Positions 1 through 64,000 of a stretch of 64,000 bases of DNA are shown in pieces (position 1 is the stretch's first letter; the number at the start of each line of letters is the position of its first letter). The DNA comes from Roseovarius sp. (lineage in GTDB: Bacteria > Pseudomonadota > Alphaproteobacteria > Rhodobacterales > Rhodobacteraceae). The stretch spans positions 186,001 through 250,000 of the forward strand of contig JAOSKR010000002.1 of the NCBI GenBank assembly GCA_027493545.1, read 5' to 3'. Under the pieces are notes generated by a model. That model was given only the letters and a program-made list of their open reading frames with translations. It had not been told where the DNA came from and ran no database searches. The position numbers and the translations under genes were made by a program.

Positions 1-1412
1 GGGTGCCATTCCACCCATGCGGATTTCATAATCACCTTTTGCCGCCCGGTTTCTCGCCTTGCGCTTGCCAGCTGACCTTTCAGCCTGCGTCGCGATGGTC
101 GCTCGCGACTCTTGCCAGATCGCCTGCGCCGCCGCCCCTTCGCATTCGGCACGATAGGATTCACCGGCTTTTCGCGTGCCATGTCCGAGATGCGTGGCGA
201 TGACGTCCGCCGCGTGGGCAGGATCATGACGCCGCATGTAGTCCGCGGCGAGCGTCCTCAAATCATGCGATGGCACGCCGATCGCGGCCCTGGTCAACTC
301 GGTCGGCAGGTTGCGATACGGCTCATTGTCCTCGAGCGTCAGCCAATTGCGGCCGACGAGTTCCTGGTAGCGGATATGGATCAGCCGATCGGGGCGTCCA
401 TCAAGGATCCATTCATCCAGAATCTCGCAGATCTCCGGCCAGATTGCACCCGTTTCCGTTGCGCCCTCGTCTTCGCCTGTTTCCATTCGGCGCGCCAGGT
501 TCCGTCGATTTCACGGACCATGTGCTCGCCGAACCGCCAAGAGACGAGATCGCCCTTTCGCGGCGGCTTGTTGACGATGACGGCGCAGACGGCCGCCTGC
601 TGCATGCAGCGGCGGCGAGCCGCACTGTGGGCCGGCAGGGCATGAGCGCGCTCCCTGAGTTCGCGGATCCTGTCGGCAACACGCGCATATCCGCCCCGTT
701 CCATCAATCCGGAAATCCTTTCATACTTGTTCTTCTCGTCGAGCGCGGTCTGATCTCGCAGGTCGCGCGTGATGACCTGCATCGCGGAAAGGCTTTCCTC
801 GGCGACGCCGCCCTTGGCGCCCAGAGCAATCAACCCCTCGATGTAGTTCGCAGCCGTGACGGGCTTCACGCGCCGGTCCTTGTCGGGATGGAACAGGAAG
901 GCGTCTGAAAGCTCGCAGGCTGCGATGAACCCGTGCATGTCCGACGCGAGACCCTCTGCGACGACGGCGGCGCACCGGTCGATACTCGCGAGATAGCGCT
1001 TCCGGGTGCTGGCCCTGATCGATGCTGCGTCGAGCTCCGGTTTCATCCGCCGCCATGCGGCCGGCCAGTTGTCTCCGACGGGCTTTGCCTTCTTCCAGGC
1101 ACCTCTCGCCACCGGCTTCTCTCGCCGGGTGTACCATTCGTCGCTGACGATCCTGGCCGACGCGGTGGACACATGCGGCGCATATGTCGCCAGAGCCCGC
1201 AGCAGACACCGAAATGTCGATTCCGAGGCGGCGGCGGCGCGGTAGGCGTCCGCAGCCGGCATGAGGGAATTTCCCTTGCCGGCGCGGACGGCGGTCCAGA
1301 ATCGCCCCATCACATGTGCGGCGCCGGGCGCGAGGTTCGGTGCGTTCCCGATCATCGCGCGCCGGATGACCGCCGGCGCGTCCTTCAGAATTGTCGCGAG
1401 ATCAGCTCTCAT
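1..1412 (-). pseudogene. Tyrosine recombinase (second of a tandem pair), frame-broken, runs off the window
   Basis: The first 310 residues look like a core-binding domain followed by the start of a catalytic domain (PPRKGDLVSWRFG carries the likely first catalytic Arg). The frame ends early at 381, but a shifted frame from about position 470 to the window edge supplies the rest of the active site: SHDLR (HxxR box), THLGHG and a Tyr in ESYRAEC. One single-base indel near 450-475 therefore separates the halves, and no stop is reached before base 1. The start is one base after the stop of the upstream recombinase, so the two are translationally linked. The family cuts and rejoins DNA at att sites. 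Whether the break is real or a sequencing error cannot be decided here. Confidence 0.7.
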
Positions 1413-1413
1413 T

Positions 1414-2545
1414 TCAGGTCCTCCTTTTCATGCGTGCAAAGATGTCGGGATGTTGCGCCAGCAGGGACTCGCGAACGGCCACCGCCGCGGCTTCGCCGCT
1501 GTCTTTGCCATAATGACGGCGCGCGACCTGCTCGGTGTTGGCCAGCACCGAGGCCACGTTTGCAAAATCGCCGGGTCTGACGGCCAGCATGAGGGTCGCG
1601 AGCGCGTGACGGCACTGGTGCGGCGTCAGCCCGAGTCCGAGCTGCCGATCGCCCAGATCCCAGAGCTCCATGATCGCAGCGACCGACATGCAGCCTGCCG
1701 GCAGATTCAGCGCGGATTTGCGCAGCCGCGGAGCGGCAGTTCCCGGAAACAGGTAGGGTGACGAGTCGATGCCGCGCAGCTTCATCAGCGCCGGTCGATC
1801 GATCCGGTCCCATTGCCAGAGCACCCGCGCATCCTCGCCGTGCACGTTGACGATCAGTGTCTGTCCGTTCTTCACCTCGCCTCCCGAAAGCGGATCTCGG
1901 CATGCTCCCGGTCAACGATCCAGGTCAGGTTGCGCGGGCAATCCGGCGTCGCCTTGCGGCGGGTCATGAACAGGTTGGCCGGGCGCAGCGCGCGGCTGAC
2001 CTGCACCGCGTAGGCCGCGGCACAGGCGGAGAGCCGCAATGCGCGCTCGCGTGCGAAATCGGTTGATGCGGTCTCCAGTCCCTCGGACGAGATGGCGCTG
2101 AGCCGCGCCGGGGCGTTGACGAAGGCCGCCGCGAGATGCGGCGACTTGCGCAACCGGTCGCAGATCGCCTCCGCATCTTTTGTCATCTCGATGGGCGAGA
2201 GCACGTAGTCGGCATAGAACATGCGCACGAGATTGATCCGGGCGAGAATTTCGGGATCGCGCAAACCGTGTCGAGCGATCGTCGTGATGTTGGTGATGCG
2301 CGACCAGAGCGTCGAACTCTCATCCGGATTCTTGAGCGTCTTGGACGCAGCGCTCCGCGCAATCTGCGCTTCACATGCCGCCTCCAGCGCTTCGGTGGTG
2401 AAAATATCTCGCATTGTCGCGAGTCCGCCGAAGTCGGTTTCTGGTGGAAAGCTCTCGCGGAGGAGCCACGTCGTTGCTTCGCGGTAGCCTGAAAGTGCAG
2501 ACTCAATACATCTGGGGGCTTTCTCTGCTTTTTCGTCCCAACGCG
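1414..2545 (-). pseudogene. Tyrosine recombinase (first of a tandem pair), 5' end replaced by IS21 copy A
   Basis: An N-terminal helical part (to about 1872) ends with SRALRPANLF, a plausible first catalytic Arg region. In a second frame from 1875 to 1414 follow LTPHQCRHALA (HxxR box), ANTEQVARRHYG (the late catalytic residues including Tyr) and a short tail. The frames meet at 1872-1875 where GTGA overlaps, so this is either a frame break or a split gene; one added base restores a continuous protein. The true start is missing because the coding sequence runs straight into the right end of the IS21 element at 2546. Together with the following recombinase it resembles multi-recombinase modules in which two or three recombinases act together. 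Confidence 0.65.
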
Positions 2546-2692
2546 TGTCAACGGCGGAGACAAATCCGGCCACGCGGCGGCGCAAAACCAAGGCCAGTGG
2601 CGGGGTGGCAAGCGCCATGGCGCGCGCGCTCTCCAGATAGCTGGCGCGTGCCATGGCGCATTGGCCCACAGGGCCAATCCTGTGACGGATGA

Positions 2693-3456
2693 TTAGGTTG
2701 AGGCTTCGGCTTTTCGGGCGCGGCTTTGGCCGAGCCGATAGCTGTCTCCGTTCATCTCGAGGATGTTGACGTGGTGTGTCAGCCTGTCGAGCAGCGCGCC
2801 AGTCAGGCGTTCAGTGCCGAAGGTTTCGGTCCATTCGTCGAATGGCAGGTTGCTCGTGATCATCGTGGAGCCACGCTCATAGCGCTGCGAGATCAGTTCG
2901 AACAAGAGCTCGGCGCCGGTCTTGGATAGCGGCACGAAGCCCAGTTCGTCGATGATCAGCAATTTGACGCTGGCCAGCTGCTTTTGCAGGCGGAGCAGGC
3001 GGCGTTCATCGCGGGCCTCCATCATCTCGTTGACCAGCGTCGCAGCGGTGGTGAAGCTGACCGCCATGCCCTTCTGGCATGCGGCCAGCCCGAGACCCAG
3101 GGCAACATGGGTCTTGCCGGTTCCACTGGGCCCCAAGGCGATGACGTTCTCGCGCCGGTCGATCCATTCGCAGCGGGCCAGTTCCAGCACCTGCATCTTG
3201 TTCAGCTTTGGAATCGCCTTGAAGTCGAAGCTGTCCAGGCTCTTGGCGGCCGGGAACTTCGCGGCCTTTATACGCCGCTCAATCATCCTGCGCTCTCGGT
3301 CGATCAGTTCCAGTTCGACGAGGCGCGCCAGAACTGGACGTGATCCCGACCCTCGGTGGCGCATTGGCGGGCAAGCTTGTCGTATTCCCGCAGGAAGGTG
3401 GGTAACTTCAGCGTCTTGAGATGATCCGCGAGCAGGATCTTCGGGGCGACGGTCAT
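2693..3456 (-). pseudogene. istB: IstB transposition helper ATPase (copy A), one-base frame break
   Basis: AAA+ ATPase that assists IstA in IS21 transposition. The Walker A motif GPSGTGKTH and Walker B IIDELG are present, and the C-terminal part matches the 254-residue IstB of copies B and C. Near 3331 this copy reads one G fewer than copies B and C (minus strand TTCTGG instead of TTCCTGG), which separates the first 45 residues from the rest. Start ATG at 3456 overlaps the end of istA by four bases, the usual IS21 arrangement for translational coupling. Because the other two copies are intact at this site, the break is either recent or a base-calling error. Confidence 0.9.
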
Positions 3457-4939
3457 GCTGCATCCTCCGACATCAGGGCCATATAGCTGGCCGCGGATGT
3501 GGTCTCGACGTTCGCCCGTGGCAGGTATGGGTAGACATCGAGATCCAATTTCGGCGGCCGTTTCTCGACGTGACAGAGGACGAGGTGCTTGACGGCATCG
3601 AAGCCGACCGCGCCCAGCTGCAGGGCCTTCTTCACCGCCGCGTGCAGGTCGTCGATGTCGAAGGTCTCCAGCAGGCGCAGAACCTGGACATACTCGCGGC
3701 GTCCGGCCTTGATCATCCGCGCCTCCATCAGGCGGCGCAGGGTCGCGAACTCCGGCGGCAGGTCCCATTCAGCCAGGGGCGCCGCCTGATCCAGGGCATT
3801 GATCTTGCGCTCGATCAGCGGAAGGTAATGCACCGGATCGAAGACCATGTCCTCACGGTCGTAGCAGCGGGGATGGCGTGCGATCACCTCGCCGCCGCAG
3901 CCGATCACGACCACGTCGACATAGCCCCTGATCCAGACGTCACGGTGGCCGTAGGAGACCGGCACCGAGTAATCATTGGTCTCGTAGCGCACCAGCGCCC
4001 GGAACTGACCCGTCCGGTGGCCTGATCGCAGACATCGAACGGCGCGGCCGGCAGGTCGGTCATCGTGGCCAGATCCCGCGCGAGCCGGTCTCCGATGGTC
4101 TCGGACTGGCCCCGCAGGATATCCGCCTGGCGCTTGCGGCATTGATCCTCCAAGTAGGCGTTGAACGCGTCCCAGGACGCAAACCGCGGGATCGGCACCA
4201 TGAAGTTGCGGCGGGAATAGCCGACCGGGCCTTCCACGTTGCCCTTGTCGTTGCCCTTGCCCGGCCGTCCGTAACGATCGCGGAACAGGTAATGCGACAG
4301 GAACCCGCTGAAGAGCGTCGCCCGCTTGCGCGTTCCATCCGGCAGGATCTTCGCAACCAGACAGCGGTCGTTGTCGTATAGGACCGACGTAGGCACCTTG
4401 CCGAAAAACGTGAAGGCGTGGACGTGACCGTCGACCCAGGCCTCCGCTGTCGCTGCGGGATAGGCCCGCACAAAGCAGGCATCACTGTGCGGCAGATCCA
4501 TGACGAAGAAGTGCGCCTTCTGCTCGACACCGCCGATGACAACCACCGCCTCACCGAAATCGGCCTGAGCGTGTCCGGGCGCATGCGCCAGCGGCACGAA
4601 CATCTCGCGACCGCGCCGTTCACGCTGCCGCATGTAATCCTTCACAATCGTGTAGCCGCCGGTGAACCCATGTTCGTCACGAAGCCGCTCGAACACCCGC
4701 TTCGCCGTATGGCGCTGCTTGCGATGGACCTCCCGATCGCCGTCCAGCCAGCTGTCGATAATGCCAGTAAAGGCATCCAGCTTCGGCCGCTTCACCGGCG
4801 CCGTCCGCCGATACCCGGGCGGTACCGAGAACGCCATCATCTTGCGGACGCTGTCACGCGAGATGTTGAAATGCCGCGCCGCTTCTCGCTGGCTCATACC
4901 TTCCGCACAAGCCAGACGAACCTTGCGATACAAGTCCAC
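3453..4939 (-). pseudogene. istA: IstA transposase (copy A), one-base frame break
   Basis: IS21 transposase with an N-terminal helix-turn-helix (SQREAARHFNISRDSVRKMM) and an rve-type DDE core: AQADFGEA, SVLYDNDR and GNVEG carry the acidic residues. Start is GTG at 4939 with AGGAGG upstream. A one-base loss near 4001 (GG here, GGG in copy B) shifts the last 180 residues into another frame. At the two sites where copy B looks corrupted (its 7455 and 7500), this copy reads the conserved version, giving FASWDAFNAYLEDQCRKRQAD. The element is therefore probably intact in the real genome. Confidence 0.9.
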
Positions 4940-5057
4940 AGTAAAAATCCTCCTGCCCTCCCTGTCGCCAGAAAGGGTAAAGGTGGACGACTATTCCGCC
5001 GCCCGCAGCAGGATCATCCCGCCGCTACCGTGGCCGACTTTTGCACCGCCGTTCTCA

Positions 5058-6572
5058 TCGTCACCGACATCGACCCGAAGAAGGACACCGATATCGACCT
5101 GGCCCGTGACGCGGTTCGCTCGGCCTTCGGCAACCTTGCGGATGCCGATTTCGAGGAATTCGAGCGCGGCTTCCCCAGCGTCTGCTTTGCGCTGGCCACC
5201 GGCGTGGGAAAGACCCGCCTCATGGGTGCCTTCATCAGCTACCTCTACATGATCGGGAAAAGCCGGAACTTCTTTGTCCCGGCGCCGAACCTGACCATTT
5301 ACGAGAAGCTCTTGGCTGACTTCCAGCCCTCGAGCCCGAAATATGTGTTCCGCGGCATCGAGGCCTTCGCCCACAATGCGCCCCTGATCGTCAACGCCGA
5401 GAACTACGAGGAAGGTCGCGGTGTGCGCGGGAGCGACCTGTTTGGCCGCGAAGGCGCGATCATCAATATCTTCAACGTCTCGAAGATCAATACCGAGGCG
5501 CGCGGTGGCAATGCCCCCGGATCAAGCGGCTTCAGGAATATATCGGGGAAAGCTATTTTTCCTATCTTTCGGACCTCGATGATCTTGTCCTGCTCATGGA
5601 TGAGGCGCACCGATATCGCGGCTCGGCCGGGGCGCGGGCAATCGAGGAGTTGAAGCCCATCCTTGGGCTGGAGGTCACGGCAACCCCAAAGACGGTCGGC
5701 GCCCGGCCGCAAGATTTCAAGAATGTGGTTTTTCGGTACGACCTGCCCGATGCGATGGAGGACGGCTATGTCAAGGAGCCGGCGGTCGGCACCCGCGCGA
5801 ATTTCGACCCGAAGTCAGTTGACGAAGCCACCCCGGAAAAGATCAAGCTGGAAGACGGCGTGCATTACCACGAGCACGTCAAGGTCGGACTGGAGACCTA
5901 CGCCCGCCAGAACGACGTGCCTGTGGTGCGGCCCTTCATGCTGGTGGTCACCCAGGACACGACCCACGCCCGGCAAGTGAAGGAATATGTCGAATCCGAA
6001 AACTTCTTCGGTGGCCGCTACAAGGGGCGCGTCGCCGAGATCCACTCGAAGCTGAGAGGCGAGGAAAGCGACGAGAACGCGCAGCGCCTGCTGAACATCG
6101 AGAAATCGGGCGACACCGACATCGTCATCCATGTCAACAAGCTCAAGGAAGGCTGGGATGTCTCGAACCTGTTCACCATCGTGCCACTCCGGGCCTCGGC
6201 CTCGGACATCCTGACCGAGCAGACCCTGGGCCGTGGCCTGCGTCTGCCCTACGGCCGGCGGACAGGTGTAGAGGTGGTCGATACACTGACCGTGATCGCC
6301 CATGAACGCTTCAACGAACTGATCGAAAAGGCGAAGGAAGAGAACGGCGTCACTCGCAAGCTCAAGGCCGTCACCATCGGCGAAGGCGGGGATGTGGCCC
6401 CGACGAAGCCTATCTCGGTGCCTGCGCCCTCTATCGTCGACCAGATGCTTGCCCGGGCAGAAGCCAAGACGAAGCCGTCCGTGGCGGTGACGGATGGCGA
6501 AGGCGGAAACACGTGGAAACAGCCTCCCACACAGGCTGGGGGGATGGCAGATGGTCCGGTGCCTTTTACCTT
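5058..6572 (+). pseudogene. Type III restriction Res-like helicase, 5' part; truncated by IS21-A and interrupted by IS21-B
   Basis: Superfamily 2 helicase domain of a restriction or defence helicase-nuclease. Visible motifs are Walker A ATGVGKTRLMG (about 5195-5227), the DEAH box MDEAHRYRG (5596), TATPKT, and motif VI EQTLGRGLRLPYG (about 6217-6255). The N-terminus is lost at the IS21-A border. A frame break lies in the CCCCC run at 5514-5518: one more C gives a continuous path through RIKRLQEYIGESYFSYL into the DEAH box. The frame stops at 6572 only because IS21-B is inserted. Removing the IS and one copy of the TACCTT duplication joins it in frame to the 3' part at 9092. Confidence 0.85.
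6567..6572 (+). repeat. Target-site duplication, left copy (IS21-B)
   Basis: TACCTT lies directly before the left end of IS21-B, and the same six bases follow the right end at 9086-9091. This is the only one of the three IS21 copies with a duplication, so it is the clearest intact insertion. Confidence 0.9.
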
Positions 6573-6690
6573 TGAGAACGGCGGTGCAAAAGTCGGCCAC
6601 GGTAGCGGCGGGATGATCCTGCTGCGGGCGGCGGAATAGTCGTCCACCTTTACCCTTTCTGGCGACAGGGAGGGCAGGAGGATTTTTACT

Positions 6691-8178
6691 GTGGACTTGT
6701 ATCGCAAGGTTCGTCTGGCTTGTGCGGAAGGTATGAGCCAGCGAGAAGCGGCGCGGCATTTCAACATCTCGCGTGACAGCGTCCGCAAGATGATGGCGTT
6801 CTCGGTACCGCCCGGGTATCGGCGGACGGCGCCGGTGAAGCGGCCGAAGCTGGATGCCTTTACTGGCATTATCGACAGCTGGCTGGACGGCGATCGGGAG
6901 GTCCATCGCAAGCAGCGCCATACGGCGAAGCGGGTGTTCGAGCGGCTTCGTGACGAACATGGGTTCACCGGCGGCTACACGATTGTGAAGGATTACATGC
7001 GGCAGCGTGAACGGCGCGGTCGCGAGATGTTCGTGCCGCTGGCGCATGCGCCCGGACACGCTCAGGCCGATTTCGGTGAGGCGGTGGTTGTCATCGGCGG
7101 TGTCGAGCAGAAGGCGCACTTCTTCGTCATGGATCTGCCGCACAGTGATGCCTGCTTTGTGCGGGCCTATCCCGCAGCGACAGCGGAGGCCTGGGTCGAC
7201 GGTCACGTCCACGCCTTCACGTTTTTCGGCAAGGTGCCTACGTCGGTCCTATACGACAACGACCGCTGTCTGGTTGCGAAGATCCTGCCGGATGGAACGC
7301 GCAAGCGGGCGACGCTCTTCAGCGGGTTCCTGTCGCATTACCTGTTCCGCGATCGTTACGGACGGCCGGGCAAGGGCAACGACAAGGGCAACGTGGAAGG
7401 CACGGTCGGCTATTCCCGCCGCAACTTCATGGTGCCGATCCCGCGGTTTGCGTCCGGGACGCGTTCAACGCCTACTTGGAGGATCAATGCCGCAAGCGCC
7501 GGGGCGGATATCCTGCGGGGCCAGTCCGAGACCATCGGAGACCGGCTCGCGCGGGATCTGGCCACGATGACCGACCTGCCGGCCGCGCCGTTCGATGTCT
7601 GCGATCAGGCCACCGGACGGGTCAGTTCCCGGGCGCTGGTGCGCTACGAGACCAATGATTACTCGGTGCCGGTCTCCTACGGCCACCGTGACGTCTGGAT
7701 CAGGGGCTATGTCGACGTGGTCGTGATCGGCTGCGGCGGCGAGGTGATCGCACGCCATCCCCGCTGCTACGACCGTGAGGACATGGTCTTCGATCCGGTG
7801 CATTACCTTCCGCTGATCGAGCGCAAGATCAATGCCCTGGATCAGGCGGCGCCCCTGGCTGAATGGGACCTGCCGCCGGAGTTCGCGACCCTGCGCCGCC
7901 TGATGGAGGCGCGGATGATCAAGGCCGGACGCCGCGAGTATGTCCGGGTTCTGCGCCTGCTGGAGACCTTCGACATCGACGACCTGCACGCGGCGGTGAA
8001 GAAGGCCCTGCAGCTGGGCGCGGTCGGCTTCGATGCCGTCAAGCACCTCGTCCTCTGTCACGTCGAGAAACGGCCGCCGAAATTGGATCTCGATGTCTAC
8101 CCATACCTGCCACGGGCGAACGTCGAGACCACATCCGCGGCCAGCTATATGGCCCTGATGTCGGAGGATGCAGCATGA
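6691..8178 (+). CDS. istA: IstA transposase (copy B)
   Basis: About 495 residues, reading open from GTG 6691 (AGGAGG nine bases upstream) to TGA 8178. It has an N-terminal helix-turn-helix, then a DDE core (ADFGEA, LYDNDR, GNVEG), then a C-terminal domain rich in basic residues. Between about 7455 and 7500 the protein reads GTRSTPTWRINAASAG where copy A reads WDAFNAYLEDQCRKRQ. A base missing at about 7455 and an added base at about 7500 compensate each other. The stretch is thus in a wrong frame for about 15 residues, which would probably damage the transposase if real. It overlaps istB by four bases. Confidence 0.92.
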   Translation: MDLYRKVRLACAEGMSQREAARHFNISRDSVRKMMAFSVPPGYRRTAPVKRPKLDAFTGIIDSWLDGDREVHRKQRHTAKRVFERLRDEHGFTGGYTIVKDYMRQRERRGREMFVPLAHAPGHAQADFGEAVVVIGGVEQKAHFFVMDLPHSDACFVRAYPAATAEAWVDGHVHAFTFFGKVPTSVLYDNDRCLVAKILPDGTRKRATLFSGFLSHYLFRDRYGRPGKGNDKGNVEGTVGYSRRNFMVPIPRFASGTRSTPTWRINAASAGADILRGQSETIGDRLARDLATMTDLPAAPFDVCDQATGRVSSRALVRYETNDYSVPVSYGHRDVWIRGYVDVVVIGCGGEVIARHPRCYDREDMVFDPVHYLPLIERKINALDQAAPLAEWDLPPEFATLRRLMEARMIKAGRREYVRVLRLLETFDIDDLHAAVKKALQLGAVGFDAVKHLVLCHVEKRPPKLDLDVYPYLPRANVETTSAASYMALMSEDAA

Positions 8179-8939
8179 CCGTCGCCCCGAAGATCCTGCT
8201 CGCGGATCATCTCAAGACGCTGAAGTTACCCACCTTCCTGCGGGAATACGACAAGCTTGCCCGCCAATGCGCCACCGAGGGTCGGGATCACGTCCAGTTC
8301 CTGGCGCGCCTCGTCGAACTGGAACTGATCGACCGAGAGCGCAGGATGATTGAGCGGCGTATAAAGGCCGCGAAGTTCCCGGCCGCCAAGAGCCTGGACA
8401 GCTTCGACTTCAAGGCGATTCCAAAGCTGAACAAGATGCAGGTGCTGGAACTGGCCCGCTGCGAATGGATCGACCGGCGCGAGAACGTCATCGCCTTGGG
8501 GCCCAGTGGAACCGGCAAGACCCATGTTGCCCCGGGTCTCGGGCTGGCCGCATGCCAGAAGGGCATGGCGGTCAGCTTCACCACCGCTGCGACGCTGGTC
8601 AACGAGATGATGGAGGCCCGCGATGAACGCCGCCTGCTCCGCCTGCAAAAGCAGCTGGCCAGCGTCAAATTGCTGATCATCGACGAACTGGGCTTCGTGC
8701 CGCTATCCAAGACCGGCGCCGAGCTCTTGTTCGAACTGATCTCGCAGCGCTATGAGCGTGGCTCCACGATGATCACGAGCAACCTGCCATTCGACGAATG
8801 GACCGAAACCTTCGGCACTGAACGCCTGACTGGCGCGCTGCTCGACAGGCTGACACACCACGTCAACATCCTCGAGATGAACGGAGACAGCTATCGGCTC
8901 GGCCAAAGCCGCGCCCGAAAAGCCGAAGCCTCAACCTAA
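8175..8939 (+). CDS. istB: IstB transposition helper ATPase (copy B)
   Basis: 254 residues, intact. Walker A GPSGTGKTHVA, Walker B LLIIDELG, and a C-terminal R/K-rich tail (SRARKAEAST). It differs from copies A and C by a Leu-to-Pro change just after Walker A (HVAPGLG, about 8531), which might reduce activity. IstB binds ATP and target DNA and stimulates IstA. The start ATG overlaps the istA stop, implying coupled translation. Confidence 0.95.
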   Translation: MTVAPKILLADHLKTLKLPTFLREYDKLARQCATEGRDHVQFLARLVELELIDRERRMIERRIKAAKFPAAKSLDSFDFKAIPKLNKMQVLELARCEWIDRRENVIALGPSGTGKTHVAPGLGLAACQKGMAVSFTTAATLVNEMMEARDERRLLRLQKQLASVKLLIIDELGFVPLSKTGAELLFELISQRYERGSTMITSNLPFDEWTETFGTERLTGALLDRLTHHVNILEMNGDSYRLGQSRARKAEAST

Positions 8940-9091
8940 TCATCCGTCACAGGATTGGCCCTGTGGGCCAATGCGCCATGGCACGCGCCAGCTATCTGGA
9001 GAGCGCGCGCGCCATGGCGCTTGCCACCCCGCCACTGGCCTGGTTTTGCGCCGCCGCGTGGCCGGATTTGTCTCCGCCGTTGACATACCTT

Positions 9092-10373
9092 CAACACACC
9101 CGAACAAGTGAAGGTCGCACGCACGGTCTTGGATCAGGTGCTTCCCCAGTTCAGTAAGCAGGTCCGCTCGATCCAGGATCTGAATGATCCCAAGGTCGTC
9201 GAGAAGATCGCTGAGACGGCGATGACTGTCACAGCCCAAGATGATGGGCTCTTTGCCAGCGTGACGAAGGAACAAGCCATTGCCGTGGCGACCGAGCTCT
9301 GCAAGAGCTTCGTCGAGCGGACCCTCGCTATCCCTGCGCTGACGATCACGCCGGAGCAGCAGGTCACCTTCGGGTTCCGCCGCTTCGATCTCGACATGAA
9401 ATCATGGAATTTCCAGCCCTTGTCGCGCGAGTTGTTCGTGCAGGCTCTGCGCACCGAGAAAACCTCGGTCATTTCTGGAGAAGAAGAAGGTGAATCGGCC
9501 AATCGACTGGAAGACTACATCGTCGCACGCCTGATCGACTATCCGGAGATCGATTACGATTCCCATGCCGAAACCCTCTATGATCTCGCGGGACAGGCCG
9601 TTGATCATACGAACCAAAGGTTCCTCGAAGACCGGGATCAGGCGCTCAGTGTCGTGCGCGGACATGCCAAAGCAATGGCCGAGAGCATCTTCTCGCAGAT
9701 GAAGCAAAACATGTGGCGTGAACAGACGAATTACCGGGTTTCGCTGGCCTCTGCCTTCGGAGAGCTGCGTCCGCAGACCTTCGATACCGCCGGTACGGGC
9801 TTCATCCGCGATTTCCGGGCACCTCCGGATCAGAAGCAGGATATCCGCAAGTATGTCTTCACCGGTTTCGCCCGGGGCTGCTACCAGTATGCGAAATTCG
9901 ACTCCGATCCTGAGCGAAAACTGGCGGTCGTTCTCGAGAAGGAACCGACGGTGCGCCTCTGGATGAAGCCCGGGCCCAACCAGTTTAAGATCTTTGATGC
10001 AGATGGCACCCCCTATCAGCCTGATTTCGTCGTCGAGACCGTCAGCGAGAAGCTGATCATCGAGGTCAAGCGGCTCTCGGAGATGCAATCACCTGAGGTC
10101 CTGCGGAAGGCTGATGCCGCGAGCCTCTGGTGTCACGTGGCAACGAAAGCTTGCACCGCTGATGGCGACAAGCCTTGGAGCTATCTTCTGGTCCCAGAAA
10201 CCGATGTGCAGGAGAACTTCACGGTCTCGGGCCTTATGGCAAAACACACACGCTCGCCGGATGCCGATTTGCTTTCCGGTATCATTTCACTGGGCAAGAA
10301 GTCGGTGCTGGCACTTAACCCGGAGAGTCCCGCCCCGAGGGGCCGAGTGCAGGAAGCCGCATGTCCGAAGTGA
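9092..10373 (+). pseudogene. Type III restriction Res-like protein, 3' part with PD-(D/E)xK nuclease motif
   Basis: Continuation of the gene split by IS21-B. After removal of the IS and one TACCTT the reading frame runs VPFTFNTPEQVKVARTVL with no lost residue. The region is mostly helical, then ends in YQPDFVVETVSEKLIIEVKR (about 10015-10075), a PD...ExK nuclease signature as in the C-terminal domain of type III Res subunits. The stop at 10373 overlaps the start of the HNH gene by 13 bases, so both were one operon. No mod (methyltransferase) gene is visible; it may have been upstream of the IS21-A border. A restriction role is inferred from the family only. Confidence 0.83.
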
Positions 10374-11569
10374 TGAAAGCCCTCAGAAGCAGCACCGATC
10401 CGTTGGAGAACGATCTCGCCCGGGTCTACGAGCATTGGCAGGAGGTCAAGCGTAGCCAAGGCCAGCGGGCGGGCCTCGGATATGAACCCCGGGATATAAG
10501 GGCGAAAGGCCCGGAAGAGGTGATTTCCAGCCGGATCTTAAACGCCTCCGCCGGGTTCGAGGAGGTTGACCCAAATCAGAGCTATGAAGCCTTGGTGCTC
10601 AAATACCCGGATCGCTTCACCCCGGACGTGATCGCCGCCGCGCGCGAACGGTTGAATCTCGGCGCGAGCAAGTTGAATCAAATCCGGCGGCAGGACATTC
10701 AGTTCTTCGTCAAATCGCGCGCCTTCGACCTTTTCGGAGAACTCGGCATTCAGCCTTTGCCCGAAAATTGGATCGGTCGAGATGCCCACTTGCCTGTTTT
10801 CCTCAAAGAATACCGCGATGCGGAACGGTTCATGTCCGAAGGCTTTCGGAGCCTCGTTTGGCTGCATGAACAGAGTAAGCATGGCGAGAGTGGGAAAGGC
10901 CTCACAGCCGTGGCCGAGTTCGGCCCTATGCAGCCGGATCGCCACGCTCGCGTGCTGGACGCAGTGTTCTTTGATCATCCTATTGGAAAAGCCTTTCTCG
11001 ACTCTCATCGAGGAGATCAGACCTTCGTAGCTAAGATCGTCGCCTTCCGCCCAAGCCGTATTTGGCCGATTTCGGATGCTGACGTAGACTCGTTTATGTC
11101 GGCCGTTCGGGAGAGGGCGCACCAGTTCGCACAATATGAAAACCATAACCCGGACCCGCATGAGCCCCTGAATCTTGAGAAGATCGAAGACACCACCGCC
11201 CTGCGCCAAGTCGTCCTGCGGCGATACCAAAGCGCGTTTCGCCAAGCCCTTTTGAGCAAGCGCCCGAACCGTTGCGCAATCACCGGGACGAGCGAGCTTT
11301 CGGTTCTGGAAGCCGCCCACATCATCCCCTATGCGGAGCGGTTTGCCGACCGGGACAAGCCCGAGAATGGCCTTCTTTTGAGAAGCGACATTCACAAGCT
11401 CTTCGACGCGCACCTGATTTCCATCAACCCCGAGACCAAAGCAGTCGAGGTTTCCGACCGGATTGCATCGCCAGACTACCAGAGCCTTCGCGACAATACC
11501 GTTTCTGATGAAGTCTCCCCCAAGAGCCTTGGCTTTCACTTCGAGATTTTCCGAGAACAGCACCAATAG
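10361..11569 (+). CDS. HNH endonuclease (HNH_2-type C-terminal domain), partner of the Res-like gene
   Basis: 402 residues, intact. The C-terminal domain (about residues 290-360) has NRCAITG, LEAAHIIPY and ENGLLLRSDIHKLFD, the Cys/His/Asn pattern of HNH_2 nucleases found in restriction and defence proteins. I do not recognise the N-terminal 280 residues; they contain a basic stretch near residue 100 (SKLNQIRRQD) and a mixed alpha/beta pattern. The start overlaps the helicase-nuclease gene by 13 bases and a strong terminator follows at 11834. The tight overlap suggests the two proteins work together, probably against invading DNA. It is now separated from its promoter by IS21-B. Confidence 0.8.
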   Translation: MSEVMKALRSSTDPLENDLARVYEHWQEVKRSQGQRAGLGYEPRDIRAKGPEEVISSRILNASAGFEEVDPNQSYEALVLKYPDRFTPDVIAAARERLNLGASKLNQIRRQDIQFFVKSRAFDLFGELGIQPLPENWIGRDAHLPVFLKEYRDAERFMSEGFRSLVWLHEQSKHGESGKGLTAVAEFGPMQPDRHARVLDAVFFDHPIGKAFLDSHRGDQTFVAKIVAFRPSRIWPISDADVDSFMSAVRERAHQFAQYENHNPDPHEPLNLEKIEDTTALRQVVLRRYQSAFRQALLSKRPNRCAITGTSELSVLEAAHIIPYAERFADRDKPENGLLLRSDIHKLFDAHLISINPETKAVEVSDRIASPDYQSLRDNTVSDEVSPKSLGFHFEIFREQHQ

Positions 11570-12059
11570 CAGCAGGGTGTCCCAAGGCGCAGCAATCAAG
11601 CCGGGGCTATCAAGAGCAGGTCATTCATGAAGCTCTCAACGGTTTGAATGTGCGCCCGGATGAGCATGTGCACCTCTTGACCCGATGCACAGGTTACGGC
11701 ACAGGTAGGAGCACACCGCTGGACTCGATCCGAAATTGATGGAAATTTCCCTTTGTTTTCATAGGTGTTTGCTGGCTGGCCCCCGCCCCTACCGCCGGAG
11801 CCAAATATCTTTTAGAAATCACAAGATGATAAGAGCCGTCTATCGAGGCGGCTTTTTTCGTTTTTGAGCGTTGATGCAACAGTAATGCAACATTTGGCGG
11901 TTTCCCGGCGGGCGACGGCACACGTTGACGCCGCACGTTGATATCGCGGACAACGTGTCGGGCACGTTGCACGAATCTCTCTGCGCCTCGACTTGGGCGT
12001 CTATCGGCAATGTCGGGAAGTGGCAGTTCGCCACGGCCCGCACCGAAGGCAGCTATCCG
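11570..12059. other. Non-coding stretch after the HNH gene
   Basis: No convincing gene on either strand. It contains the terminator at 11834-11858 and, just before it, CCGCCGGAGCCA (11792-11803), which looks like the 3' acceptor strand of a tRNA with its CCA. No complete tRNA can be folded around it. The rest shows no repeat or promoter that I can support. Confidence 0.5.
11834..11858 (+). terminator. Intrinsic terminator after the restriction/HNH operon
   Basis: Stem AGCCGTCT / AGGCGGCT (8 bp with one G-U pair), tetraloop ATCG, followed by TTTTTT and a second T run. It lies about 265 bases after the HNH stop. Confidence 0.8.
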
Positions 12060-12354
12060 CTACTGAAACTTTTCAAGCGCGTGCGCTTCAAAGCGTTCGC
12101 CGAACGTGTTGGCAATGTTCCGCCATCTCGTGATGTTGCTGAGTCGCAAGGCATAAGGTGCCCCGTCCACGGTGATCTCTGCGCCGTGAGCGATGCGATT
12201 CCTTACTTGGTTGATGCGGTCGAAGTTCGATTTCAGCGAGTCCGAAGTCTGTCCTTGCCACGACAAACCATCGAAAACGTCGTGAACGCCGAGCCTTCGA
12301 AAAAGCGTGATGATGTTTTTGTCGCTCGGGTTTCCCCAACGCGACCAAGTGGCA
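12060..12354 (-). pseudogene. HEPN-like protein, C-terminal fragment cut by IS21-C
   Basis: About 97 residues end at a normal stop (12060). The sequence NFDRINQVRNRIAHGAE contains RNRIAH, the R-x4-H type motif of HEPN ribonucleases and of the HEPN-like domains common in toxin-antitoxin and abortive-infection genes. Its upstream part is missing: the frame runs into the left end of IS21-C at 12355. It is convergent with the HNH gene. The family assignment rests on one motif and the helical look of the sequence, so it is tentative. Confidence 0.45.
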
Positions 12355-12472
12355 TGAGAACGGCGGTGCAAAAGTCGGCCACGGTAGCGGCGGGATGATC
12401 CTGCTGCGGGCGGCGGAATAGTCGTCCACCTTTACCCTTTCTGGCGACAGGGAGGGCAGGAGGATTTTTACT

Positions 12473-13956
12473 GTGGACTTGTATCGCAAGGTTCGTCTGG
12501 CTTGTGCGGAAGGTATGAGCCAGCGAGAAGCGGCGCGGCATTTCAACATCTCGCGTGACAGCGTCCGCAAGATGATGGCGTTCTCGGTACCGCCCGGGTA
12601 TCGGCGGACGGCGCCGGTGAAGCGGCCGAAGCTGGATGCCTTTACTGGCATTATCGACAGCTGGCTGGACGGCGATCGGGAGGTCCATCGCAAGCAGCGC
12701 CATACGGCGAAGCGGGTGTTCGAGCGGCTTCGTGACGAACATGGGTTCACCGGCGGCTACACGATTGTGAAGGATTACATGCGGCAGCGTGAACGGCGCG
12801 GTCGCGAGATGTTCGTGCCGCTGGCGCATGCGCCCGGACACGCTCAGGCCGATTTCGGTGAGGCGGTGGTTGTCATCGGCGGTGTCGAGCAGAAGGCGCA
12901 CTTCTTCGTCATGGATCTGCCGCACAGTGATGCCTGCTTTGTGCGGGCCTATCCCGCAGCGACAGCGGAGGCCTGGGTCGACGGTCACGTCCACGCCTTC
13001 ACGTTTTTCGGCAAGGTGCCTACGTCGGTCCTATACGACAACGACCGCTGTCTGGTTGCGAAGATCCTGCCGGATGGAACGCGCAAGCGGGCGACGCTCT
13101 TCAGCGGGTTCCTGTCGCATTACCTGTTCCGCGATCGTTACGGACGGCCGGGCAAGGGCAACGACAAGGGCAACGTGGAAGGCCGGTCGGCTATTCCCGC
13201 CGCAACTTCATGGTGCCGATCCCGCGGTTTGCGTCCTGGGACGCGTTCAACGCCTACTTGAGGATCAATGCCGCAAGCGCCAGGCGGATATCCTGCGGGG
13301 CCAGTCCGAGACCATCGGAGACCGGCTCGCGCGGGATCTGGCCACGATGACCGACCTGCCGGCCGCGCCGTTCGATGTCTGCGATCAGGCCACCGGACGG
13401 GTCAGTTCCGTGCGCTGGTGCGCTACGAGACCAATGATTACTCGGTGCCGGTCTCCTACGGCCACCGTGACGTCTGGATCAGGGGCTATGTCGACGTGGT
13501 CGTGATCGGCTGCGGCGGCGAGGTGATCGCACGCCATCCCCGCTGCTACGACCGTGAGGACATGGTCTTCGATCCGGTGCATTACCTTCCGCTGATCGAG
13601 CGCAAGATCAATGCCCTGGATCAGGCGGCGCCCCCGGCTGAATGGGACCTGCCGCCGGAGTTCGCGACCCTGCGCCGCCTGATGGAGGCGCGGATGATCA
13701 AGGCCGGACGCCGCGAGTATGTCGGGGTTCTGCGCCTGCTGAGACCTTCGACATCGACGACCTGCACGCGGCGGTGAAGAAGGCCCTGCAGCTGGGCGCG
13801 GTCGGCTTCGATGCCGTCAAGCACCTCGTCCTCTGTCACGTCGAGAAACGGCCGCCGAAATTGGATCTCGATGTCTACCCATACCTGCCACGGGCGAACG
13901 TCGAGACCACATCCGCGGCCAGCTATATGGCCCTGATGTCGGAGGATGCAGCATGA
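12473..13956 (+). pseudogene. istA: IstA transposase (copy C), several frame breaks
   Basis: Same gene as in copies A and B, start GTG 12473 after AGGAGG. The helix-turn-helix and the first two acidic motifs (ADFGEA, LYDNDR) are intact. Single-base losses relative to the other copies occur near 13182 (GGCCGG against GGCACGG/GGCCCGG), 13260 (TTGAGG against TTGGAGG), 13409 and 13740 (CTGAGACC against CTGGAGACC). As printed it cannot encode a full transposase. Each site is intact in at least one other copy, so read errors are an alternative to true decay. Confidence 0.9.
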
Positions 13957-14717
13957 CCGTCGCCCCGAAGATCCTGCTCGCGGATCATCTCAAGACGCTG
14001 AAGTTACCCACCTTCCTGCGGGAATACGACAAGCTTGCCCGCCAATGCGCCACCGAGGGTCGGGATCACGTCCAGTTCCTGGCGCGCCTCGTCGAACTGG
14101 AACTGATCGACCGAGAGCGCAGGATGATTGAGCGGCGTATAAAGGCCGCGAAGTTCCCGGCCGCCAAGAGCCCGGACAGCTTCGACTTCAAGGCGATTCC
14201 AAAGCTGAACAAGATGCAGGTGCTGGAACTGGCCCGCTGCGAATGGATCGACCGGCGCGAGAACGTCATCGCCTTGGGGCCCAGTGGAACCGGCAAGACC
14301 CATGTTGCCCTGGGTCTCGGGCTGGCCGCATGCCAGAAGGGCATGGCGGTCAGCTTCACCACCGCTGCGACGCTGGTCAACGAGATGATGGAGGCCCGCG
14401 ATGAACGCCGCCTGCTCCGCCTGCAAAAGCAGCTGGCCAGCGTCAAATTGCTGATCATCGACGAACTGGGCTTCGTGCCGCTATCCAAGACCGGCGCCGA
14501 GCTCTTGTTCGAACTGATCTCGCAGCGCTATGAGCGTGGCTCCACGATGATCACGAGCAACCTGCCATTCGACGAATGGACCGAAACCTTCGGCACTGAA
14601 CGCCTGACTGGCGCGCTGCTCGACAGGCTGACACACCACGTCAACATCCTCGAGATGAACGGAGACAGCTATCGGCTCGGCCAAAGCCGCGCCCGAAAAG
14701 CCGAAGCCTCAACCTAA
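13953..14717 (+). CDS. istB: IstB transposition helper ATPase (copy C)
   Basis: 254 residues, intact, with Walker A GPSGTGKTHVALG and Walker B IIDELG. It differs from copy B by a Leu-to-Pro change at SPDSFDF (about 14172) and keeps the normal Leu after Walker A. ATG overlaps the istA stop codon by four bases. Confidence 0.95.
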   Translation: MTVAPKILLADHLKTLKLPTFLREYDKLARQCATEGRDHVQFLARLVELELIDRERRMIERRIKAAKFPAAKSPDSFDFKAIPKLNKMQVLELARCEWIDRRENVIALGPSGTGKTHVALGLGLAACQKGMAVSFTTAATLVNEMMEARDERRLLRLQKQLASVKLLIIDELGFVPLSKTGAELLFELISQRYERGSTMITSNLPFDEWTETFGTERLTGALLDRLTHHVNILEMNGDSYRLGQSRARKAEAST

Positions 14718-14898
14718 TCATCCGTCACAGGATTGGCCCTGTGGGCCAATGCGCCATGGCACGCGCCAGCTATCTGGAGAGCGCGCGCGCCATGGCGCTT
14801 GCCACCCGCCACTGGCCTGGTTTTGCGCCGCCGCGTGGCCGGATTTGTCTCCGCCGTTGACACCCATCTGGGACAGCGGCAACACATGGCTGGCCACG

Positions 14899-15357
14899 AT
14901 GCGGCATGTTGCGCGCGACGGTGAGTGTCGGCTCATTGGCTGTGCGACGGCGCTGGAAACGTCAGATATGTCGACCGACATTCCCTATTACTGCGATCTA
15001 TTTCCGAACAGGGATCAATTGGCAAACCCCGGAGATGCAGTGATCTACAAGCCCTTGGGCGGCATACATGCAGGGCCGATACATCAGGAAAAAGAGCTTC
15101 ACTACTCAGAGATAGATGTCAAAGCCGCACGGTCTTTGCGGCGCAAACTTGATGCCAACGGCCATTATGCCCGCTCTGACGTGTTCTCACTGAGCGTCGA
15201 TCGGGAAAAGCAAACGCCAGTGGAATTCACCCGATATAATCGCCGAATTCAACGAGAGGCCGAAATTCACAAGCGATTCTGGATTCCGTTTTTCCACGGT
15301 CAACAAACGGCGGCTGACGTGAAGCAGCAATGCGGCATCAGAAGCAGCTTTCAATAG
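14899..15357 (+). CDS. Unidentified protein next to IS21-C, probably 5'-truncated
   Basis: An open frame continues out of the right end of IS21-C and stops at 15357, with in-frame ATGs at 14899 and 14968. The predicted 130-152 residues contain DIPYYCDLFPNRDQL and a basic C-terminal half (TRYNRRIQREAEIHKRF). I recognise no family. The original start was probably upstream and lost with the IS insertion. The neighbouring recombinase remnants suggest it belongs to accessory DNA. It could also be a chance frame in GC-rich DNA. Confidence 0.3.
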   Translation: MRHVARDGECRLIGCATALETSDMSTDIPYYCDLFPNRDQLANPGDAVIYKPLGGIHAGPIHQEKELHYSEIDVKAARSLRRKLDANGHYARSDVFSLSVDREKQTPVEFTRYNRRIQREAEIHKRFWIPFFHGQQTAADVKQQCGIRSSFQ

Positions 15358-15512
15358 CTGGTTTGGGCCGTTTCTTCTGCGCCGGCTTCTATCAATTGCA
15401 CTGGACTTCCGCACCTGGTGGAGCGTTTCTGTGCCTGCGCCCGGTACATGGTTTGGGCCCCTCTCGGTAGCAGGGCCGGCATGGGGCCGGCCTGCATGAC
15501 CGGGAGATACCC

Positions 15513-15683
15513 ATGACCCAGGCGAATACAAAGACGGCCAGGAACAAGGCCAAGACGCCCAAGCGGCCGGCGGGCAAAGTGCTGTCGAACATTCCAGATA
15601 CCAAACCCGCCTGCAAGACCAAGATCGTTCTGGTGCGTGCGATGCTAGCCGGCCCCTGCGTTATTGCATCTCCAACCGGCTGA
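15513..15683 (+). pseudogene. DUF3489-like protein, 5' fragment
   Basis: 56 residues: a Lys/Thr/Pro-rich start (TARNKAKTPKRPAGKV) then KTKIVLVRAMLAGPC, which resembles the start of the small DUF3489 helix-turn-helix proteins that often precede large recombinase genes in alphaproteobacteria. The normal continuation is missing. Near 15657 the sequence switches to a serine recombinase tail in another frame, so a deletion has fused the two genes. Confidence 0.45.
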
Positions 15684-16030
15684 TCTCGGGCGGTGCCGAT
15701 CCCACCGGATGGCGCCTGCCGGCGCCCGCCATGGCAATAGTCCGCGCTCTCAGGAACGCGCATCGCTGGGCCGCCATGCTGACGTCTGGTTTCGCTCTCA
15801 AGGACATCGCCGACCGCGAGGGGTTCTCCGAAAGCCATGTCGGGCGCATCATCCCGCTCGCGACGCTCTCGCCGAGGATTCAGGACGCGATCATCTCCGG
15901 CGCGCAGCCGTTTGAGCTCAACCTCGAAACCCTCGTTCGCGCCCGGCTGCCGCTGGATTGGTCCGACCAGGAGCGGCGCCTCGGCGCCACCGCCCGGCGC
16001 CTTCCCTGTTCCTCAAGGCTGGTTCCCTGA
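15658..16030 (+). pseudogene. Serine recombinase, C-terminal remnant (repeat R1)
   Basis: Encodes CISNRLISGG and GWRLPAP, the end of the recombinase zinc-ribbon region, then a helix-turn-helix tail (LKDIADREGFSESHVGRI, LSPRIQDAI, LETLVRARLPLDW) typical of large alphaproteobacterial serine recombinases. The catalytic N-terminal domain is absent, and about 30 codons between LPAP and the tail seen in the second copy are missing. It is preceded by a DUF3489-like fragment and followed by TTCCCTG motifs. A near copy lies at 55.8-56.3 kb. Confidence 0.6.
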
Positions 16031-16375
16031 TCCCATCACAGAAATTCCCTGTTCGGCGTCAGGAATTCCCTGTTCCGCAGGGTAGGGAATTTGCCCGCAA
16101 GCCTCTGTTATGCCTCGTGGATTTCGGGTAAGCACCACAGGATTCGGGCTCAGATCGGTGAAATTCCCTGTAAATTGTCTGTTATCAGGGAATTTCACCG
16201 AAAACCTCACCGGCCAAACAGGGCACCTGAGACCGGGCCCGAATTTGGGCCAGGGTCGCTGCTCACGGTGAGTCTCGGATCCCCATGCGCGGCCCCAAGC
16301 GCCCGGAATGTCGGGAAATTCGGGGCGGTTTCTGTACAGGGAAACGAGACCGGGGTCGGTGGTGGAGGAGGTGGG
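15669..16375 (+). repeat. Long direct repeat R1 (recombinase tail, TTCCCTG cluster and tRNA-Ser-like end)
   Basis: About 700 bases closely match 55892-56645 in the same orientation, by eye around 85-90 percent identical apart from small indels. The block covers the recombinase tail, a region with many TTCCCTG/CAGGGAA motifs (16003-16200) and the string GAGACCGGGGTCG near its end. Shared order in both copies shows one ancestral unit duplicated. Confidence 0.85.
16346..16375 (+). repeat. Attachment-site-like repeat of the tRNA-Ser 3' end (left)
   Basis: 28 of 30 bases match 58948-58977, which spans the last 16 bases of tRNA-Ser(UGA) including CCA and the 14 bases beyond it. The orientation is direct. 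This is what an attL/attR pair looks like after integration at a tRNA 3' end. Confidence 0.7.
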
Positions 16376-16479
16376 CACGGCGTCGAACCTTCTCCGCCAT
16401 TTAAGTTATTGATTTACAATGGCTCTGCAAGAACCTCTTGTATTCGCGAAGTAGAACGAACCGCACCCACCAGAATTGA
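16376..16479. other. Short spacer between attachment-like repeat and IS6 remnant
   Basis: Unlike the tRNA-side repeat, this continues into unrelated sequence. No gene or repeat is seen apart from an AT-rich patch around 16400-16425. Confidence 0.4.
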
Positions 16480-16678
16480 ACGGCTTCATGGCTGACGTCG
16501 ATGCCGCGCTCCCGAGACAGGTCATCGACGTTGCGCAATGGGAGCGGAAATCTCACATACATCATCACTGCCAGGCGAATGAGCTCGGGGCTGGTTTGGA
16601 AATGGCGAAAAGGGGTTGGGCTTGCTCATCCTGGCAGGGCGGTCCCTATTGCAGCTCAAGCCGCATCGTCTTGACACC
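16480..16678 (-). pseudogene. IS6-family transposase, N-terminal remnant
   Basis: Read on the minus strand it gives degraded MSKPNPF-type sequence, and the nucleotide sequence TTGCTCATCCTGGCAGG...CGCATCG-CTTGACACC matches the 5' end of the nearly whole IS6 element at 57400-57457. Only the first quarter of the transposase gene remains, with several frame breaks. Its outer end (about 16678) abuts the hyuB stop. Confidence 0.7.
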
Positions 16679-16690
16679 TGCCCTCGAAGA

Positions 16691-18296
16691 TCACTCCGGT
16701 GCGCCCCAGCCCCCGCCACCCGCAGTGATCATTTCAAGGCTCTCGCCGCTGGCAAGCCGGTGCGGCCCGCTCTTGGCGCCCAGGTCGTGTCGGGATCCAT
16801 CCGCGCGGATGATGGCAAAGCTTGCGCATCCTCCCGGCATCCCCCAGCGATGCCATGGGCCGGTGATACCGTGCGTTCGCCGAGGATCGACGCCTCGATC
16901 CCGTCGATGAGCGCCGTCACCGTCTTGCGTACGCCGAGGCCCCCCGATCTCTTCCCTGCGCCGCCGCTGCCGCACATCAGTTCATAGGCGCGGAACCGGA
17001 CCGGAATGAAAGCTTCCGTCGCCTCGACCGGCAGATTCATCGTATTGCCCATATGCACTCGCAATCCGTTGGCGCCGTCCGTGTCGCGGGTCGCGCCCAT
17101 GCCGCCGCCAATGGTTTCGTAATGCACGAACTGGGTGTTGCGAACCGGATCGAAGCCGCCCAGAGTATAGACGCAGGCCGACCCGTATCCCCCGCCCGCC
17201 GCGTGGTCGGGATAGACCTGCCCGAGCGCCGAAATCAGGATATCGACAAGACGGTTCGCGGTTTCCGTGTTGGCTCCGACAACCGGTGCAGGATAGGTCG
17301 CATTGAGGACGCTGCCCTCCGGGACGATGATTTCGACGTTTTCATAAATCCCCGAATTCGGTGCGATATCCCCCCGGCAAAGGCGAGGACCGTGTAATAG
17401 ACCGCCGATGACGTGACGGCTATTGGGGCGTTCACCGGCCCGCGCACGCAAGGGTCAGACCCGGTGAAATCGAACCGCAGATGTGCGCCAGTCTTGGTGA
17501 TCGTCACCCGGACCAGCGGCGCGGCGTTGGGGTCGACACCATCGCCGTCGAGCCGTTCTTCATGCATCATCACCGCATCGGGCAATATGCCGATTCGGGC
17601 CTCGGCAAGTCTGCGGCTATAGGCACGGGAATCAACCATGACCGACAGGATGGTTGCGGGCGCATATTTCGCGGCCAAGTCCTGCAACCGACTTTCCGCG
17701 CGATGGTGCCCTGCCAGGGCTGCGCGGAAATCGCCCTCACGATCCTTCGGCACCCGCACATTGGCCAAGATGAGCGCTAACGCATCCTCGCAGATCGCGC
17801 CCTGTTTGATGATCCTGAGGGGCGGTATACGCAGACCTTCCTTGAGGATTTCGTCGCTGACGCTTGACGATCCGCGCGCGCTCCCGCCGACATCGGGCCA
17901 ATGAACCCGGCTCAACGCAAAACCAAGCAGCGTCTGGCCTGCGAAGACAGGGGTCAGCAACGACATGTCCGGCAGATGGGTGCCGCCCGAATAGGGATCG
18001 TTGGTGATGACCCCGTCGCCGGGGCGCCAACCTGCCACTGGGAACTTGTCGAATATTGCTCGGGCAGTGAAGGTCGCTGCACCCAGATGGACCGGAATGT
18101 CGTTTCCCTGGGCAATGACCCGACCTTCGGTATCGAGCAGCGCGCAGGACAGGTCAGCCGACAGGCTGAGCAACGGGGAAAAAGATGTCCGCATGATGAC
18201 GCTCTTCATCTCGGCGCAGATGAAATACAGCGCGCTCCGGACAACTTCGAAGGTGACCGGATCGTGTTCAAGGATCGATTCCGCCTTGCCTGCCAT
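16691..18296 (-). CDS. hyuB: Hydantoinase B / 5-oxoprolinase beta-type subunit
   Basis: About 534 residues after repair. N-terminal DPVTFEVVRSALYFICAEM, then GDGVITNDPYSGGTHLPD, RVHWPDVGG and the C-terminal GGGGWGAPE are characteristic of the HyuB family, which pairs with HyuA for ATP-dependent opening of hydantoins, oxoproline or related cyclic amides. Frame breaks are a G run at 17372-17377 (one more G restores AGGDIAPNSGIYEN) and one near 16850 (one more G restores GIAGGMPGGCASFAI). The gene starts three bases after hyuA ends. Substrate is not predictable from sequence. The cytosolic complex would act on material imported by the neighbouring TRAP system. Confidence 0.88.
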
Positions 18297-18299
18297 CGC

Positions 18300-20355
18300 C
18301 TACACCTCCACCCGCACCGAGCCGTCCTTGCGAAACTCGGCCGATTGGCCGCGCTCCACCCAGATGGTTGAACCGGCATGTTCGATCAACGCCGGACCGT
18401 CCACACGCCCGGCGACCGGGCCGGACCGGTAGACAGCGATTGGGAACTCCGTACCGTCGCGCGCCAGAAACGGTTGGCTGCGCTGCGCCTTCGGGGCGTT
18501 GAACCGGCCATTGCCGGGACGAAAAACATTGGCGCCCGTGCGTTCCGGGGTCATGGTCGCGGTCAGGTGCAGCTTGACGATCTGCACGGCACTGGCCGGC
18601 AGGTCGAACCCGAATTCACGATGATAGGCAGCGCGGAACGCGGCCTCGATCGCCTTTCGGTCGGGCATTGGGTCTCCGACATGACCCATGGGTATCCGCA
18701 ATTCGAAAAGCTGCCCGGTGAACCGAATGTCCAGAAATCGTTCAAATGAGCGGTTGTCGCTTTTCAGGGTCTCACGGTCGAACAGTTCCTGCGCGCGATG
18801 CTTCAGGCTTTCGAAACCGTCGGACAGTTCGCTGTCATCCGACTGCGAAACCTCTCTGAGGGCGGCGTGGGACAGATCGTGCTGGACCTCGCCCATCGTC
18901 GCGCCAAGCGCCGAGAACATCCCCGGCATGGGAGGGACGAGAATGGATTTCACGCCCGTTTCCACCGCGACGTGCGCGGCATGCAAGGGCCCCGCGCCAC
19001 CCGAGGCCAGCACCGCAAAGTCCCGCGGGTCGAGCCCGCGCTTCACGGTCGACATGCGCACCATTTCGGCCATCCGGGCAGTGGCGAGATCGAGAATCGC
19101 ATAGGCGGCGCGCGCCACCGTCCAGCCCAGCGGGCGGGCGATGTGCTCCTCTATTGCCCGCAGTGCAAGTGCGCGCTCGAACGTGAGACCACTGCCCTCG
19201 AACGTCTCGGATGCAACACTGCCGATGACCGCATGGGCATCGGTGACGGTGGGAAGGACGCCACCACGCCCGTAGCAGGCGGGGCCCGGTTCCGCACCGG
19301 CGCTCTGCGGCCCTACCTTGAGAACCCCGCCGTCATCAATCATGGCGATTGATCCGCCGCCCGCACCGATTTCCACGACATCCAGCACTGTGCTGCGGAT
19401 CAGGTAACCGCCCTCGTCGCGCCCGTCGATGAACCGGTCGGCAAGGAAATCCTGACCCACGCCCGGCCGGGCATCCTGCACGACGCTGGCCTTGGCGGTC
19501 GTTCCGCCCATATCGAAGGAAATCAGGTCGTGTTCACCGGATTTGGAGGCATAGGCCGCTGCCGCGATGATGCCAGCCGCAGGCCCACTTTCGATTAGAT
19601 GGGCCGGAAAGCGCGACGCGTTTTCCGGTGACGTCAAACCGCCGTTGGATTTGACTATCGTTATGGCCCGGACACCCAGAGCCTGCGTTTCCAGTTTAAG
19701 CCGCTGCAGATACCGCGACACCGCAGGTCCGATATAGGCATTGACCACGGTCGTTGATGTGCGTTCGTATTCGCCCATTTGCGGGCAGACTTCGTGCGAA
19801 CAGGTGATGAAGGCATCCGGCAGAACCGCGGAGATTGCATCGCGCAATGCAACCTCATGGGCGGGGTTCGCATAGGCATGCAGGCAGGAAAGTGCCACTG
19901 CCTCGGGCCGGGCAGCGACAAGCTGCTCCATCAGCGCGCCGATGTTCGACAATGGTTCGATCACCTTGCCGCTATGGTCCAACCGTTCCTGTGCCCCGAA
20001 GCGCAGATCGTACGGGACCAATGGTTTGCTTACCCGAACATCCCAACGATAGAGTTCGGGGGCGGTCCTGACGGCGCAATTCCAGCACGTCGGTAAACCC
20101 CGCCGTCGTCACCAGCGCAGTGCGTGCGCCGCGGCGCTCGATCAGCGTATTCGTGCCAATGGTGGTGCCATGACTGACTTGGGACTTAGAGAGGTCATGA
20201 TCCGCGGAAATGCGTCGCAGCGCCGCCAGAACCGCCCGACCCGGATCGTCTGGGGTTGAGGGCAGCTTGAAGGCGTCGATCACCGCCCCCTTGTGGCTGT
20301 CCACAATGATAGCATCGGTGAATGTCCCGCCGACATCGATTCCGATCTCGATCAT
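18300..20355 (-). CDS. hyuA: Hydantoinase A / 5-oxoprolinase alpha-type subunit
   Basis: About 684 residues, usual family length. It starts MIEIGIDVGGTFTD (the phosphate-binding signature), followed by SHGTTIGTNTLIERRG, DMGGTTAKAS and GAGGGSIA. A frame break sits in the C run near 20060: with one C fewer the chain reads RQDRPELYRWDVRVSKPLVPYDLRF, a classic HyuA stretch. It partners with HyuB directly downstream. ATP-driven cyclic amide opening is known for the family. Specific substrate (hydantoin, oxoproline, other lactam or imide) is not determined, but the enamidase-like and racemase-family neighbours favour a cyclic imide or lactam. Confidence 0.9.
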
Positions 20356-20373
20356 AATCGCCCCGCCCTGCCG

Positions 20374-21552
20374 TCAGGCATCGCTGCCGGTTTCGATGTC
20401 GCGCAGGGCACCGAGAAATCGCTGCATGTGCCGTTTCAGGTTGAGGTCCACACGCAGATAACGCGGGCCAAGCCCTTCGATGTCGATGCCGTCCTTCACG
20501 ATCACGCCCCGTTCGAGCAGACCGTTGAACACCTTCGTCGAGTCGAGATCCGGGTTGACGATTTCCGTGAGAAAGAAATTCGACCGGCACCCCGGCACCA
20601 TCCGGAATGAATTCATCCCCTGCATTTCGGCCTCGACCATCTTGCGGGACTGCACCACGGTCGCAACCGCACGGGCGACATGGTCGTCGTCGAACACCGC
20701 TGCCGCGCCACCGGTGATCTGCATATGCCCCGGGTTCCACGTCGGCTTTATGTTGCGCAGTGGCCGGATCAACTCCGGATTGGCCGAGACGCCGAACCCT
20801 ACGCGCAGCCCGGCTAGGCCGAAAGCCTTCGAAAAGGTGCGCAACACGATGAGATTGTCGTAGTCGTGCAGCAGATGCATCATCCCGTCAGTTTCGGAAT
20901 AATGGATATATGCCTCGTCCAGAACCACCAGAGTACCTGGGTCGGCGGCATCGCAGATGCGGCGGACCTCGGGTTCATCCAGCAGCTTTCCGGTGGGGTT
21001 GTGGGGATTGGTAATAAAGGCGATCCGCGGCTTTTCGGCCAGACGGGCGACATATGCGTCGAGCATCGGGTCGAATTCCTCACCCATCCGAACCAGCATG
21101 GGAACCCGGCCCTCGACGGTGGAAAAAATGCGGTAAATCGGAAAACACGGATCATGCATCAGGATCGCTTCACCGACGCCGCAAAACGCCCGGACAATCA
21201 TCGAGATTACTTCCGTCTCGCCGGCGCCGCAAACGATGCAGTCTGCGTCGAATCCATAACGCCGGGCAATGGCGTCGCGCAGCGGTTTCGCGGTCCAGTC
21301 GGGGTAGATGTCGAATTTCGGATCTGCGGCGGCGATCGCGGCAACGGCCATCGGCGATGGCCCGTGCGGGTTCTCCGCTGACCCAAGCTTTGCTATCTCA
21401 TCCAGTGGAATACCGTATTTTTCCGCTACATGTTCGCGGGGAAGGCCGGGAACGTAAACCGGACCTTCGGTCAATGCGGTGGAACTCGTTTTTACCATGC
21501 CGGTTTCTCCCAAGAGCGCAACGACACCAGTTAGCCCAGTACGATTATTCAT
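20374..21552 (-). CDS. Histidinol-phosphate aminotransferase-like PLP enzyme
   Basis: 392 residues, fold type I aminotransferase of the HisC-like class. NPHNPTGKL, DEAYIHYSE and TFSKAFGLAGLRVGF (with the PLP lysine) are in place, and YLRVDL sits near the end. A role in histidine synthesis is unlikely in this catabolic context; it more likely transaminates an amino acid released by the hydantoinase. It lies 18 bases before hyuA. The 21553-21648 gap is AT-rich for this region (TATTATACT on the minus strand), a possible separate promoter. Confidence 0.82.
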   Translation of the reverse strand: MNNRTGLTGVVALLGETGMVKTSSTALTEGPVYVPGLPREHVAEKYGIPLDEIAKLGSAENPHGPSPMAVAAIAAADPKFDIYPDWTAKPLRDAIARRYGFDADCIVCGAGETEVISMIVRAFCGVGEAILMHDPCFPIYRIFSTVEGRVPMLVRMGEEFDPMLDAYVARLAEKPRIAFITNPHNPTGKLLDEPEVRRICDAADPGTLVVLDEAYIHYSETDGMMHLLHDYDNLIVLRTFSKAFGLAGLRVGFGVSANPELIRPLRNIKPTWNPGHMQITGGAAAVFDDDHVARAVATVVQSRKMVEAEMQGMNSFRMVPGCRSNFFLTEIVNPDLDSTKVFNGLLERGVIVKDGIDIEGLGPRYLRVDLNLKRHMQRFLGALRDIETGSDA

Positions 21553-21648
21553 GTCAACTGGATTACAACAGTATAATATGAATCACTGGGGGTGATCGCA
21601 CGAAAGATCCGGCTGGTATGCGCAATGTATCGGTGCGTGGTCCACGAA

Positions 21649-23029
21649 TCAAATGACCGGCGCGGAAAGCGGGCGAGGCTTCTTCAGAAGGCGTGCCAGC
21701 CGGTCCAGACCGGTTTCAAGCGTGCGGATATCCGGTTCTGCACCGAGACAGAGTCGCAACGCATTCGGCGGGATCACATTCGGACAAGAGAACGGAGCCG
21801 CCCCCGCAAGGTGCACGTTCACCGCCGCCGCCTCGGCCACGATCGACTGGGCAGGAGCCAAAGGCGGCAGATGATGCCAGACATGATAGGCGATCGCAGT
21901 GTCAGCGGCACCACCGCCGAGATAACGCCGCGCCAGCTCCTGCCGTGCGATCGCATCACTCTGATAGATTGGCAGGATCTTGTCCATGCGCCCGCTCTTG
22001 ACCAGCAGATCTGCAAACCCTGCGAAATACGCCGGACCCATCCAGTTCGAAGCGACAAGGATCTCGTTCATCGGCCCGGCCAACCGTTCAGGGACCCGCA
22101 TGATCCCGAATCGCACACCCGGCGCCACGCATTTCGAGGCGCCGGTCAGGTAGATGCAATTTTCCGACGCATGGCTGGCGACGGAAGGAACCGAGACCCC
22201 GGCCAGAGGTGCAGCAACCGCATCCTCAATCAGAAAGGCATCGTGTTTCCGCAGGAGTTCGGCGATTACGCGTCGCCGGTCGCTGGACATTGTTGCGCCG
22301 GTCGGGTTCTGGGCGGTCGGCGCCAACACCACGAGCCTGGCGCCGGTATCTACGAGCCCGCGCTCAAGTTCATCAGGGCATACACCTTCACCATCCATCC
22401 CTACCCCGTGCGCGATCAGACCTTGGTGGCGGGCGATACGCAGGATCCCAGTATATGTCTGCGCCTCGCACAGGATCGTGTCGCCTCGCGTCGAAAGGCA
22501 CTGCATCGCCGCGACCAGACCCTGCTGGGTTCCGTTGCATGTCAGAAGAACGCCCTCGGCCGCCAGGCAGAATCTGTCCATGAGCCAAAGTGCAAAGTGG
22601 TGGCCGGGGGTCCCGGGGCACAGCCGGTATCCCGCATATCCCAGCATGTCGGTTGCGGGCGTTGTTTCGACATAGTCGCGCAGCCCCGCGCAGAGATGAT
22701 CCTGGCAAAGTGCATGCGGGATCAGGTTGATGGACATATCCACGCAGGGTGCCGCCGGGGGCGGGCGTCACCGGACTCGCAGAGGCGATGAAAGTTCCGC
22801 TGCCCGGCGTCGCCTCGACGAGGCCGCGGCGCGACGCCTCGGCGAACACTTTCGTTATGGTCGAGATCGTCACGCCGAAATGTTCCGCGATCCGGCGCTG
22901 CGGGGGCAACCGATCGCCGGGCCGCAGCGTTCCATTGCGGATGTCGCGAGCAAGCGTTTCCAGCACGGCGAGATATTTGGGGCCATCACGTTGTGCGATT
23001 TCGGGTTGCCACCGGCTGATCGTATTCAT
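21649..23029 (-). CDS. MocR-type GntR regulator with aminotransferase domain
   Basis: About 459 residues. An N-terminal GntR winged helix (GPKYLAVLETLARDIRNGTL, GDRLPPQRRIAEHFGVTIST) is followed by a PLP-binding aminotransferase-like domain (NPTGATMS, YLTGASKCVAPGVRFG with the lysine). The two halves are in different frames: a C-run indel near 22750 lies between PVTPA and DMSINLIPHAL. An upstream in-frame ATG at 23074 is possible; 23029 starts with the more conserved residues. MocR proteins sense amino compounds through PLP and control neighbouring genes, here probably the aminotransferase and hyu genes. Confidence 0.82.
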
Positions 23030-23138
23030 GGTCTCGCTTCGACTACTGGTACTTTCGCGGTATTCAACGGGCATCGTACCCTACCGCTCGAAGGAACTCC
23101 CGTCCAGCCCGCCCGTTCCCCCTCGCCGGGCGGTTGGT

Positions 23139-23858
23139 TCAACGCGGGCTGTCAGCGACATCGAACGCGGCCCGTGCTGCCTCCCGGGCGTTGCGCACAT
23201 GGCGAATGGCTGCCGCGCGCGCAAGCTCCGGATTCCCCCGGCGGATCGCGTCGCAAATGTCCTTCATCTCCACATAGCTGTGGTACGACCGCCCGGGGCA
23301 CCCCATCGAGCGGGCGCGCAGAAAGCTGATGCGCGCGATCAGCCCCTGCAACACTTCCTCAATGACCGGATTGCCGCAGCCGGCAAGGATCCGCGCGTAG
23401 AACTGTTCGGTCGCGGCAATCCGGCCTGCGGCATCCTCGGACTTTACGGCATCGCTGAACCGCAGCAGTGCGCCTTCGATACCCCCAATGCCCTCTTCGG
23501 TTATGGCCGCGGCGCAGAGCGCACAGGCCTCTCCCTCCAGCAATTCACGGACGTGGTAGATTCCGATGGCGTCCTCCCATGTCAGGACCGGAACATGCGC
23601 GCCCCGATGGGGGGTGACAACACACAAACGCTCCGCCTGCAGGGTCCGGATCGCTTCGCGCAGCAGCGGGCGGCTGACCCCGAACATCTCGGCGAGGTCC
23701 GTCTCGACGATCCGATCGCCCGGGCGCAGCCTGCCGCCGAAGATCAGCCCGCGGATCCTAGAGGCGACCTCGTCCACCAGAAGCTTGGGTTCGATCCGAA
23801 TATCGCCAAGCGCTGCGCGATCAGGTTTCCTTGTCTTTCGCTCCGGTCTTCCAGTCAT
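23139..23858 (-). CDS. GntR-family regulator, FCD subfamily
   Basis: About 239 residues. GntR winged helix (LVDEVASRIRGLIFGGRLRPG, LAEMFGVSRPLLREAIRTL) and an all-helical FCD effector domain with metal-ligand-like Asp/His positions (EQFYARI, HSYVEMKDICDAI, RHVRNAREA). Start at 23858 chosen because GAAGGAA lies just upstream. It is divergent from the DUF1185/enamidase genes; the gap contains an inverted repeat, AGATTGCAATACAATCT, suited to a GntR dimer. It probably represses both directions until a carboxylate or amino acid inducer binds. Confidence 0.87.
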   Translation of the reverse strand: MTGRPERKTRKPDRAALGDIRIEPKLLVDEVASRIRGLIFGGRLRPGDRIVETDLAEMFGVSRPLLREAIRTLQAERLCVVTPHRGAHVPVLTWEDAIGIYHVRELLEGEACALCAAAITEEGIGGIEGALLRFSDAVKSEDAAGRIAATEQFYARILAGCGNPVIEEVLQGLIARISFLRARSMGCPGRSYHSYVEMKDICDAIRRGNPELARAAAIRHVRNAREAARAAFDVADSPR

Positions 23859-23989
23859 TTTTTCCGTTCCTTCGGGCGCAACAGGTGCTGCGAGCGGAAT
23901 GCGGGCAGGGTCGCGGTTCCGCACCCGAGACCAAAGGGCCGCGCCCGGATTCTTTCAAATCTCAGTTTCCGCTTGCATCAACAATTGAC

Positions 23990-24006
23990 AGATTGCAATA
24001 CAATCT
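23990..24006. promoter_or_regulatory. GntR-type operator candidate between divergent genes
   Basis: Perfect inverted repeat AGATTG-CAATA-CAATCT. It directly follows TTGACA (23985-23990), a possible -35 box for the plus-strand operon, so a bound repressor would block RNA polymerase. Confidence 0.5.
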
Positions 24007-24036
24007 GGACAAATGGAGTGGAATGAAGGAGGCGGC

Positions 24037-24620
24037 ATGGAACTGATTGTCCGGCGAAGCATCGTCCAGAAAGACGACACCCACATCGTCGGAGGACGAA
24101 TCGGAACTCCGCCCCTAACAAAGATCTCGGTCATCTCGGTGGTGGAAAATCCCCATGCCGGCCAGAAGGTCGAGGATCTGTCCCCCATGATCTCCGCCAG
24201 CGTGGAACTTGCCCATGGCATGGTCGGCCTGGTGGCAGGGCTTTGTGCCGATCAGGACATCCAGAGCTACGGCAAGGCCGGGCTGGTCGGTCTGGCGGGC
24301 GAACAGGAACATGCCAACGCTCTGCTCACGACCGCCTTTGCCAACCCCTTGCGTGAAATGATTGGAAATCCTGTGGCTTGGATTTCGTCCGTCACCAAGT
24401 GGCGCCGCCGGGCACCGCTATCGACGTGCCCGTCAACAATATCCACGATGTCTATGTGCGATCCCACTACGATACGGTATCGCTTTGTATCCCAGGCGTG
24501 CCGATGTCCGACGAGATTGCGGTGATCTTCTGCATGGTGACGCGGGGGCGCATCGGGGCGCGGTCGGGTGGCCTGACCCATGCCGACGCCATTGCCCGCC
24601 GTGAAGGCGCGGATCGGTGA
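24037..24620 (+). CDS. DUF1185 (amino acid synthesis family) protein
   Basis: About 193 residues. MELIVRRSIVQKDDTHIVGG, TKISVISVVENPHAG and VNNIHDVYVRSHYDT are typical of this small family, which is repeatedly found beside hydantoinase and amidohydrolase genes; its biochemical role is not known to me. Start at 24037 follows AAGGAGG at a good distance. A frame break near 24368 (AAA where AAAA restores MIGKSCGLDFVRHQVAPPG) separates the halves. The stop overlaps the next gene's GTG start, so the two are co-translated. Confidence 0.8.
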
Positions 24621-25804
24621 AAGTTGCAATCGTCAACATCGGCACGATCTTTTCCGGCGTGCTCGACGATCCGGTGATCGGGGCCGACACGGTCCTGACC
24701 GAAGATGGCATCATCACCCGGGTGGGGACGGCGGGTGCCGCCGAAATAGATGCCTGCGACGTGGTGATCGACGCCGCCGGCGCGACGCTGGCTCCGGGGC
24801 TGATCGATTCTCATGTCCACATCACCTTCGGCGACTACACCCCGCGACAGAAGACGGTCGGATTTCTAGAAAGCTATCTGCACGGTGGGGTGACTACCGC
24901 GATTTCCGCGTCCGAAGTGCATACGCCGGGCCGTCCGTCGGACCGGGAGGGGGTTAAGGCGCTTGCGCTCGCCGCTCAACGCTGCTTTGCGGACTATCGC
25001 CCAGGTGGCATCCGGGTCCATGCGGGAGCCGTCATCCTCGAGCCGACACTGCTGCCCGAAGACATGGCGGAACTTGCGGCGCGGGGAGTCTGGTTGGCAA
25101 AGGCGGGGTTCGGCGCCTTCGACACGCCGTTCGACTATGCGGACATCGTTGCCGCCGCGCGCGATGCGGGGATGATCACGCTGATGCACACTGGCGGTGC
25201 GTCCATCCCCGGGTCGTCGGGGATCTGGGCGGACCACGTCCTGAATGTGAACCCGCATGTGTCATTCCACGTCAACGGCGGGCCGGTGGCCATGCCCGAA
25301 CGGGATTTCGCGCGGCTAGTGAATGAATCCGCGGTCGCGCTGCAGATCTGCACCGCCGGAAACCTCAGGACCGCGCTGCTGACTGCGGAACTTGCCCAGC
25401 GCGTGGACGCATTCGATCGGATCCTGATCGCAACCGACACACCGACCGGTAGCGGTATCATGCCGCTTGGAATGCTTTATACGGCCTCCCATCTGAGCAG
25501 TCTCGGCGGCATCGACCCGGCACAAGCCATCGCTGCCGCAACCGGAAACAATGCACGGGTCTACGGATTGAACAGCGGCCGAGTGGCCGAGGGTCGTGAC
25601 GCCGACCTGATCATCTTGGATGCCTGCGAAGGTGGGGCGATGACAGATGCGGCATCGGCGTTGGCAAACGGTGACATCTGTGCCGTCGGCGGGGTCATCA
25701 CCGCGGGTGTACCCCGTCTTGTGGGTCGCAGTCGCAACACCCCGCCGCCCATTAAACCAGTACGAACGGTCCGGTCCAACGTGACGGACGTGTTTTCCGG
25801 ATGA
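24617..25804 (+). CDS. Amidohydrolase, enamidase-like
   Basis: 395 residues of the metal-dependent amidohydrolase superfamily. Metal ligands are visible: DSHVHI, the lysine in LAKAGFG, HTGG, FHVNGG and the Asp in ATDTPTGSGIMPLGM. The last string is close to enamidase of anaerobic nicotinate breakdown, which opens a cyclic enamide. A nicotinate pathway as such is not evident nearby. A related cyclic enamide, lactam or imide is more likely given hyuAB. GTG start overlaps the DUF1185 stop. Assignment to the superfamily is firm, to enamidase moderate. Confidence 0.75.
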   Translation: MKVAIVNIGTIFSGVLDDPVIGADTVLTEDGIITRVGTAGAAEIDACDVVIDAAGATLAPGLIDSHVHITFGDYTPRQKTVGFLESYLHGGVTTAISASEVHTPGRPSDREGVKALALAAQRCFADYRPGGIRVHAGAVILEPTLLPEDMAELAARGVWLAKAGFGAFDTPFDYADIVAAARDAGMITLMHTGGASIPGSSGIWADHVLNVNPHVSFHVNGGPVAMPERDFARLVNESAVALQICTAGNLRTALLTAELAQRVDAFDRILIATDTPTGSGIMPLGMLYTASHLSSLGGIDPAQAIAAATGNNARVYGLNSGRVAEGRDADLIILDACEGGAMTDAASALANGDICAVGGVITAGVPRLVGRSRNTPPPIKPVRTVRSNVTDVFSG

Positions 25805-25847
25805 GATCATCCTCCGCGGGCAGGAGTCGCTTAACCCGCTAGCGTAA

Positions 25848-25882
25848 ATTGTAACACCATAAAGAGCGTCTGGTGTTACAAT
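25848..25882. promoter_or_regulatory. 12-bp inverted repeat upstream of the TRAP operon
   Basis: ATTGTAACACCA and TGGTGTTACAAT are perfect inverted copies, 11 bases apart. They lie in the 196-base gap before dctP. No T run follows, so an operator (GntR/FCD or MocR) fits better than a terminator. A further TTGTAAT occurs at about 25913-25919. Confidence 0.6.
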
Positions 25883-26000
25883 CAATTGGAGGCTTGATCT
25901 GAACCGCAAAATTGTAATAGTTTTTCTCGACGGGACAGATGGACGACGGCTTCATCTCGAATCTGGAGGTCCCGCCAAAACACCAAGGGAGGAGACCTAA

Positions 26001-26985
26001 ATGTCTGACTGCAAATATCCCGCTACCCTTATCGCTGCGGCCGTTGCGGCGGTGGTGCTCGCGGAACCCGGCTATGCCCGAGGAGGTCGTGCTGCGGCTC
26101 GCGCATGAAGCGCCCGAAACCACGACCAAGGGCCAAGCTGCCAACAAGCTGGCGGAACTCGTCACCCAATATACAGATGGCGAAGTCGAGGTTCAGGTGT
26201 TCCCGGGCGGCCAGCTCGTGCCGACGATTGACGAAATTCGGGCCGTGTCGCGCGGACAAGTCGATATCGTCGCGCCCTACACGAGCTACTTTTCAGCGAT
26301 CGATGAGGCGTGGAATGTATTCTACATGCCGACCCTGTTCGAAAGCCCCAAGCATGCGGTTGAAGTCTTTGCCGGACCGGTCGGCCGTAGCATTCTCGAC
26401 CGGGTCGAGAATTCGGGGCTTGTCGGCCTGTCGATCTGGCATGACGGTCCGGTCTACCTGTTCACAAAGGACAAGGTGGTTAAGACCCCATCAGAAATGG
26501 CCGGGCTGAAGGTCCGCGTCGCCCCGTCCGCACCGCTGGAGGCACTGATCGAACAGGGCTCCGCCACGCCGGTCGCGCTGCCCGCGACGGATGTCTATCT
26601 TGCGCTGCAACAGGGCGTCGCCAATGCCGTCGCCACCACATCCACCTATGCCGGACCCGCGCGTTGGAACGAAGTGCTTGAGAATGGTACGCGCGTCTTG
26701 TGGGGCTGGGGCGGTTACGGTCTGGTGATGAACCAGAAAAGCCTTGCCAAACTGTCGGACAGCCAACGCGAGGGTTTCATGCGCGCGGTGAATGAAGCCG
26801 CGCAATGGAACCAGGAACAGGCGCTTGAAAACGTCACTTACTGGGAAAACTGGCTTGAAGAACAGGGCCTTGCTTGGTACGCGCCGACCGATGAAGAACT
26901 GGCGCAGTGGCAGGAGGCCGGCACCGTGATCTGGGAAATGCAACCCGCGATGATCGGGGATTACATTGCGCAAATCCGCGAATGA
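26001..26985 (+). CDS. TRAP transporter substrate-binding protein (DctP type)
   Basis: About 327 residues. The signal peptide (MSDCKYPATLIAAAVAAVVLAEPGYA) and the mature part (EEVVLRLAHEAPETTTKGQAA) are in different frames, joined by removing one C near 26082 (GCCCGAGG). Mature features include FPGGQL, ALQQGVANAV and the conserved Arg in KVRVAPS. It captures an organic acid or acid-like solute in the periplasm and feeds the DctQM membrane pair downstream. Ribosome site GGGAGGAG precedes ATG 26001. Confidence 0.88.
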
Positions 26986-27015
26986 TCCGGGTTGGATTGC
27001 AGATCAGAGGTGATC

Positions 27016-27531
27016 ATGATTGCGAAGGTTTCTTCCGCTCTGTCGGTGATCGAGAAACAGGGCGGAGGAATCCTTCTTTTCGTCTCCACCCTTCTGATTA
27101 TGGCGCAGATCGTGATGCGGGCGGTATTCGGCTTCGCGATCAGCGGGATTTACGAACTGGCAACTTTCTGCGTGATCTGGAGCGTCATCCTGACCGTCGG
27201 CCTTGGTATTCGCAACAACGTGCATGTCCGTGTCGACATCCTGATGCGGATCGTCCCGCTACGTATCGCCCGCACGATGGAATACCTGGTCTGTATGGTC
27301 GTGGCCGTGATCGGAGGCGCGCTGATCTATAGCGGGATCCTGCTAGTGCAGGAAAGCCCGGCTTTCGGCGACGCAACGCTTGGCACGATCCGCATCCCGA
27401 TGTGGATGCCGCAATCCATCATGCCGCTCGGCGGGCTGTTCATCGTTGTGCACACGGTGGGACGGATTGTGGGGCTCTGGCGGCGAACGATACCCTTGTT
27501 CGATGACCATGATATCGCACCGAGCGCATAA
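27016..27531 (+). CDS. TRAP transporter small permease (DctQ type)
   Basis: 171 residues with four hydrophobic segments (FVSTLLIMAQIVMRAVFG; FCVIWSVILTVGLGI; YLVCMVVAVIGGALIYSG; SIMPLGGLFIVVHTVG). VMRAVFG and GIRNNVHVRVDIL are typical of the DctQ family. It forms the membrane complex with the DctM protein that starts 28 bases downstream. An alternative start 24 bases upstream has no better ribosome site. Confidence 0.88.
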   Translation: MIAKVSSALSVIEKQGGGILLFVSTLLIMAQIVMRAVFGFAISGIYELATFCVIWSVILTVGLGIRNNVHVRVDILMRIVPLRIARTMEYLVCMVVAVIGGALIYSGILLVQESPAFGDATLGTIRIPMWMPQSIMPLGGLFIVVHTVGRIVGLWRRTIPLFDDHDIAPSA

Positions 27532-27558
27532 GCCGGTGAGAATAGGGGATCCAAGCGC

Positions 27559-28820
27559 ATGATCGCTTCTGTCGGTATCCTCGGCATGGCGCTTGTCATC
27601 GGCGTTCCGGTCGCCTTTTCGCTGGCTGTGGCCGCATTAATCTACATGGTGATGGCCGGCGAATACCCGAGCACCTTTTCGGCGGGCCTGTTCGGTGCCC
27701 TGAATTCGTCCACCCTGCTTGCCATTCCCTTTTTCATCCTAGCGGCGGAAATCCTCAACCGATCGGGAGGGATAAGCCGGCTGGTGTCGATGGTCGATGC
27801 CTGGCTTGGCCATAACAAGGGCGGGTTGCCGGTGGTCGCCGTGGTCGCCACGGCGTTCTTTTCTGCGATTTCGGGATCGTCGGTGGCAACCGCGGCGGCG
27901 ATCGGCTCCGTTCTGATACCCGAAATGGTCGTGCGCGGATATGACAAGCGGCTCGCGGTCGGACTTGTCGCCACTGCGGGCGGGCTGGGGATCCTGATCC
28001 CGCCGTCCATTCCGGTGATCATCTACGGCATGGTGACCGAGACCTCCATCGGCGAGCTTTTCGCGGCGACCCTGCTGCCCGGCCTGTTGCTGGCGACGGT
28101 CTTGGCCGCAGTCGCCTATGTTCTGGGCCGCCGGTCGGGTATCGACCCCGCCCCGCGCCAGCCCATGTCGGTGCGGCTGCACCGGGTCTGGCAGGCGGCG
28201 GGCGTGCTTATGCTTCCGGTTCTCATTCTCGGGGGATATTTTCGGGGTTATTCACCCCGACCGAAGCGTCGGCGGTGGCCTGTGTCTATGCACTCGGGCT
28301 TGCCGTCCTTCAGTACCGGGTTCCGCTCAGGGATATCCCCGGGATCCTTTCGGGGTCCGCAACGATTGCCGGGATGATCCTGCTGATCCTCGCCGCCGCA
28401 ACAATCTTTGGCTACGCCCTGACCGTAGAGCGGATTCCCTACAGGATGTTCAACTACATCGTCGGCCTTGATCTGGCGCCCCGGCAGTTGCTCGCACTCA
28501 TCATGATGTTCTTCATTGGCTGCGGGATGTTCCTTGAGGTGATCTCGGTCATCCTGATCTCGATGCCGATCCTGTTGCCGATCCTTGCTCAGATGGACAT
28601 GGATCCGGTTCATTTCTGTGTGCTTCTGATCATCAACATGGAACTCGCGGTCATCAGCCCGCCGATCGGGCTCAACCTGTTTGTGGTCAGCGCCACCAGC
28701 AAGGTTCCGGTCGTGGAGGTGTTCAAGGGCACGCTTCCGTTCGCACTGGCCATAGTCGCCGTGCTACTTTTCCTGATGTATGTTCCCGCGGGCCGGCTGC
28801 TTTCAACGGGATGGCCATGA
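27559..28820 (+). CDS. TRAP transporter large permease (DctM type)
   Basis: About 420 residues with 11-12 hydrophobic helices. ISGSSVATAAAIGSVLIPEM, GLGILIPPSIPVIIYG and ISPPIGLNLFV are hallmark DctM strings. A frame break lies in the G run at about 28233: GGGGG here, and one more G restores LGGIFSGLFTPTEASAVACVY, the conserved mid-protein motif. It drives sodium- or proton-coupled uptake together with DctP and DctQ. Confidence 0.9.
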
Positions 28821-28857
28821 CCGGCGGGTTCGAAACACCCCTCACCGACAGGAGTAA

Positions 28858-29568
28858 ATGAAAATGATTAACATCGACGAGCGACGGGTCCGGATCGCGC
28901 TCATTGTGCCGTCTTCCAACACGGTCATGGAAAACGACCTGCACAATGCTCTGCCGATCGATCGCTACACGGTCCACACCGATCGCATGTATCTGGTCGA
29001 GACAACCCGGGAGGCGGAAATCCGGATGATCGAGGACTTTGCAAGGCCAGCGGCAGCCGACCTTGGCACCGTCGACCCCGATCTGCTCGTCTTTGGCTGC
29101 ACGTCGGGTGGATCCCTGTTCGGGCTGGAATACGACGCGCGCATCTGCGCGGATCTGGGCTCGCTCGCCGGGTGCCCGTCCCTCGGCGTGGTCAGCGCCG
29201 CCGCCGAGGCACTCGACCGCGCCGGGGCACGGCGGCTCGCGGTGATCACGCCTTATGTCGACGATCTGACCCGCTCGGTTGCGACGGCCCTTTCGGGAAA
29301 TGGCCGCGACATCGTGGCAGCCCATGGAATGGGCATCAGTGTCAATGTGGAACTGGCCGACCCCACGCCGCAGGACATCGTCCGGTTTGCCTCCGACCGG
29401 CTGAAGGAAGAGGACTTTGACACTGTTTTCGTTTCATGCACGAATTTCCGCGCACTCGAGGCCAAACCGGAGCTGGAAGCGCATTTCGGCGTTCCGGTCC
29501 TGACCAGCAACAGCGCGGTCATCGACGGCATCCGGCAGCGGTTCAACGACGTCCGCCAGGCTGCATAG
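28858..29568 (+). CDS. Asp/Glu racemase-family protein (maleate isomerase / arylmalonate decarboxylase type)
   Basis: 236 residues, intact. IALIVPSSNTVMENDL at the start and two catalytic Cys sites, VFGCTSGGS and VSCTNFRALE, mark the maleate cis-trans isomerase / arylmalonate decarboxylase branch. Such enzymes use the Cys pair to isomerise or racemise small acids. Preceded by ACAGGAGTAA. As the last gene of the plus-strand operon it probably converts the carboxylic product of ring opening. Racemase, isomerase or decarboxylase activity cannot be told apart by eye. Confidence 0.8.
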   Translation: MKMINIDERRVRIALIVPSSNTVMENDLHNALPIDRYTVHTDRMYLVETTREAEIRMIEDFARPAAADLGTVDPDLLVFGCTSGGSLFGLEYDARICADLGSLAGCPSLGVVSAAAEALDRAGARRLAVITPYVDDLTRSVATALSGNGRDIVAAHGMGISVNVELADPTPQDIVRFASDRLKEEDFDTVFVSCTNFRALEAKPELEAHFGVPVLTSNSAVIDGIRQRFNDVRQAA

Positions 29569-29639
29569 ACGGACGTGATCGGTCGTGCAGAGCCATGCGG
29601 GATGAAAACGGGCACCGCATTGAATATGACGTCGTCGGA

Positions 29640-29770
29640 CCATTTCCTTGGCAGATGGAGCGGTCTCAAGGCGCAGAATGCTCGCAAAAGAGCTGGTACA
29701 TCATGACCGCCAGGCGGATGACATCGGGGCTGGTTCGGAAATAGCGAAAGGGGCTGAGCTTGCTCATCCC
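29640..29770 (-). pseudogene. IS6-family transposase, N-terminal remnant
   Basis: About 35 codons, MSKLSPFRYFRTSPDVIRLAVMMY, match the start of the IS6 transposase at 57404. The sequence then changes abruptly (QLFCEHSAP). The 5' non-coding IS end is kept up to about 29826 (CGCATCG-CTTGGACACC). The border between the two catabolic modules lies here. Confidence 0.75.
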
Positions 29771-29819
29771 GGCAGGCTGTGGCGGTCCCTGTTGGAGTGC
29801 AAGCCGCATCGCTTGGACA

Positions 29820-30097
29820 CCTCCCTGTCCGATTATGGTGCTGTCCATGTCCGCAAGCAGGATCGCCTTGCGCCGCCCGGCCGTGGGCTGCACCCCGAGG
29901 TCGGTCTGCCGTGCCTCCAGTTCCTCCCAGATCTGCCAGAGGTGTCCGGGGCATCGCAGCCAGTGAAAACTCCGCCCTCATCGGGCGAGAGCCACTACGC
30001 GGCGCCACCGCCCCAGCCATTGCGCAGGCTCTCGACAAGGGCGGGTTCCAGCGCGCCGGAGCGCGAAATCAACGTGGCGGTCAACATCGGGCCGAGT
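29820..30097 (-). pseudogene. serB: Phosphoserine phosphatase (SerB) N-terminal fragment
   Basis: On the minus strand, in several frames, one reads SGALEPALVESLRNGWGGG, then AEFSLAAMPRTPLADL, then VQPTAGRRKAILLADMDSTII, which is the known N-terminal part of alphaproteobacterial SerB up to the HAD motif DMDST. It is then cut by the IS6 end at about 29820. At least two frame breaks occur. The rest of the gene is not in the window. It appears to be chromosomal debris carried with an IS6 element. Confidence 0.65.
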
Positions 30098-30195
30098 CCC
30101 CTTGCGGGGGCGCAACTCTCTAAGCACAAAACGACGGCACGGGAAAAACCGCGTTTGGCGGCGGGCCACCCGTATGCCGGGAGTGGCGAGATAAA

Positions 30196-30213
30196 AAACA
30201 GTCTTGACTGTTT
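30196..30213. promoter_or_regulatory. Palindromic operator upstream of the second amide module
   Basis: Perfect inverted repeat AAACAGTC-TT-GACTGTTT, 53 bases before the first gene of the module. TTGACT inside it may serve as a -35 box, with an AT-rich -10 region near 30218-30227. A TetR-family gene at the end of the same module is a natural candidate for the binding protein. Confidence 0.6.
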
Positions 30214-30265
30214 GTTTGAGATTTTTACGGTGGCTGCGTCCGGTCAATGCAAACGAGGTGTCCCG

Positions 30266-30913
30266 ATGTCCGACGATTACAAGAACCGCAGCTATGGTGA
30301 AATTCCGGTCGGCACCGGGTTCAAGCCGGGTATCGTGGTGGTCGACTTCCGGGTGGGCTTTACCGATCCGCAATATCCGCTGGGCGGGGCACCTCTGGTG
30401 ATGCGCGCCCGCGACAACACCGCCAGGCTGCTCGAGGTGGCGCGTGAATATGGCGTGCCGGTCGCCAACTGCAACACCAGCTACATGAACGAGCGCGAGA
30501 TGCCCTACTGGAAGATCACCGCCGTACGCGAGACCTTCCGTCACGACCATCCGAGCGTCGCGCTCGACCCGGCGATCTACGATCCCGACTACGATCTCTA
30601 TGTCTGCAAGAAGGGGCCGTCGATCTTTTTCAACACCGACGTCGCCGACTATTTCGCCAAGGAGCGTGTGGATACCGTCATCGTCACCGGGTGCAACACC
30701 AGCGGTTGCATCCGCGCGACCTCGATCGACGCGTTCAGCCACCGTTACCGCACGCTGGTGCCCGAGGATTGCGTCGGCGACATCGAGGAACAGCCGCACA
30801 GGGACAATCTGCGCGATCTCGGCCGGCGCTATGTCGATGTTGTTGATCTGGCCGCGGCGCTCGAGTTCCTGAAGAGTTGGCACCAGTCGCAAAAGGTGCC
30901 CGAGACCGCCTGA
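30266..30913 (+). CDS. N-carbamoylsarcosine amidase-like isochorismatase-family hydrolase
   Basis: 215 residues. The Cys-hydrolase triad of the family is visible: Asp in VVVDFRVGFTD, Lys in YVCKKGPSIFF and Cys in VTGCNTSGCIRAT. VDF-VGFTDP and the C-terminal YVDVV resemble N-carbamoylsarcosine and related carbamoyl amidases more than isochorismatase. These enzymes release ammonia and CO2 from carbamoyl groups. ATG 30266 follows ACGAGG. It is the first gene of an amidohydrolase-HAD-TRAP-TetR module; a ureido or carbamoyl compound is a fitting substrate. Confidence 0.78.
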   Translation: MSDDYKNRSYGEIPVGTGFKPGIVVVDFRVGFTDPQYPLGGAPLVMRARDNTARLLEVAREYGVPVANCNTSYMNEREMPYWKITAVRETFRHDHPSVALDPAIYDPDYDLYVCKKGPSIFFNTDVADYFAKERVDTVIVTGCNTSGCIRATSIDAFSHRYRTLVPEDCVGDIEEQPHRDNLRDLGRRYVDVVDLAAALEFLKSWHQSQKVPETA

Positions 30914-30967
30914 GCCCCGCCATCCGCGCCCCGCAATCCGCCACGCACAGCACACAAGGCAGACCCC

Positions 30968-32203
30968 ATGACCGTCACCCTCGTCAAAGCGGCCCGCATC
31001 GTCGACGGCACTGCAGCCGAACCCGCCGATCCGGTCAATATCGTTATCGAGGACGGCCTCTTTCGCGATGTCGGCGCCAAGGTCACGGCGCAGGCCGATG
31101 AGGTTCTCGATCTCTCGGGGCTGACGGTCATGCCCGGGCTCGTCGACTGCCACGTTCACGTCATTGCCACCACCGCCAATCTGGGGCTCAACGCGGCGCT
31201 TCCGAGCTCGCTGGTGGCGGCCAGAAGCGCGCACCTCATGCGCGACATGCTGATGCGCGGGTTCACCACCGTACGCGACCTCGGCGGCGCCGATCGCGGG
31301 CTTCAACAGGCCATCGATGAGGGCAGTTTCGTCGGCCCGAGGCTGGTCATCTGCGGCAAGGCGCTGTCCCAGACCGGCGGACATACCGATTATCGCGGCC
31401 CCTACGACAACCGCGACGTCGGTTGGTATGCCGGCAGCTTGGGTGCGATGGGTCGCATCTGCGACGGCAGGACGGAGGTCCAGCGTGCGGCGCGCGAGGA
31501 ACTCAAGAACGGCGCGCAGTTCATCAAGGTGATGGCAGATGGCGGCGTCTCGTCCCCCTCCGATCCGATCGGCTATCTGGTGTTCTCGGTCGACGAACTC
31601 AAGGCGCTGGTCGAGATCGCCAAGGGCTTCGGCACCTATGTCTCGGGCCATCTCTATTGCGACGAGGCGATCACCCGCGCGCTCGATTGCGGGTTCGAGT
31701 GCATCGAGCACGGCAACCTGATCTCGGACGCCAATATCGAACGGGTGGCGCGCGAGGGCATCCCGGTGGTGCCTACCAACATCACCTACGACCTGCTGGC
31801 CAGCCGCGGCGCCGAGTTCGGCCTGCCCCCCGAATCGGTGGCGAAGGTCGCGGATGTGCGCGAGGCCGGGCTCGAGCGACTGGACAAGATGCACCGCGCC
31901 GGGGTGCTGATGGGCTACGGCTCGGATCTGCTGGGCGGAATGCAGACCGAACAGTCGGGCGAATTCGTGCTGCGCGGCCGTTACATGCCCGCCGACGCGG
32001 TGATCCGCTCGGCCACGGTCGACGCCGCACGGGTGCTGCGCCAGGAGGGCCGGATCGGCGTCATCGCGCCGGGTGCCCATGCCGACCTGATCGCTCTCGA
32101 GGGCAACCCGCTCGAGGATCTGTCGCTGCTGACCGGGCAGGGCGCGCACATGCCGCTGATCATGAAGGGCGGCACTGCGGTCAAGAAGGCCGCCTCGCTA
32201 TGA
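30968..32203 (+). CDS. Metal-dependent amidohydrolase (imidazolonepropionase-like group)
   Basis: 411 residues, intact. Metal sites: DCHVHV, the carboxylated-lysine position in FIKVMADGG, SGHLY, IEHGN and the Asp in GYGSDLLGG. The family includes enzymes hydrolysing cyclic amides and N-acyl or peptidyl-proline bonds. The group is diverse, so only a hydrolase of an amide is supported. It follows the carbamoyl amidase gene by 54 bases and precedes a HAD hydrolase by 25, so all three are probably co-transcribed. Confidence 0.83.
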   Translation: MTVTLVKAARIVDGTAAEPADPVNIVIEDGLFRDVGAKVTAQADEVLDLSGLTVMPGLVDCHVHVIATTANLGLNAALPSSLVAARSAHLMRDMLMRGFTTVRDLGGADRGLQQAIDEGSFVGPRLVICGKALSQTGGHTDYRGPYDNRDVGWYAGSLGAMGRICDGRTEVQRAAREELKNGAQFIKVMADGGVSSPSDPIGYLVFSVDELKALVEIAKGFGTYVSGHLYCDEAITRALDCGFECIEHGNLISDANIERVAREGIPVVPTNITYDLLASRGAEFGLPPESVAKVADVREAGLERLDKMHRAGVLMGYGSDLLGGMQTEQSGEFVLRGRYMPADAVIRSATVDAARVLRQEGRIGVIAPGAHADLIALEGNPLEDLSLLTGQGAHMPLIMKGGTAVKKAASL

Positions 32204-32228
32204 GGGCCGCACAAGGAGGAGGGCGGCG

Positions 32229-32945
32229 ATGCTGAGGGATTACTATGCGCTGAGCTTCGACGTCTACGGGACGCTCATCGACTGGGAGACCGGCATCCTG
32301 ACCAACCTGCGGCCGTTGACCGACCGGCTGCAGACCGAGCTGAGCGCCGACGCCGTGCTCGAGATGCACGCGCGCCACGAAAGCAGCCTGCAGGCACTGA
32401 CGCCGGGGCGGCGCTACAGTGATCTTCTGACCACGGTCTATCGCCGCTGCGCCGAAACGCTGGGCCTTGCCGTGGACTGGGACGACTGCCGCCGCTATGG
32501 CGCCAGCGTGGGCGATTGGCCGGCCTTTCCCGACAGCACCGAGGCGCTGGCCTATCTCAAGGGCCATTACAGGATGATCGTGCTTTCCAATACCGACAAT
32601 GCCAGTTTTGCCGGGTCCGCGGCCAAGCTCGGCATCGACTGGGACGGAGTCCTGACGGCCGAGGACATCGGCTCCTACAAGCCCGCGCAGCGCAACTTCG
32701 ACTGCCTGCTCGACTGGATTCAGACGATGGGAATCGACAAGGCGCGGCTCCTGCACACCGCCGAGAGCATGTTCCACGACCATGTTCCGGCCCGCGCCAA
32801 CGGGCTGGCCAACGCCTGGATCTACCGCCGCCACGCCAAGACCGGCTTCGGCGCCACGATGGATCCGGGCGGGTTGGCCGAGACGACCTATCGTTTCGAC
32901 AGCCTCGCCGAGATGGCCCGGGCCCATGCGGCGGGGGACATCTGA
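32229..32945 (+). CDS. HAD hydrolase, haloacid dehalogenase type II-like
   Basis: 238 residues. FDVYGTLIDWE carries the nucleophile Asp of HAD motif I, VLSNTDN motif II and SYKPAQRNFD the lysine of motif III. The size and the FDVYGTL start fit type II 2-haloacid dehalogenases, but many members act on phosphates. AAGGAGG lies seven bases upstream. Its place between an amidohydrolase and a TRAP system suggests a role in the same pathway; substrate unknown. Confidence 0.82.
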   Translation: MLRDYYALSFDVYGTLIDWETGILTNLRPLTDRLQTELSADAVLEMHARHESSLQALTPGRRYSDLLTTVYRRCAETLGLAVDWDDCRRYGASVGDWPAFPDSTEALAYLKGHYRMIVLSNTDNASFAGSAAKLGIDWDGVLTAEDIGSYKPAQRNFDCLLDWIQTMGIDKARLLHTAESMFHDHVPARANGLANAWIYRRHAKTGFGATMDPGGLAETTYRFDSLAEMARAHAAGDI

Positions 32946-33015
32946 CCGCCGAAAAGGGCAGGCGGCACCAAAAGAACCGGGACGCCCGGCCAACCGCAAC
33001 CAAAGGGAGACTACC

Positions 33016-34138
33016 ATGAAGAACCTGATTCAGACGACCCTGCTTGCCGGTGCCATAGCGCTGCCGGCGGCGGCCGAGACCAGCTTTATCGCCAACAGCT
33101 TCTACGACGCCGCCGTACCGATGTCCGGCGAGGGCTATGTCCAGTGGGGTGAACTGGTCAAGGAACTGTCGGGCGGCGACCTGATGCCGGAGGTCTATAC
33201 CGGCACCGTGCTGCTGGCGCCGCGTGCCTCGCTCCAGGGCGTCCGCGACAACGTCGTTCAGGTGGCCCACCACCCCGCCATCTACACGCCTTCCGAACTG
33301 CCGGTCGCCAACGCGGTGCAGGAACTCGGCTTCAACTATTCCGATCCAATGCCGACGATCTTTGCGGTGGCCGAGTTCTCGATGACCAACCCGACCCAGT
33401 TGCAGGAGTGGAAGGATAACGGCGTTGTCTATCTGGGTGCCTACACCACGCCACCCTATGTGCTGATGTGCTCGAGCCCGGTGCGCAGCCTCGACGAGAT
33501 CAAGGGCAAGCGTATCCGCACCGCCGGTTCGACCGTCTCGGTCTGGGTCGAACAGGTCGGCGGCATACCCGTCAACGTGGCCTCGAGCGAGATGTATACC
33601 GGGCTCGAGCGCGGCACACTCGACTGCGCCACCAACGCTGCCAGCGATCTCGTCGACCGGTCGCTGATGGAGGTGGCCGAGCACACCACGCTGCTGTCCA
33701 CCGGCATGTACTGGTCGGGGCCGCAATGGGGCTACAACCCCGAATTCTGGGCCGGCCTGACGCCCGGGCAGCGCGGCATTCTGATGGAGGCTTCGGCCCG
33801 CTCGATGGCGCGCATGGTCATCGCCTACAACGAAAAGGTGAAGAATGGCCTCGCCAGGTCCAAGGAGGCCGGCGGCCAAGTCTACGAACCGGCCGAGGAT
33901 CTGCTGGCCTCGGTCAACGCCTATCGCGAAGGGGGCGCTGAGCGCCGTCTACACCACCGCCACAGACAAGTTCGGCCTGGAAAACGGCAAGGAGGTCATC
34001 GACGACTTCATCGCCCGGATGGACAAGTGGCAAGCGCTGCTGGCCGATATCGATCCCACCGACGAGGACGCCCTGACCGCGCTGGCGATGCAGGAGATCT
34101 ATGACAGGATCGACCCGGCGACCTACGGCGTCGATTGA
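33016..34138 (+). CDS. TRAP transporter substrate-binding protein (DctP type), second system
   Basis: About 373 residues with a signal peptide ending near LPAAAETSF. Mature motifs: GKRIRTAGSTVSVWVEQVGG (conserved substrate-Arg region) and SSEMYTGLERGTLDCA. The frame breaks at a G run near 33930 (GGGGG; four G restores EGALSAVYTTATDKFG). Low similarity to the first DctP of the window shows an independent system. The protein would deliver its ligand to DctQM encoded downstream. Confidence 0.88.
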
Positions 34139-34212
34139 CATTGCGGGGCTCCGCCCGCCCCGGCCGGGGCGGGCGGCACGCATGCGGACCCAAAAACCGG
34201 CGGAGCGCGCTC

Positions 34213-34707
34213 ATGCAGGGATTTCACACCGTTGTGCGCTGGCTCAACTACGCGAGTGCGACACTCGCCTGCGCCATGCTCGTGCTGATGATGCTGCACA
34301 TCACCCTCGATGTCGGAGTGCGCTATTTCTTCAATGGCCAGATCGTCGGCACGCTCGAGGTGGTGTCGTTCTACTACATGGTGGCACTGGTCTTTCTGGC
34401 GCTGGGCTATGTCGAGCTCAGGAACGAGAACATCCGCGTCGACCTCTTCGTGCAGATGATGCCGTGGGGCGCGCAGCTCGGCTTTTATGTCCTGGCCTGC
34501 GTGCTCGGGCTGGTGTTTTTCGGGATGCTGTTCTGGCAGACCCCGGCCGATGCGCTGCGCGCCACCCAGCGGGGCGAGGAGGCGATGGCGAATTTCGATT
34601 TCATCATATGGCCGTCGCGCTGGTCGCTGCCGGCAGGCTTTGCCGCCGTGTTCCTGGCGATCCTGTCCAATCTCTTCACCTCGCTGGCGCAGCGGCGCGC
34701 GCTGTGA
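34213..34707 (+). CDS. TRAP transporter small permease (DctQ type), second system
   Basis: 164 residues with four hydrophobic helices (LACAMLVLMMLHITLDVGVR, VVSFYYMVALVFLALGYVEL, LGFYVLACVLGLVFFGMLF, AGFAAVFLAILSNLFTSL). The ATG at 34213 is the first reasonable start after dctP. Its TGA overlaps the GTG of dctM, so the two membrane subunits are coupled in translation. Confidence 0.87.
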   Translation: MQGFHTVVRWLNYASATLACAMLVLMMLHITLDVGVRYFFNGQIVGTLEVVSFYYMVALVFLALGYVELRNENIRVDLFVQMMPWGAQLGFYVLACVLGLVFFGMLFWQTPADALRATQRGEEAMANFDFIIWPSRWSLPAGFAAVFLAILSNLFTSLAQRRAL

Positions 34708-36037
34708 CCCGGGCCCCGGAGACCTCCCCCGTGAGCAATCTCGAGATCGGAATCGGCGGTGTCGTCGCCGCCCTGGTCCTGATCGCGTTCCGGGTGCCGA
34801 TCGGGCTGGCCCTGGGGCTGGTCTCGATATTCGGCATCGCGACCATGTTCAACATGAGCGTGGCGTGGGGCATGATCTCGGCCACGCCCTTCGACTATGT
34901 CGGCCAGTGGGAGCTGTCGGCGGCGCCGATGTTCCTGCTGATGGGCTTCATCTGCTCGTCCACCGACATGACGCGGGGGCTGTTCATGGCGCTGCGGCTC
35001 TACCTGGCGCGGTTGCCGGGAGGGCTCGCGATCACCTCGGTGGGTGCCTGCGCATTCTTTGCCGCCGCCTCGGGATCGTCGGTGGCCACCGCCTCGGCGA
35101 TGTCACGCATGGCGGTGCCGGAGATGCTCAAGAACGGGTACGACCGCGGCCTCGCCACTGGGACCATCGCCGCCTCGGGCACGCTCGGCTCGCTGATCCC
35201 ACCCTCGGTGCTGCTCATCCTCTACGGTGTCTACGCGCAGGTGTCGGTAGGCCAGCTCTTTATGGCGGGGTTCATCCCCCGGGGTGCTGTCGGCGCTGAT
35301 CTACATGGCGATGATCATGATCCGGGTAAAGCTAAAGCCCAGCCTTGCCGGTTCGGTCGTCCTCGAGCCTACGGCGGAGGAGCGCCGCGCTGCGCTGCGC
35401 GACGTCTGGCCGCTGCCGACGCTAATCCTGGTGGTGCTGGGGGGCATCTTCACCGGCGTCTTTTCGCCCACCGAGGCCGGTGCGCTGGGCAGCTTCGCCG
35501 CCGCGGTGATCGCGCTGGTGCGCCGGCGCCTGACATGGCGGGTGATGGTCGACGCCGTCACCCAGGCGATGACCGCCACCGCGTCGATCTTCATCATCCT
35601 GATCGGTTCCTCTTCTTCACCCGCTTTCTGGCGCTCTCGGGTTTTCCGCGCGCCTTCAGCGAGGCGATCCTGTCGGTGAGCAGCGAGGCCCGGTGGATAC
35701 TGCTCGCGGTGGCGGTGATTTATCTGGTTCTGGGGATGCTGATCGACAGCATTGGCCTTTTGCTACTGACGCTGCCGATCCCGGTGCCGCTGATCGAGAC
35801 CACCGGCATCAATGCCGTATGGTTCGGCATCATCGTGATAAAGCTGCTCGAGATCGGGCTGATCACGCCGCCGATCGGGCTCAACGTCTACATGATCAAC
35901 GGGGCATTGAAGAACGAGGTGACGCTGCCCGAGATATTCCGCGGCATCACCGGTTCCTGATCATGGACGTGCTGACCCTGACGATCCTGATCATGTTCCC
36001 GATCCTGTCGCTGTGGCTGCCGTCGATGGCCTATTGA
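34704..36037 (+). CDS. TRAP transporter large permease (DctM type), second system
   Basis: About 444 residues after repair. ASGSSVATASAMSRMAVPEM, ASGTLGSLIPPSVLLILYG, VFSPTEAGALGSF and LITPPIGLNVYMI are DctM hallmarks. Three frame breaks occur: an extra C at about 35277 (FIPGVLSALIYM when removed), a missing base near 35605 (restores FLFFTRFLALSGF), and a missing T near 35955, where a false stop hides the last helix (MDVLTLTILIMFPILSLWLP). GTG start overlaps dctQ; a second GTG at 34731 is also possible. Confidence 0.88.
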
Positions 36038-36162
36038 CGCAGGTCACCGCGGCGGCGGGGCTTGGTCGATCACTGCGGACGCGGTAGCGTCGTGCCGATT
36101 GCCCCATCGACAGGAACGGGTCCGAGGACAGTGCGAGGATGACACGATGAAACCGCCCGCGA

Positions 36163-36825
36163 ATGACAGCGACGCCGGCCCCCCGCGCGAGGCCGACGCA
36201 GGCGCGCAGCATTGCCACCCGCGAAAAGCTGATCCAGACCGCGCTCGACGTGATCTACGAAGAGGGCTACCACCGCGCCTCGACAACCAAGTTCGCCGAC
36301 CGCGCCGGGGTTTCACGCGGGGCGCTGCTGCACCATTTTCCGACCCGCTCGGACATCATGGTCGCGGCAATGGAAAAGCTGCTGGCCGACGGCACCCAGG
36401 AAATCCGCGACACCGCCGAGGCGGTCGCGCGCGGCGAGATGGAGCTCGTGGGCTTCGTCGAATTCCTGTGGACACTCTTTTCGGGGCGCTTCTTCTACCT
36501 GTCGGTGGAATTCATCAACGAAACCCGCATCGACCGCGATCTGCGCGCCCGGATGATCCCGGTGGTCCGCCATTTCCACGAGGCGCTGAACCAGATCTGG
36601 TGCGCCTTCAGCAAGCCCGACAACGGTCGGCCGCACGAGGCGCAGGTGATGCTGAACCTCACGGTGTGCCTGGTGCGCGGCATGGGCATTCAGACCATCC
36701 TCAAGGACGACCCGGCCTATTTCCGCAGCCTGCTCGATGCGTGGAAGGTGATTCTACCACAGCTGGTAGACGGGTCCGGGCACGATCTCGACTGGCCGGC
36801 GCGGGCCGGCGGCGAGCGTTGCTGA
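36163..36825 (+). CDS. TetR-family regulator
   Basis: 220 residues. N-terminal helix-turn-helix: REKLIQTALDVIYEEGYH, TKFADRAGVSRGALLHHFPT. The C-terminal ligand domain is helical, with NETRIDRDLRARMIP. It lies 125 bases after the second TRAP operon in the same direction. It is the only regulator in this module and so the best candidate to bind the palindrome at 30196-30213. Confidence 0.86.
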   Translation: MTATPAPRARPTQARSIATREKLIQTALDVIYEEGYHRASTTKFADRAGVSRGALLHHFPTRSDIMVAAMEKLLADGTQEIRDTAEAVARGEMELVGFVEFLWTLFSGRFFYLSVEFINETRIDRDLRARMIPVVRHFHEALNQIWCAFSKPDNGRPHEAQVMLNLTVCLVRGMGIQTILKDDPAYFRSLLDAWKVILPQLVDGSGHDLDWPARAGGERC

Positions 36826-36832
36826 GCCTCAG

Positions 36833-36957
36833 CCCGCCTCACGCGGCCAGGTCCAGGGGCTGTCGCGGCGATAGCGTTCGGCAAAGGCGGCTCGGGCTCG
36901 TGGCAACGGATCAGGTCGATGTCGTCCCAGCCGTTAATGAGCTTGTCGCGCCAGCCG
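36833..36957 (-). pseudogene. Possible LeuD-like (isopropylmalate dehydratase small subunit) C-terminal fragment
   Basis: Minus-strand frames give WRDKLINGWDDIDLIRCHEPE and then FAERYRRDSPWTWPREAG before a stop, similar to the end of alphaproteobacterial LeuD-type proteins (LLNGWDDI...). One frame break lies inside. It is cut by the IS6 end at 36967. The match is from memory of the family and short, so tentative. Confidence 0.35.
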
Positions 36958-36966
36958 CGCGGCGGC

Positions 36967-37431
36967 GCTGTCAGACGGATGCGAACCAGTCTCCGTCAGG
37001 ATAGTGACGCTGTCCCTTAAGCCGTACAGAGACCGCGCCACTCGGCGAGAGCGGCGGCGCGGTTCAGCTTGAAATTTGATCTCGAAGTGAGGCTGCGCTC
37101 CGTGTTCAAGAGGTCGCGGACCGAGGCGTGGACGGCGGCGAATTTCTGCAAACTTCGCATGCGCCTGAAGCGCAGCATCGCCCGCCTCGCCTTCGAAAAG
37201 GCAAGTGCGAATTCCTTGCGCGGTTGTTTTCCCACCGACCGGTCGTCTGCCGGTCGCCGATACCGGGATCGCGCAGCGCGGCGCCAGCCTCATGACTGAC
37301 ATCGATGCCGCGTTCGTGCAGCAGATCCTCGACATTGCGAAGCGAGAGCGGGAATCGGACATACATCATCACCGCCAGGCGGATGATCTCCCGGCTGGTC
37401 TTGAAGTACTTGCACGGGTCGCGTTTCGTCA
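36967..37431 (-). pseudogene. IS6-family element, internally deleted
   Basis: The left end GCTGTCAGACGGATGCG and the transposase tail match the element at 56648. The N-terminal part (FKTSREIIRLAVMMYVRFPLSLRNVEDLLHERGIDVSHE) is also present, but the middle from just after VSHE to GIGDRQTTGRW is missing, including the first catalytic Asp. It is therefore inactive. It joins an IS110-type fragment on its right side. Confidence 0.8.
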
Positions 37432-37479
37432 TGCGGGCAGGGTAGGGCAGGGCGAAGGTCAGCTGGTCTCGAGCCGGGT

Positions 37480-37573
37480 TGCTCTGAGACTGCCCGGACC
37501 CGTCCGCCGCAACCCCGTGCAACTGGAACACGTTCTTTGCCAGTTCGACCCCGGTGATGCTAACCTCTTGCAT
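37480..37573 (-). pseudogene. IS110-family transposase, N-terminal fragment
   Basis: About 30 codons read MQEVSITGVELAKNVFQLHG, the conserved start of IS110-family DEDD transposases (here Glu replaces the usual first Asp). Sequence after VAADGS is unrelated and runs into the IS6 remnant, so one element cut the other. About 100 bases upstream also look like an IS110 5' non-coding end. Confidence 0.6.
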
Positions 37574-37709
37574 GGATGCCCTCTCTTTCACTTGTGCTTT
37601 CAACGCCACAAGTGTGGCACATTGCGATGCCGTTTGGGGGAGAGAGCGGCATCCATCCCATCCCCAGTTCATGAGTCATCGAAACGTTGCTCCGAAAGCT
37701 CTTCTGCGC

Positions 37710-38471
37710 TCACAACTGGACGCCGCGTGTGAGTGCGCCGTCGACGACCAGATGCGCGCCGGTAGTGAAGCTTGACGCGGGGCTGGCCAGAAAGACGACG
37801 CTGCGGGCCACCTCCTCGGGTTTTGCCATCCGTCCGGTCGGGTTAAGCGCCAGCGCCTCGGCGAAAAGCTCGGGGTTGTTCGTCTCGATCTGCTGCCAGA
37901 TGCCGCCTTCAAAGTAAGTGTTGCCCGGCGAAATGGCGTTGGCGCGGATGCCCTTGGCTGCGTTCTTGAACGCGAGGCTGCTGGCGTAGTGCACGATCGC
38001 GGCCTTGAAAGCGCCGTAGGCGGCGCCGGTAAAATCGACCTCGCGCCCCGAGACGGACGAGACGAGCGTGACCGAGGCAGTGTCGGATTTCTCCAGCCAC
38101 GGCATTGCGACGTTCACGAGGCGGACGCAGTGCATCATGTCCGTCTCGAAACATGTCTGCCAAGCCGCTTCGTCGTCGGCCACGGCCAGCGACGAAACGT
38201 TGCCGATGACGATGTCGATGCCGCCCAGTGCCATGGCGGCATCGGCGACCCAGCCTTCCAGCGCGGCTTTGTCGGACACGTCGACAGCCGCACCGTGGAC
38301 GGTGACGTCCAAAGAGCGCAAAGCCGCCTGCGTCGCCTCCACATCGGCGGCCGTGCGTGCGCAGATCGACACATGCGCGCCCTCCGCCGCCGGGATTTCG
38401 GCGCAGCGCCGGCCAATACCCCTGCTGCCACCCGTGACCAAGGCGCGCAAGCCCTTCAGACCAAGATCCAT
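37710..38471 (-). CDS. SDR-family oxidoreductase
   Basis: 253 residues, intact. Rossmann motif VTGGSRGIGRR, NAG-like position GNVSS, catalytic Ser in LVSSVSG and YxxxK in AAYGAFKAA; PEEVARSVVFLASPASSF near the end. It uses NAD(P)H to reduce or oxidise a hydroxyl or carbonyl compound; substrate unknown. The gene follows the formamidase gene by 9 bases on the same strand and is the last of the long AmiCR-Urt operon. The role there may be to process a carbon skeleton after amide removal. Confidence 0.85.
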   Translation of the reverse strand: MDLGLKGLRALVTGGSRGIGRRCAEIPAAEGAHVSICARTAADVEATQAALRSLDVTVHGAAVDVSDKAALEGWVADAAMALGGIDIVIGNVSSLAVADDEAAWQTCFETDMMHCVRLVNVAMPWLEKSDTASVTLVSSVSGREVDFTGAAYGAFKAAIVHYASSLAFKNAAKGIRANAISPGNTYFEGGIWQQIETNNPELFAEALALNPTGRMAKPEEVARSVVFLASPASSFTTGAHLVVDGALTRGVQL

Positions 38472-38480
38472 TCCGCCCTC

Positions 38481-39468
38481 CTATTTCACATATCGCTTTT
38501 CGATGGAGGCGCCGAGGCTGTATTTCGGATCCACCATGTTGCCCACGCGGACCTTACCGCACATCGTGAGTAGCATGTAGGCCTCTTCCTCGCTCTGACC
38601 CGTCTCAGAGGCGACCCAGCGCACCAATTCGCGATAGGCAATACGCGCGGCATCCTCCATCGGACGGGCGGAGCCGATGAAGCCCATCGTGTGTTCCGTT
38701 TCGAGCTGCGGCCAGCGGTTGCCGTGGCCCTTGATCAGATCCACCTGAAGCTCGACCGTGGCCGGTATCTCAAGCGCGACGCCGCAAAGCTCGCCATCGC
38801 CCTGGATCGCATGGCAGTCGCCAAGATAGAGATACCCTCCCGCCTTGTTGACCGGCAGATAGATGATCGCGCCCGGAGCGATGTCGGGCAGATCCATGTT
38901 GCCGCCGTAATAGTCGGGCTGAAGAGAGCTGATCGCCTCGATCTCGGGCGAGGTGCCGATCGTGCCGATGAAGGGCTCGTAGGGAAGTGTGACCATGTCC
39001 GACCAATAGACGCCCTGCTCGTCCACCTTGACCTTCTTGACCATCTGCGGCAGCGGCGGGTTGAGCATGGCAGTATCGCCGGTGGCCACCAGCCCACCGA
39101 ATTCGGGGATCAGGCATGTGGTGCCCACGGGCTGCGGCCCGCGCGGTTTGATCGACAGGATGCGTACCGCCAGCGCGTCGCCCTTTTCGGCGCCCTTCAC
39201 CAGGATCGGTCCCGTCTGGGGGGTTGAGGAACGGGAAGTTCAGAATCTCGGCGGGCTTGTCCGTCTCGGACGTGATCTTGCCCTCGAAGGCGTCGTGCGT
39301 GTCGACCTCGAGCACCGCGCCCGGCTCGACCTCGCGCACCGGGTTGGCGTAGGGACCATAGACATAATGAAAGGTGCCCTGATCCTCGATTGAAATCCGG
39401 TGGCGCGCCCCGGCCTTGCCCTTTGCGACACCCTTGCGTGCCATGATCGATGTGTCAAACCAGCTCAT
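38481..39468 (-). CDS. fmdA: Acetamidase/formamidase
   Basis: About 328 residues of the FmdA_AmdA family. GPYANPVREVEPGAVLEVDTHDAFEG, YYGGNMDLPDIAPGA, YLGDCHAIQGDGELCG and VELQVDLI are family strings with likely metal ligands. A frame break at the G run near 39225 (plus strand GGGGGG) is repaired by one base, giving FLNPQTGPILVKG. It hydrolyses short amides to ammonia and acid in the cytoplasm. Its position after the Urt-type importer and AmiC/AmiR-like regulators fits amide use as a nitrogen source. Confidence 0.9.
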
Positions 39469-39489
39469 GCTCCTGCTCCTTCCAGTGGT

Positions 39490-40202
39490 TTAGATTGTCA
39501 GATGGCGGCGGACCTCGTCGCGCGAGGTGATCTCGCTCGGGCCTAGGCTCGAGACCAAGCGGCCCTTCTCCATAACATAGCCGCGGTGGGCGATGGAGAC
39601 GATCAGATCGAGGTTTTGCTCGACTAACAGCACGGCAAGACCCGTCTGTTCGTTGAGTGTGCACACGTTGCGGGCGATGTCCTTGATGATCGAGGGCTGG
39701 ATGCCTTCGGAGGGCTCGTCGAGCAGCATCAGACGGGGGCGCCGATCATCGCACGGCCGATGGCAAGTTGCTGTTGCTGTCCGCCGGACAGCGTACCGGC
39801 GCGCTGGCGGGCGCGTTCCTTCAGGATCGGGAAAAAGCGGTAGACCTGCTCGTAATCTGGTTTCACGCGTCCCCGTCCGGCCATTTCGCCCACAAGGAGG
39901 TTCTCGCGCACGGTGAGATCGGGAAAGACGTCGCGCCCCTGCGGGATGTAGCCGATTCCAGCCCGGGCCCGGCGATCGGCGGGCTCGGCGGTCACGTCGC
40001 GACCGGCCAGTTGGATCGTGCCGGCGGAAGGCCGCAACAGCCCGGTGAGGGTGCGCATTAGGGTGCTCTTGCCGACCCCGTTACGCCCGATCACCGCCAC
40101 GATCTCGCCCGGTGCGATATTCAGGTCCACGCCCTGAAGAACGGTCTCGGCGCCGTAACCCCCGCGCAGACCCTTTACTTGCAGAAGCAACTCGTCAGTC
40201 AT
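39490..40202 (-). CDS. urtE: ABC transporter ATP-binding protein (UrtE/LivF type)
   Basis: About 237 residues. Walker A GRNGVGKST, Q-loop YIPQGRDVFPDLT, signature LSGGQQQQLAIGRAM, Walker B LMLLDEPSEG. A frame break in the C run near 39733 (one more C needed: GAPRLMLLDEP) falls just before Walker B. YIPQGR and DEPSEGIQPSII resemble UrtE of urea/short-amide importers rather than LivF. Overlaps urtD by eight bases. Confidence 0.87.
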
Positions 40203-40914
40203 CTGCGGTTCCCAGATAGATTTCCTGAACGCCGGGGTGATCGACAATCTCGGCGATCGATCCCTCGGCGAAGATGGCCCCGAAATGCAGTACGGTGACG
40301 GTCTTGGCGATCTGTTCCACGAACGCCATGTCATGCTCGACGGCGAGGATGGTGATGCCGCGCGTGTTCAGCTCATGCAGCATTTCGCCCGTCTTGCGTG
40401 TCTCGTCCGGCGACATCCCGGCCGTCGGCTCGTCGAGCAGCAGAAGCGTCGGCTCGACGCCGACCGCCATGCCGATTTCCAGCCATTGCTGCTGTCCGTG
40501 CGACAGAACACCGGCCGGGGTCTGCGCCTCGCCCTGAAGGTTGGTGAACTCCAGCACCCGCTTGATCGTGTTGGACAGGTCGTGCCCGTGCAGATGGTAC
40601 TGGAACGCGACCTCGAGGTTCTGGCGTACGCTCAGCGCCTTGAAGATTCCCGGCACCTGAAACTTAACCGAAATGCCGCGCCGGATGCGCTGGAAGGAAC
40701 GCATGCGCGTGATGTCTTCTCCCCGGAAGTAGATCATGCCGCTGTCCGGCGCATGTTCGCCCAGGATCAGACGAAAGAACGTGGACTTTCCCGCGCCATT
40801 GGGTCCGATCAGGCAGTGCATCGTGCCGGCTTGCAGTGTGAAATCAATGTCGCGGGCGACGGTGACGCCGCCGAAGCTCTTGTTCAGCTTGCGGACGCTG
40901 AGGATCTCCGTCAT
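40195..40914 (-). CDS. urtD: ABC transporter ATP-binding protein (UrtD/LivG type)
   Basis: 239 residues, intact. Walker A GPNGAGKST, signature LSHGQQQWLEIGMA, Walker B LLLLDEPTAGM, H-loop VEHDMAFV. LSHGQQQWLEIGMA is the UrtD-type signature. ATG overlaps the urtC stop. With UrtE it energises the UrtBC channel. Confidence 0.9.
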   Translation of the reverse strand: MTEILSVRKLNKSFGGVTVARDIDFTLQAGTMHCLIGPNGAGKSTFFRLILGEHAPDSGMIYFRGEDITRMRSFQRIRRGISVKFQVPGIFKALSVRQNLEVAFQYHLHGHDLSNTIKRVLEFTNLQGEAQTPAGVLSHGQQQWLEIGMAVGVEPTLLLLDEPTAGMSPDETRKTGEMLHELNTRGITILAVEHDMAFVEQIAKTVTVLHFGAIFAEGSIAEIVDHPGVQEIYLGTADD

Positions 40915-42058
40915 GTCGGGTTCCTCCGTCCCGAGCGGGTGCGCGTCAGCCGTCCGAGGCGCTCCATCGCGGTGGCAATCAGCCCGTCCGGCGTGACGAG
41001 CACGGTGAAGACCAGCAGCGCCCCCATGACCACCAGCGCATATTGGCTGCCGTAAATCGTCAGCGCCTGAAACGAGAACAGCACCGCCAGTGTGCCCAGA
41101 AGCGTCGCCGTGATGTCGCGCCGCCCTCCCACGGCGACCCAGACAATCGGCAGCGCGGCCGCGGTCAGCCCCATCGAGGAGGGCGTGATATACTGGCCCC
41201 AGGCGGTGTAGAGCGCGCCGGAGAGAGATGCGAGCGCGCCGCCCAGTCCGAAGGAGAGGGTCTGATAGAGTCGGATATCGTAGCCCAGCATCTCGGCGCG
41301 CTCGGGGTTTTCCCGGATCGCCACGAGCACATTTCCGAAGGGTGCGTTCAACAGCATCCGCAGGCCGAGGTAGCACAGCACCACCATCACCATCAGCGCG
41401 TAAAACAACCCCAGCCCCGGATAGAGAACCACATCTCCCCCCGGCCGGGGATTGTCAACGGCGGCATACCGGACATGCCGTTGAAACCGTTGAGCCGCGC
41501 GTCGCCCACCCGCCATTGCGGCCCGGCGGTCTGCGCCATGAAGGTTTCGAAAACCAGCGTGACCGACAGCGTCACGATGCCGATGAACACGCCGCGGATG
41601 CGCCCGTAGAACATGAAATAGCCGATCAGCAGCGCCACCAGCCCACCCAGCGCCACCGAAATCGCCAGCGCGATCCAGGTGAACCCGAATGTGGCGCCGA
41701 AATTGATCGTCAGAATGCCATAGCCGTAGCCCGCGACCCCGAAGAACGCGGTCTGCCCAAAGCTAAGCGCGCCGGTATAGCCCCAGACGACGCCCAGCCC
41801 CATCGCCATGAACGTCCACACCATGAAGTAGGCGGCGTTCCCCACGGCAAACGGGTTGGAAAATAGCGGATACAATCCGGCGCCCAGCACCGCCAGCGCG
41901 ACCAGCGCCCAGAAGGCGGGCCCACGTCCCATCGTTTGTGGCCCTTCCAGCCGAGACAGCCAGATTCGCAGGGCGGAGCGCCGTTCTACGGCGGCCCCCT
42001 CGACGAGCGTCCCGCTCCTGTCGGTCCTACCCTGTTCGGCGATGTCCTGCCTGCTCAT
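40911..42058 (-). CDS. urtC: ABC transporter permease (UrtC/LivM type)
   Basis: About 382 residues with about ten hydrophobic helices; WGYTGALSFGQTAFFGVAGY and AIRENPERAEMLGYDI are permease motifs. One G is missing in a run near 41440: adding it joins TIPGRG to GDVVLYPGLGLFYALMVMV. The stop overlaps the start of urtD, so the transporter genes are translationally coupled. The start at 42058 has no clearly better alternative. Confidence 0.87.
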
Positions 42059-42067
42059 CCTCGTCCC

Positions 42068-42940
42068 CTACTGCCTTGTCTTCTTGAGCCAAGCCGAAAG
42101 TCCGCCCGGCAGGACGCGGATCACGACGATTACCGCGATCAGCAACCCGATTTGCCCAAAGAGTTGCCCGTACCAGGCCGTCATCGACGCCTTGATCACG
42201 GCGAGGATCGCCGCAGCCGCCGGCGCGCCAACGAAGATGTCCGCGCCCCCGACGACGACGGTGACGAAGCTTTCGACGATGAAGGTGGCCCCCATCGTGG
42301 GCACCATCGTCATCGTCGGGGCATAGAGCCCGCCGGCGAGGCTCGCCAGCGCCGCGCCAAGGCCGAAGGTTAGCGCATAGATGCGGCTGGTATCGACGCC
42401 GAGCGCGCGCGCCATCTGCGGGCGCTGGATCGTGGCGCGGGCGATCACCCCGAAGCGGGTGTGATAGAACAGCAGGTAGAGCCCGACCAGCAATCCCGCT
42501 GCCGCCGCCATCAGCACCAGCCGGTAGAGCGAAAACGACCGCGCACCAACGGCAACGCTGCCCGGGGGCGTACCGATACCCTGCATGGTGGAGCCCAGCA
42601 CGATCAACACCCCCTGCGTTGCGATCAAGCTGATCCCCCATGTGGCGATGATCGAATCCAGCGGCCGGTGGTAGAGGTGGCGCACCACGGTGCGTTCGAT
42701 CGCCATTCCCACGATCCCGGCCACCAACGCACCGCACAGGATCGCCAGCGGCAGGGGCAGCCCCACCCGGGCGGCGGCCGCGGTCACATAGGCGCCGCAC
42801 ATGATGAATTCGCCATGCGCCAGATTGATAATGCCCATCATCCCGAAGATGACGGCCAGCCCGGCGCAGGAGATCACGAGAAAGGAGAAGGCGTCGCCGA
42901 ACTGATACGTCATGGCGAAGATCGTGGCGAACAGCTCCAT
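42068..42940 (-). CDS. urtB: ABC transporter permease (UrtB/LivH type)
   Basis: 290 residues, intact, mostly hydrophobic. GMMGIINLAHGEFIMCGAY is the conserved N-terminal permease motif, and ERTVVRHLYHRPLDSIIATWG is typical of UrtB. Forms a heterodimeric channel with UrtC. Ten bases separate it from urtC. Confidence 0.9.
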   Translation of the reverse strand: MELFATIFAMTYQFGDAFSFLVISCAGLAVIFGMMGIINLAHGEFIMCGAYVTAAAARVGLPLPLAILCGALVAGIVGMAIERTVVRHLYHRPLDSIIATWGISLIATQGVLIVLGSTMQGIGTPPGSVAVGARSFSLYRLVLMAAAAGLLVGLYLLFYHTRFGVIARATIQRPQMARALGVDTSRIYALTFGLGAALASLAGGLYAPTMTMVPTMGATFIVESFVTVVVGGADIFVGAPAAAAILAVIKASMTAWYGQLFGQIGLLIAVIVVIRVLPGGLSAWLKKTRQ

Positions 42941-43043
42941 GCGCGCGATGTCTCCAGAGTTGGGTGAGGCCGATGCGGGCCTGCGAAAGAAACGTGCGGC
43001 CGGGCGACCGATGAAGCTGCCCGGCCGGCTCAGTCCGGCGGCG

Positions 43044-44290
43044 TCAGTTGGCCGACGGCGGGTTCGACGGCGTGTATTGCGCCGACGGGTCGTTCTGCGT
43101 CAGGTCGCAGCCGGCCTGACCAAGCCAGTAGGGCGCGATATTCTCCCACACCTTCGGGAAGGAAATCGAGTGATCGTCCTCCACCTTGGCCAGGTAGATC
43201 GTGTGCGACATGTGCTGGCTCTTGGGATCGAGGCAGACATTGCCCGAGGGCCCGTCGAAGCAGACATCACCTCCGGCGATGACGGCGCGGATGGCATCAT
43301 GATCGGTGCCGCCCGCACGTTCCACCAGTTGCTTGTAAAGGTACATCGCGATGTAGGAGTTCGCGGCCTCCTGGTTGATGTAGGGCTCGTCCGGATAGGC
43401 CGCACGGAACTTTTCGACGAAAGCCTTGCTTTCGGGCGTGTCGATTTCCTCGATGTAGTTGGTCGTCACATGCATCTGCGCCAGGCTGGGCGGCGTGAAG
43501 CGCTTGTGTTCGTAACCCTGCCCCACGTTCACCGACGACGCCATCGGCAGGCCGACATTGGCCGAAGCGGCCTGTTCGTAATACGAGGCCTGCGCCGCGC
43601 CCACGAGCAGCGTCACCACGAAATCGGCGCCCGATTCTCGGATGTTCTGGATTGTCTGGCTGAATTGCGAGACGCCCAGCGGAATGAACTCCTCGCCCAC
43701 CATGGTGCCGCCCTCGTCGTCGACGATCTTGCGCACCCACTCGGCCGAGATCTGGCCGAAATTGTAGTCGGCCGCGATGGTATAGACGTTGGGTCCATAG
43801 GTTTCCATCATCCACGGGATAAGCGTGGAGAACTGCTGCTCGGGCACCGCGCCGGTGACGATCATGTTGGCGTCGCAGACGCCGCCCTCGTACTGATTAT
43901 TGTAGAAGGCCAGCCCGTCGAACTGGTTGACGATCGGTCGATACGCCTCGCGCGACGCCGATGAGAAGCCGGCAAAGACCACATCCACCTGATCCTGCTG
44001 CAGCACGCGCCGCATGAACTCCTGGTAGCGGCGGTTGTCCGGACTGGGTGTCATAGATCACCAGCTCCAACGGGCGCCCGTCGACGCCTCCGGCGTTGTT
44101 GATTTCCTCTGCGGCAAGTTTGATGGCATTGACCTTGACCCTGGTCGCCGCGGCGAAAGTCGCCCGACTGATCCTCGAGCACGCCGATCTTGATCGGTCC
44201 GTCCTGTGCCCAGATCGGCCCGGCCGCGGTCAGCGCGGTCGCACCCGCGACGAAGGCGGCGCAGACACGGGTGGTGATGTACTGTTTCAT
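43044..44290 (-). CDS. urtA: ABC transporter substrate-binding protein (UrtA/AmiC-like)
   Basis: About 415 residues with a signal peptide (CAAFVAGATALTAAGPIWA). Mature part PIKIGVLEDQSGDF then AATRVKVNAIKLAAEEINNAGGVDGRPLELVIYDTQSDNRRYQEFMRR, type I periplasmic binding fold. Two frame breaks lie near 44160 (one T too many) and 44045 (one G too many). In the periplasm it binds a small amide or urea-like solute. It lies only 33 bases after the antiterminator gene, so both sit in one transcript. Confidence 0.87.
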
Positions 44291-44323
44291 TGGGGACTCT
44301 CCTGCTGGTTGGGTTTATTGATT

Positions 44324-44944
44324 TCACGCCTTGCCGGACATCCGTTTGCGTTCCCTAATGCGGCCACCGGCGGGCAGCGGGCCCAGCCAGTCGCGCGCGG
44401 CATCCTCGATCGGCACGCGGCGGTCCATGGCCTCCTGGCGAAGCCGCTCATAGGCCGTGTCCTCGTCGATCCCGAAAAGCGACATCAGTCGCAGGACCGC
44501 CTTCATCACCTCGCGCCGGCCCGACAGGCGTTGCCGAAGTGCGTCGAGTTCGCGCTCACTGCGCAGCCGTTGGCGATGGCCGTTCACGGCCAGGATCAGC
44601 GCGGTGAACACGCCCATGGACCGTATCGGCTTGAGAATGTGGCTGTCGCAACGGCGCCCCAGCACCCGAGCCAGCCGGCTGGGCGTCTCGTGCCCGATCA
44701 GCGCGATCGTCGGAATATCCGTTCCCTGCGAACTTGGGCACGGGACGAGCACGTTCTCGTCGGCATCGAACAGCAGAACGTCACAATGCGGCAGACTATC
44801 GGCCGGCAACGCGTCGGGGGCGAGTACCGTTACGTCGAGCCCGAGACGACCGAGCACATTGACGAGGGTGTCGCGATTGACATCGTCACCGTGCATGACG
44901 AGAGCGCGAATGCCGCGAAAATTTGTGGTGATTGCGCCCTTCAT
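44324..44944 (-). CDS. ANTAR-domain antiterminator (AmiR-like)
   Basis: 206 residues. An N-terminal pseudo-receiver region (ALVMHGDDVNRDTLVNVL, without a clear phosphoacceptor pattern) is followed by a coiled coil (RQRLRSERELDALRQRL) and the ANTAR helices (REVMKAVLRLMSLFGIDEDTAYERLRQEAMDRR). In Pseudomonas, AmiR is held inactive by AmiC and, when amide binds AmiC, prevents transcription termination by binding leader RNA hairpins. Here ATG overlaps the stop of the AmiC-like gene by four bases, matching that partnership. Confidence 0.86.
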   Translation of the reverse strand: MKGAITTNFRGIRALVMHGDDVNRDTLVNVLGRLGLDVTVLAPDALPADSLPHCDVLLFDADENVLVPCPSSQGTDIPTIALIGHETPSRLARVLGRRCDSHILKPIRSMGVFTALILAVNGHRQRLRSERELDALRQRLSGRREVMKAVLRLMSLFGIDEDTAYERLRQEAMDRRVPIEDAARDWLGPLPAGGRIRERKRMSGKA

Positions 44945-46110
44945 GGCGCCAGCCTGAGATGGTGGCCATGGCGCGGATCATCCTGCGTCACCGTGGCGCT
45001 GTTGCTCCAGACGAGATAGGGGTCGGGCCGCACCGGAGCCCGTTCCTCGAACAGGATATCAAAGGTGCCGTCCGCCCTCGATCGGCCGATGCGTGGGCGC
45101 ATGGCGCAATGCAGGTTCTCTTCATCGACCATGATGAGCCCCTGCGGCGCGTTAAAACGCAACCCGCGTGCGGCCTCTCGCACGGCGCTGAATCCGGTGC
45201 CGCCCGCCCGCTTGATTGCCCGCACCAGCAGGTGAACCGCGGTATAGGTCGCTTCCGCGTCGGCACAGGCATGCCCGAGATAACCGAAGCGTGCCATCCA
45301 ACGGGCGGTGAAGCGTTTGTTTTCCGGCGAGTCGATGGAAGAGAAATAGACCGACGACGACAGGTGGCCCGCCGACGCCGCGCCGATGAAGGGCAGTTCC
45401 GCCTCCGACAGGCTGCAGCTGGCCACCGGCATCTCGGCCGCCTGGTCCAGTCCGGCCTCTTCGGCGGCGGCACGCAGCAGACGAAAGAACTGGTAGCTCG
45501 ACTCGCCGATCAGCGTGGTGAAAACGAAATCGGGTCGGTCACGCACGATCTGCGTCGCAATCTCGCTCAGATCGGTTTCGCCGACCGGGAAGTAGCGTTC
45601 TCCCATCACGCAGCCGCGAACCTCCATCAGGGCCTCGCGCAGGATGCGGTTATTCTCCCACGCCCAAACGTAATTGGACCCGACGCACCACCCGCGATCG
45701 CCGTGCCTGGAAAGAAGATGGCGCGCGAGCGGCAGGATGTGCTGATTGGGGCTGGCACCGTTGTAGATGACGTTGTCGCTCGTCTCGAAGCCCTCGTAAT
45801 GCGATGGGTACCACAGCAGGGCGTCGTGCTTCTCGAAGACTGGCAACACCTCTTTGCGACTGGAGGAGGTGTAGCAGCCAAAGACATGAACAATACCGTG
45901 ATCGCGCAGCAACGAAACCGCGCCGTCGGCATAGGCAGCCGTCACCCCGGCGGGATCGACGAATACCGGCTCCAGCCGCACCGGCGCGCTTGCGTCGGCG
46001 TTCACCTCTTCGATCGCCAGTTCCGCGCCGGCCAGCATCGCAGCGCCCACGGCGGCGTAGGAGCCGGTTGTGGAGAACATGACGCCGATTTTCAGCGTGC
46101 CGCGGGACAT
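44941..46110 (-). CDS. AmiC-like cytoplasmic amide sensor (periplasmic-binding fold)
   Basis: 389 residues. It starts SRGTLKIGVMFSTTGSYAAVG with no signal peptide, which separates it from the exported UrtA and fits AmiC, the cytoplasmic ligand sensor. YNGASPNQHILPLARHLL and VGSNYVWAWENNRILREAL are typical AmiC/UrtA-family strings. GGAGGG precedes ATG 46110. First gene of an operon running through AmiR-like, urtABCDE, fmdA and an SDR. Ligand: probably a short amide. Confidence 0.83.
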   Translation of the reverse strand: MSRGTLKIGVMFSTTGSYAAVGAAMLAGAELAIEEVNADASAPVRLEPVFVDPAGVTAAYADGAVSLLRDHGIVHVFGCYTSSSRKEVLPVFEKHDALLWYPSHYEGFETSDNVIYNGASPNQHILPLARHLLSRHGDRGWCVGSNYVWAWENNRILREALMEVRGCVMGERYFPVGETDLSEIATQIVRDRPDFVFTTLIGESSYQFFRLLRAAAEEAGLDQAAEMPVASCSLSEAELPFIGAASAGHLSSSVYFSSIDSPENKRFTARWMARFGYLGHACADAEATYTAVHLLVRAIKRAGGTGFSAVREAARGLRFNAPQGLIMVDEENLHCAMRPRIGRSRADGTFDILFEERAPVRPDPYLVWSNSATVTQDDPRHGHHLRLAP

Positions 46111-46489
46111 CGACCCTCCAAACGAAAAAGAACCCATGCACGACTGGATGTCGCGTGGGGGCGCTGTTGCCAAGCCAAGAGCGGCCAAGATTAGGTGATT
46201 AAACGAAAGTCTCGCCGTTGAGACGGGATAAGTGTTGCTCACGGTGCGCCGAGCTGTCAAGGGAAATGCGCGGGAGTGGCATGAACTCTGTGTATCCGGC
46301 CCGGCCCATGCGGTTTCAGATGCTCAGACGCGCCCGCCCGCCGGACATCATGGCGAACTGGTTGCGGGCTGCAAACCATTCCCGGACGTTCCGGCCATCT
46401 TTCTCGAACCCGCGGATAGCCAAGTAGATCAGCCTGGTAGCGGCCCGGCGACAAAAACCCACGCCCTGACAGAAGGTTGCGGCTAGGCG
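46111..46489 (-). promoter_or_regulatory. Leader and promoter region of the AmiC/AmiR-Urt operon, with IS debris upstream
   Basis: On the minus strand TTGACA lies at 46255-46260 and AT-rich TTATCC near 46231, a weak promoter candidate. Next comes GTCTCAACGGCGAGAC (46224-46209): a 5-bp stem with hexaloop AACGGC, that is A at loop position 1 and G at 4, the known ANTAR RNA loop pattern. Farther down a GC-rich stem and TTCTTTTT precede the start codon. The second ANTAR hairpin could not be found with certainty. Bases 46300-46480 encode only frames I do not recognise. Confidence 0.35.
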
Positions 46490-46810
46490 GTGGCCTTTAC
46501 CCACAAGCTGTGCGCCCGGAAACTGGAAAGCCATATCCACCGCAAGGGCAAGACCGGCAAGCCGTTGACCGAGCAGGCGAAGGGCAGCAACCGGACGAAA
46601 TCCCTGGTGCGCATGCGCGTTGAAGTTGAGCACGTCTTCGGAGCACAGGCCAACGCCATGGGCGGCACGCTGGCGGCCAGCGCAGCCGCCGCGACAAGAC
46701 CACCACCCGGGATCAGTTCCGACCGGCGGCTGCCGGAGAAGGCGGCGCTCCATCACCGCGCGATGCTCTGGCCGCAGACGTATCCCTCCGCCGTCGCCAC
46801 CGGTTGAGTG
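46490..46810 (+). pseudogene. IS5-family transposase, C-terminal remnant
   Basis: HIHRKGKTGKPLTEQAKGSNRTKS followed by VRVEVEHVFGAQANAMGGTL is the well-known end region of IS5-type (IS1031/ISL2-like) DDE transposases with the final Glu in VEHVFG. The N-terminal two thirds are gone and the tail is frame-broken after GGTLA. It marks the border between the amide and the peptide-uptake modules. Confidence 0.75.
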
Positions 46811-46816
46811 CGGGCG

Positions 46817-47368
46817 TCAGAATGTGGGGGGCGTGTTCACCCATAGCACGCGGGTACGGGTGCGGCCGGGATTTCGGTAGGCGTGGCGGCGGCTGGAGTT
46901 GAAGTGGAACGAGTCGTTCGCGCGCAGGCGGTAGACGACATTGTCGAGGATCAGCTCGAACTCGCCTTCCAGCACATAGCCCATCTCCTCGCCGACATGC
47001 TGGATGTGGTCATCGCTCGATCCGTTCGGCTCGATAATGTGGATATTGCATTGCAGCATGTGGTCCTCGGCATGGGCGATCACCCGCTCGAGGCACAGCC
47101 CGGTGCCGCACCGGATTGGATCGAGATGAATTACCGGGCGTTCGCCCGCCCGTGACACAACCCGGTTGCCGTTCGGCGTCTGATCAAAAAGGATTGCGGT
47201 CGAGACGTCCAGCGACCGCGTGATCCGGTGCAGCAGCGCGACCGAAGGCTGGGCCTTGCCGTTCTCGATCTTCGACATGTGCCCTTCGGAGGTGCCGGCC
47301 TGCTCGGCCAATTGCCTCAGCGTCAGGTTGCGGACCCTGCGCAGGGCCTTGATGCGGTTTCCGATCAT
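46817..47368 (-). CDS. XRE-cupin transcriptional regulator
   Basis: 183 residues. Helix-turn-helix IGNRIKALRRVRNLTLRQLAEQAGTSEGHMSKIENG, then a cupin domain (EEMGYVLEGEFELILDNVVYRL, SFHFNSSRRHAYRNPGR). Members of this class regulate amino acid, polyamine and peptide genes in response to a small ligand. It is divergent from the peptide transporter genes; an inverted repeat in the gap is its probable operator. Confidence 0.88.
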   Translation of the reverse strand: MIGNRIKALRRVRNLTLRQLAEQAGTSEGHMSKIENGKAQPSVALLHRITRSLDVSTAILFDQTPNGNRVVSRAGERPVIHLDPIRCGTGLCLERVIAHAEDHMLQCNIHIIEPNGSSDDHIQHVGEEMGYVLEGEFELILDNVVYRLRANDSFHFNSSRRHAYRNPGRTRTRVLWVNTPPTF

Positions 47369-47461
47369 GCGCTCACCTTTATCCGGAACTCCCCAGCGGT
47401 TTCAATTTTCCTGTCATTGAGATGGAATAATAGTATGATTTGGCGATTTTTGCAGGACTCG

Positions 47462-47478
47462 ATGCAAGATACTTGCAT
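47462..47478. promoter_or_regulatory. Inverted-repeat operator before the peptide-uptake operon
   Basis: ATGCAAG-ATA-CTTGCAT, a perfect 7-bp palindrome with 3-base spacer, lies between the divergent XRE-cupin gene and dppA. AT-rich promoter-like sequence (AATAATAGTATGATT) lies about 25 bases before it. Suitable for a dimeric helix-turn-helix protein. Confidence 0.55.
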
Positions 47479-47601
47479 GACGTGAAGGTCTGCGCTTACG
47501 CTGCCGACGTCGGCGAACACAAATCCGACCAGGAAAAGGCCGGCCGACGGGATCGGTGACGAAACGTCACCGTGCCGCAACGCAAGATCAGGGAGCTACA
47601 G

Positions 47602-49216
47602 ATGCCAAGAATCGCATTTGCAGATGTTTTGAAGAAATCTGCTCGCCACGCCGTGTTATCCGCGCCTATTGCCGTTGCCGGCCTGATAGTCGCCACCGCG
47701 CCGGCCAACGCCGAATCGGTGCTCAAGATCGTGCCCCATGCCGATCTGCGCAACGTCGATCCGATCTGGACGACGGCCTATATCACGCGCAACCACGGCT
47801 ACCTGGTTTTCGACACGCTCTTCGCGCTCGACGAGAATCTCGAGGTGCAGCCGCAGATGGCCTCCGGGCACGCGGTCAGCGACGACGGGCTGACCTATAC
47901 CATCACGCTGCGCGACGGGCTCGAGTTCCATGACGGCTCGCCGGTCACGGCCGAGGACGTGGTCGCCTCGATCCGGCGCTGGGGTGCGCGCGACGGCATG
48001 GGCCAGAAACTGATGCGCGTAACCGCCAGCCTCGAGGCCGCCGACGACAAGACCGTCGTGCTGACTCTGTCGGAGCCCTACGGGCTGGTACTGCAGTCGC
48101 TGGGCAAGATTTCCTCGAACGTACCCTTCATCATGCCCCGGCGCCTGGCCGAGACCGACCCCAACAAGCAGGTCGAGGAGATCATCGGCTCGGGCCCGTT
48201 CCGCTTCGTCGCCGACGAATGGCAGCCGGGCAACCGGGTGGTCTACGAGAAATTCGCCGGGTACGTGCCCCGCGACGAGCCCGCCAGCTATGCAGCCGGC
48301 GGCAAGGTCGCCAGGGTGGACCGGGTCGAATGGCGCTACATCCCCCGATGCCGCCACCGCAACCCGGGCGCTGTTGGCCGGCGAGGTGGACTATTACGAA
48401 CAGCCGGCCGTTGACCTGCTGCCGCTGATCAAGTCGGACCCGTCGATCAAAGTCGAGATTGTCGACCCGCTGGGAACGCAGGGCGTGATACGCTTCAACT
48501 TCAAGTACCCGCCCTTCGACAACAAGCTGGCGCGCCGGGCGGCGCTCTGGGCGGTGGAGCAGGCCGACTACATGTACGCGATCATGGGCGATCCGGCCTA
48601 TTTCAAGGAGTTCTGCGGCGCCTATTTCATGTGTGGCGGCCCCTACGAGACCGACATCGGCAGCGAGCCACTGCGCGAAAAGGATATCGACAAGGCCAAG
48701 GCGCTGCTGGCCGAATCCGGCTATGACGGCCGCGAGGTGCTGATCCTCGATCCCACCGACATTCCGGTAGCCCATGGCCGGGCGCTGGTCACCGCGCAGG
48801 CGCTGCGCGAGATCGGAATGAACGTCAAGCTGGTGGCGATGGACTGGGCGACGATGACTTCGCGCCGGACGGTGCGCGAGGCGCCCGAGAACGGCGGCTG
48901 GAACATCTTCCCGACCTGGTGGCTGGCCGCCGACCAGTTGAACCCGGTGACCAACATCTCGGTCGCGGCCTCGGGTGACACCGCCTGGTTCGGCTGGCCC
49001 GAAAACCAGAAGATCGAGGATCTGCGCAACGCCTTCGCCCGGGAGACCGATCCCGCAAAGCAAAAGGCGATCGTCGAAGAGCTTCAGGCCGAGCTTTACG
49101 ACTTCGTGCCCTACATCCCGACCGGCCAGTACTATCAGCCGACCGCCTTCCGCGATAACGTGAAGGGCGTGCTCGAGGCGCCGGTGCCGTTCTTCTGGAA
49201 CATCTCGGTCGAGTGA
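47602..49216 (+). CDS. dppA: Peptide ABC transporter substrate-binding protein
   Basis: About 537 residues, signal peptide ending near ATAPANAES. Family SBP_bac_5: VSDDGLTYTITLRDGLEFHDGSPVTAEDVVASI is the signature, and IIGSGPFRF follows. One extra C near 48345 breaks the frame; removing it gives YIPDAATATRALLAGEVDYYE. The start at 47602 has GGGAG upstream. Binds di- or oligopeptides (or a similar solute) in the periplasm for DppBCDF. Confidence 0.9.
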
Positions 49217-49283
49217 TCGCAGGAATGGCCGGCGGCGCGTGCCACGACCGCGCCGCCGGCCTGCAAACGGGGCTTGACCGGGC

Positions 49284-50225
49284 ATGTACGCATATATCAT
49301 TCGCCGCCTCATCGCGACAATTCCGACCATGGCGCTGGTCGCGGTCTTCGTCTTTCTGCTGCTGCATCTCAGCCCCAGCGACCCCGCCGCCATCATCGCC
49401 GGCGATTTCGCAACCGAAGAGCAGATCCTGAAAATCCGCGAACAACTGGGACTGACCGATCCGCTCTATCTCCAGTTCACGCACTGGCTGAGCAACCTGC
49501 TGCGGGGCAATCTTGGCACGTCGATCTATTCCGGCCTGCCGGTCACCACCCCTGATCGGGCAGCGGCTGGAGCCGACACTGATGCTGACGCTCTGCACTA
49601 TGGTGATCGCCATCAGCCCGGCGATCCCGCTCGGGGTCATCGCGGCGTGGAAAGTAGGCACTGGATCGACCGCGCGGTGATGACGCTGGCGGTATTCGGC
49701 TTTTCCGTTCCCGTCTTCGTGATCGGCTACCTGCTGATCCTCGGCGGCTCGCGAATGCTGGGGTGGTTTCCGGTGCAGGGATATACCAGCATTCTCGACA
49801 GCGTGCCGGGATTTCTGTCGCACATCACCTTGCCGGCGCTGACGCTTGGGGCTGTCTACATGGCGCTGATCGCGCGGATGACCCGGGCCACCATGCTTGA
49901 CGTGCTCAACGAGGACTATGTGCGCACCGCCTATGCCAAGGGGCTGGCCACGCGCAAGGTCCTGGTCAAGCATGCGCTCAAGAACGCGATGGTCCCAATC
50001 AGCACTACCATCGGGCTGGGCGTGGCGCTGCTCATCGGCGGCGTGGTGGTGACCGAAAGCGTCTTTGCCATCCCCGGTCTGGGACGGCTGACCGTGGACG
50101 CGGTGCTGCGCACCGACTATCCAGTGATTCAGGGCGTGATCCTGGTGTTTTCGTTCACCTATGTCCTTCTGAACCTGCTGATCGATATCAGCTATGTCCT
50201 GTTCGATCCGCGCATCCGGTACTGA
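49284..50225 (+). CDS. dppB: Peptide ABC transporter permease (DppB type)
   Basis: 313 residues, six helices. MYAYIIRRLIATIPTMALVAV at the start and the EAA-loop region YVRTAYAKGLATRKVLVKHALKNA with VTESVFAIPGLGRL are DppB motifs. Between about 49548 and 49660 the printed frame gives a Asp/His-rich, non-membrane stretch. Two compensating indels (one C too many, one base missing) restore LIGQRLEPTLMLTLCTMVIAIS and a normal helix. Confidence 0.88.
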   Translation: MYAYIIRRLIATIPTMALVAVFVFLLLHLSPSDPAAIIAGDFATEEQILKIREQLGLTDPLYLQFTHWLSNLLRGNLGTSIYSGLPVTTPDRAAAGADTDADALHYGDRHQPGDPARGHRGVESRHWIDRAVMTLAVFGFSVPVFVIGYLLILGGSRMLGWFPVQGYTSILDSVPGFLSHITLPALTLGAVYMALIARMTRATMLDVLNEDYVRTAYAKGLATRKVLVKHALKNAMVPISTTIGLGVALLIGGVVVTESVFAIPGLGRLTVDAVLRTDYPVIQGVILVFSFTYVLLNLLIDISYVLFDPRIRY

Positions 50226-50279
50226 ACCGGCCGCAAGCAACCCGGCCGCAACGAACAAGGCCAAAAGGAACAACCATTC

Positions 50280-51166
50280 ATGGGATTGCAAGTGCAGGAA
50301 TTGTCGTTCTCGGCCCGCCTCGGCCAACGCATGCGATCGTTGACCGAGTCGTTCCGCCGAAACCCGACGATGCTGTTCGGCATGGCGGTGTTGCTGCTGA
50401 TGGCGGCGCTCGCCTTTGTCGCGCCCCCTGGCTGGGTCTGCCTGACCCGATGCAGCAATCGCCGCGCGACCGGCTGCAGGCGCCCTCGGCCGCGGCGCTC
50501 TTCGGAACCGACATGTACGGGCGCGACCTCTTCAGCCGGGTCTTGCATGGCGGGCAGGTGTCGCTGGTGGTGGGGTTGTCGGTGGCGGCGCTCTCCACGG
50601 TGTTCGGCCTCACCATCGGGCTGGTGTCGGGCTTCATGCGCCGAATCGATGCGGTGATCATGCGGCTGATGGATGCGCTGATGTCGATACCCTCGATCCT
50701 GCTGGCGATCGCGCTGGTGGCGCTCTGGGGCAGCAGCGTGCCCAATGTCATCCTGGCGCTGACCATCCCGGAAATCCCGCGCGTGGTGCGGCTGGTGCGC
50801 TCGGTCGTACTGATGCTGCGCGATCAGCTCTATGTGCAGGCGGCCATCGCCTGCGGCACATCGACTCCGCGCATCCTGGTCCGGCACATCCTGCCCAATA
50901 CGATACCGCCGCTGATCGTGCAGGCCACCTATATCTGCGCGCAGGCGGTGATCTTCGAGGCGTATCTCAGCTTCGTTGGCGCCGGCACCCCGCCCGAGAT
51001 ACCGAGCTGGGGCAACATCATGGCCGAGGGGCGGATGTTCTTCTTCCAGTCGGTGGGTATCATCCTCTATCCCGGTGCGTTCCTGGCGCTGACGGTGTTC
51101 GCGATCAACACCTTCGGCGACGGGCTGCGCGATTCCCTCGATCCGCGCATGCAGCGGAGGGTCTGA
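50280..51166 (+). CDS. dppC: Peptide ABC transporter permease (DppC type)
   Basis: About 295 residues. FGTDMYGRDLFSRVLHGGQVSL and GLRDSLDPRM are DppC hallmarks. One extra C near 50425 separates the first 49 residues; removing it gives FVAPWLGLPDPMQQSPRDRL. Forms the membrane channel with DppB. Confidence 0.9.
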
Positions 51167-51170
51167 CGCC

Positions 51171-52222
<1,052 letters not shown>

Positions 52223-52226
<4 letters not shown>

Positions 52227-53198
52227 TCATGACATCCGAGCCCCCTTCTCGAGGTCGTCGACCTGACCAAGCATTTCCCGATCCGTGGCGGGCTGCGCAA
52301 TCGCGAGCAGGCGCGCGTCTATGCCGTCGACGGGGTGTCGTTTTCGGTCGGTACTGGCGAAACTCTCGGCATCGTCGGGGAGTCAGGCTGCGGCAAGTCG
52401 ACCACCGGCAAGGTGATCCTGCGCCTCGAGGAACCCACCAGCGGGCGCGTCCTGCTCAAGGGCAAGGACATAACGGGGATTTCCCGGCGCGAGATGCACC
52501 CGTACCGCCGGCAGATGCAGGTGATCTTCCAGGATCCCTATGCTTCGCTCAACCAGCGCATGCGCGCCGGCGACATCGTCGGCGAACCGCTGGGCAACTA
52601 TGCCGGCCTTACCGCCGCCGAGCGGCGCGCGAAGGTGGCGCAGCTCTTCGAAAAGGTCGGGCTGCGACAGGACGCGATGCACCGCTTTCCCTACGAGTTC
52701 TCGGGCGGCCAGCGCCAGCGGCTGGGAATTGCGCGGGCGCTGGCGCTCAACCCCGAGATCATCATCGCCGACGAACCCGTCTCAGCCCTCGACGTCTCGG
52801 TGCAGGCGCAGGTGATCAACCTGATGATGGATCTGCAGCAGGAACTGGGGCTTTCCTATCTCTTCATCGCCCACGACCTGGCGGTGGTACAGCATATCAG
52901 CCACCGCATCGGGGTGATGTACCTGGGCAAGCTGGTCGAGATCACCGACAAGCGCAGCCTCTTCCGCGCGCCCCAGCACCCCTATACCGAGGCGCTGCTG
53001 GCCTCGGTGCCGGTCCCCGACCCGCGCCGGCGCAAGACCCGCACCGTGCTCAAGGGCGACGTGCCCAGCCCGATGAAGCCGCCGCGGGGCTGCAATTTCA
53101 ACACCCGCTGCCCGATCGCGGTCGAACGCTGTTTCAGGGAGGAGCCGCCCCTGCGCGAGGTCGCGCCGGGACACATGGCCGCCTGCCACCTGCGCTGA
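52223..53198 (+). CDS. dppF: Peptide ABC transporter ATP-binding protein (DppF type)
   Basis: About 325 residues. Walker [13 protein letters not shown]-loop [12 protein letters not shown], signature [15 protein letters not shown], Walker [14 protein letters not shown]-terminal Cys motif [16 protein letters not shown]. One extra C near 52244 breaks the first ten codons ([13 protein letters not shown] when removed). Pairs with DppD. Confidence 0.92.
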
Positions 53199-53229
53199 GC
53201 CCATCCGAACGCCAAGGAAAGCCCACCCC

Positions 53230-54360
53230 ATGACCCAACTGACCGGAACCGAACTGACGCGCAGCCTGATCGCCTTCGACACCATCAGCCCGCCGGGCAA
53301 CGAGGCCGATTGCGCGCGCCATATCGCCGGACTGCTCGAGCCGGCGGGCTTTCGCATCACCTGGCATGACTGGCAGCCCGGGCGCCCCAACCTGATCGCC
53401 ACCCTGCCGGCAACCGAGACCGCGACGCGCGACGCCATCGTCTATTCCGGTCATCTCGACACCGTGCCGCTGGGCCGGGCCGAGTGGGGTTTCGATCCCT
53501 TCGCAGGCCAGATCAGCGACGGCCGGCTTTACGGGCGCGGCAGCTCGGACATGAAGAGCGGCGTCGCGGCCTGCATCATGGCGGGCCTCGCGCTGGCGCG
53601 CGAGCCGGTGCGCCAGGCCGAGGTTCGCCTGATCTTCAGCGCCGCGGAGGAGACCGGCTGCGAGGGAGCGCTCGGGCTGGCCGGGCGGCCCGACCTGCTC
53701 GGCAGTTGCGCCGCGCTCATCGTCGCCGAGCCTACCGACAACCGGCCCTTCGTGGGCCACAAGGGCGCGCTCTGGCTGTCGCTCGTGCATCGCGGCGTGA
53801 CCGCGCACGGCTCGATGCCCGAAAAGGGCCGCAATGCCATCCTCGCCGCCTGCGCCTCGATCGAGACGCTGCGCGGCTTCGATTTCGGGGTGACGGCGCA
53901 TCCGGTGATGGGCGGGCCCTCGCTCAACGTGGGCACCATGTCGGCGGGGATGAACGTCAACTCGGTCCCCGATCTGGCGCGCGTCGGCGTCGACATCCGT
54001 TCGACCGTGGGCCAGAGCAATGCCGGCATCCGCGATGCCCTGGCCGCGGCGCTGGACGACGGCGTCGAGATCGCGACGCTTACCGACATGGATCATGTCT
54101 ATACCGATCCCGACGACCCTTGGATGAAGCGGGTCTTCGCCACCGTGGCCGAGGTGACCGGCACCGCGCCCGAGATCGAGACCGCCACCTATTTCACCGA
54201 CGCCTCGGTCCTGAAACCGGCGATGGGCGATCCTGCGACCCTGATCATGGGGCCCGGCGCGATGGCGATGGCGCACCAGACCGACGAGTATTGCGAAACC
54301 GCGCTCATGGACCCCTGCATCGAGGTTTTCACCCGTCTCGGCCGGGCGCATATCCTGTGA
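53230..54360 (+). CDS. M20-family peptidase (ArgE/DapE-like)
   Basis: 376 residues, intact. SGHLDTVPLG, RGSSDMKSGVA, AAEETGCEG and EPTDNRP carry the zinc ligands and the general-base Glu; the late His is in MAMAHQTDEY. It hydrolyses amide bonds of N-acyl amino acids or dipeptides. It sits 32 bases after the Dpp genes, so it probably acts on the imported compound. Confidence 0.87.
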   Translation: MTQLTGTELTRSLIAFDTISPPGNEADCARHIAGLLEPAGFRITWHDWQPGRPNLIATLPATETATRDAIVYSGHLDTVPLGRAEWGFDPFAGQISDGRLYGRGSSDMKSGVAACIMAGLALAREPVRQAEVRLIFSAAEETGCEGALGLAGRPDLLGSCAALIVAEPTDNRPFVGHKGALWLSLVHRGVTAHGSMPEKGRNAILAACASIETLRGFDFGVTAHPVMGGPSLNVGTMSAGMNVNSVPDLARVGVDIRSTVGQSNAGIRDALAAALDDGVEIATLTDMDHVYTDPDDPWMKRVFATVAEVTGTAPEIETATYFTDASVLKPAMGDPATLIMGPGAMAMAHQTDEYCETALMDPCIEVFTRLGRAHIL

Positions 54361-54361
54361 C

Positions 54362-54535
54362 ATGGGCGCGCGAAGCCATTGCCTGAACTGCGGCCGCCCA
54401 TTGGACCGCCGCGCCCCGGTCTGCCCCGGCTGCGGGGCGGCGCAGCCGCTGCGGCCGCTGGGCGGGATGATCGCCCTCGTCGTCCTTCTCGCCGGGCTCG
54501 TGGTCGCGACTGCCATCGCGGTTCTCGGCCGCTGA
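54362..54535 (+). CDS. 57-residue zinc-ribbon membrane protein
   Basis: ATG overlaps the end of the M20 gene (TGACATGG). The protein has two CxxC pairs, CLNCGRPLDRRAPVCPGC, as in a zinc ribbon, then a single hydrophobic helix (GGMIALVVLLAGLVVATAIAVL) ending at GR. No frame break and no rival frame. The structure resembles other small zinc-ribbon TM proteins of unknown function. Its place between two peptidase genes hints at a regulatory or assembly role at the membrane. It may also be a chance frame, but the paired Cys motifs and the TM segment argue for a real gene. Confidence 0.6.
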   Translation: MGARSHCLNCGRPLDRRAPVCPGCGAAQPLRPLGGMIALVVLLAGLVVATAIAVLGR

Positions 54536-54571
54536 CCGGCGCCGATCCCTGCCACCGAAGAAAAGAGACCC

Positions 54572-55714
54572 ATGACCCAAGATCCCCTCAGCCTGCCCTT
54601 TGACAGTGACGAGATGCTGGCCGGCCTGCGCCCCTGGATCGAGACCGAGAGCCCCAGTTTCGACGCCGCCGCGGTCAACCGCATGATGAACCTCGTCCAG
54701 CACGAGCTGGCGGTGCTCGGCGCCCGCACCGAACGCATCCCCGGCCGCCAGGGTCTGGGCGACAGCCTGCGCGCGGCGATTCCGCATCCGCGCGCGGGCG
54801 AAGGCGGTATCCTGCTGCTGGGACATCTGGACACCGTCCATCCCCTCGGTACGCTGGCGGCGCTGCCGTTTCGCCGCGATGGCAAGCTCTGTTACGGCCC
54901 CGGCCTTCTGGACATGAAGGGCGGCAACTACGTCTATCTCGACGCCCTGCGCAAGCTGCTTGCAGCCGGGATCGAGACGCCGCTGCCGGTCACCGTGCTC
55001 CTCACCCCCGACGAAGAGATCGGCAGCCCCTCGACGCGCCCGCTGATCGAGGCCGAGGCCCGGCGGCACCGTTTCATCCTGGTGCCCGAACCTGCCTGCC
55101 CGGACGGCAGCGCGGTGATCGGGCGCTATGCCATCGCCCGGTTTTCGCTGCAGACCCGCGGCCGGCCCAGCCATGCCAGCTGGACGCTCGACGAGGGCCG
55201 CTCGGCGATCGCGGAAATGGCGCGCAAGGTGGCCGAGATCGAGGCGATGACCACCGAGGACTGTTCCTTTTCGGTCGGCGTCATCCGCGGCGGGCAGTGG
55301 GTCAACTGCGTCTCGTCGGTCTGTGACGCCGAGGTGTTGAGCATGGCCAAGACACAGGATCTGCTCGACGAGGGCGTGGCCCGGATGTTGGCCCTGGGAC
55401 AGGACGGCGGCGAGGTGGCGCTCGAGGTCCGGCGCGGTGTCACCCGCCCGGTCTGGGCACCCGACCAGCCCGGCACGATGGCCATGCTCGAGGTCGCGCG
55501 CGCCATCGCCGCCGAGATCGGATTCGATCTGCCCGCCTGCTCCGCAGGTGGCGGATCGGACGGGAATTTCACCGGCGCGCTGGGTCTCGCCACGCTCGAC
55601 TCGATCGGACTGAGGGGCAGGGGGCTGCACACGCTCGATGAACACATCGAGGTCGATAGCCTGGCGGAGCGGGCGCGGCTGGCAGCGGGACTCTTCTGCC
55701 GGCTCGGGGCTTGA
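54572..55714 (+). CDS. M20-family peptidase (carboxypeptidase G2 / AcyI-like)
   Basis: 380 residues, intact. GHLDTVHPLG, GPGLLDMKGG, LTPDEEIGSPSTR, VPEPA and the late His in GRGLHTLDEHIE hold the zinc site. GHLDTVHP and TPDEEIGS resemble carboxypeptidase G2-type enzymes, which release glutamate or other amino acids from N-acyl conjugates. Last gene of the peptide module, right before the recombinase remnant. Confidence 0.86.
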   Translation: MTQDPLSLPFDSDEMLAGLRPWIETESPSFDAAAVNRMMNLVQHELAVLGARTERIPGRQGLGDSLRAAIPHPRAGEGGILLLGHLDTVHPLGTLAALPFRRDGKLCYGPGLLDMKGGNYVYLDALRKLLAAGIETPLPVTVLLTPDEEIGSPSTRPLIEAEARRHRFILVPEPACPDGSAVIGRYAIARFSLQTRGRPSHASWTLDEGRSAIAEMARKVAEIEAMTTEDCSFSVGVIRGGQWVNCVSSVCDAEVLSMAKTQDLLDEGVARMLALGQDGGEVALEVRRGVTRPVWAPDQPGTMAMLEVARAIAAEIGFDLPACSAGGGSDGNFTGALGLATLDSIGLRGRGLHTLDEHIEVDSLAERARLAAGLFCRLGA

Positions 55715-55779
55715 TGCCGCAGGAGCGGCTGCAATCGGCCAGTGCCCGCCGACGCGGGACGAAAAACGCCGCGGGCTCA

Positions 55780-56266
55780 TACCCGGGCATCAGTCCCGCC
55801 GCCCTGCTCCTCGGCAACTTCCGCGACGAGACCGGTGACCGGCTCACGCCGACGCATACCCGGCGGCATGGACGGCGGCTGCGGTATTACGTCTCCAACC
55901 GGCTGATCTCGGGCGGTGCCGTTCGCACAGGGTGGCGCTTGCCGGCGCCGCGGCGTCGAGATGAAGATCGTCGCGGGAGAAAGATCGCCGGCGCCCGACA
56001 TGGCAATGGTCCGCGCCCTCGGGAACGCGCATCGCTGGGCCGCCATGCTGACGTCTGGTTTCGCTCTCAAGGACATCGCCGACCGCGAGGAATTCTCCGA
56101 AAGCCATGTCGGGCGCATCATCCCGCTCGCGACGCTCTCGCCGAGGATTCAGGACGCGATCGTCTCCGGCGCGCAGCCGTTTGAGCTCAACCTCGAAACC
56201 CTCGTTCGCGCCCGGCTGCCGCTCGATTGGTCCGACCAGGAGCTGCGCTTCGGACACGCCGCCTGA
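55780..56266 (+). pseudogene. Serine recombinase, C-terminal remnant (repeat R2)
   Basis: LLLGNFRDETGDRLTPTHTRRH and RRLRYYVSNRLISGG are the recombinase zinc-ribbon region (without its Cys pairs), then in a second frame RNAHRWAAMLTSGFALKDI-type sequence, SESHVGRIIPLATLSPRIQ and LETLVRARLPLDWSDQE give the helix-turn-helix tail and a stop at 56266. The catalytic domain is missing. A frame break lies at about 55950. Closely related to the remnant at 15.7-16.0 kb but keeping a longer linker. Confidence 0.6.
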
Positions 56267-56645
56267 CGCCTTCCCTGTTCCTTGCGGCCGGTTCCCTGAT
56301 CTTCCCTGAATATTCCCTGTTCGGCGTCAGAAATTCCCTGTTCCGAAACGCAGGGAATTTGCCCGCAAGTCTCTGTTATGCCTCGGAGATTCCAGGTCAT
56401 CGCCGCAGGATTCGGGCTCAAATCGGTGAAATTCCCTGTAAATTGCATGTTATCAGGGAAATCCCCGAAAACCTCACCCGAAAACCTCACCGGCCAAACA
56501 GGGTACCTGAGACCGGGCCCCAATTTGGGCCGGGGGCGCGCTTCACGGTGAGTCTCGGATCCACATGCACGGCCCCAAGTGCCCGGAATGTCGGGAGAAT
56601 TCGAGGCCGTTTCGGTACAGGGAAATGAGACAGGGGTCGGTGGCG
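55892..56645 (+). repeat. Long direct repeat R2
   Basis: Counterpart of R1 (15669-16375), same orientation. It carries the TTCCCTG cluster at 56272-56470 and ends GAGACAGGGGTCGGTGGCGG, part of the tRNA-Ser-adjacent string, where the IS6 element takes over. About 40 kb lie between R1 and R2. Confidence 0.85.
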
Positions 56646-56647
56646 GC
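56267..56647. other. Non-coding TTCCCTG cluster
   Basis: At least eight copies of TTCCCTG or CAGGGAA occur in about 200 bases, some as inverted pairs around CAGGGAATTT. No gene is seen. The same cluster occurs at 16003-16200. Confidence 0.6.
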
Positions 56648-57457
56648 GCTGTCAGACGGATGCGAACCAGTCTCCGTCAGGACAGTGACGCTGTCCCTTA
56701 TGCCGCGCAGAGACCGCGCCACTCGGCGAGAGCGGTGGCGCGGTTCTGTTTGAAAATGTGCCAGCTGGAGAGACTGCGTTCCTGGTTGAAATGGTTGCAT
56801 ACGGAGGAGTAGACGGCGGCGAATTTCTGCAGGTTTCGCATCCGCCGGAAGCGGGACATGGCGCGTTCTCGTCGTCGGAAGGGCAGGTGGGAATTCTCGG
56901 CACGATTGTTCATCCAGCGCCCGGTTTGCTGCCGATCGGCGTTTCCGATCTCCTTCATGGCGGCGCCGTAGGAGCGCAGCTTGTCGGTGACGATCTGTTC
57001 CGGCCGACCGTAGCGTTTCATCAATTTCCTGAGGAATTTCAACGCCGCCTTGCGATCGCGGCGCTTGGTGACCAAGGTCTCGAGTACCTCGCCCTCGTGG
57101 TCACGGCTCGCCACATGTAATGCGTCTCGCCGTTGATCTTCACGAAGACCTCGTCGAGGTGCCATTGCCAGTTCGAGTGGGCGCGCATCCGCTGGACCCC
57201 GGTCTTGCGGATCTCGGAGGCGAACAGGGGACCGAACCGCATCCACCAAAACCGGACGGATTCATGGCTGACGTCGATGCCGCGCTCGTGCAGAAGGTCC
57301 TCGACGTTGCGCAACGAGAGCGGGAACCGGACATACATCATGACCGCCAGGCGGATGATCTCGGGGTTGGTCCGGAAATAGCGAAAAGGGTTGGGCTTGC
57401 TCATTCCGGCAGGCTACGGGGTCCCTGTTGCAGCGCAAGCCGCATCGCCTTGACACC
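56648..57457 (-). mobile_element. IS6-family element, nearly whole
   Basis: About 810 bp, the usual size. Imperfect terminal inverted repeats: GCTGTCAGACGGATGCG at the left and, reading inward from the right end, GGTGTCAAGGCGATGCG (12 of 17 match). It carries one transposase gene. The left end cuts the R2 repeat within the tRNA-adjacent string. Confidence 0.78.
56698..57404 (-). CDS. IS6-family transposase
   Basis: About 235 residues. MSKPNPFRYFRTNPEIIRLAVMMYVRFPLSLRNVEDLLHERG is the N-terminal region; DDE residues lie in WHLDEVFVKI, IVTDKL and NRAENSHLPFRRRE. One G is missing near 57101 (minus strand GTGACC; GTGGACC restores WRAVDHEGEVLETLV), so as printed the gene is split. Transposes by replicative cointegrate formation in this family, leaving directly repeated IS copies. 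Confidence 0.85.
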
Positions 57458-57620
57458 TCCGTTAACCTCGATGTTCATCTTCGCCTCCGCAGTTCAGTGT
57501 CAATTACGAGCCGTATTGACGCTGCGACCTGCGGTTTCCCCGATGCGCGGGGTGCGATGACCTCAAGATACAATCGAATCCGGGTTTGTAAAGACACCTA
57601 CGAAAATTCCGCCAGAACCA
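57458..57620. other. Spacer between the IS6 and IS5 elements
   Basis: About 160 bases with no gene or repeat that I can support. Confidence 0.5.
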
Positions 57621-58452
57621 GGGTCAGGACCCATTGATTTTGGGGCGAACATCTGAATCACTGTTCTGAAAAAGGAGCGGTGACATGGGCGATCTCTTTT
57701 GGCTGACGGACGAGCAGATGGCGCGTCTCGAACCTTTCTTTCCAAAGCCCCACGGCAAGCCCCGTGTCGATGACAAGCGTGTGCTCAGCGGTATTATCTT
57801 CATTAATCGCAATGGCTTGCGGTGGCGCGATGCCCCTGCGGCGTATGGCCCGCCCAAGACGCTCTACAACCGCTGGAAACGGTGGAGCGACAAGGGCATC
57901 TTCGCCCGGATGCTGCTGGAGCTGGCGGACCAAGGGCAGCAAACCGACACGCTGATGATCGACGCGACCCATTTTAAGACCCATCGCACCGCCTCAAGCC
58001 CGGGCTTGAAAAAGGGGGGCGCGGTCGCCTGATCGGGCGCACGAAGGGCGGGATGACCTCCAAGCTGCATGCCGTCACGGATGCTTTGGGCCGCCCCTTG
58101 CGGATGTTTCTGACGGCAGGCCAGCGCAGCGATTACATCGGCGCTCGGGCCTTGCTGGACGGTTTGCCGCCTGCCAGACACATGCTCGCGGATCGGGGCC
58201 ATGACGCGGATTGGTATCGCGAAGAGCTTGAAAGCAAGGGGATCAAACCGTGCATCCCATCGCGAAAGGGGCGCAAAGTTCCTATCCCGCACGACGAGGC
58301 CCGTTACCGGCAGCGCCACAAAATCGAGAATGCCTTTGCTCGTCTCAAAGACTGGCGACGCGTGGCAACTCGCTACGACAGATGCCCCAAGGTCTTCCTG
58401 TCAGCCTGCGCTCTTGCCGCCATCGTCATGTTCTGGCTATGAGTCCTGACCC
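57621..58452 (+). mobile_element. IS5-family element, IS427 group
   Basis: About 832 bp with terminal inverted repeats GGGTCAGGACCCAT and GGGTCAGGACTCAT (13 of 14). It holds two overlapping-type reading frames that form one transposase, as is normal for the IS427 group. Confidence 0.87.
57685..58442 (+). CDS. IS427-group transposase (two frames)
   Basis: First frame 57685-58032 starts MGDLFWLTDEQMARLEPFFPK and holds the first Asp in MIDATHFKTHRTAS. Second frame 58053-58442 starts MTSKLHAVTDALGRPL and holds LADRGHDAD and the Glu region KIENAFARLKDW. A run of five A and six G near 58005-58015 joins them. A -1 shift there gives KKGGRGRLIGRTKGGMTSK. This group is known to use -1 frameshifting, so the break may be programmed, although the window's many homopolymer errors are an alternative. 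Confidence 0.87.
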
Positions 58453-58961
58453 CAGGCCGCTTCTAAAGAGGATGCTTTTGCCTGTTCCGGCACAGTAACA
58501 GGCCCTGTTTTGCCGCTTGCTGCGCCTGTTTTGCGTCAAAACAGGCCTGTTTTGCCAAGAAACAGGAAACCATCCAGAATTGCCGGCCATATCATTGAAT
58601 TCAAATGAATAAATAATCTGGAGACGACAGGCGCTCGCATGGATCCTCCTGTTTTTTAACCCGATCGGGCGAAAATTCCCTGTTCCTGGTCAAGGAACAG
58701 GGGCCGGACAACTGCAGACTGGCTCCACGGGCTTGGGCTGGTTTTCGAAAAAAGGCCCGGGGCATTGCCTGCAAATCTCTGGCAACCAGGCAGGTCTCAT
58801 GAAAACCGAACCGTGCAAAACGGCCCGCTGAGACTCGGCTCGATGTCGCGAGCGAACTCGGAAAAACGGTGCGTCTCACCCCGCCTATGCAGTTTGCAAG
58901 GCGCCGGAAACACGCGAAAATTCGAACGGAAAACGCACGGTGTCAGAGAGACCGGGGTCGC
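58453..58961. other. Non-coding region with CCTGTTTTG repeats before tRNA-Ser
   Basis: Between 58485 and 58575 the strings CCTGTT, CCTGTTTTG and AAACAGG recur in both directions, including AAACAGGCCTGTTT-like palindromes. Further on TTCCCTGTTCC and GGAACAGGGG (58676-58702) form an inverted pair. This recalls the TTCCCTG clusters of R1 and R2. No gene is supported. The tRNA-distal part of the attachment repeat starts at 58948. Confidence 0.55.
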
Positions 58962-58977
58962 TGGCGGAGGAGGTGGG
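58948..58977 (+). repeat. Attachment-site-like repeat at the tRNA-Ser 3' end (right)
   Basis: 28 of 30 bases identical to 16346-16375. It covers the CCA end and first acceptor/T-stem bases of tRNA-Ser on the minus strand plus 14 bases outside the tRNA. Confidence 0.7.
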
Positions 58978-59051
58978 ATTCGAACCCACGGTACGCTTTC
59001 GCGTACGCCGGTTTTCAAGACCGGTGCATTCGACCACTCTGCCACTCCTCC
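58962..59051 (-). tRNA. tRNA-Ser (UGA)
   Basis: 90 bases including an encoded CCA. Acceptor stem GGAGGAG/CTCCTCC with discriminator G, anticodon arm CCGGTCTTGAAAACCGG with anticodon TGA, a long variable arm (GTACGC-GAAA-GCGTAC) typical of serine tRNAs, and T arm GTGGGTTCGAATCCCAC. Its 3' end faces the accessory region, as expected for an integration target. Confidence 0.97.
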
Positions 59052-59284
59052 GGGTCGGGTCTTAAATAATCGGGCGGCTGCGATTCTGAAAGGTGCCGGA
59101 TGTGGTGAGATTTCGCCATGCGGGTCGCTGCGTGCTTTTCTTGGCGGTTGTCTGGCGCTAGAGTGTCGCCTACCCGCGTGCCGGATCGCCGGGGCTTGCC
59201 GCGACGACACGGGGAATGCAAGGATCAAAAGACCCGGGCGAACCGGGCGGGCGCGGATGCGTGACAACAGGCAAGGGGCCGGGC

Positions 59285-60146
59285 ATGGCAGGACGGACAA
59301 CTCGACCAGGACTTGCGCCGACGGGTATCGCGCTGGTGCTCTTGGGGGCGCTCGCGGGCTGCGGCGAAGAGGGGCAGGGCGGCTTCAACCTCTTTCAGCC
59401 CAAAGCGGCAACGGAAGGCGGCGCCGAGGCGGCAGCGGACGGCACCACCCGGCTGGTGGAGCGCGATGTCGAGGCGCCCGAGGTGTTCCAGATCACCGAG
59501 GCCGGGCTCTGGGACGGGCGGCCGTCGCTTGGCGGGGGTCTGGGTCGCGCACCCGGATGTGGGCGAGCCCGAGCGCGTGATCATCCGCAATACCGAGAAT
59601 TCCAAGTTCGTCATCGGCGCGCTTTTCCGCCGCGAGCGCGCCAATCCCGGCCCGGCGATCCAGGTTTCCTCGGATGCGGCGGACGCCCTGGGCATGCTGG
59701 CCGGGGCGCCCACGAGGCTCGACGTCACCGCCCTTCGCCGCGAGGCCCAGCCGGCCGAAGAGCCGGTGCCGGCCCCGGCCGCGGATCTGGCCGCGCCGGA
59801 GGACGTCGAGACGACCGCGCTCGACCCCGCGGAAACCGCCGCTGCCGCCGTGGCCGAGACCGCGCCCCCGGCGCAGCAACCCGCCGCTCCGGCGCCGTCG
59901 CAGGGCTCGTCCCTCCAGAAACCCTATATCCAGATCGGTATCTTCAGTGTCGAGCAGAACGCGCGCAACACGGCGACCGCCATGCGCCAGAACGGCATGG
60001 TGCCGATCGTCAAGAAACAGAGCGCCAAGGGCAAGACCTTCTGGCGCGTCCTCGTCGGCCCCGCCGCCGACGGCTCCGAGCGCAGCGTGCTCTTGCGCAA
60101 GATCAAGGGCGTCGGCTTTGACGACGCTTACCCCGTAACCGACTGA
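59285..60146 (+). CDS. SPOR-domain lipoprotein
   Basis: About 286 residues. Signal peptide with lipobox LGALAGCGEE, then a proline/alanine-rich linker, then a C-terminal SPOR domain (YIQIGIFSVEQNARNTATAMRQ, FWRVLVGPAADGSERSVLL) that binds septal peptidoglycan. One extra G near 59535 (GGCGGGGGTC) breaks the frame; removing it gives GVWVAHPDVGEPERV. Directly followed by a D,D-carboxypeptidase gene, a usual pairing in Rhodobacterales cell-wall clusters. Confidence 0.87.
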
Positions 60147-60158
60147 CCGGGTGCCGCC

Positions 60159-61337
60159 ATGTCCCGTCTGACCGTTCTTTTCGCCCCGATCGCGCTGATC
60201 CTGGCGCTGGCGCTGCCGGCACAGGCGTTCGACACCCGCGCCAGGGCCGCCTTTGTCGTCGATATGACCACCGGCACGGTGCTGTTGGAAAAGAACGCCG
60301 ACACGCCGCTGCCGCCGGCCTCGATGTCCAAGCTGATGACGCTCTATGTCGCCTTCGAGGCGATCCGTGACGGGCGGCTGTCGCTCGACGAAAGGCTGCC
60401 GGTGTCGCAGCACGCGATGAGCTATGGCGGCTCGACCATGTTCCTCGACACCACCGACAGGGTCCGGGTCGAGGATCTGATACGCGGCATCGTCGTGCTG
60501 TCGGGCAACGATGCCTGCGTGGTCATTGCCGAGGCGCTCAGCCCCGACGGCACCGAGGCCGGATTCTCCCGCTACATGACCCAGCGTGCGCGGCAACTGG
60601 GCATGACCAACTCGACCTTCCTCAATTCCAACGGCTGGCCGGCGGACGGCCACCTGATGAGCATGCGCGATCTGGCGCTGCTCGCCCGCCACCTGATCGA
60701 GGATTTTCCCGAATTCTACCCGCTCTTCGCCGAGACCGAGTACAAGTTCGACGGCCGCGCGCCGCAAAACACCCAGAACCGCAACCCGCTGCTGCGGTTG
60801 GACATCGGCGCGGACGGGCTCAAGACCGGCCACACCCAGCGGGCGGGGTACGGGCTGGTGGGGTCGGCGCAGCAGGACGGGCGGCGGGTGATCTTCGTGT
60901 TCTCCGGGCTCGACAGCGCCGCCCAGCGTGCCGAGGAGGGCCGCGCCATCATCAACTGGGCGTTTCGCCAGTTTGCCGAGAAATCGCTGCTCGAGGCCGA
61001 CACCCAGGTCGCCCGGGCCCGGATCTGGATGGGCGCCGAGGACAGCGTGGCGCTCGTTCCCGGCAAGGATGTGAGCGCCCTGCTGCCGGTGCTGGGCGGG
61101 GACAAGCTCAGCGCCGAGGTGGTCTATCGCGGTCCCGTCGAGGCGCCCGTGGCCAAGGGTGACGAGCTGGCGCAGCTGGTGCTGGCACCCGAGGGGCTGC
61201 CGCAAAAGAGCGTACCGCTCTACGCCGCCGAGGATGTCGAGCGGGGCGGTTTCCTGGTGCGGCTCAGGACGGTTTCGGAGCATCTGCTGGCGCGGCTCAG
61301 GGGCGGGCCGGAGAACGGAGCAGAGGACGCGTCTTGA
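60159..61337 (+). CDS. dacC: D-alanyl-D-alanine carboxypeptidase (PBP5/6 type)
   Basis: 392 residues, intact. Signal peptide ending near LPAQAFDT; penicillin-binding motifs SMSK (about residue 57), SGN (about 120) and KTG (about 223) followed by HTQRAGYG. A C-terminal PBP5-like beta domain and an amphipathic end (RLRTVSEHLLARLRGG) that may anchor it to the membrane. It trims the last D-Ala of peptidoglycan stem peptides. Stop overlaps tmk. Confidence 0.92.
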   Translation: MSRLTVLFAPIALILALALPAQAFDTRARAAFVVDMTTGTVLLEKNADTPLPPASMSKLMTLYVAFEAIRDGRLSLDERLPVSQHAMSYGGSTMFLDTTDRVRVEDLIRGIVVLSGNDACVVIAEALSPDGTEAGFSRYMTQRARQLGMTNSTFLNSNGWPADGHLMSMRDLALLARHLIEDFPEFYPLFAETEYKFDGRAPQNTQNRNPLLRLDIGADGLKTGHTQRAGYGLVGSAQQDGRRVIFVFSGLDSAAQRAEEGRAIINWAFRQFAEKSLLEADTQVARARIWMGAEDSVALVPGKDVSALLPVLGGDKLSAEVVYRGPVEAPVAKGDELAQLVLAPEGLPQKSVPLYAAEDVERGGFLVRLRTVSEHLLARLRGGPENGAEDAS

Positions 61338-61960
61338 GCGCGGCGCCGCTCTTCGTCACGCTGGAGGGGATCGACGGGTCGGGCAAGTCCACCCAGGCGC
61401 GGCGTCTGGCCGAGGCCCTGCGGGCACAAGGCCGCGAGGTGGTGCTCACCCGCGAGCCGGGCGGCAGCCCCGGGGCCGAGGACATCCGCAAGCTGCTCAC
61501 CGAGGGGCCGCCCGACCGCTGGTCGCCGGAAACCGAAACCCTGCTCTTTACCGCCGCCCGGCGGGACCATCTGGAGCGGGTGATCGCCCCGGCGCTGGCG
61601 CGCGGCGCGGTCGTGATCTGCGACCGCTTCGCCGACAGCACGCGCATGTATCAGGGGCTGCGCGGGGAGGGGTTGCGCGAACTTGTCGACCGGCTCCATG
61701 CAATGATGATCGGGCGCGAGCCGGATCTCACGTTGCTCATCGACATCGAGCCGAAAACCGGCCTTGACCGGGCGCTGGCGCGGCAGGGCGGCGAGGACCG
61801 CTTCGAGGGCTTCGGCGCCGGTCTGCAGGCGCGCCTCAGGCAGGGCTTTCTCGATCTCGCGCACGCCGAACCGGGGCGTTTTGCCGTCATCGACGGCGGG
61901 CGCGGCGCGGATGCGGTTGCGGCCGACATTCTGGACGTCGTAACCTCGCGCGTGGCATGA
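61334..61960 (+). CDS. tmk: Thymidylate kinase
   Basis: 208 residues, intact. P-loop LEGIDGSGKSTQ, TREPGG, DRFADSTRMYQG (dTMP-binding) and a C-terminal LID region with RQGGEDRFEG. Phosphorylates dTMP to dTDP. Overlaps dacC by four bases and holB by four bases. Confidence 0.96.
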   Translation: MSAAPLFVTLEGIDGSGKSTQARRLAEALRAQGREVVLTREPGGSPGAEDIRKLLTEGPPDRWSPETETLLFTAARRDHLERVIAPALARGAVVICDRFADSTRMYQGLRGEGLRELVDRLHAMMIGREPDLTLLIDIEPKTGLDRALARQGGEDRFEGFGAGLQARLRQGFLDLAHAEPGRFAVIDGGRGADAVAADILDVVTSRVA

Positions 61961-63106
61961 CCGACGACACCGCCCCCGAACCCGACCGCACCCCCGGCGC
62001 GCCGCACCCGCGCGCCACGCTCCGCCTTTTTCGGTCAGGAGGCGGCCGAGACGGCCTTCCTGTCGGCCTTCGGGGTGGACCGGCTGCACCACGCCTGGCT
62101 CCTGACGGGGCCGCGCGGCGTCGGCAAGGCGACGCTTGCCTGGCGGATCGCACGGTTCCTGCTCACCGCGCCCGAACCCGGCGAAGACGGGCTCTTCGGG
62201 GCGCCGCCGCGGCCTGAAACGCTTGATGTGGCGCCCGATCACCCGGTTGCGCGCCGGATGCTGGCGCTGGCCGAGCCGCGGCTGCATCTGGTGCGCCGGG
62301 GCGGCATGGGGCGCAGCGACACCGAGCGCGAAAAGGCGGTCGAGGAGGGCCGGTTTTCCGCCGACATCCGCGTCGACGAGGTCCGAAGGCTGGCGCGGTT
62401 CCTGCACATGAGCGCCGCGGACGGCGGCCGGCGCGTCGTGATCGTCGACAGCGCCGACGAGCTCAACCCCGCCGCCGCCAACGCGCTCCTCAAGATGCTC
62501 GAGGAGCCGCCCGCGCGCACCACGCTCCTGCTGGTGTCGCACCGGCCCTCGGGCCTTCTGCCGACGATCCGCTCGCGCTGCCGCGACCTGCGGCTGGCGC
62601 CGCTCGGGGCCGGCGATCTCGCCGCCGCGCTGGCGCAGGCGGGCACCGACCCCGGCGACGACGCCGCCCGCCTGGCCGAGCTTTCGGGCGGCTCGGTGGG
62701 CGCGGCGATGCGGCTGACAAGTCTCGGCGGGCTCGCGCTTTATGCCGAGCTTGTGGCGCTGATGGCCAGGCTGCCCGCGCTCGACCGTCCCCGCGCCATC
62801 GCGCTGGCCGAGGCCGCCGCCGCGCGCGGGGCCGAGGACCGGCGCGACCTGCTTTTTCACCTCGTCGACCTGGTGCTCATCCGGCTGGCGCGCACCGGCG
62901 CCACCGGCGCGCCCCCGCCCGAGGCGGCGCCGGGCGAGGCGGCGATGCTCGCGCGTCTCGCACCCGGTCCGGTTCGCGCCCGGGCCTGGGCGGCGCTGGC
63001 GGAGGAAGCGGGCGCGCGCATCCGCCACGGCCGGGCGGTCAACCTTGACCCCGCCGCGCTGGTGCTCGATACGGTCTTCAAGCTGCAATCCTGCGCCCGG
63101 ACCTGA
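61957..63106 (+). CDS. holB: DNA polymerase III subunit delta'
   Basis: About 382 residues after repair. LHHAWLLTGPRGVGKATLAWRIA is the P-loop, ADGGRRVVIVDSADELNPAAANALLKMLEEPP the clamp-loader core (SRC-type motif follows in IRSRCRDLRL). A T run near 62030 (TTTTT) breaks the first 25 codons from the rest; four T give RLFGQEAAETAFLSAFGVDRL. Because the gene is essential, a real frameshift here is very unlikely, which supports sequencing error. Confidence 0.93.
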
Positions 63107-63112
63107 GCCACC

Positions 63113-63904
63113 ATGACCGCCCCCGTCACCATCACCGACAGCCATTGCCATCTCGATTTCGACAGTTTCGAGGGCGAGCGCGATGAGATCGTTGCGCGTG
63201 CGGTGAAGGCGGGTGTGCGGCGGATGGTGACGATCTGCACGCGGCTTGCGAACGAGCCCCGGGTGCGCGCCATCGCCGAGGCGTATGATCCGGTCTTTTA
63301 TGCCGCCGGCACCCATCCGATGAGCGCCGCAGCGGAGCCGCTGGTCACCATCGACGAACTGGTGGCGCTGGCGCGTCATCCCAAATTCGTCGGCATCGGT
63401 GAAACGGGCCTCGACTATCACTACACCGCCGAGAGCGCCGAGGTGCAGCAAGAGAGCCTGCGGGTGCATGTCGCCGCTGCGCGCGAGACCGGCCTGCCGC
63501 TCATCATCCATGCCCGTGACGCCGACGCCGACATCGCCCGCATCCTGACCGAAGAGCACCGGAATGGCGCCTTTGGCTGCGTCATGCACTGCTTTTCGTC
63601 GGGGCGGGAACTGGCGCGCGCCGCGCTCGATCTGGGATTTTACCTGTCGATGTCGGGGATCGCGGCGTTCCCGGGGAGCGGCGAGTTGCGCGACATCTTC
63701 CGCGCCGCCCCGGTCGAGCGCATCCTGCTCGAAACCGACGCGCCCTATCTCGCCCCGCCGCCCCATCGCGGCAAGCGCAACGAGCCCGCCTATACGGTGC
63801 ATACCGGGCAGGTCGGGGCTGAAATCTTCGGCATGGACTGGCCTGATTTCGCGGCCCGGACCGAGGCCAATTTCGAACGGCTCTTTACCCGGGCGGTGAT
63901 GTGA
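63113..63904 (+). CDS. tatD: TatD-family metal-dependent DNase
   Basis: 263 residues, intact. DSHCHLDFD, GETGLDYHY, IHARDAD, HCFSSG and ETDAPYLAPPPHRGKRNEP are the family's metal and active-site strings. Six bases separate it from holB. Acts as a 3'-5' exonuclease or in DNA repair and turnover in studied members. Confidence 0.95.
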   Translation: MTAPVTITDSHCHLDFDSFEGERDEIVARAVKAGVRRMVTICTRLANEPRVRAIAEAYDPVFYAAGTHPMSAAAEPLVTIDELVALARHPKFVGIGETGLDYHYTAESAEVQQESLRVHVAAARETGLPLIIHARDADADIARILTEEHRNGAFGCVMHCFSSGRELARAALDLGFYLSMSGIAAFPGSGELRDIFRAAPVERILLETDAPYLAPPPHRGKRNEPAYTVHTGQVGAEIFGMDWPDFAARTEANFERLFTRAVM

Positions 63905-64000
63905 TGGGCGAGACGCGCTTCACCATCCTCGGCTGCGGGTCGTCGGGCGGGGTGCCGCGGCTCGGCGGGCACTGGGGCGAATGCGATCCCGAAGACCCCA
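63904..64000 (+). CDS. MBL-fold metallohydrolase (PhnP-like), start only
   Basis: 32 residues visible: MGETRFTILGCGSSGGVPRLGGHWGECDPEDP, the usual start of the PhnP-like MBL proteins that follow tatD in Rhodobacterales. ATG overlaps the tatD stop (TGATG). Continues beyond the window; metal-binding HxHxDH is not yet reached. Confidence 0.85.
   Translation, partial: MGETRFTILGCGSSGGVPRLGGHWGECDPEDP

Follow-up and report, generated by a model that had tools for sequence, protein, structure and literature searches.

Probable remnants of several serine recombinase elements at the 3' end of a tRNA-Ser(UGA) gene in Roseovarius

How did 42 kb of DNA come to lie beside a tRNA-Ser(UGA) gene in Roseovarius sp.; did it arrive as one island, or has it built up in several rounds? 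A preliminary description of the window, by which we mean the whole 64-kb stretch analyzed here, proposed a single island between two direct repeats of the tRNA 3' end. The repeat itself is genuine: positions 16346-16375 and 58948-58977 are identical at 28 of 30 positions, and the 30-bp pattern, allowing up to three mismatches, occurs twice in the window and never in 100 shuffles. The tRNA also lies as described, on the minus strand at 58962-59051, with its 3' side toward the island and its CCA inside the right copy. What the repeats mark is another matter, and we think that the 42-kb stretch is probably a pile-up of several old element remnants at tRNA-Ser(UGA) rather than one clean island. 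In all likelihood the enzyme behind these elements was a large serine recombinase (LSR). The relevant features are as follows.

15650-16030, plus strand: LSR remnant A, reduced to C-terminal pieces that align with about residues 322-353 and 459-556 of intact relatives (six intact LSRs as tblastn queries)
16002-16345, plus strand: repeat array A and arm region (TTCCCTG at 16002, 16023, 16045 and 16066, then further and inverted copies)
16346-16375, plus strand: displaced att site A, the earlier left repeat; 14-bp arm (16346-16359) and 16 nt of the tRNA-Ser 3' end (16360-16375)
16376-55714, no strand assigned: cargo of hydrolases, transporters, peptidases and IS remnants, in which the frame is broken within several genes
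55720-56266, plus strand: LSR remnant B, covering about residues 272-351 and 453-556 but not the N-terminus or middle (same tblastn queries)
56271-56626, plus strand: repeat array B and arm region
56627-56646, plus strand: displaced att site B; arm and 6 nt of the tRNA 3' end, interrupted by an IS-like end that begins at 56647-56649
56647-57461, no strand assigned: IS remnant with a paralogue at 36968-37672
57670-58442, plus strand: IS4/5-type transposase pieces (DUF4096)
58560-58947, plus strand: repeat/arm region C, strongly diverged and without an LSR gene (a single exact TTCCCTG; its GAGAC and GTCTC motifs keep the usual order)
58948-58977, plus strand: att site C, the earlier right repeat; 14-bp arm and the functional tRNA's 3' end
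58962-59051, minus strand: intact tRNA-Ser(UGA) with encoded CCA, its 3' end pointing left

Three copies of an attachment region

Only part of the 30-bp repeat is tRNA. Its last 16 nt (58962-58977) are the tRNA 3' end, and the other 14 bp (58948-58961) are an element arm. One of the two differences that had been read as tRNA mutations in the left copy is such a mutation, at the discriminator base (58965), and the other (58961) falls just outside the CCA. Additionally, a third, shorter copy at 56627-56646 lies between the other two. Both this middle copy and the left one close a module of about 0.72 kb, in which an LSR remnant is followed by TTCCCTG repeats, the arm and a tRNA 3' fragment, so that the left copy marks the recombinase-proximal end of another LSR module. 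The two modules, A and B, lie about 40.2 kb apart in direct orientation, and 15640-16375 is 89% identical to 55863-56644 (643 of 722 aligned positions). Remnants A and B represent one lineage and have nearly the same internal deletion, which argues against two fresh, independent insertions. Region C was recognized by its motif order, its overall identity being 52-54% in a forced alignment. Because the left and middle copies each end an LSR-remnant module, the DNA left of 16346 is more island and not chromosome, and since it is more mobile DNA, looking for relatives that join tRNA-Ser to the sequence left of 16346 is unlikely to be fruitful.

The cargo holds the four uptake and hydrolysis modules and the IS remnants noted previously. 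Its enzyme genes encode lactamase/hydantoinase-like subunits, an aminotransferase, amidohydrolases, a formamidase and two M20 peptidases; its transporters are two TRAP transporters, a urea-type ABC transporter (with the formamidase) and a peptide ABC transporter. An IS6-family transposase model gives a weak match to the paralogue at 36968-37672 (40.9 bits against a cut-off of 125), and the window has IS21-type copies at 2.5-15 kb that are almost identical to one another. Among the window proteins scanned with Pfam and NCBIfam, a subset of the ORFs, there was no tyrosine integrase, nor were conjugation or virion genes seen. In its present state the island has most likely lost the ability to mobilize itself.

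A recombinase family beside tRNA genes

Do related recombinases behave as the window would suggest? Both of the full-length family members scanned (L096 and L110, >500 aa) carry Resolvase (PF00239) and Recombinase (PF07508) domains. Family LSRs are about 500-610 aa long, come mostly from alphaproteobacterial genomes and occur at 16 tRNA types, their genes adjoining many tRNA genes in a single fixed orientation. For example, among the 71 loci with at least 600 bp downstream (9 of 80 fell below this and were dropped), 51 have a convergent tRNA within 500 bp downstream, against 0 of 74 upstream and a background of 0.0036 per 500 bp. Some of the other 20 have tRNA fragments and several have nothing recognizable. 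The family is predicted to insert DNA at tRNA gene ends. The adjacency of serine recombinase and tRNA 3' end is a family-level observation, since what the window itself retains are remnants A and B, neither of them next to the tRNA. Of 43 viral contigs that extend at least 600 bp downstream, only 4 have a tRNA within 500 bp, one in the opposite orientation, and LSR matches in phage and plasmid collections are mostly partial or below 60% identity.

The predicted LSR structure (pLDDT 86) matches the PhiC31, Bxb1 and TP901-1 integrases, with the same catalytic and recombinase domain fold; unlike them, the family has a C-terminal domain that may resemble ParB/KorB/Noc HTH domains and, in one clade, a repeat region of about 370 bp beside att. 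For att sites of the PhiC31 type, about 50 bp is enough. By protein comparison only, the LSR of Acidithiobacillus phage AcaML1 is 51% identical over 60% of the query and that of Wolbachia phage WO 32% identical over 95-96%. A serine recombinase with a tRNA-Ser 3' end as target is also found in the phiRSM filamentous phages of Ralstonia, where the shared block is 13 bp rather than 14-19 nt and Int is described as belonging to the resolvase/invertase subfamily, whereas we see LSRs of about 500-610 aa at 16 tRNA types (PMC4471427). Similarly, Mycobacterium AICEs pair a serine recombinase with tRNA-Leu, a combination termed rare in the source, which describes one tRNA and eight similar recombinases (PMC3218068) as against the diverse family here, with its repeat array in one clade.

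The 14-bp arm recurs with variation in many related elements, including at other tRNA genes, and is absent at tRNA-Ser(UGA) from the five examined loci without a family LSR (L105-L109); more distant family members at this gene (L100, L103 and L104) are without this arm and array. In a quick tree of 72 of the 80 LSRs, eight having been left out for want of a long open frame, the 12 LSRs with repeats group in a single clade (SH-aLRT 100), which includes the intact LSR of Ruegeria marina (L139). The sites of this clade are at Ser(UGA), Ser(GGA) and Arg(UCU), so it is the recombinase and not the tRNA that the att region goes with. Is the array then the LSR's specific partner? This idea is weakened, because at 30 array loci an LSR is present in only eight and a convergent tRNA in eight (both in seven); at least 13 of the remaining loci have, by eye, another right-hand module. 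Twenty regions with further arrays (3.6-20 kb) gave a family LSR in two and a convergent tRNA at the usual distance in one (L358, tRNA-Lys), an Rfam search of six of these loci gave a single weak tRNA match, and the neighbor proteins of 21 array loci had no matches to an LSR tail profile. The 27 array regions compared were hand-picked.

Displaced fragments and elusive boundaries

At several loci an LSR and array lead into a tRNA 3' fragment, beyond which unrelated DNA begins; these fragments measure 19 nt (L219), 16 nt (L250 and window A) and 14 nt (L145 and L141). Shorter fragments are found at L142 (8 nt), window B (6 nt) and L146 (7 nt, with no assigned target); those of window B and L142, a Ruegeria locus, are both cut by the same IS-like end directly after the tRNA fragment.

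Integration at the tRNA-Ser(UGA) 3' end, as proposed at the outset, is well supported. The 5' side of the gene is conserved in all 12 relatives compared; on the 3' side (1.3-16.8 kb compared), the genes common to at least three loci are LSRs, genes near LSRs and generic transporter matches. In G077, which has the best-matching tRNA flank, the 3' flank matches nothing in the genome of the window except tRNA genes. Synteny with relatives does not identify the left chromosomal boundary: the backbone gene beside tRNA-Asn, further left, lies 0.5-3.1 Mb from tRNA-Ser(UGA) in nine of the 10 same-genus relatives with both on one contig, and in the tenth (G046) the tRNA-Asn neighborhood is 25-26 kb away on the tRNA 3' side, in inverted order. 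Unoccupied and occupied sites can be compared at tRNA-Tyr: without an LSR, one gene lies 0.12 kb (G023) or 0.93 kb (G003) past the tRNA; in G032 the same gene is 17.7 kb past it, with LSR pieces between. G032 had no clear distal att end (an 8-nt match only). Searches over 60-100 kb in five relatives gave no distal att end either: G016, G012, G088 and G144 had no copy in direct orientation, the match in G012 being another tRNA-Ser on the other strand. A 15-nt match 28.5 kb away in G052 was rejected, as it falls within the 3' end of an ORF that we take to be an IS110-type transposase.

Competing histories and their implications

What sequence of events would account for these observations? If attP on the element includes a copy of the tRNA's final 14-19 nt and the LSR recombines inside this shared block, each insertion would rebuild the tRNA and displace the old 3' end, and each later one would move earlier elements further left. 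The single island of the preliminary description, if carried in by a tyrosine integrase with attL at 16346 and attR at 58948, would account for the 28/30 direct repeat with its CCA, and tyrosine integrases classically target tRNA 3' ends (PMC4383910). We nevertheless reject it as highly improbable because of the third copy between the repeats and LSR remnant A, which with its array precedes the left copy just as at related LSR loci; furthermore, 14 of the 30 repeat positions are element DNA, and the window proteins scanned (a subset of the ORFs) include no tyrosine integrase. Islander-type islands likewise have an intact tRNA on one side, displaced 3' fragments in the same orientation and tandem arrays (PMC4383910), the difference being that our fragment does not border chromosome and that the tyrosine integrase expected inside is missing from that scanned subset.

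The cargo could instead have arrived without an LSR, the 0.72-kb module having been duplicated around it either by homologous recombination, in which a circle with cargo and one module crossed into a resident module, or by IS activity. The 89% identity, direct orientation, 40.2-kb spacing and near-shared deletion of A and B fit this history, as do the IS remnants at both modules, but it offers no explanation for diverged arm region C beside the tRNA, and copies made by a local duplication should differ by less than 11%; we consider it possible yet rather unlikely. An assembly artefact seems very doubtful. The draft is in five contigs and 91.5% complete, it holds the IS21-type copies, and the left backbone is elsewhere in nine of the 10 relatives, but A, B and C differ by 11-48%, more than collapsed copies of a single sequence would, a span of 3.5 kb holds B, C and the tRNA, and G046 too has both neighborhoods close together, though inverted. 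We favor the pile-up of LSR-element remnants, with one qualification: A and B would derive from a single copy that was damaged beforehand, and the bracketing of the cargo may therefore owe something to module duplication, homologous recombination or mobilization in trans.

A bolder picture, which we regard as improbable, is a large, diverse serine recombinase family specialized on tRNA 3' ends in which one clade's ParB/KorB-like tail would read a helically phased operator array, spaced at 21 bp, beside attP, making a large, architecturally controlled att site like that of lambda integrase. Serine integrases are not known to need such a site. The repeat array makes accessory DNA site use by some LSRs testable.

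tRNA genes are usually seen as the territory of tyrosine integrases, and that rule underlies island finders such as Islander (PMC4383910); LSR islands at tRNA genes would thus go unnoticed or be assigned wrongly. Moreover, since its natural targets include many tRNA genes, such a recombinase family might supply serine integrases whose landing sites are both new and conserved.

Probable recombinase scars at tRNA-Ser(UGA)

The preliminary description had read 16346-58977 of the window (contig 2, 186001-250000, within a 3.33-Mb draft genome) as a single 42-kb island between direct repeats of the tRNA-Ser(UGA) 3' end. The 30-bp repeat lies where it was placed, far above chance, and the tRNA is intact on the minus strand with its 3' end towards the left; however, only 16 bp of the 30 are tRNA end. 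The observation stands, but the segment is better read as scars of large serine recombinases (LSRs) than as one island. In a self-comparison of the window, 15640-16375 matches 55863-56644 at 89% identity (643/722 aligned positions). The relevant features are as follows:

up to 16375: module A, with an LSR remnant of about residues 322-353 and 459-556 of intact relatives
16376-55714: cargo, transport and hydrolysis genes
up to about 56646: module B, with an LSR remnant of about residues 272-351 and 453-556
58560-58947: region C, a diverged repeat/arm region
58948-58977: att site
58962-59051, minus strand: tRNA-Ser(UGA)

Modules A and B each encode the C-terminal part of an LSR whose middle is missing at a nearly identical place, which most simply suggests descent of both remnants from one damaged copy. 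In both, the LSR is followed by TTCCCTG repeats (the array), a GAGAC/GTCTC stretch, GAGACxGGGGTCGG and a tRNA 3' end; the tRNA fragment is 16 nt at A, followed by other DNA, and 6 nt at B, where it is cut by an IS-like end also found next after a tRNA fragment in a Ruegeria locus (L142). At the tRNA itself, region C is a third repeat/arm region, recognised by motif order, with one exact TTCCCTG and no LSR beside tRNA-Ser(UGA); a forced alignment gives it 52-54% identity with A and B, and BLAST detects 30 bp only.

The source genome holds two further relics, one on contig 2 at about 456.4 kb and one at tRNA-Ser(GGA) on contig 4. The former (L031:16380-17300), an arm plus a tRNA-Ser-like 3' fragment, is another displaced LSR site, and the frames after it are presumably a broken P4-type tyrosine integrase. 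At about 182 kb on contig 2, an open frame directly after tRNA-Asn (L034:9964-11244; no NCBIfam match), which we take to be a tyrosine integrase, perhaps marks a second island, one that faces the stack at tRNA-Ser. Positions 4418-11569 of the window hold helicase and endonuclease parts, apparently of a type III restriction system, split by an IS21-type element, and three nearly identical IS21-type copies lie at 2.5-15 kb.

tRNA-Ser(UGA) looks like a hot spot of insertion: genes on its 5' side are common to all 12 compared relatives; on the 3' side, where 1.3-16.8 kb per locus was covered, those common to at least three loci are LSRs, LSR neighbours and generic transporter matches. In the relative with the best-matching tRNA flank, G077, a serine recombinase of another type (L105:11557-13221; Resolvase plus Zn_ribbon_recom) directly adjoins the same tRNA, and its open frame continues antisense across the tRNA gene. 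Left of the window, the backbone is marked by a metallo-beta-lactamase-fold gene next to tRNA-Asn. Ten relatives of the same genus have this neighbourhood and tRNA-Ser(UGA) on a single contig, and in nine of them (G003, G008, G009, G016, G022, G032, G035, G036 and G041) the two are 0.5-3.1 Mb apart. In the exception, G046, it lies 26 kb away on the tRNA's 3' side, and tRNA-Asn 27 kb away, in inverted order. These positions make a rearrangement likely.

An LSR family beside tRNA genes

The LSR remnant used as query has matches in 61 of 146 genomes, source genome counted, and full-length family members carry Resolvase and Recombinase domains. Among 20 regions fetched next, many of them picked because of a tRNA, 11 have a close LSR match and all 20 a tRNA. 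In all six regions picked for the LSR alone (L110-L115) a tRNA occupies the usual position; in five its 3' end faces the LSR and an array is present (Ser(GGA), Ser(GCT), Lys and Ser(GGA) sites), and the sixth, L111, is at tRNA-Gln without an array. In a set not picked for tRNAs, the best 80 of at least 586 loci, a tRNA starts within 500 bp downstream of the LSR in 51 of the 71 loci with at least 600 bp downstream (172-476 bp, median 255), always convergent (51/51), and within 500 bp upstream in 0 of 74; elsewhere the background is 5 tRNAs in 686,908 bp, or 0.0036 per 500 bp. The 51 targets span 16 anticodon types: Ser 19, Gln 15, Met 6, Ala 3, Arg 2, and Lys, Asp, Trp, Thr, Val and Tyr once apiece. 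Some loci lacking a tRNA retain a short 3' fragment (14 nt in L145 and L141, 20 nt in L167); the others have no recognisable one.

Of 80 loci on viral contigs, 43 have 600 bp or more of downstream sequence; a tRNA falls inside the first 500 bp in 4 of these 43, once in opposite orientation. In viral loci L219 and L250 the order is LSR, array, tRNA fragment (19 and 16 nt) and other DNA, an arrangement consistent with attP or displaced sites. On viral contig L218, the tRNA-Ser(TGA) that comes after an array-type LSR shares its strand, the reverse of the usual orientation.

Insertion at a tRNA 3' end predicts separation of the tRNA from its 3' neighbour, and the distances of one gene from tRNA-Tyr fit this. 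In G023 and G003 the gene follows tRNA-Tyr at 0.12 and 0.93 kb; in the same orientation it is 17.7 kb off in G032 and 210 kb in G009, and in G028 it is on a separate contig. Of 20 tRNA-Tyr loci, three (G009, G032 and G028) have an LSR-side flank in common.

The TTCCCTG array

Each of 27 att regions picked by hand has 1-9 copies of TTCCCTG or its complement, against 0.03-0.14 in shuffles. The copies are helically phased: among 68 spacings between consecutive forward copies, 21-22 bp is seen 27 times, 10-12 bp 18 times and 97-99 bp 15 times. How closely is this array tied to the LSR? A tree of 72 LSRs groups the repeat-bearing members L138-L148 and L150 in a single clade (SH-aLRT 100), whose targets are three tRNAs. 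At least two TTCCCTG within 500 bp occur in 15 of the best 80 of at least 586 loci, of which L149 and L175 fall outside the clade and L182 is absent from the tree. Of the 146 genomes, 30 contain the spacing pattern (reversed control, 4); at the 30 loci found by pattern alone, one per genome, a family LSR lies within 1.5 kb in 8, a convergent tRNA in 8 and both in 7. A tight array-LSR link is counted against by L149, L175, L182 and these 30 loci.

By eye, at least 13 of the other array loci have a different right-hand module. Phased arrays free of LSR and tRNA occur in L347 (about 1500-1780), L348, L351, L346, L333, L344 and others, followed by a conserved GAGACxGGxTxGC...GACTGC...CACxGCCA. In three genomes (L347, L348, L351) they sit behind an M78-peptidase gene, assigned by Pfam for two and by likeness for the third, and an HTH gene also precedes the array in the one genome scanned. 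This module may be a further attachment site or the 3' end of an RNA gene.

Proposed mechanism and probable wider tRNA targeting

We infer an attP that contains the arm, 14 bp of element DNA, plus the 3'-terminal 14-19 nt of the tRNA. Recombination within this 14-19-nt block would rebuild the tRNA, with arm and array now beside it, and the former 3' end would come to lie beyond the inserted element; repeated use of the site would build a stack with the youngest element at the tRNA. The 40-kb cargo might have been brought between A and B by an LSR acting in trans, by homologous recombination at the module or by IS activity. As the LSR genes of the window are broken, present movement would need an outside enzyme.

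Serine-recombinase integration at tRNA genes is called rare in a paper that reports Mycobacterium AICEs at tRNA-Leu (PMC3218068); phiRSM is reported to use a 13-bp tRNA-Ser site (PMC4471427), and tRNA sites described in passages of PMC10654092 and PMC8092301 belong to tyrosine integrases. We found no report of this LSR family in open-access full texts, and the TIGER tables may contain cases. Among the 30 best-scoring PF07508 loci in relatives, our control set, a second LSR type runs into a convergent tRNA-Met, its stop codon lying 43 nt within the tRNA, in nine (L300, L301, L303, L304, L308, L310, L311, L312 and L314). Its C-terminus, VAG(V/A)GFEP(T/A)TFRL, is read antisense from tRNA-Met.

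The window region is itself a relic, and the LSR family with its att region is the more interesting part. Serine-recombinase insertion at tRNA genes is already known; this family and att region appear to be a new variant of it. Since the second LSR type also meets tRNA genes, tRNA targeting by LSRs probably extends past one clade.
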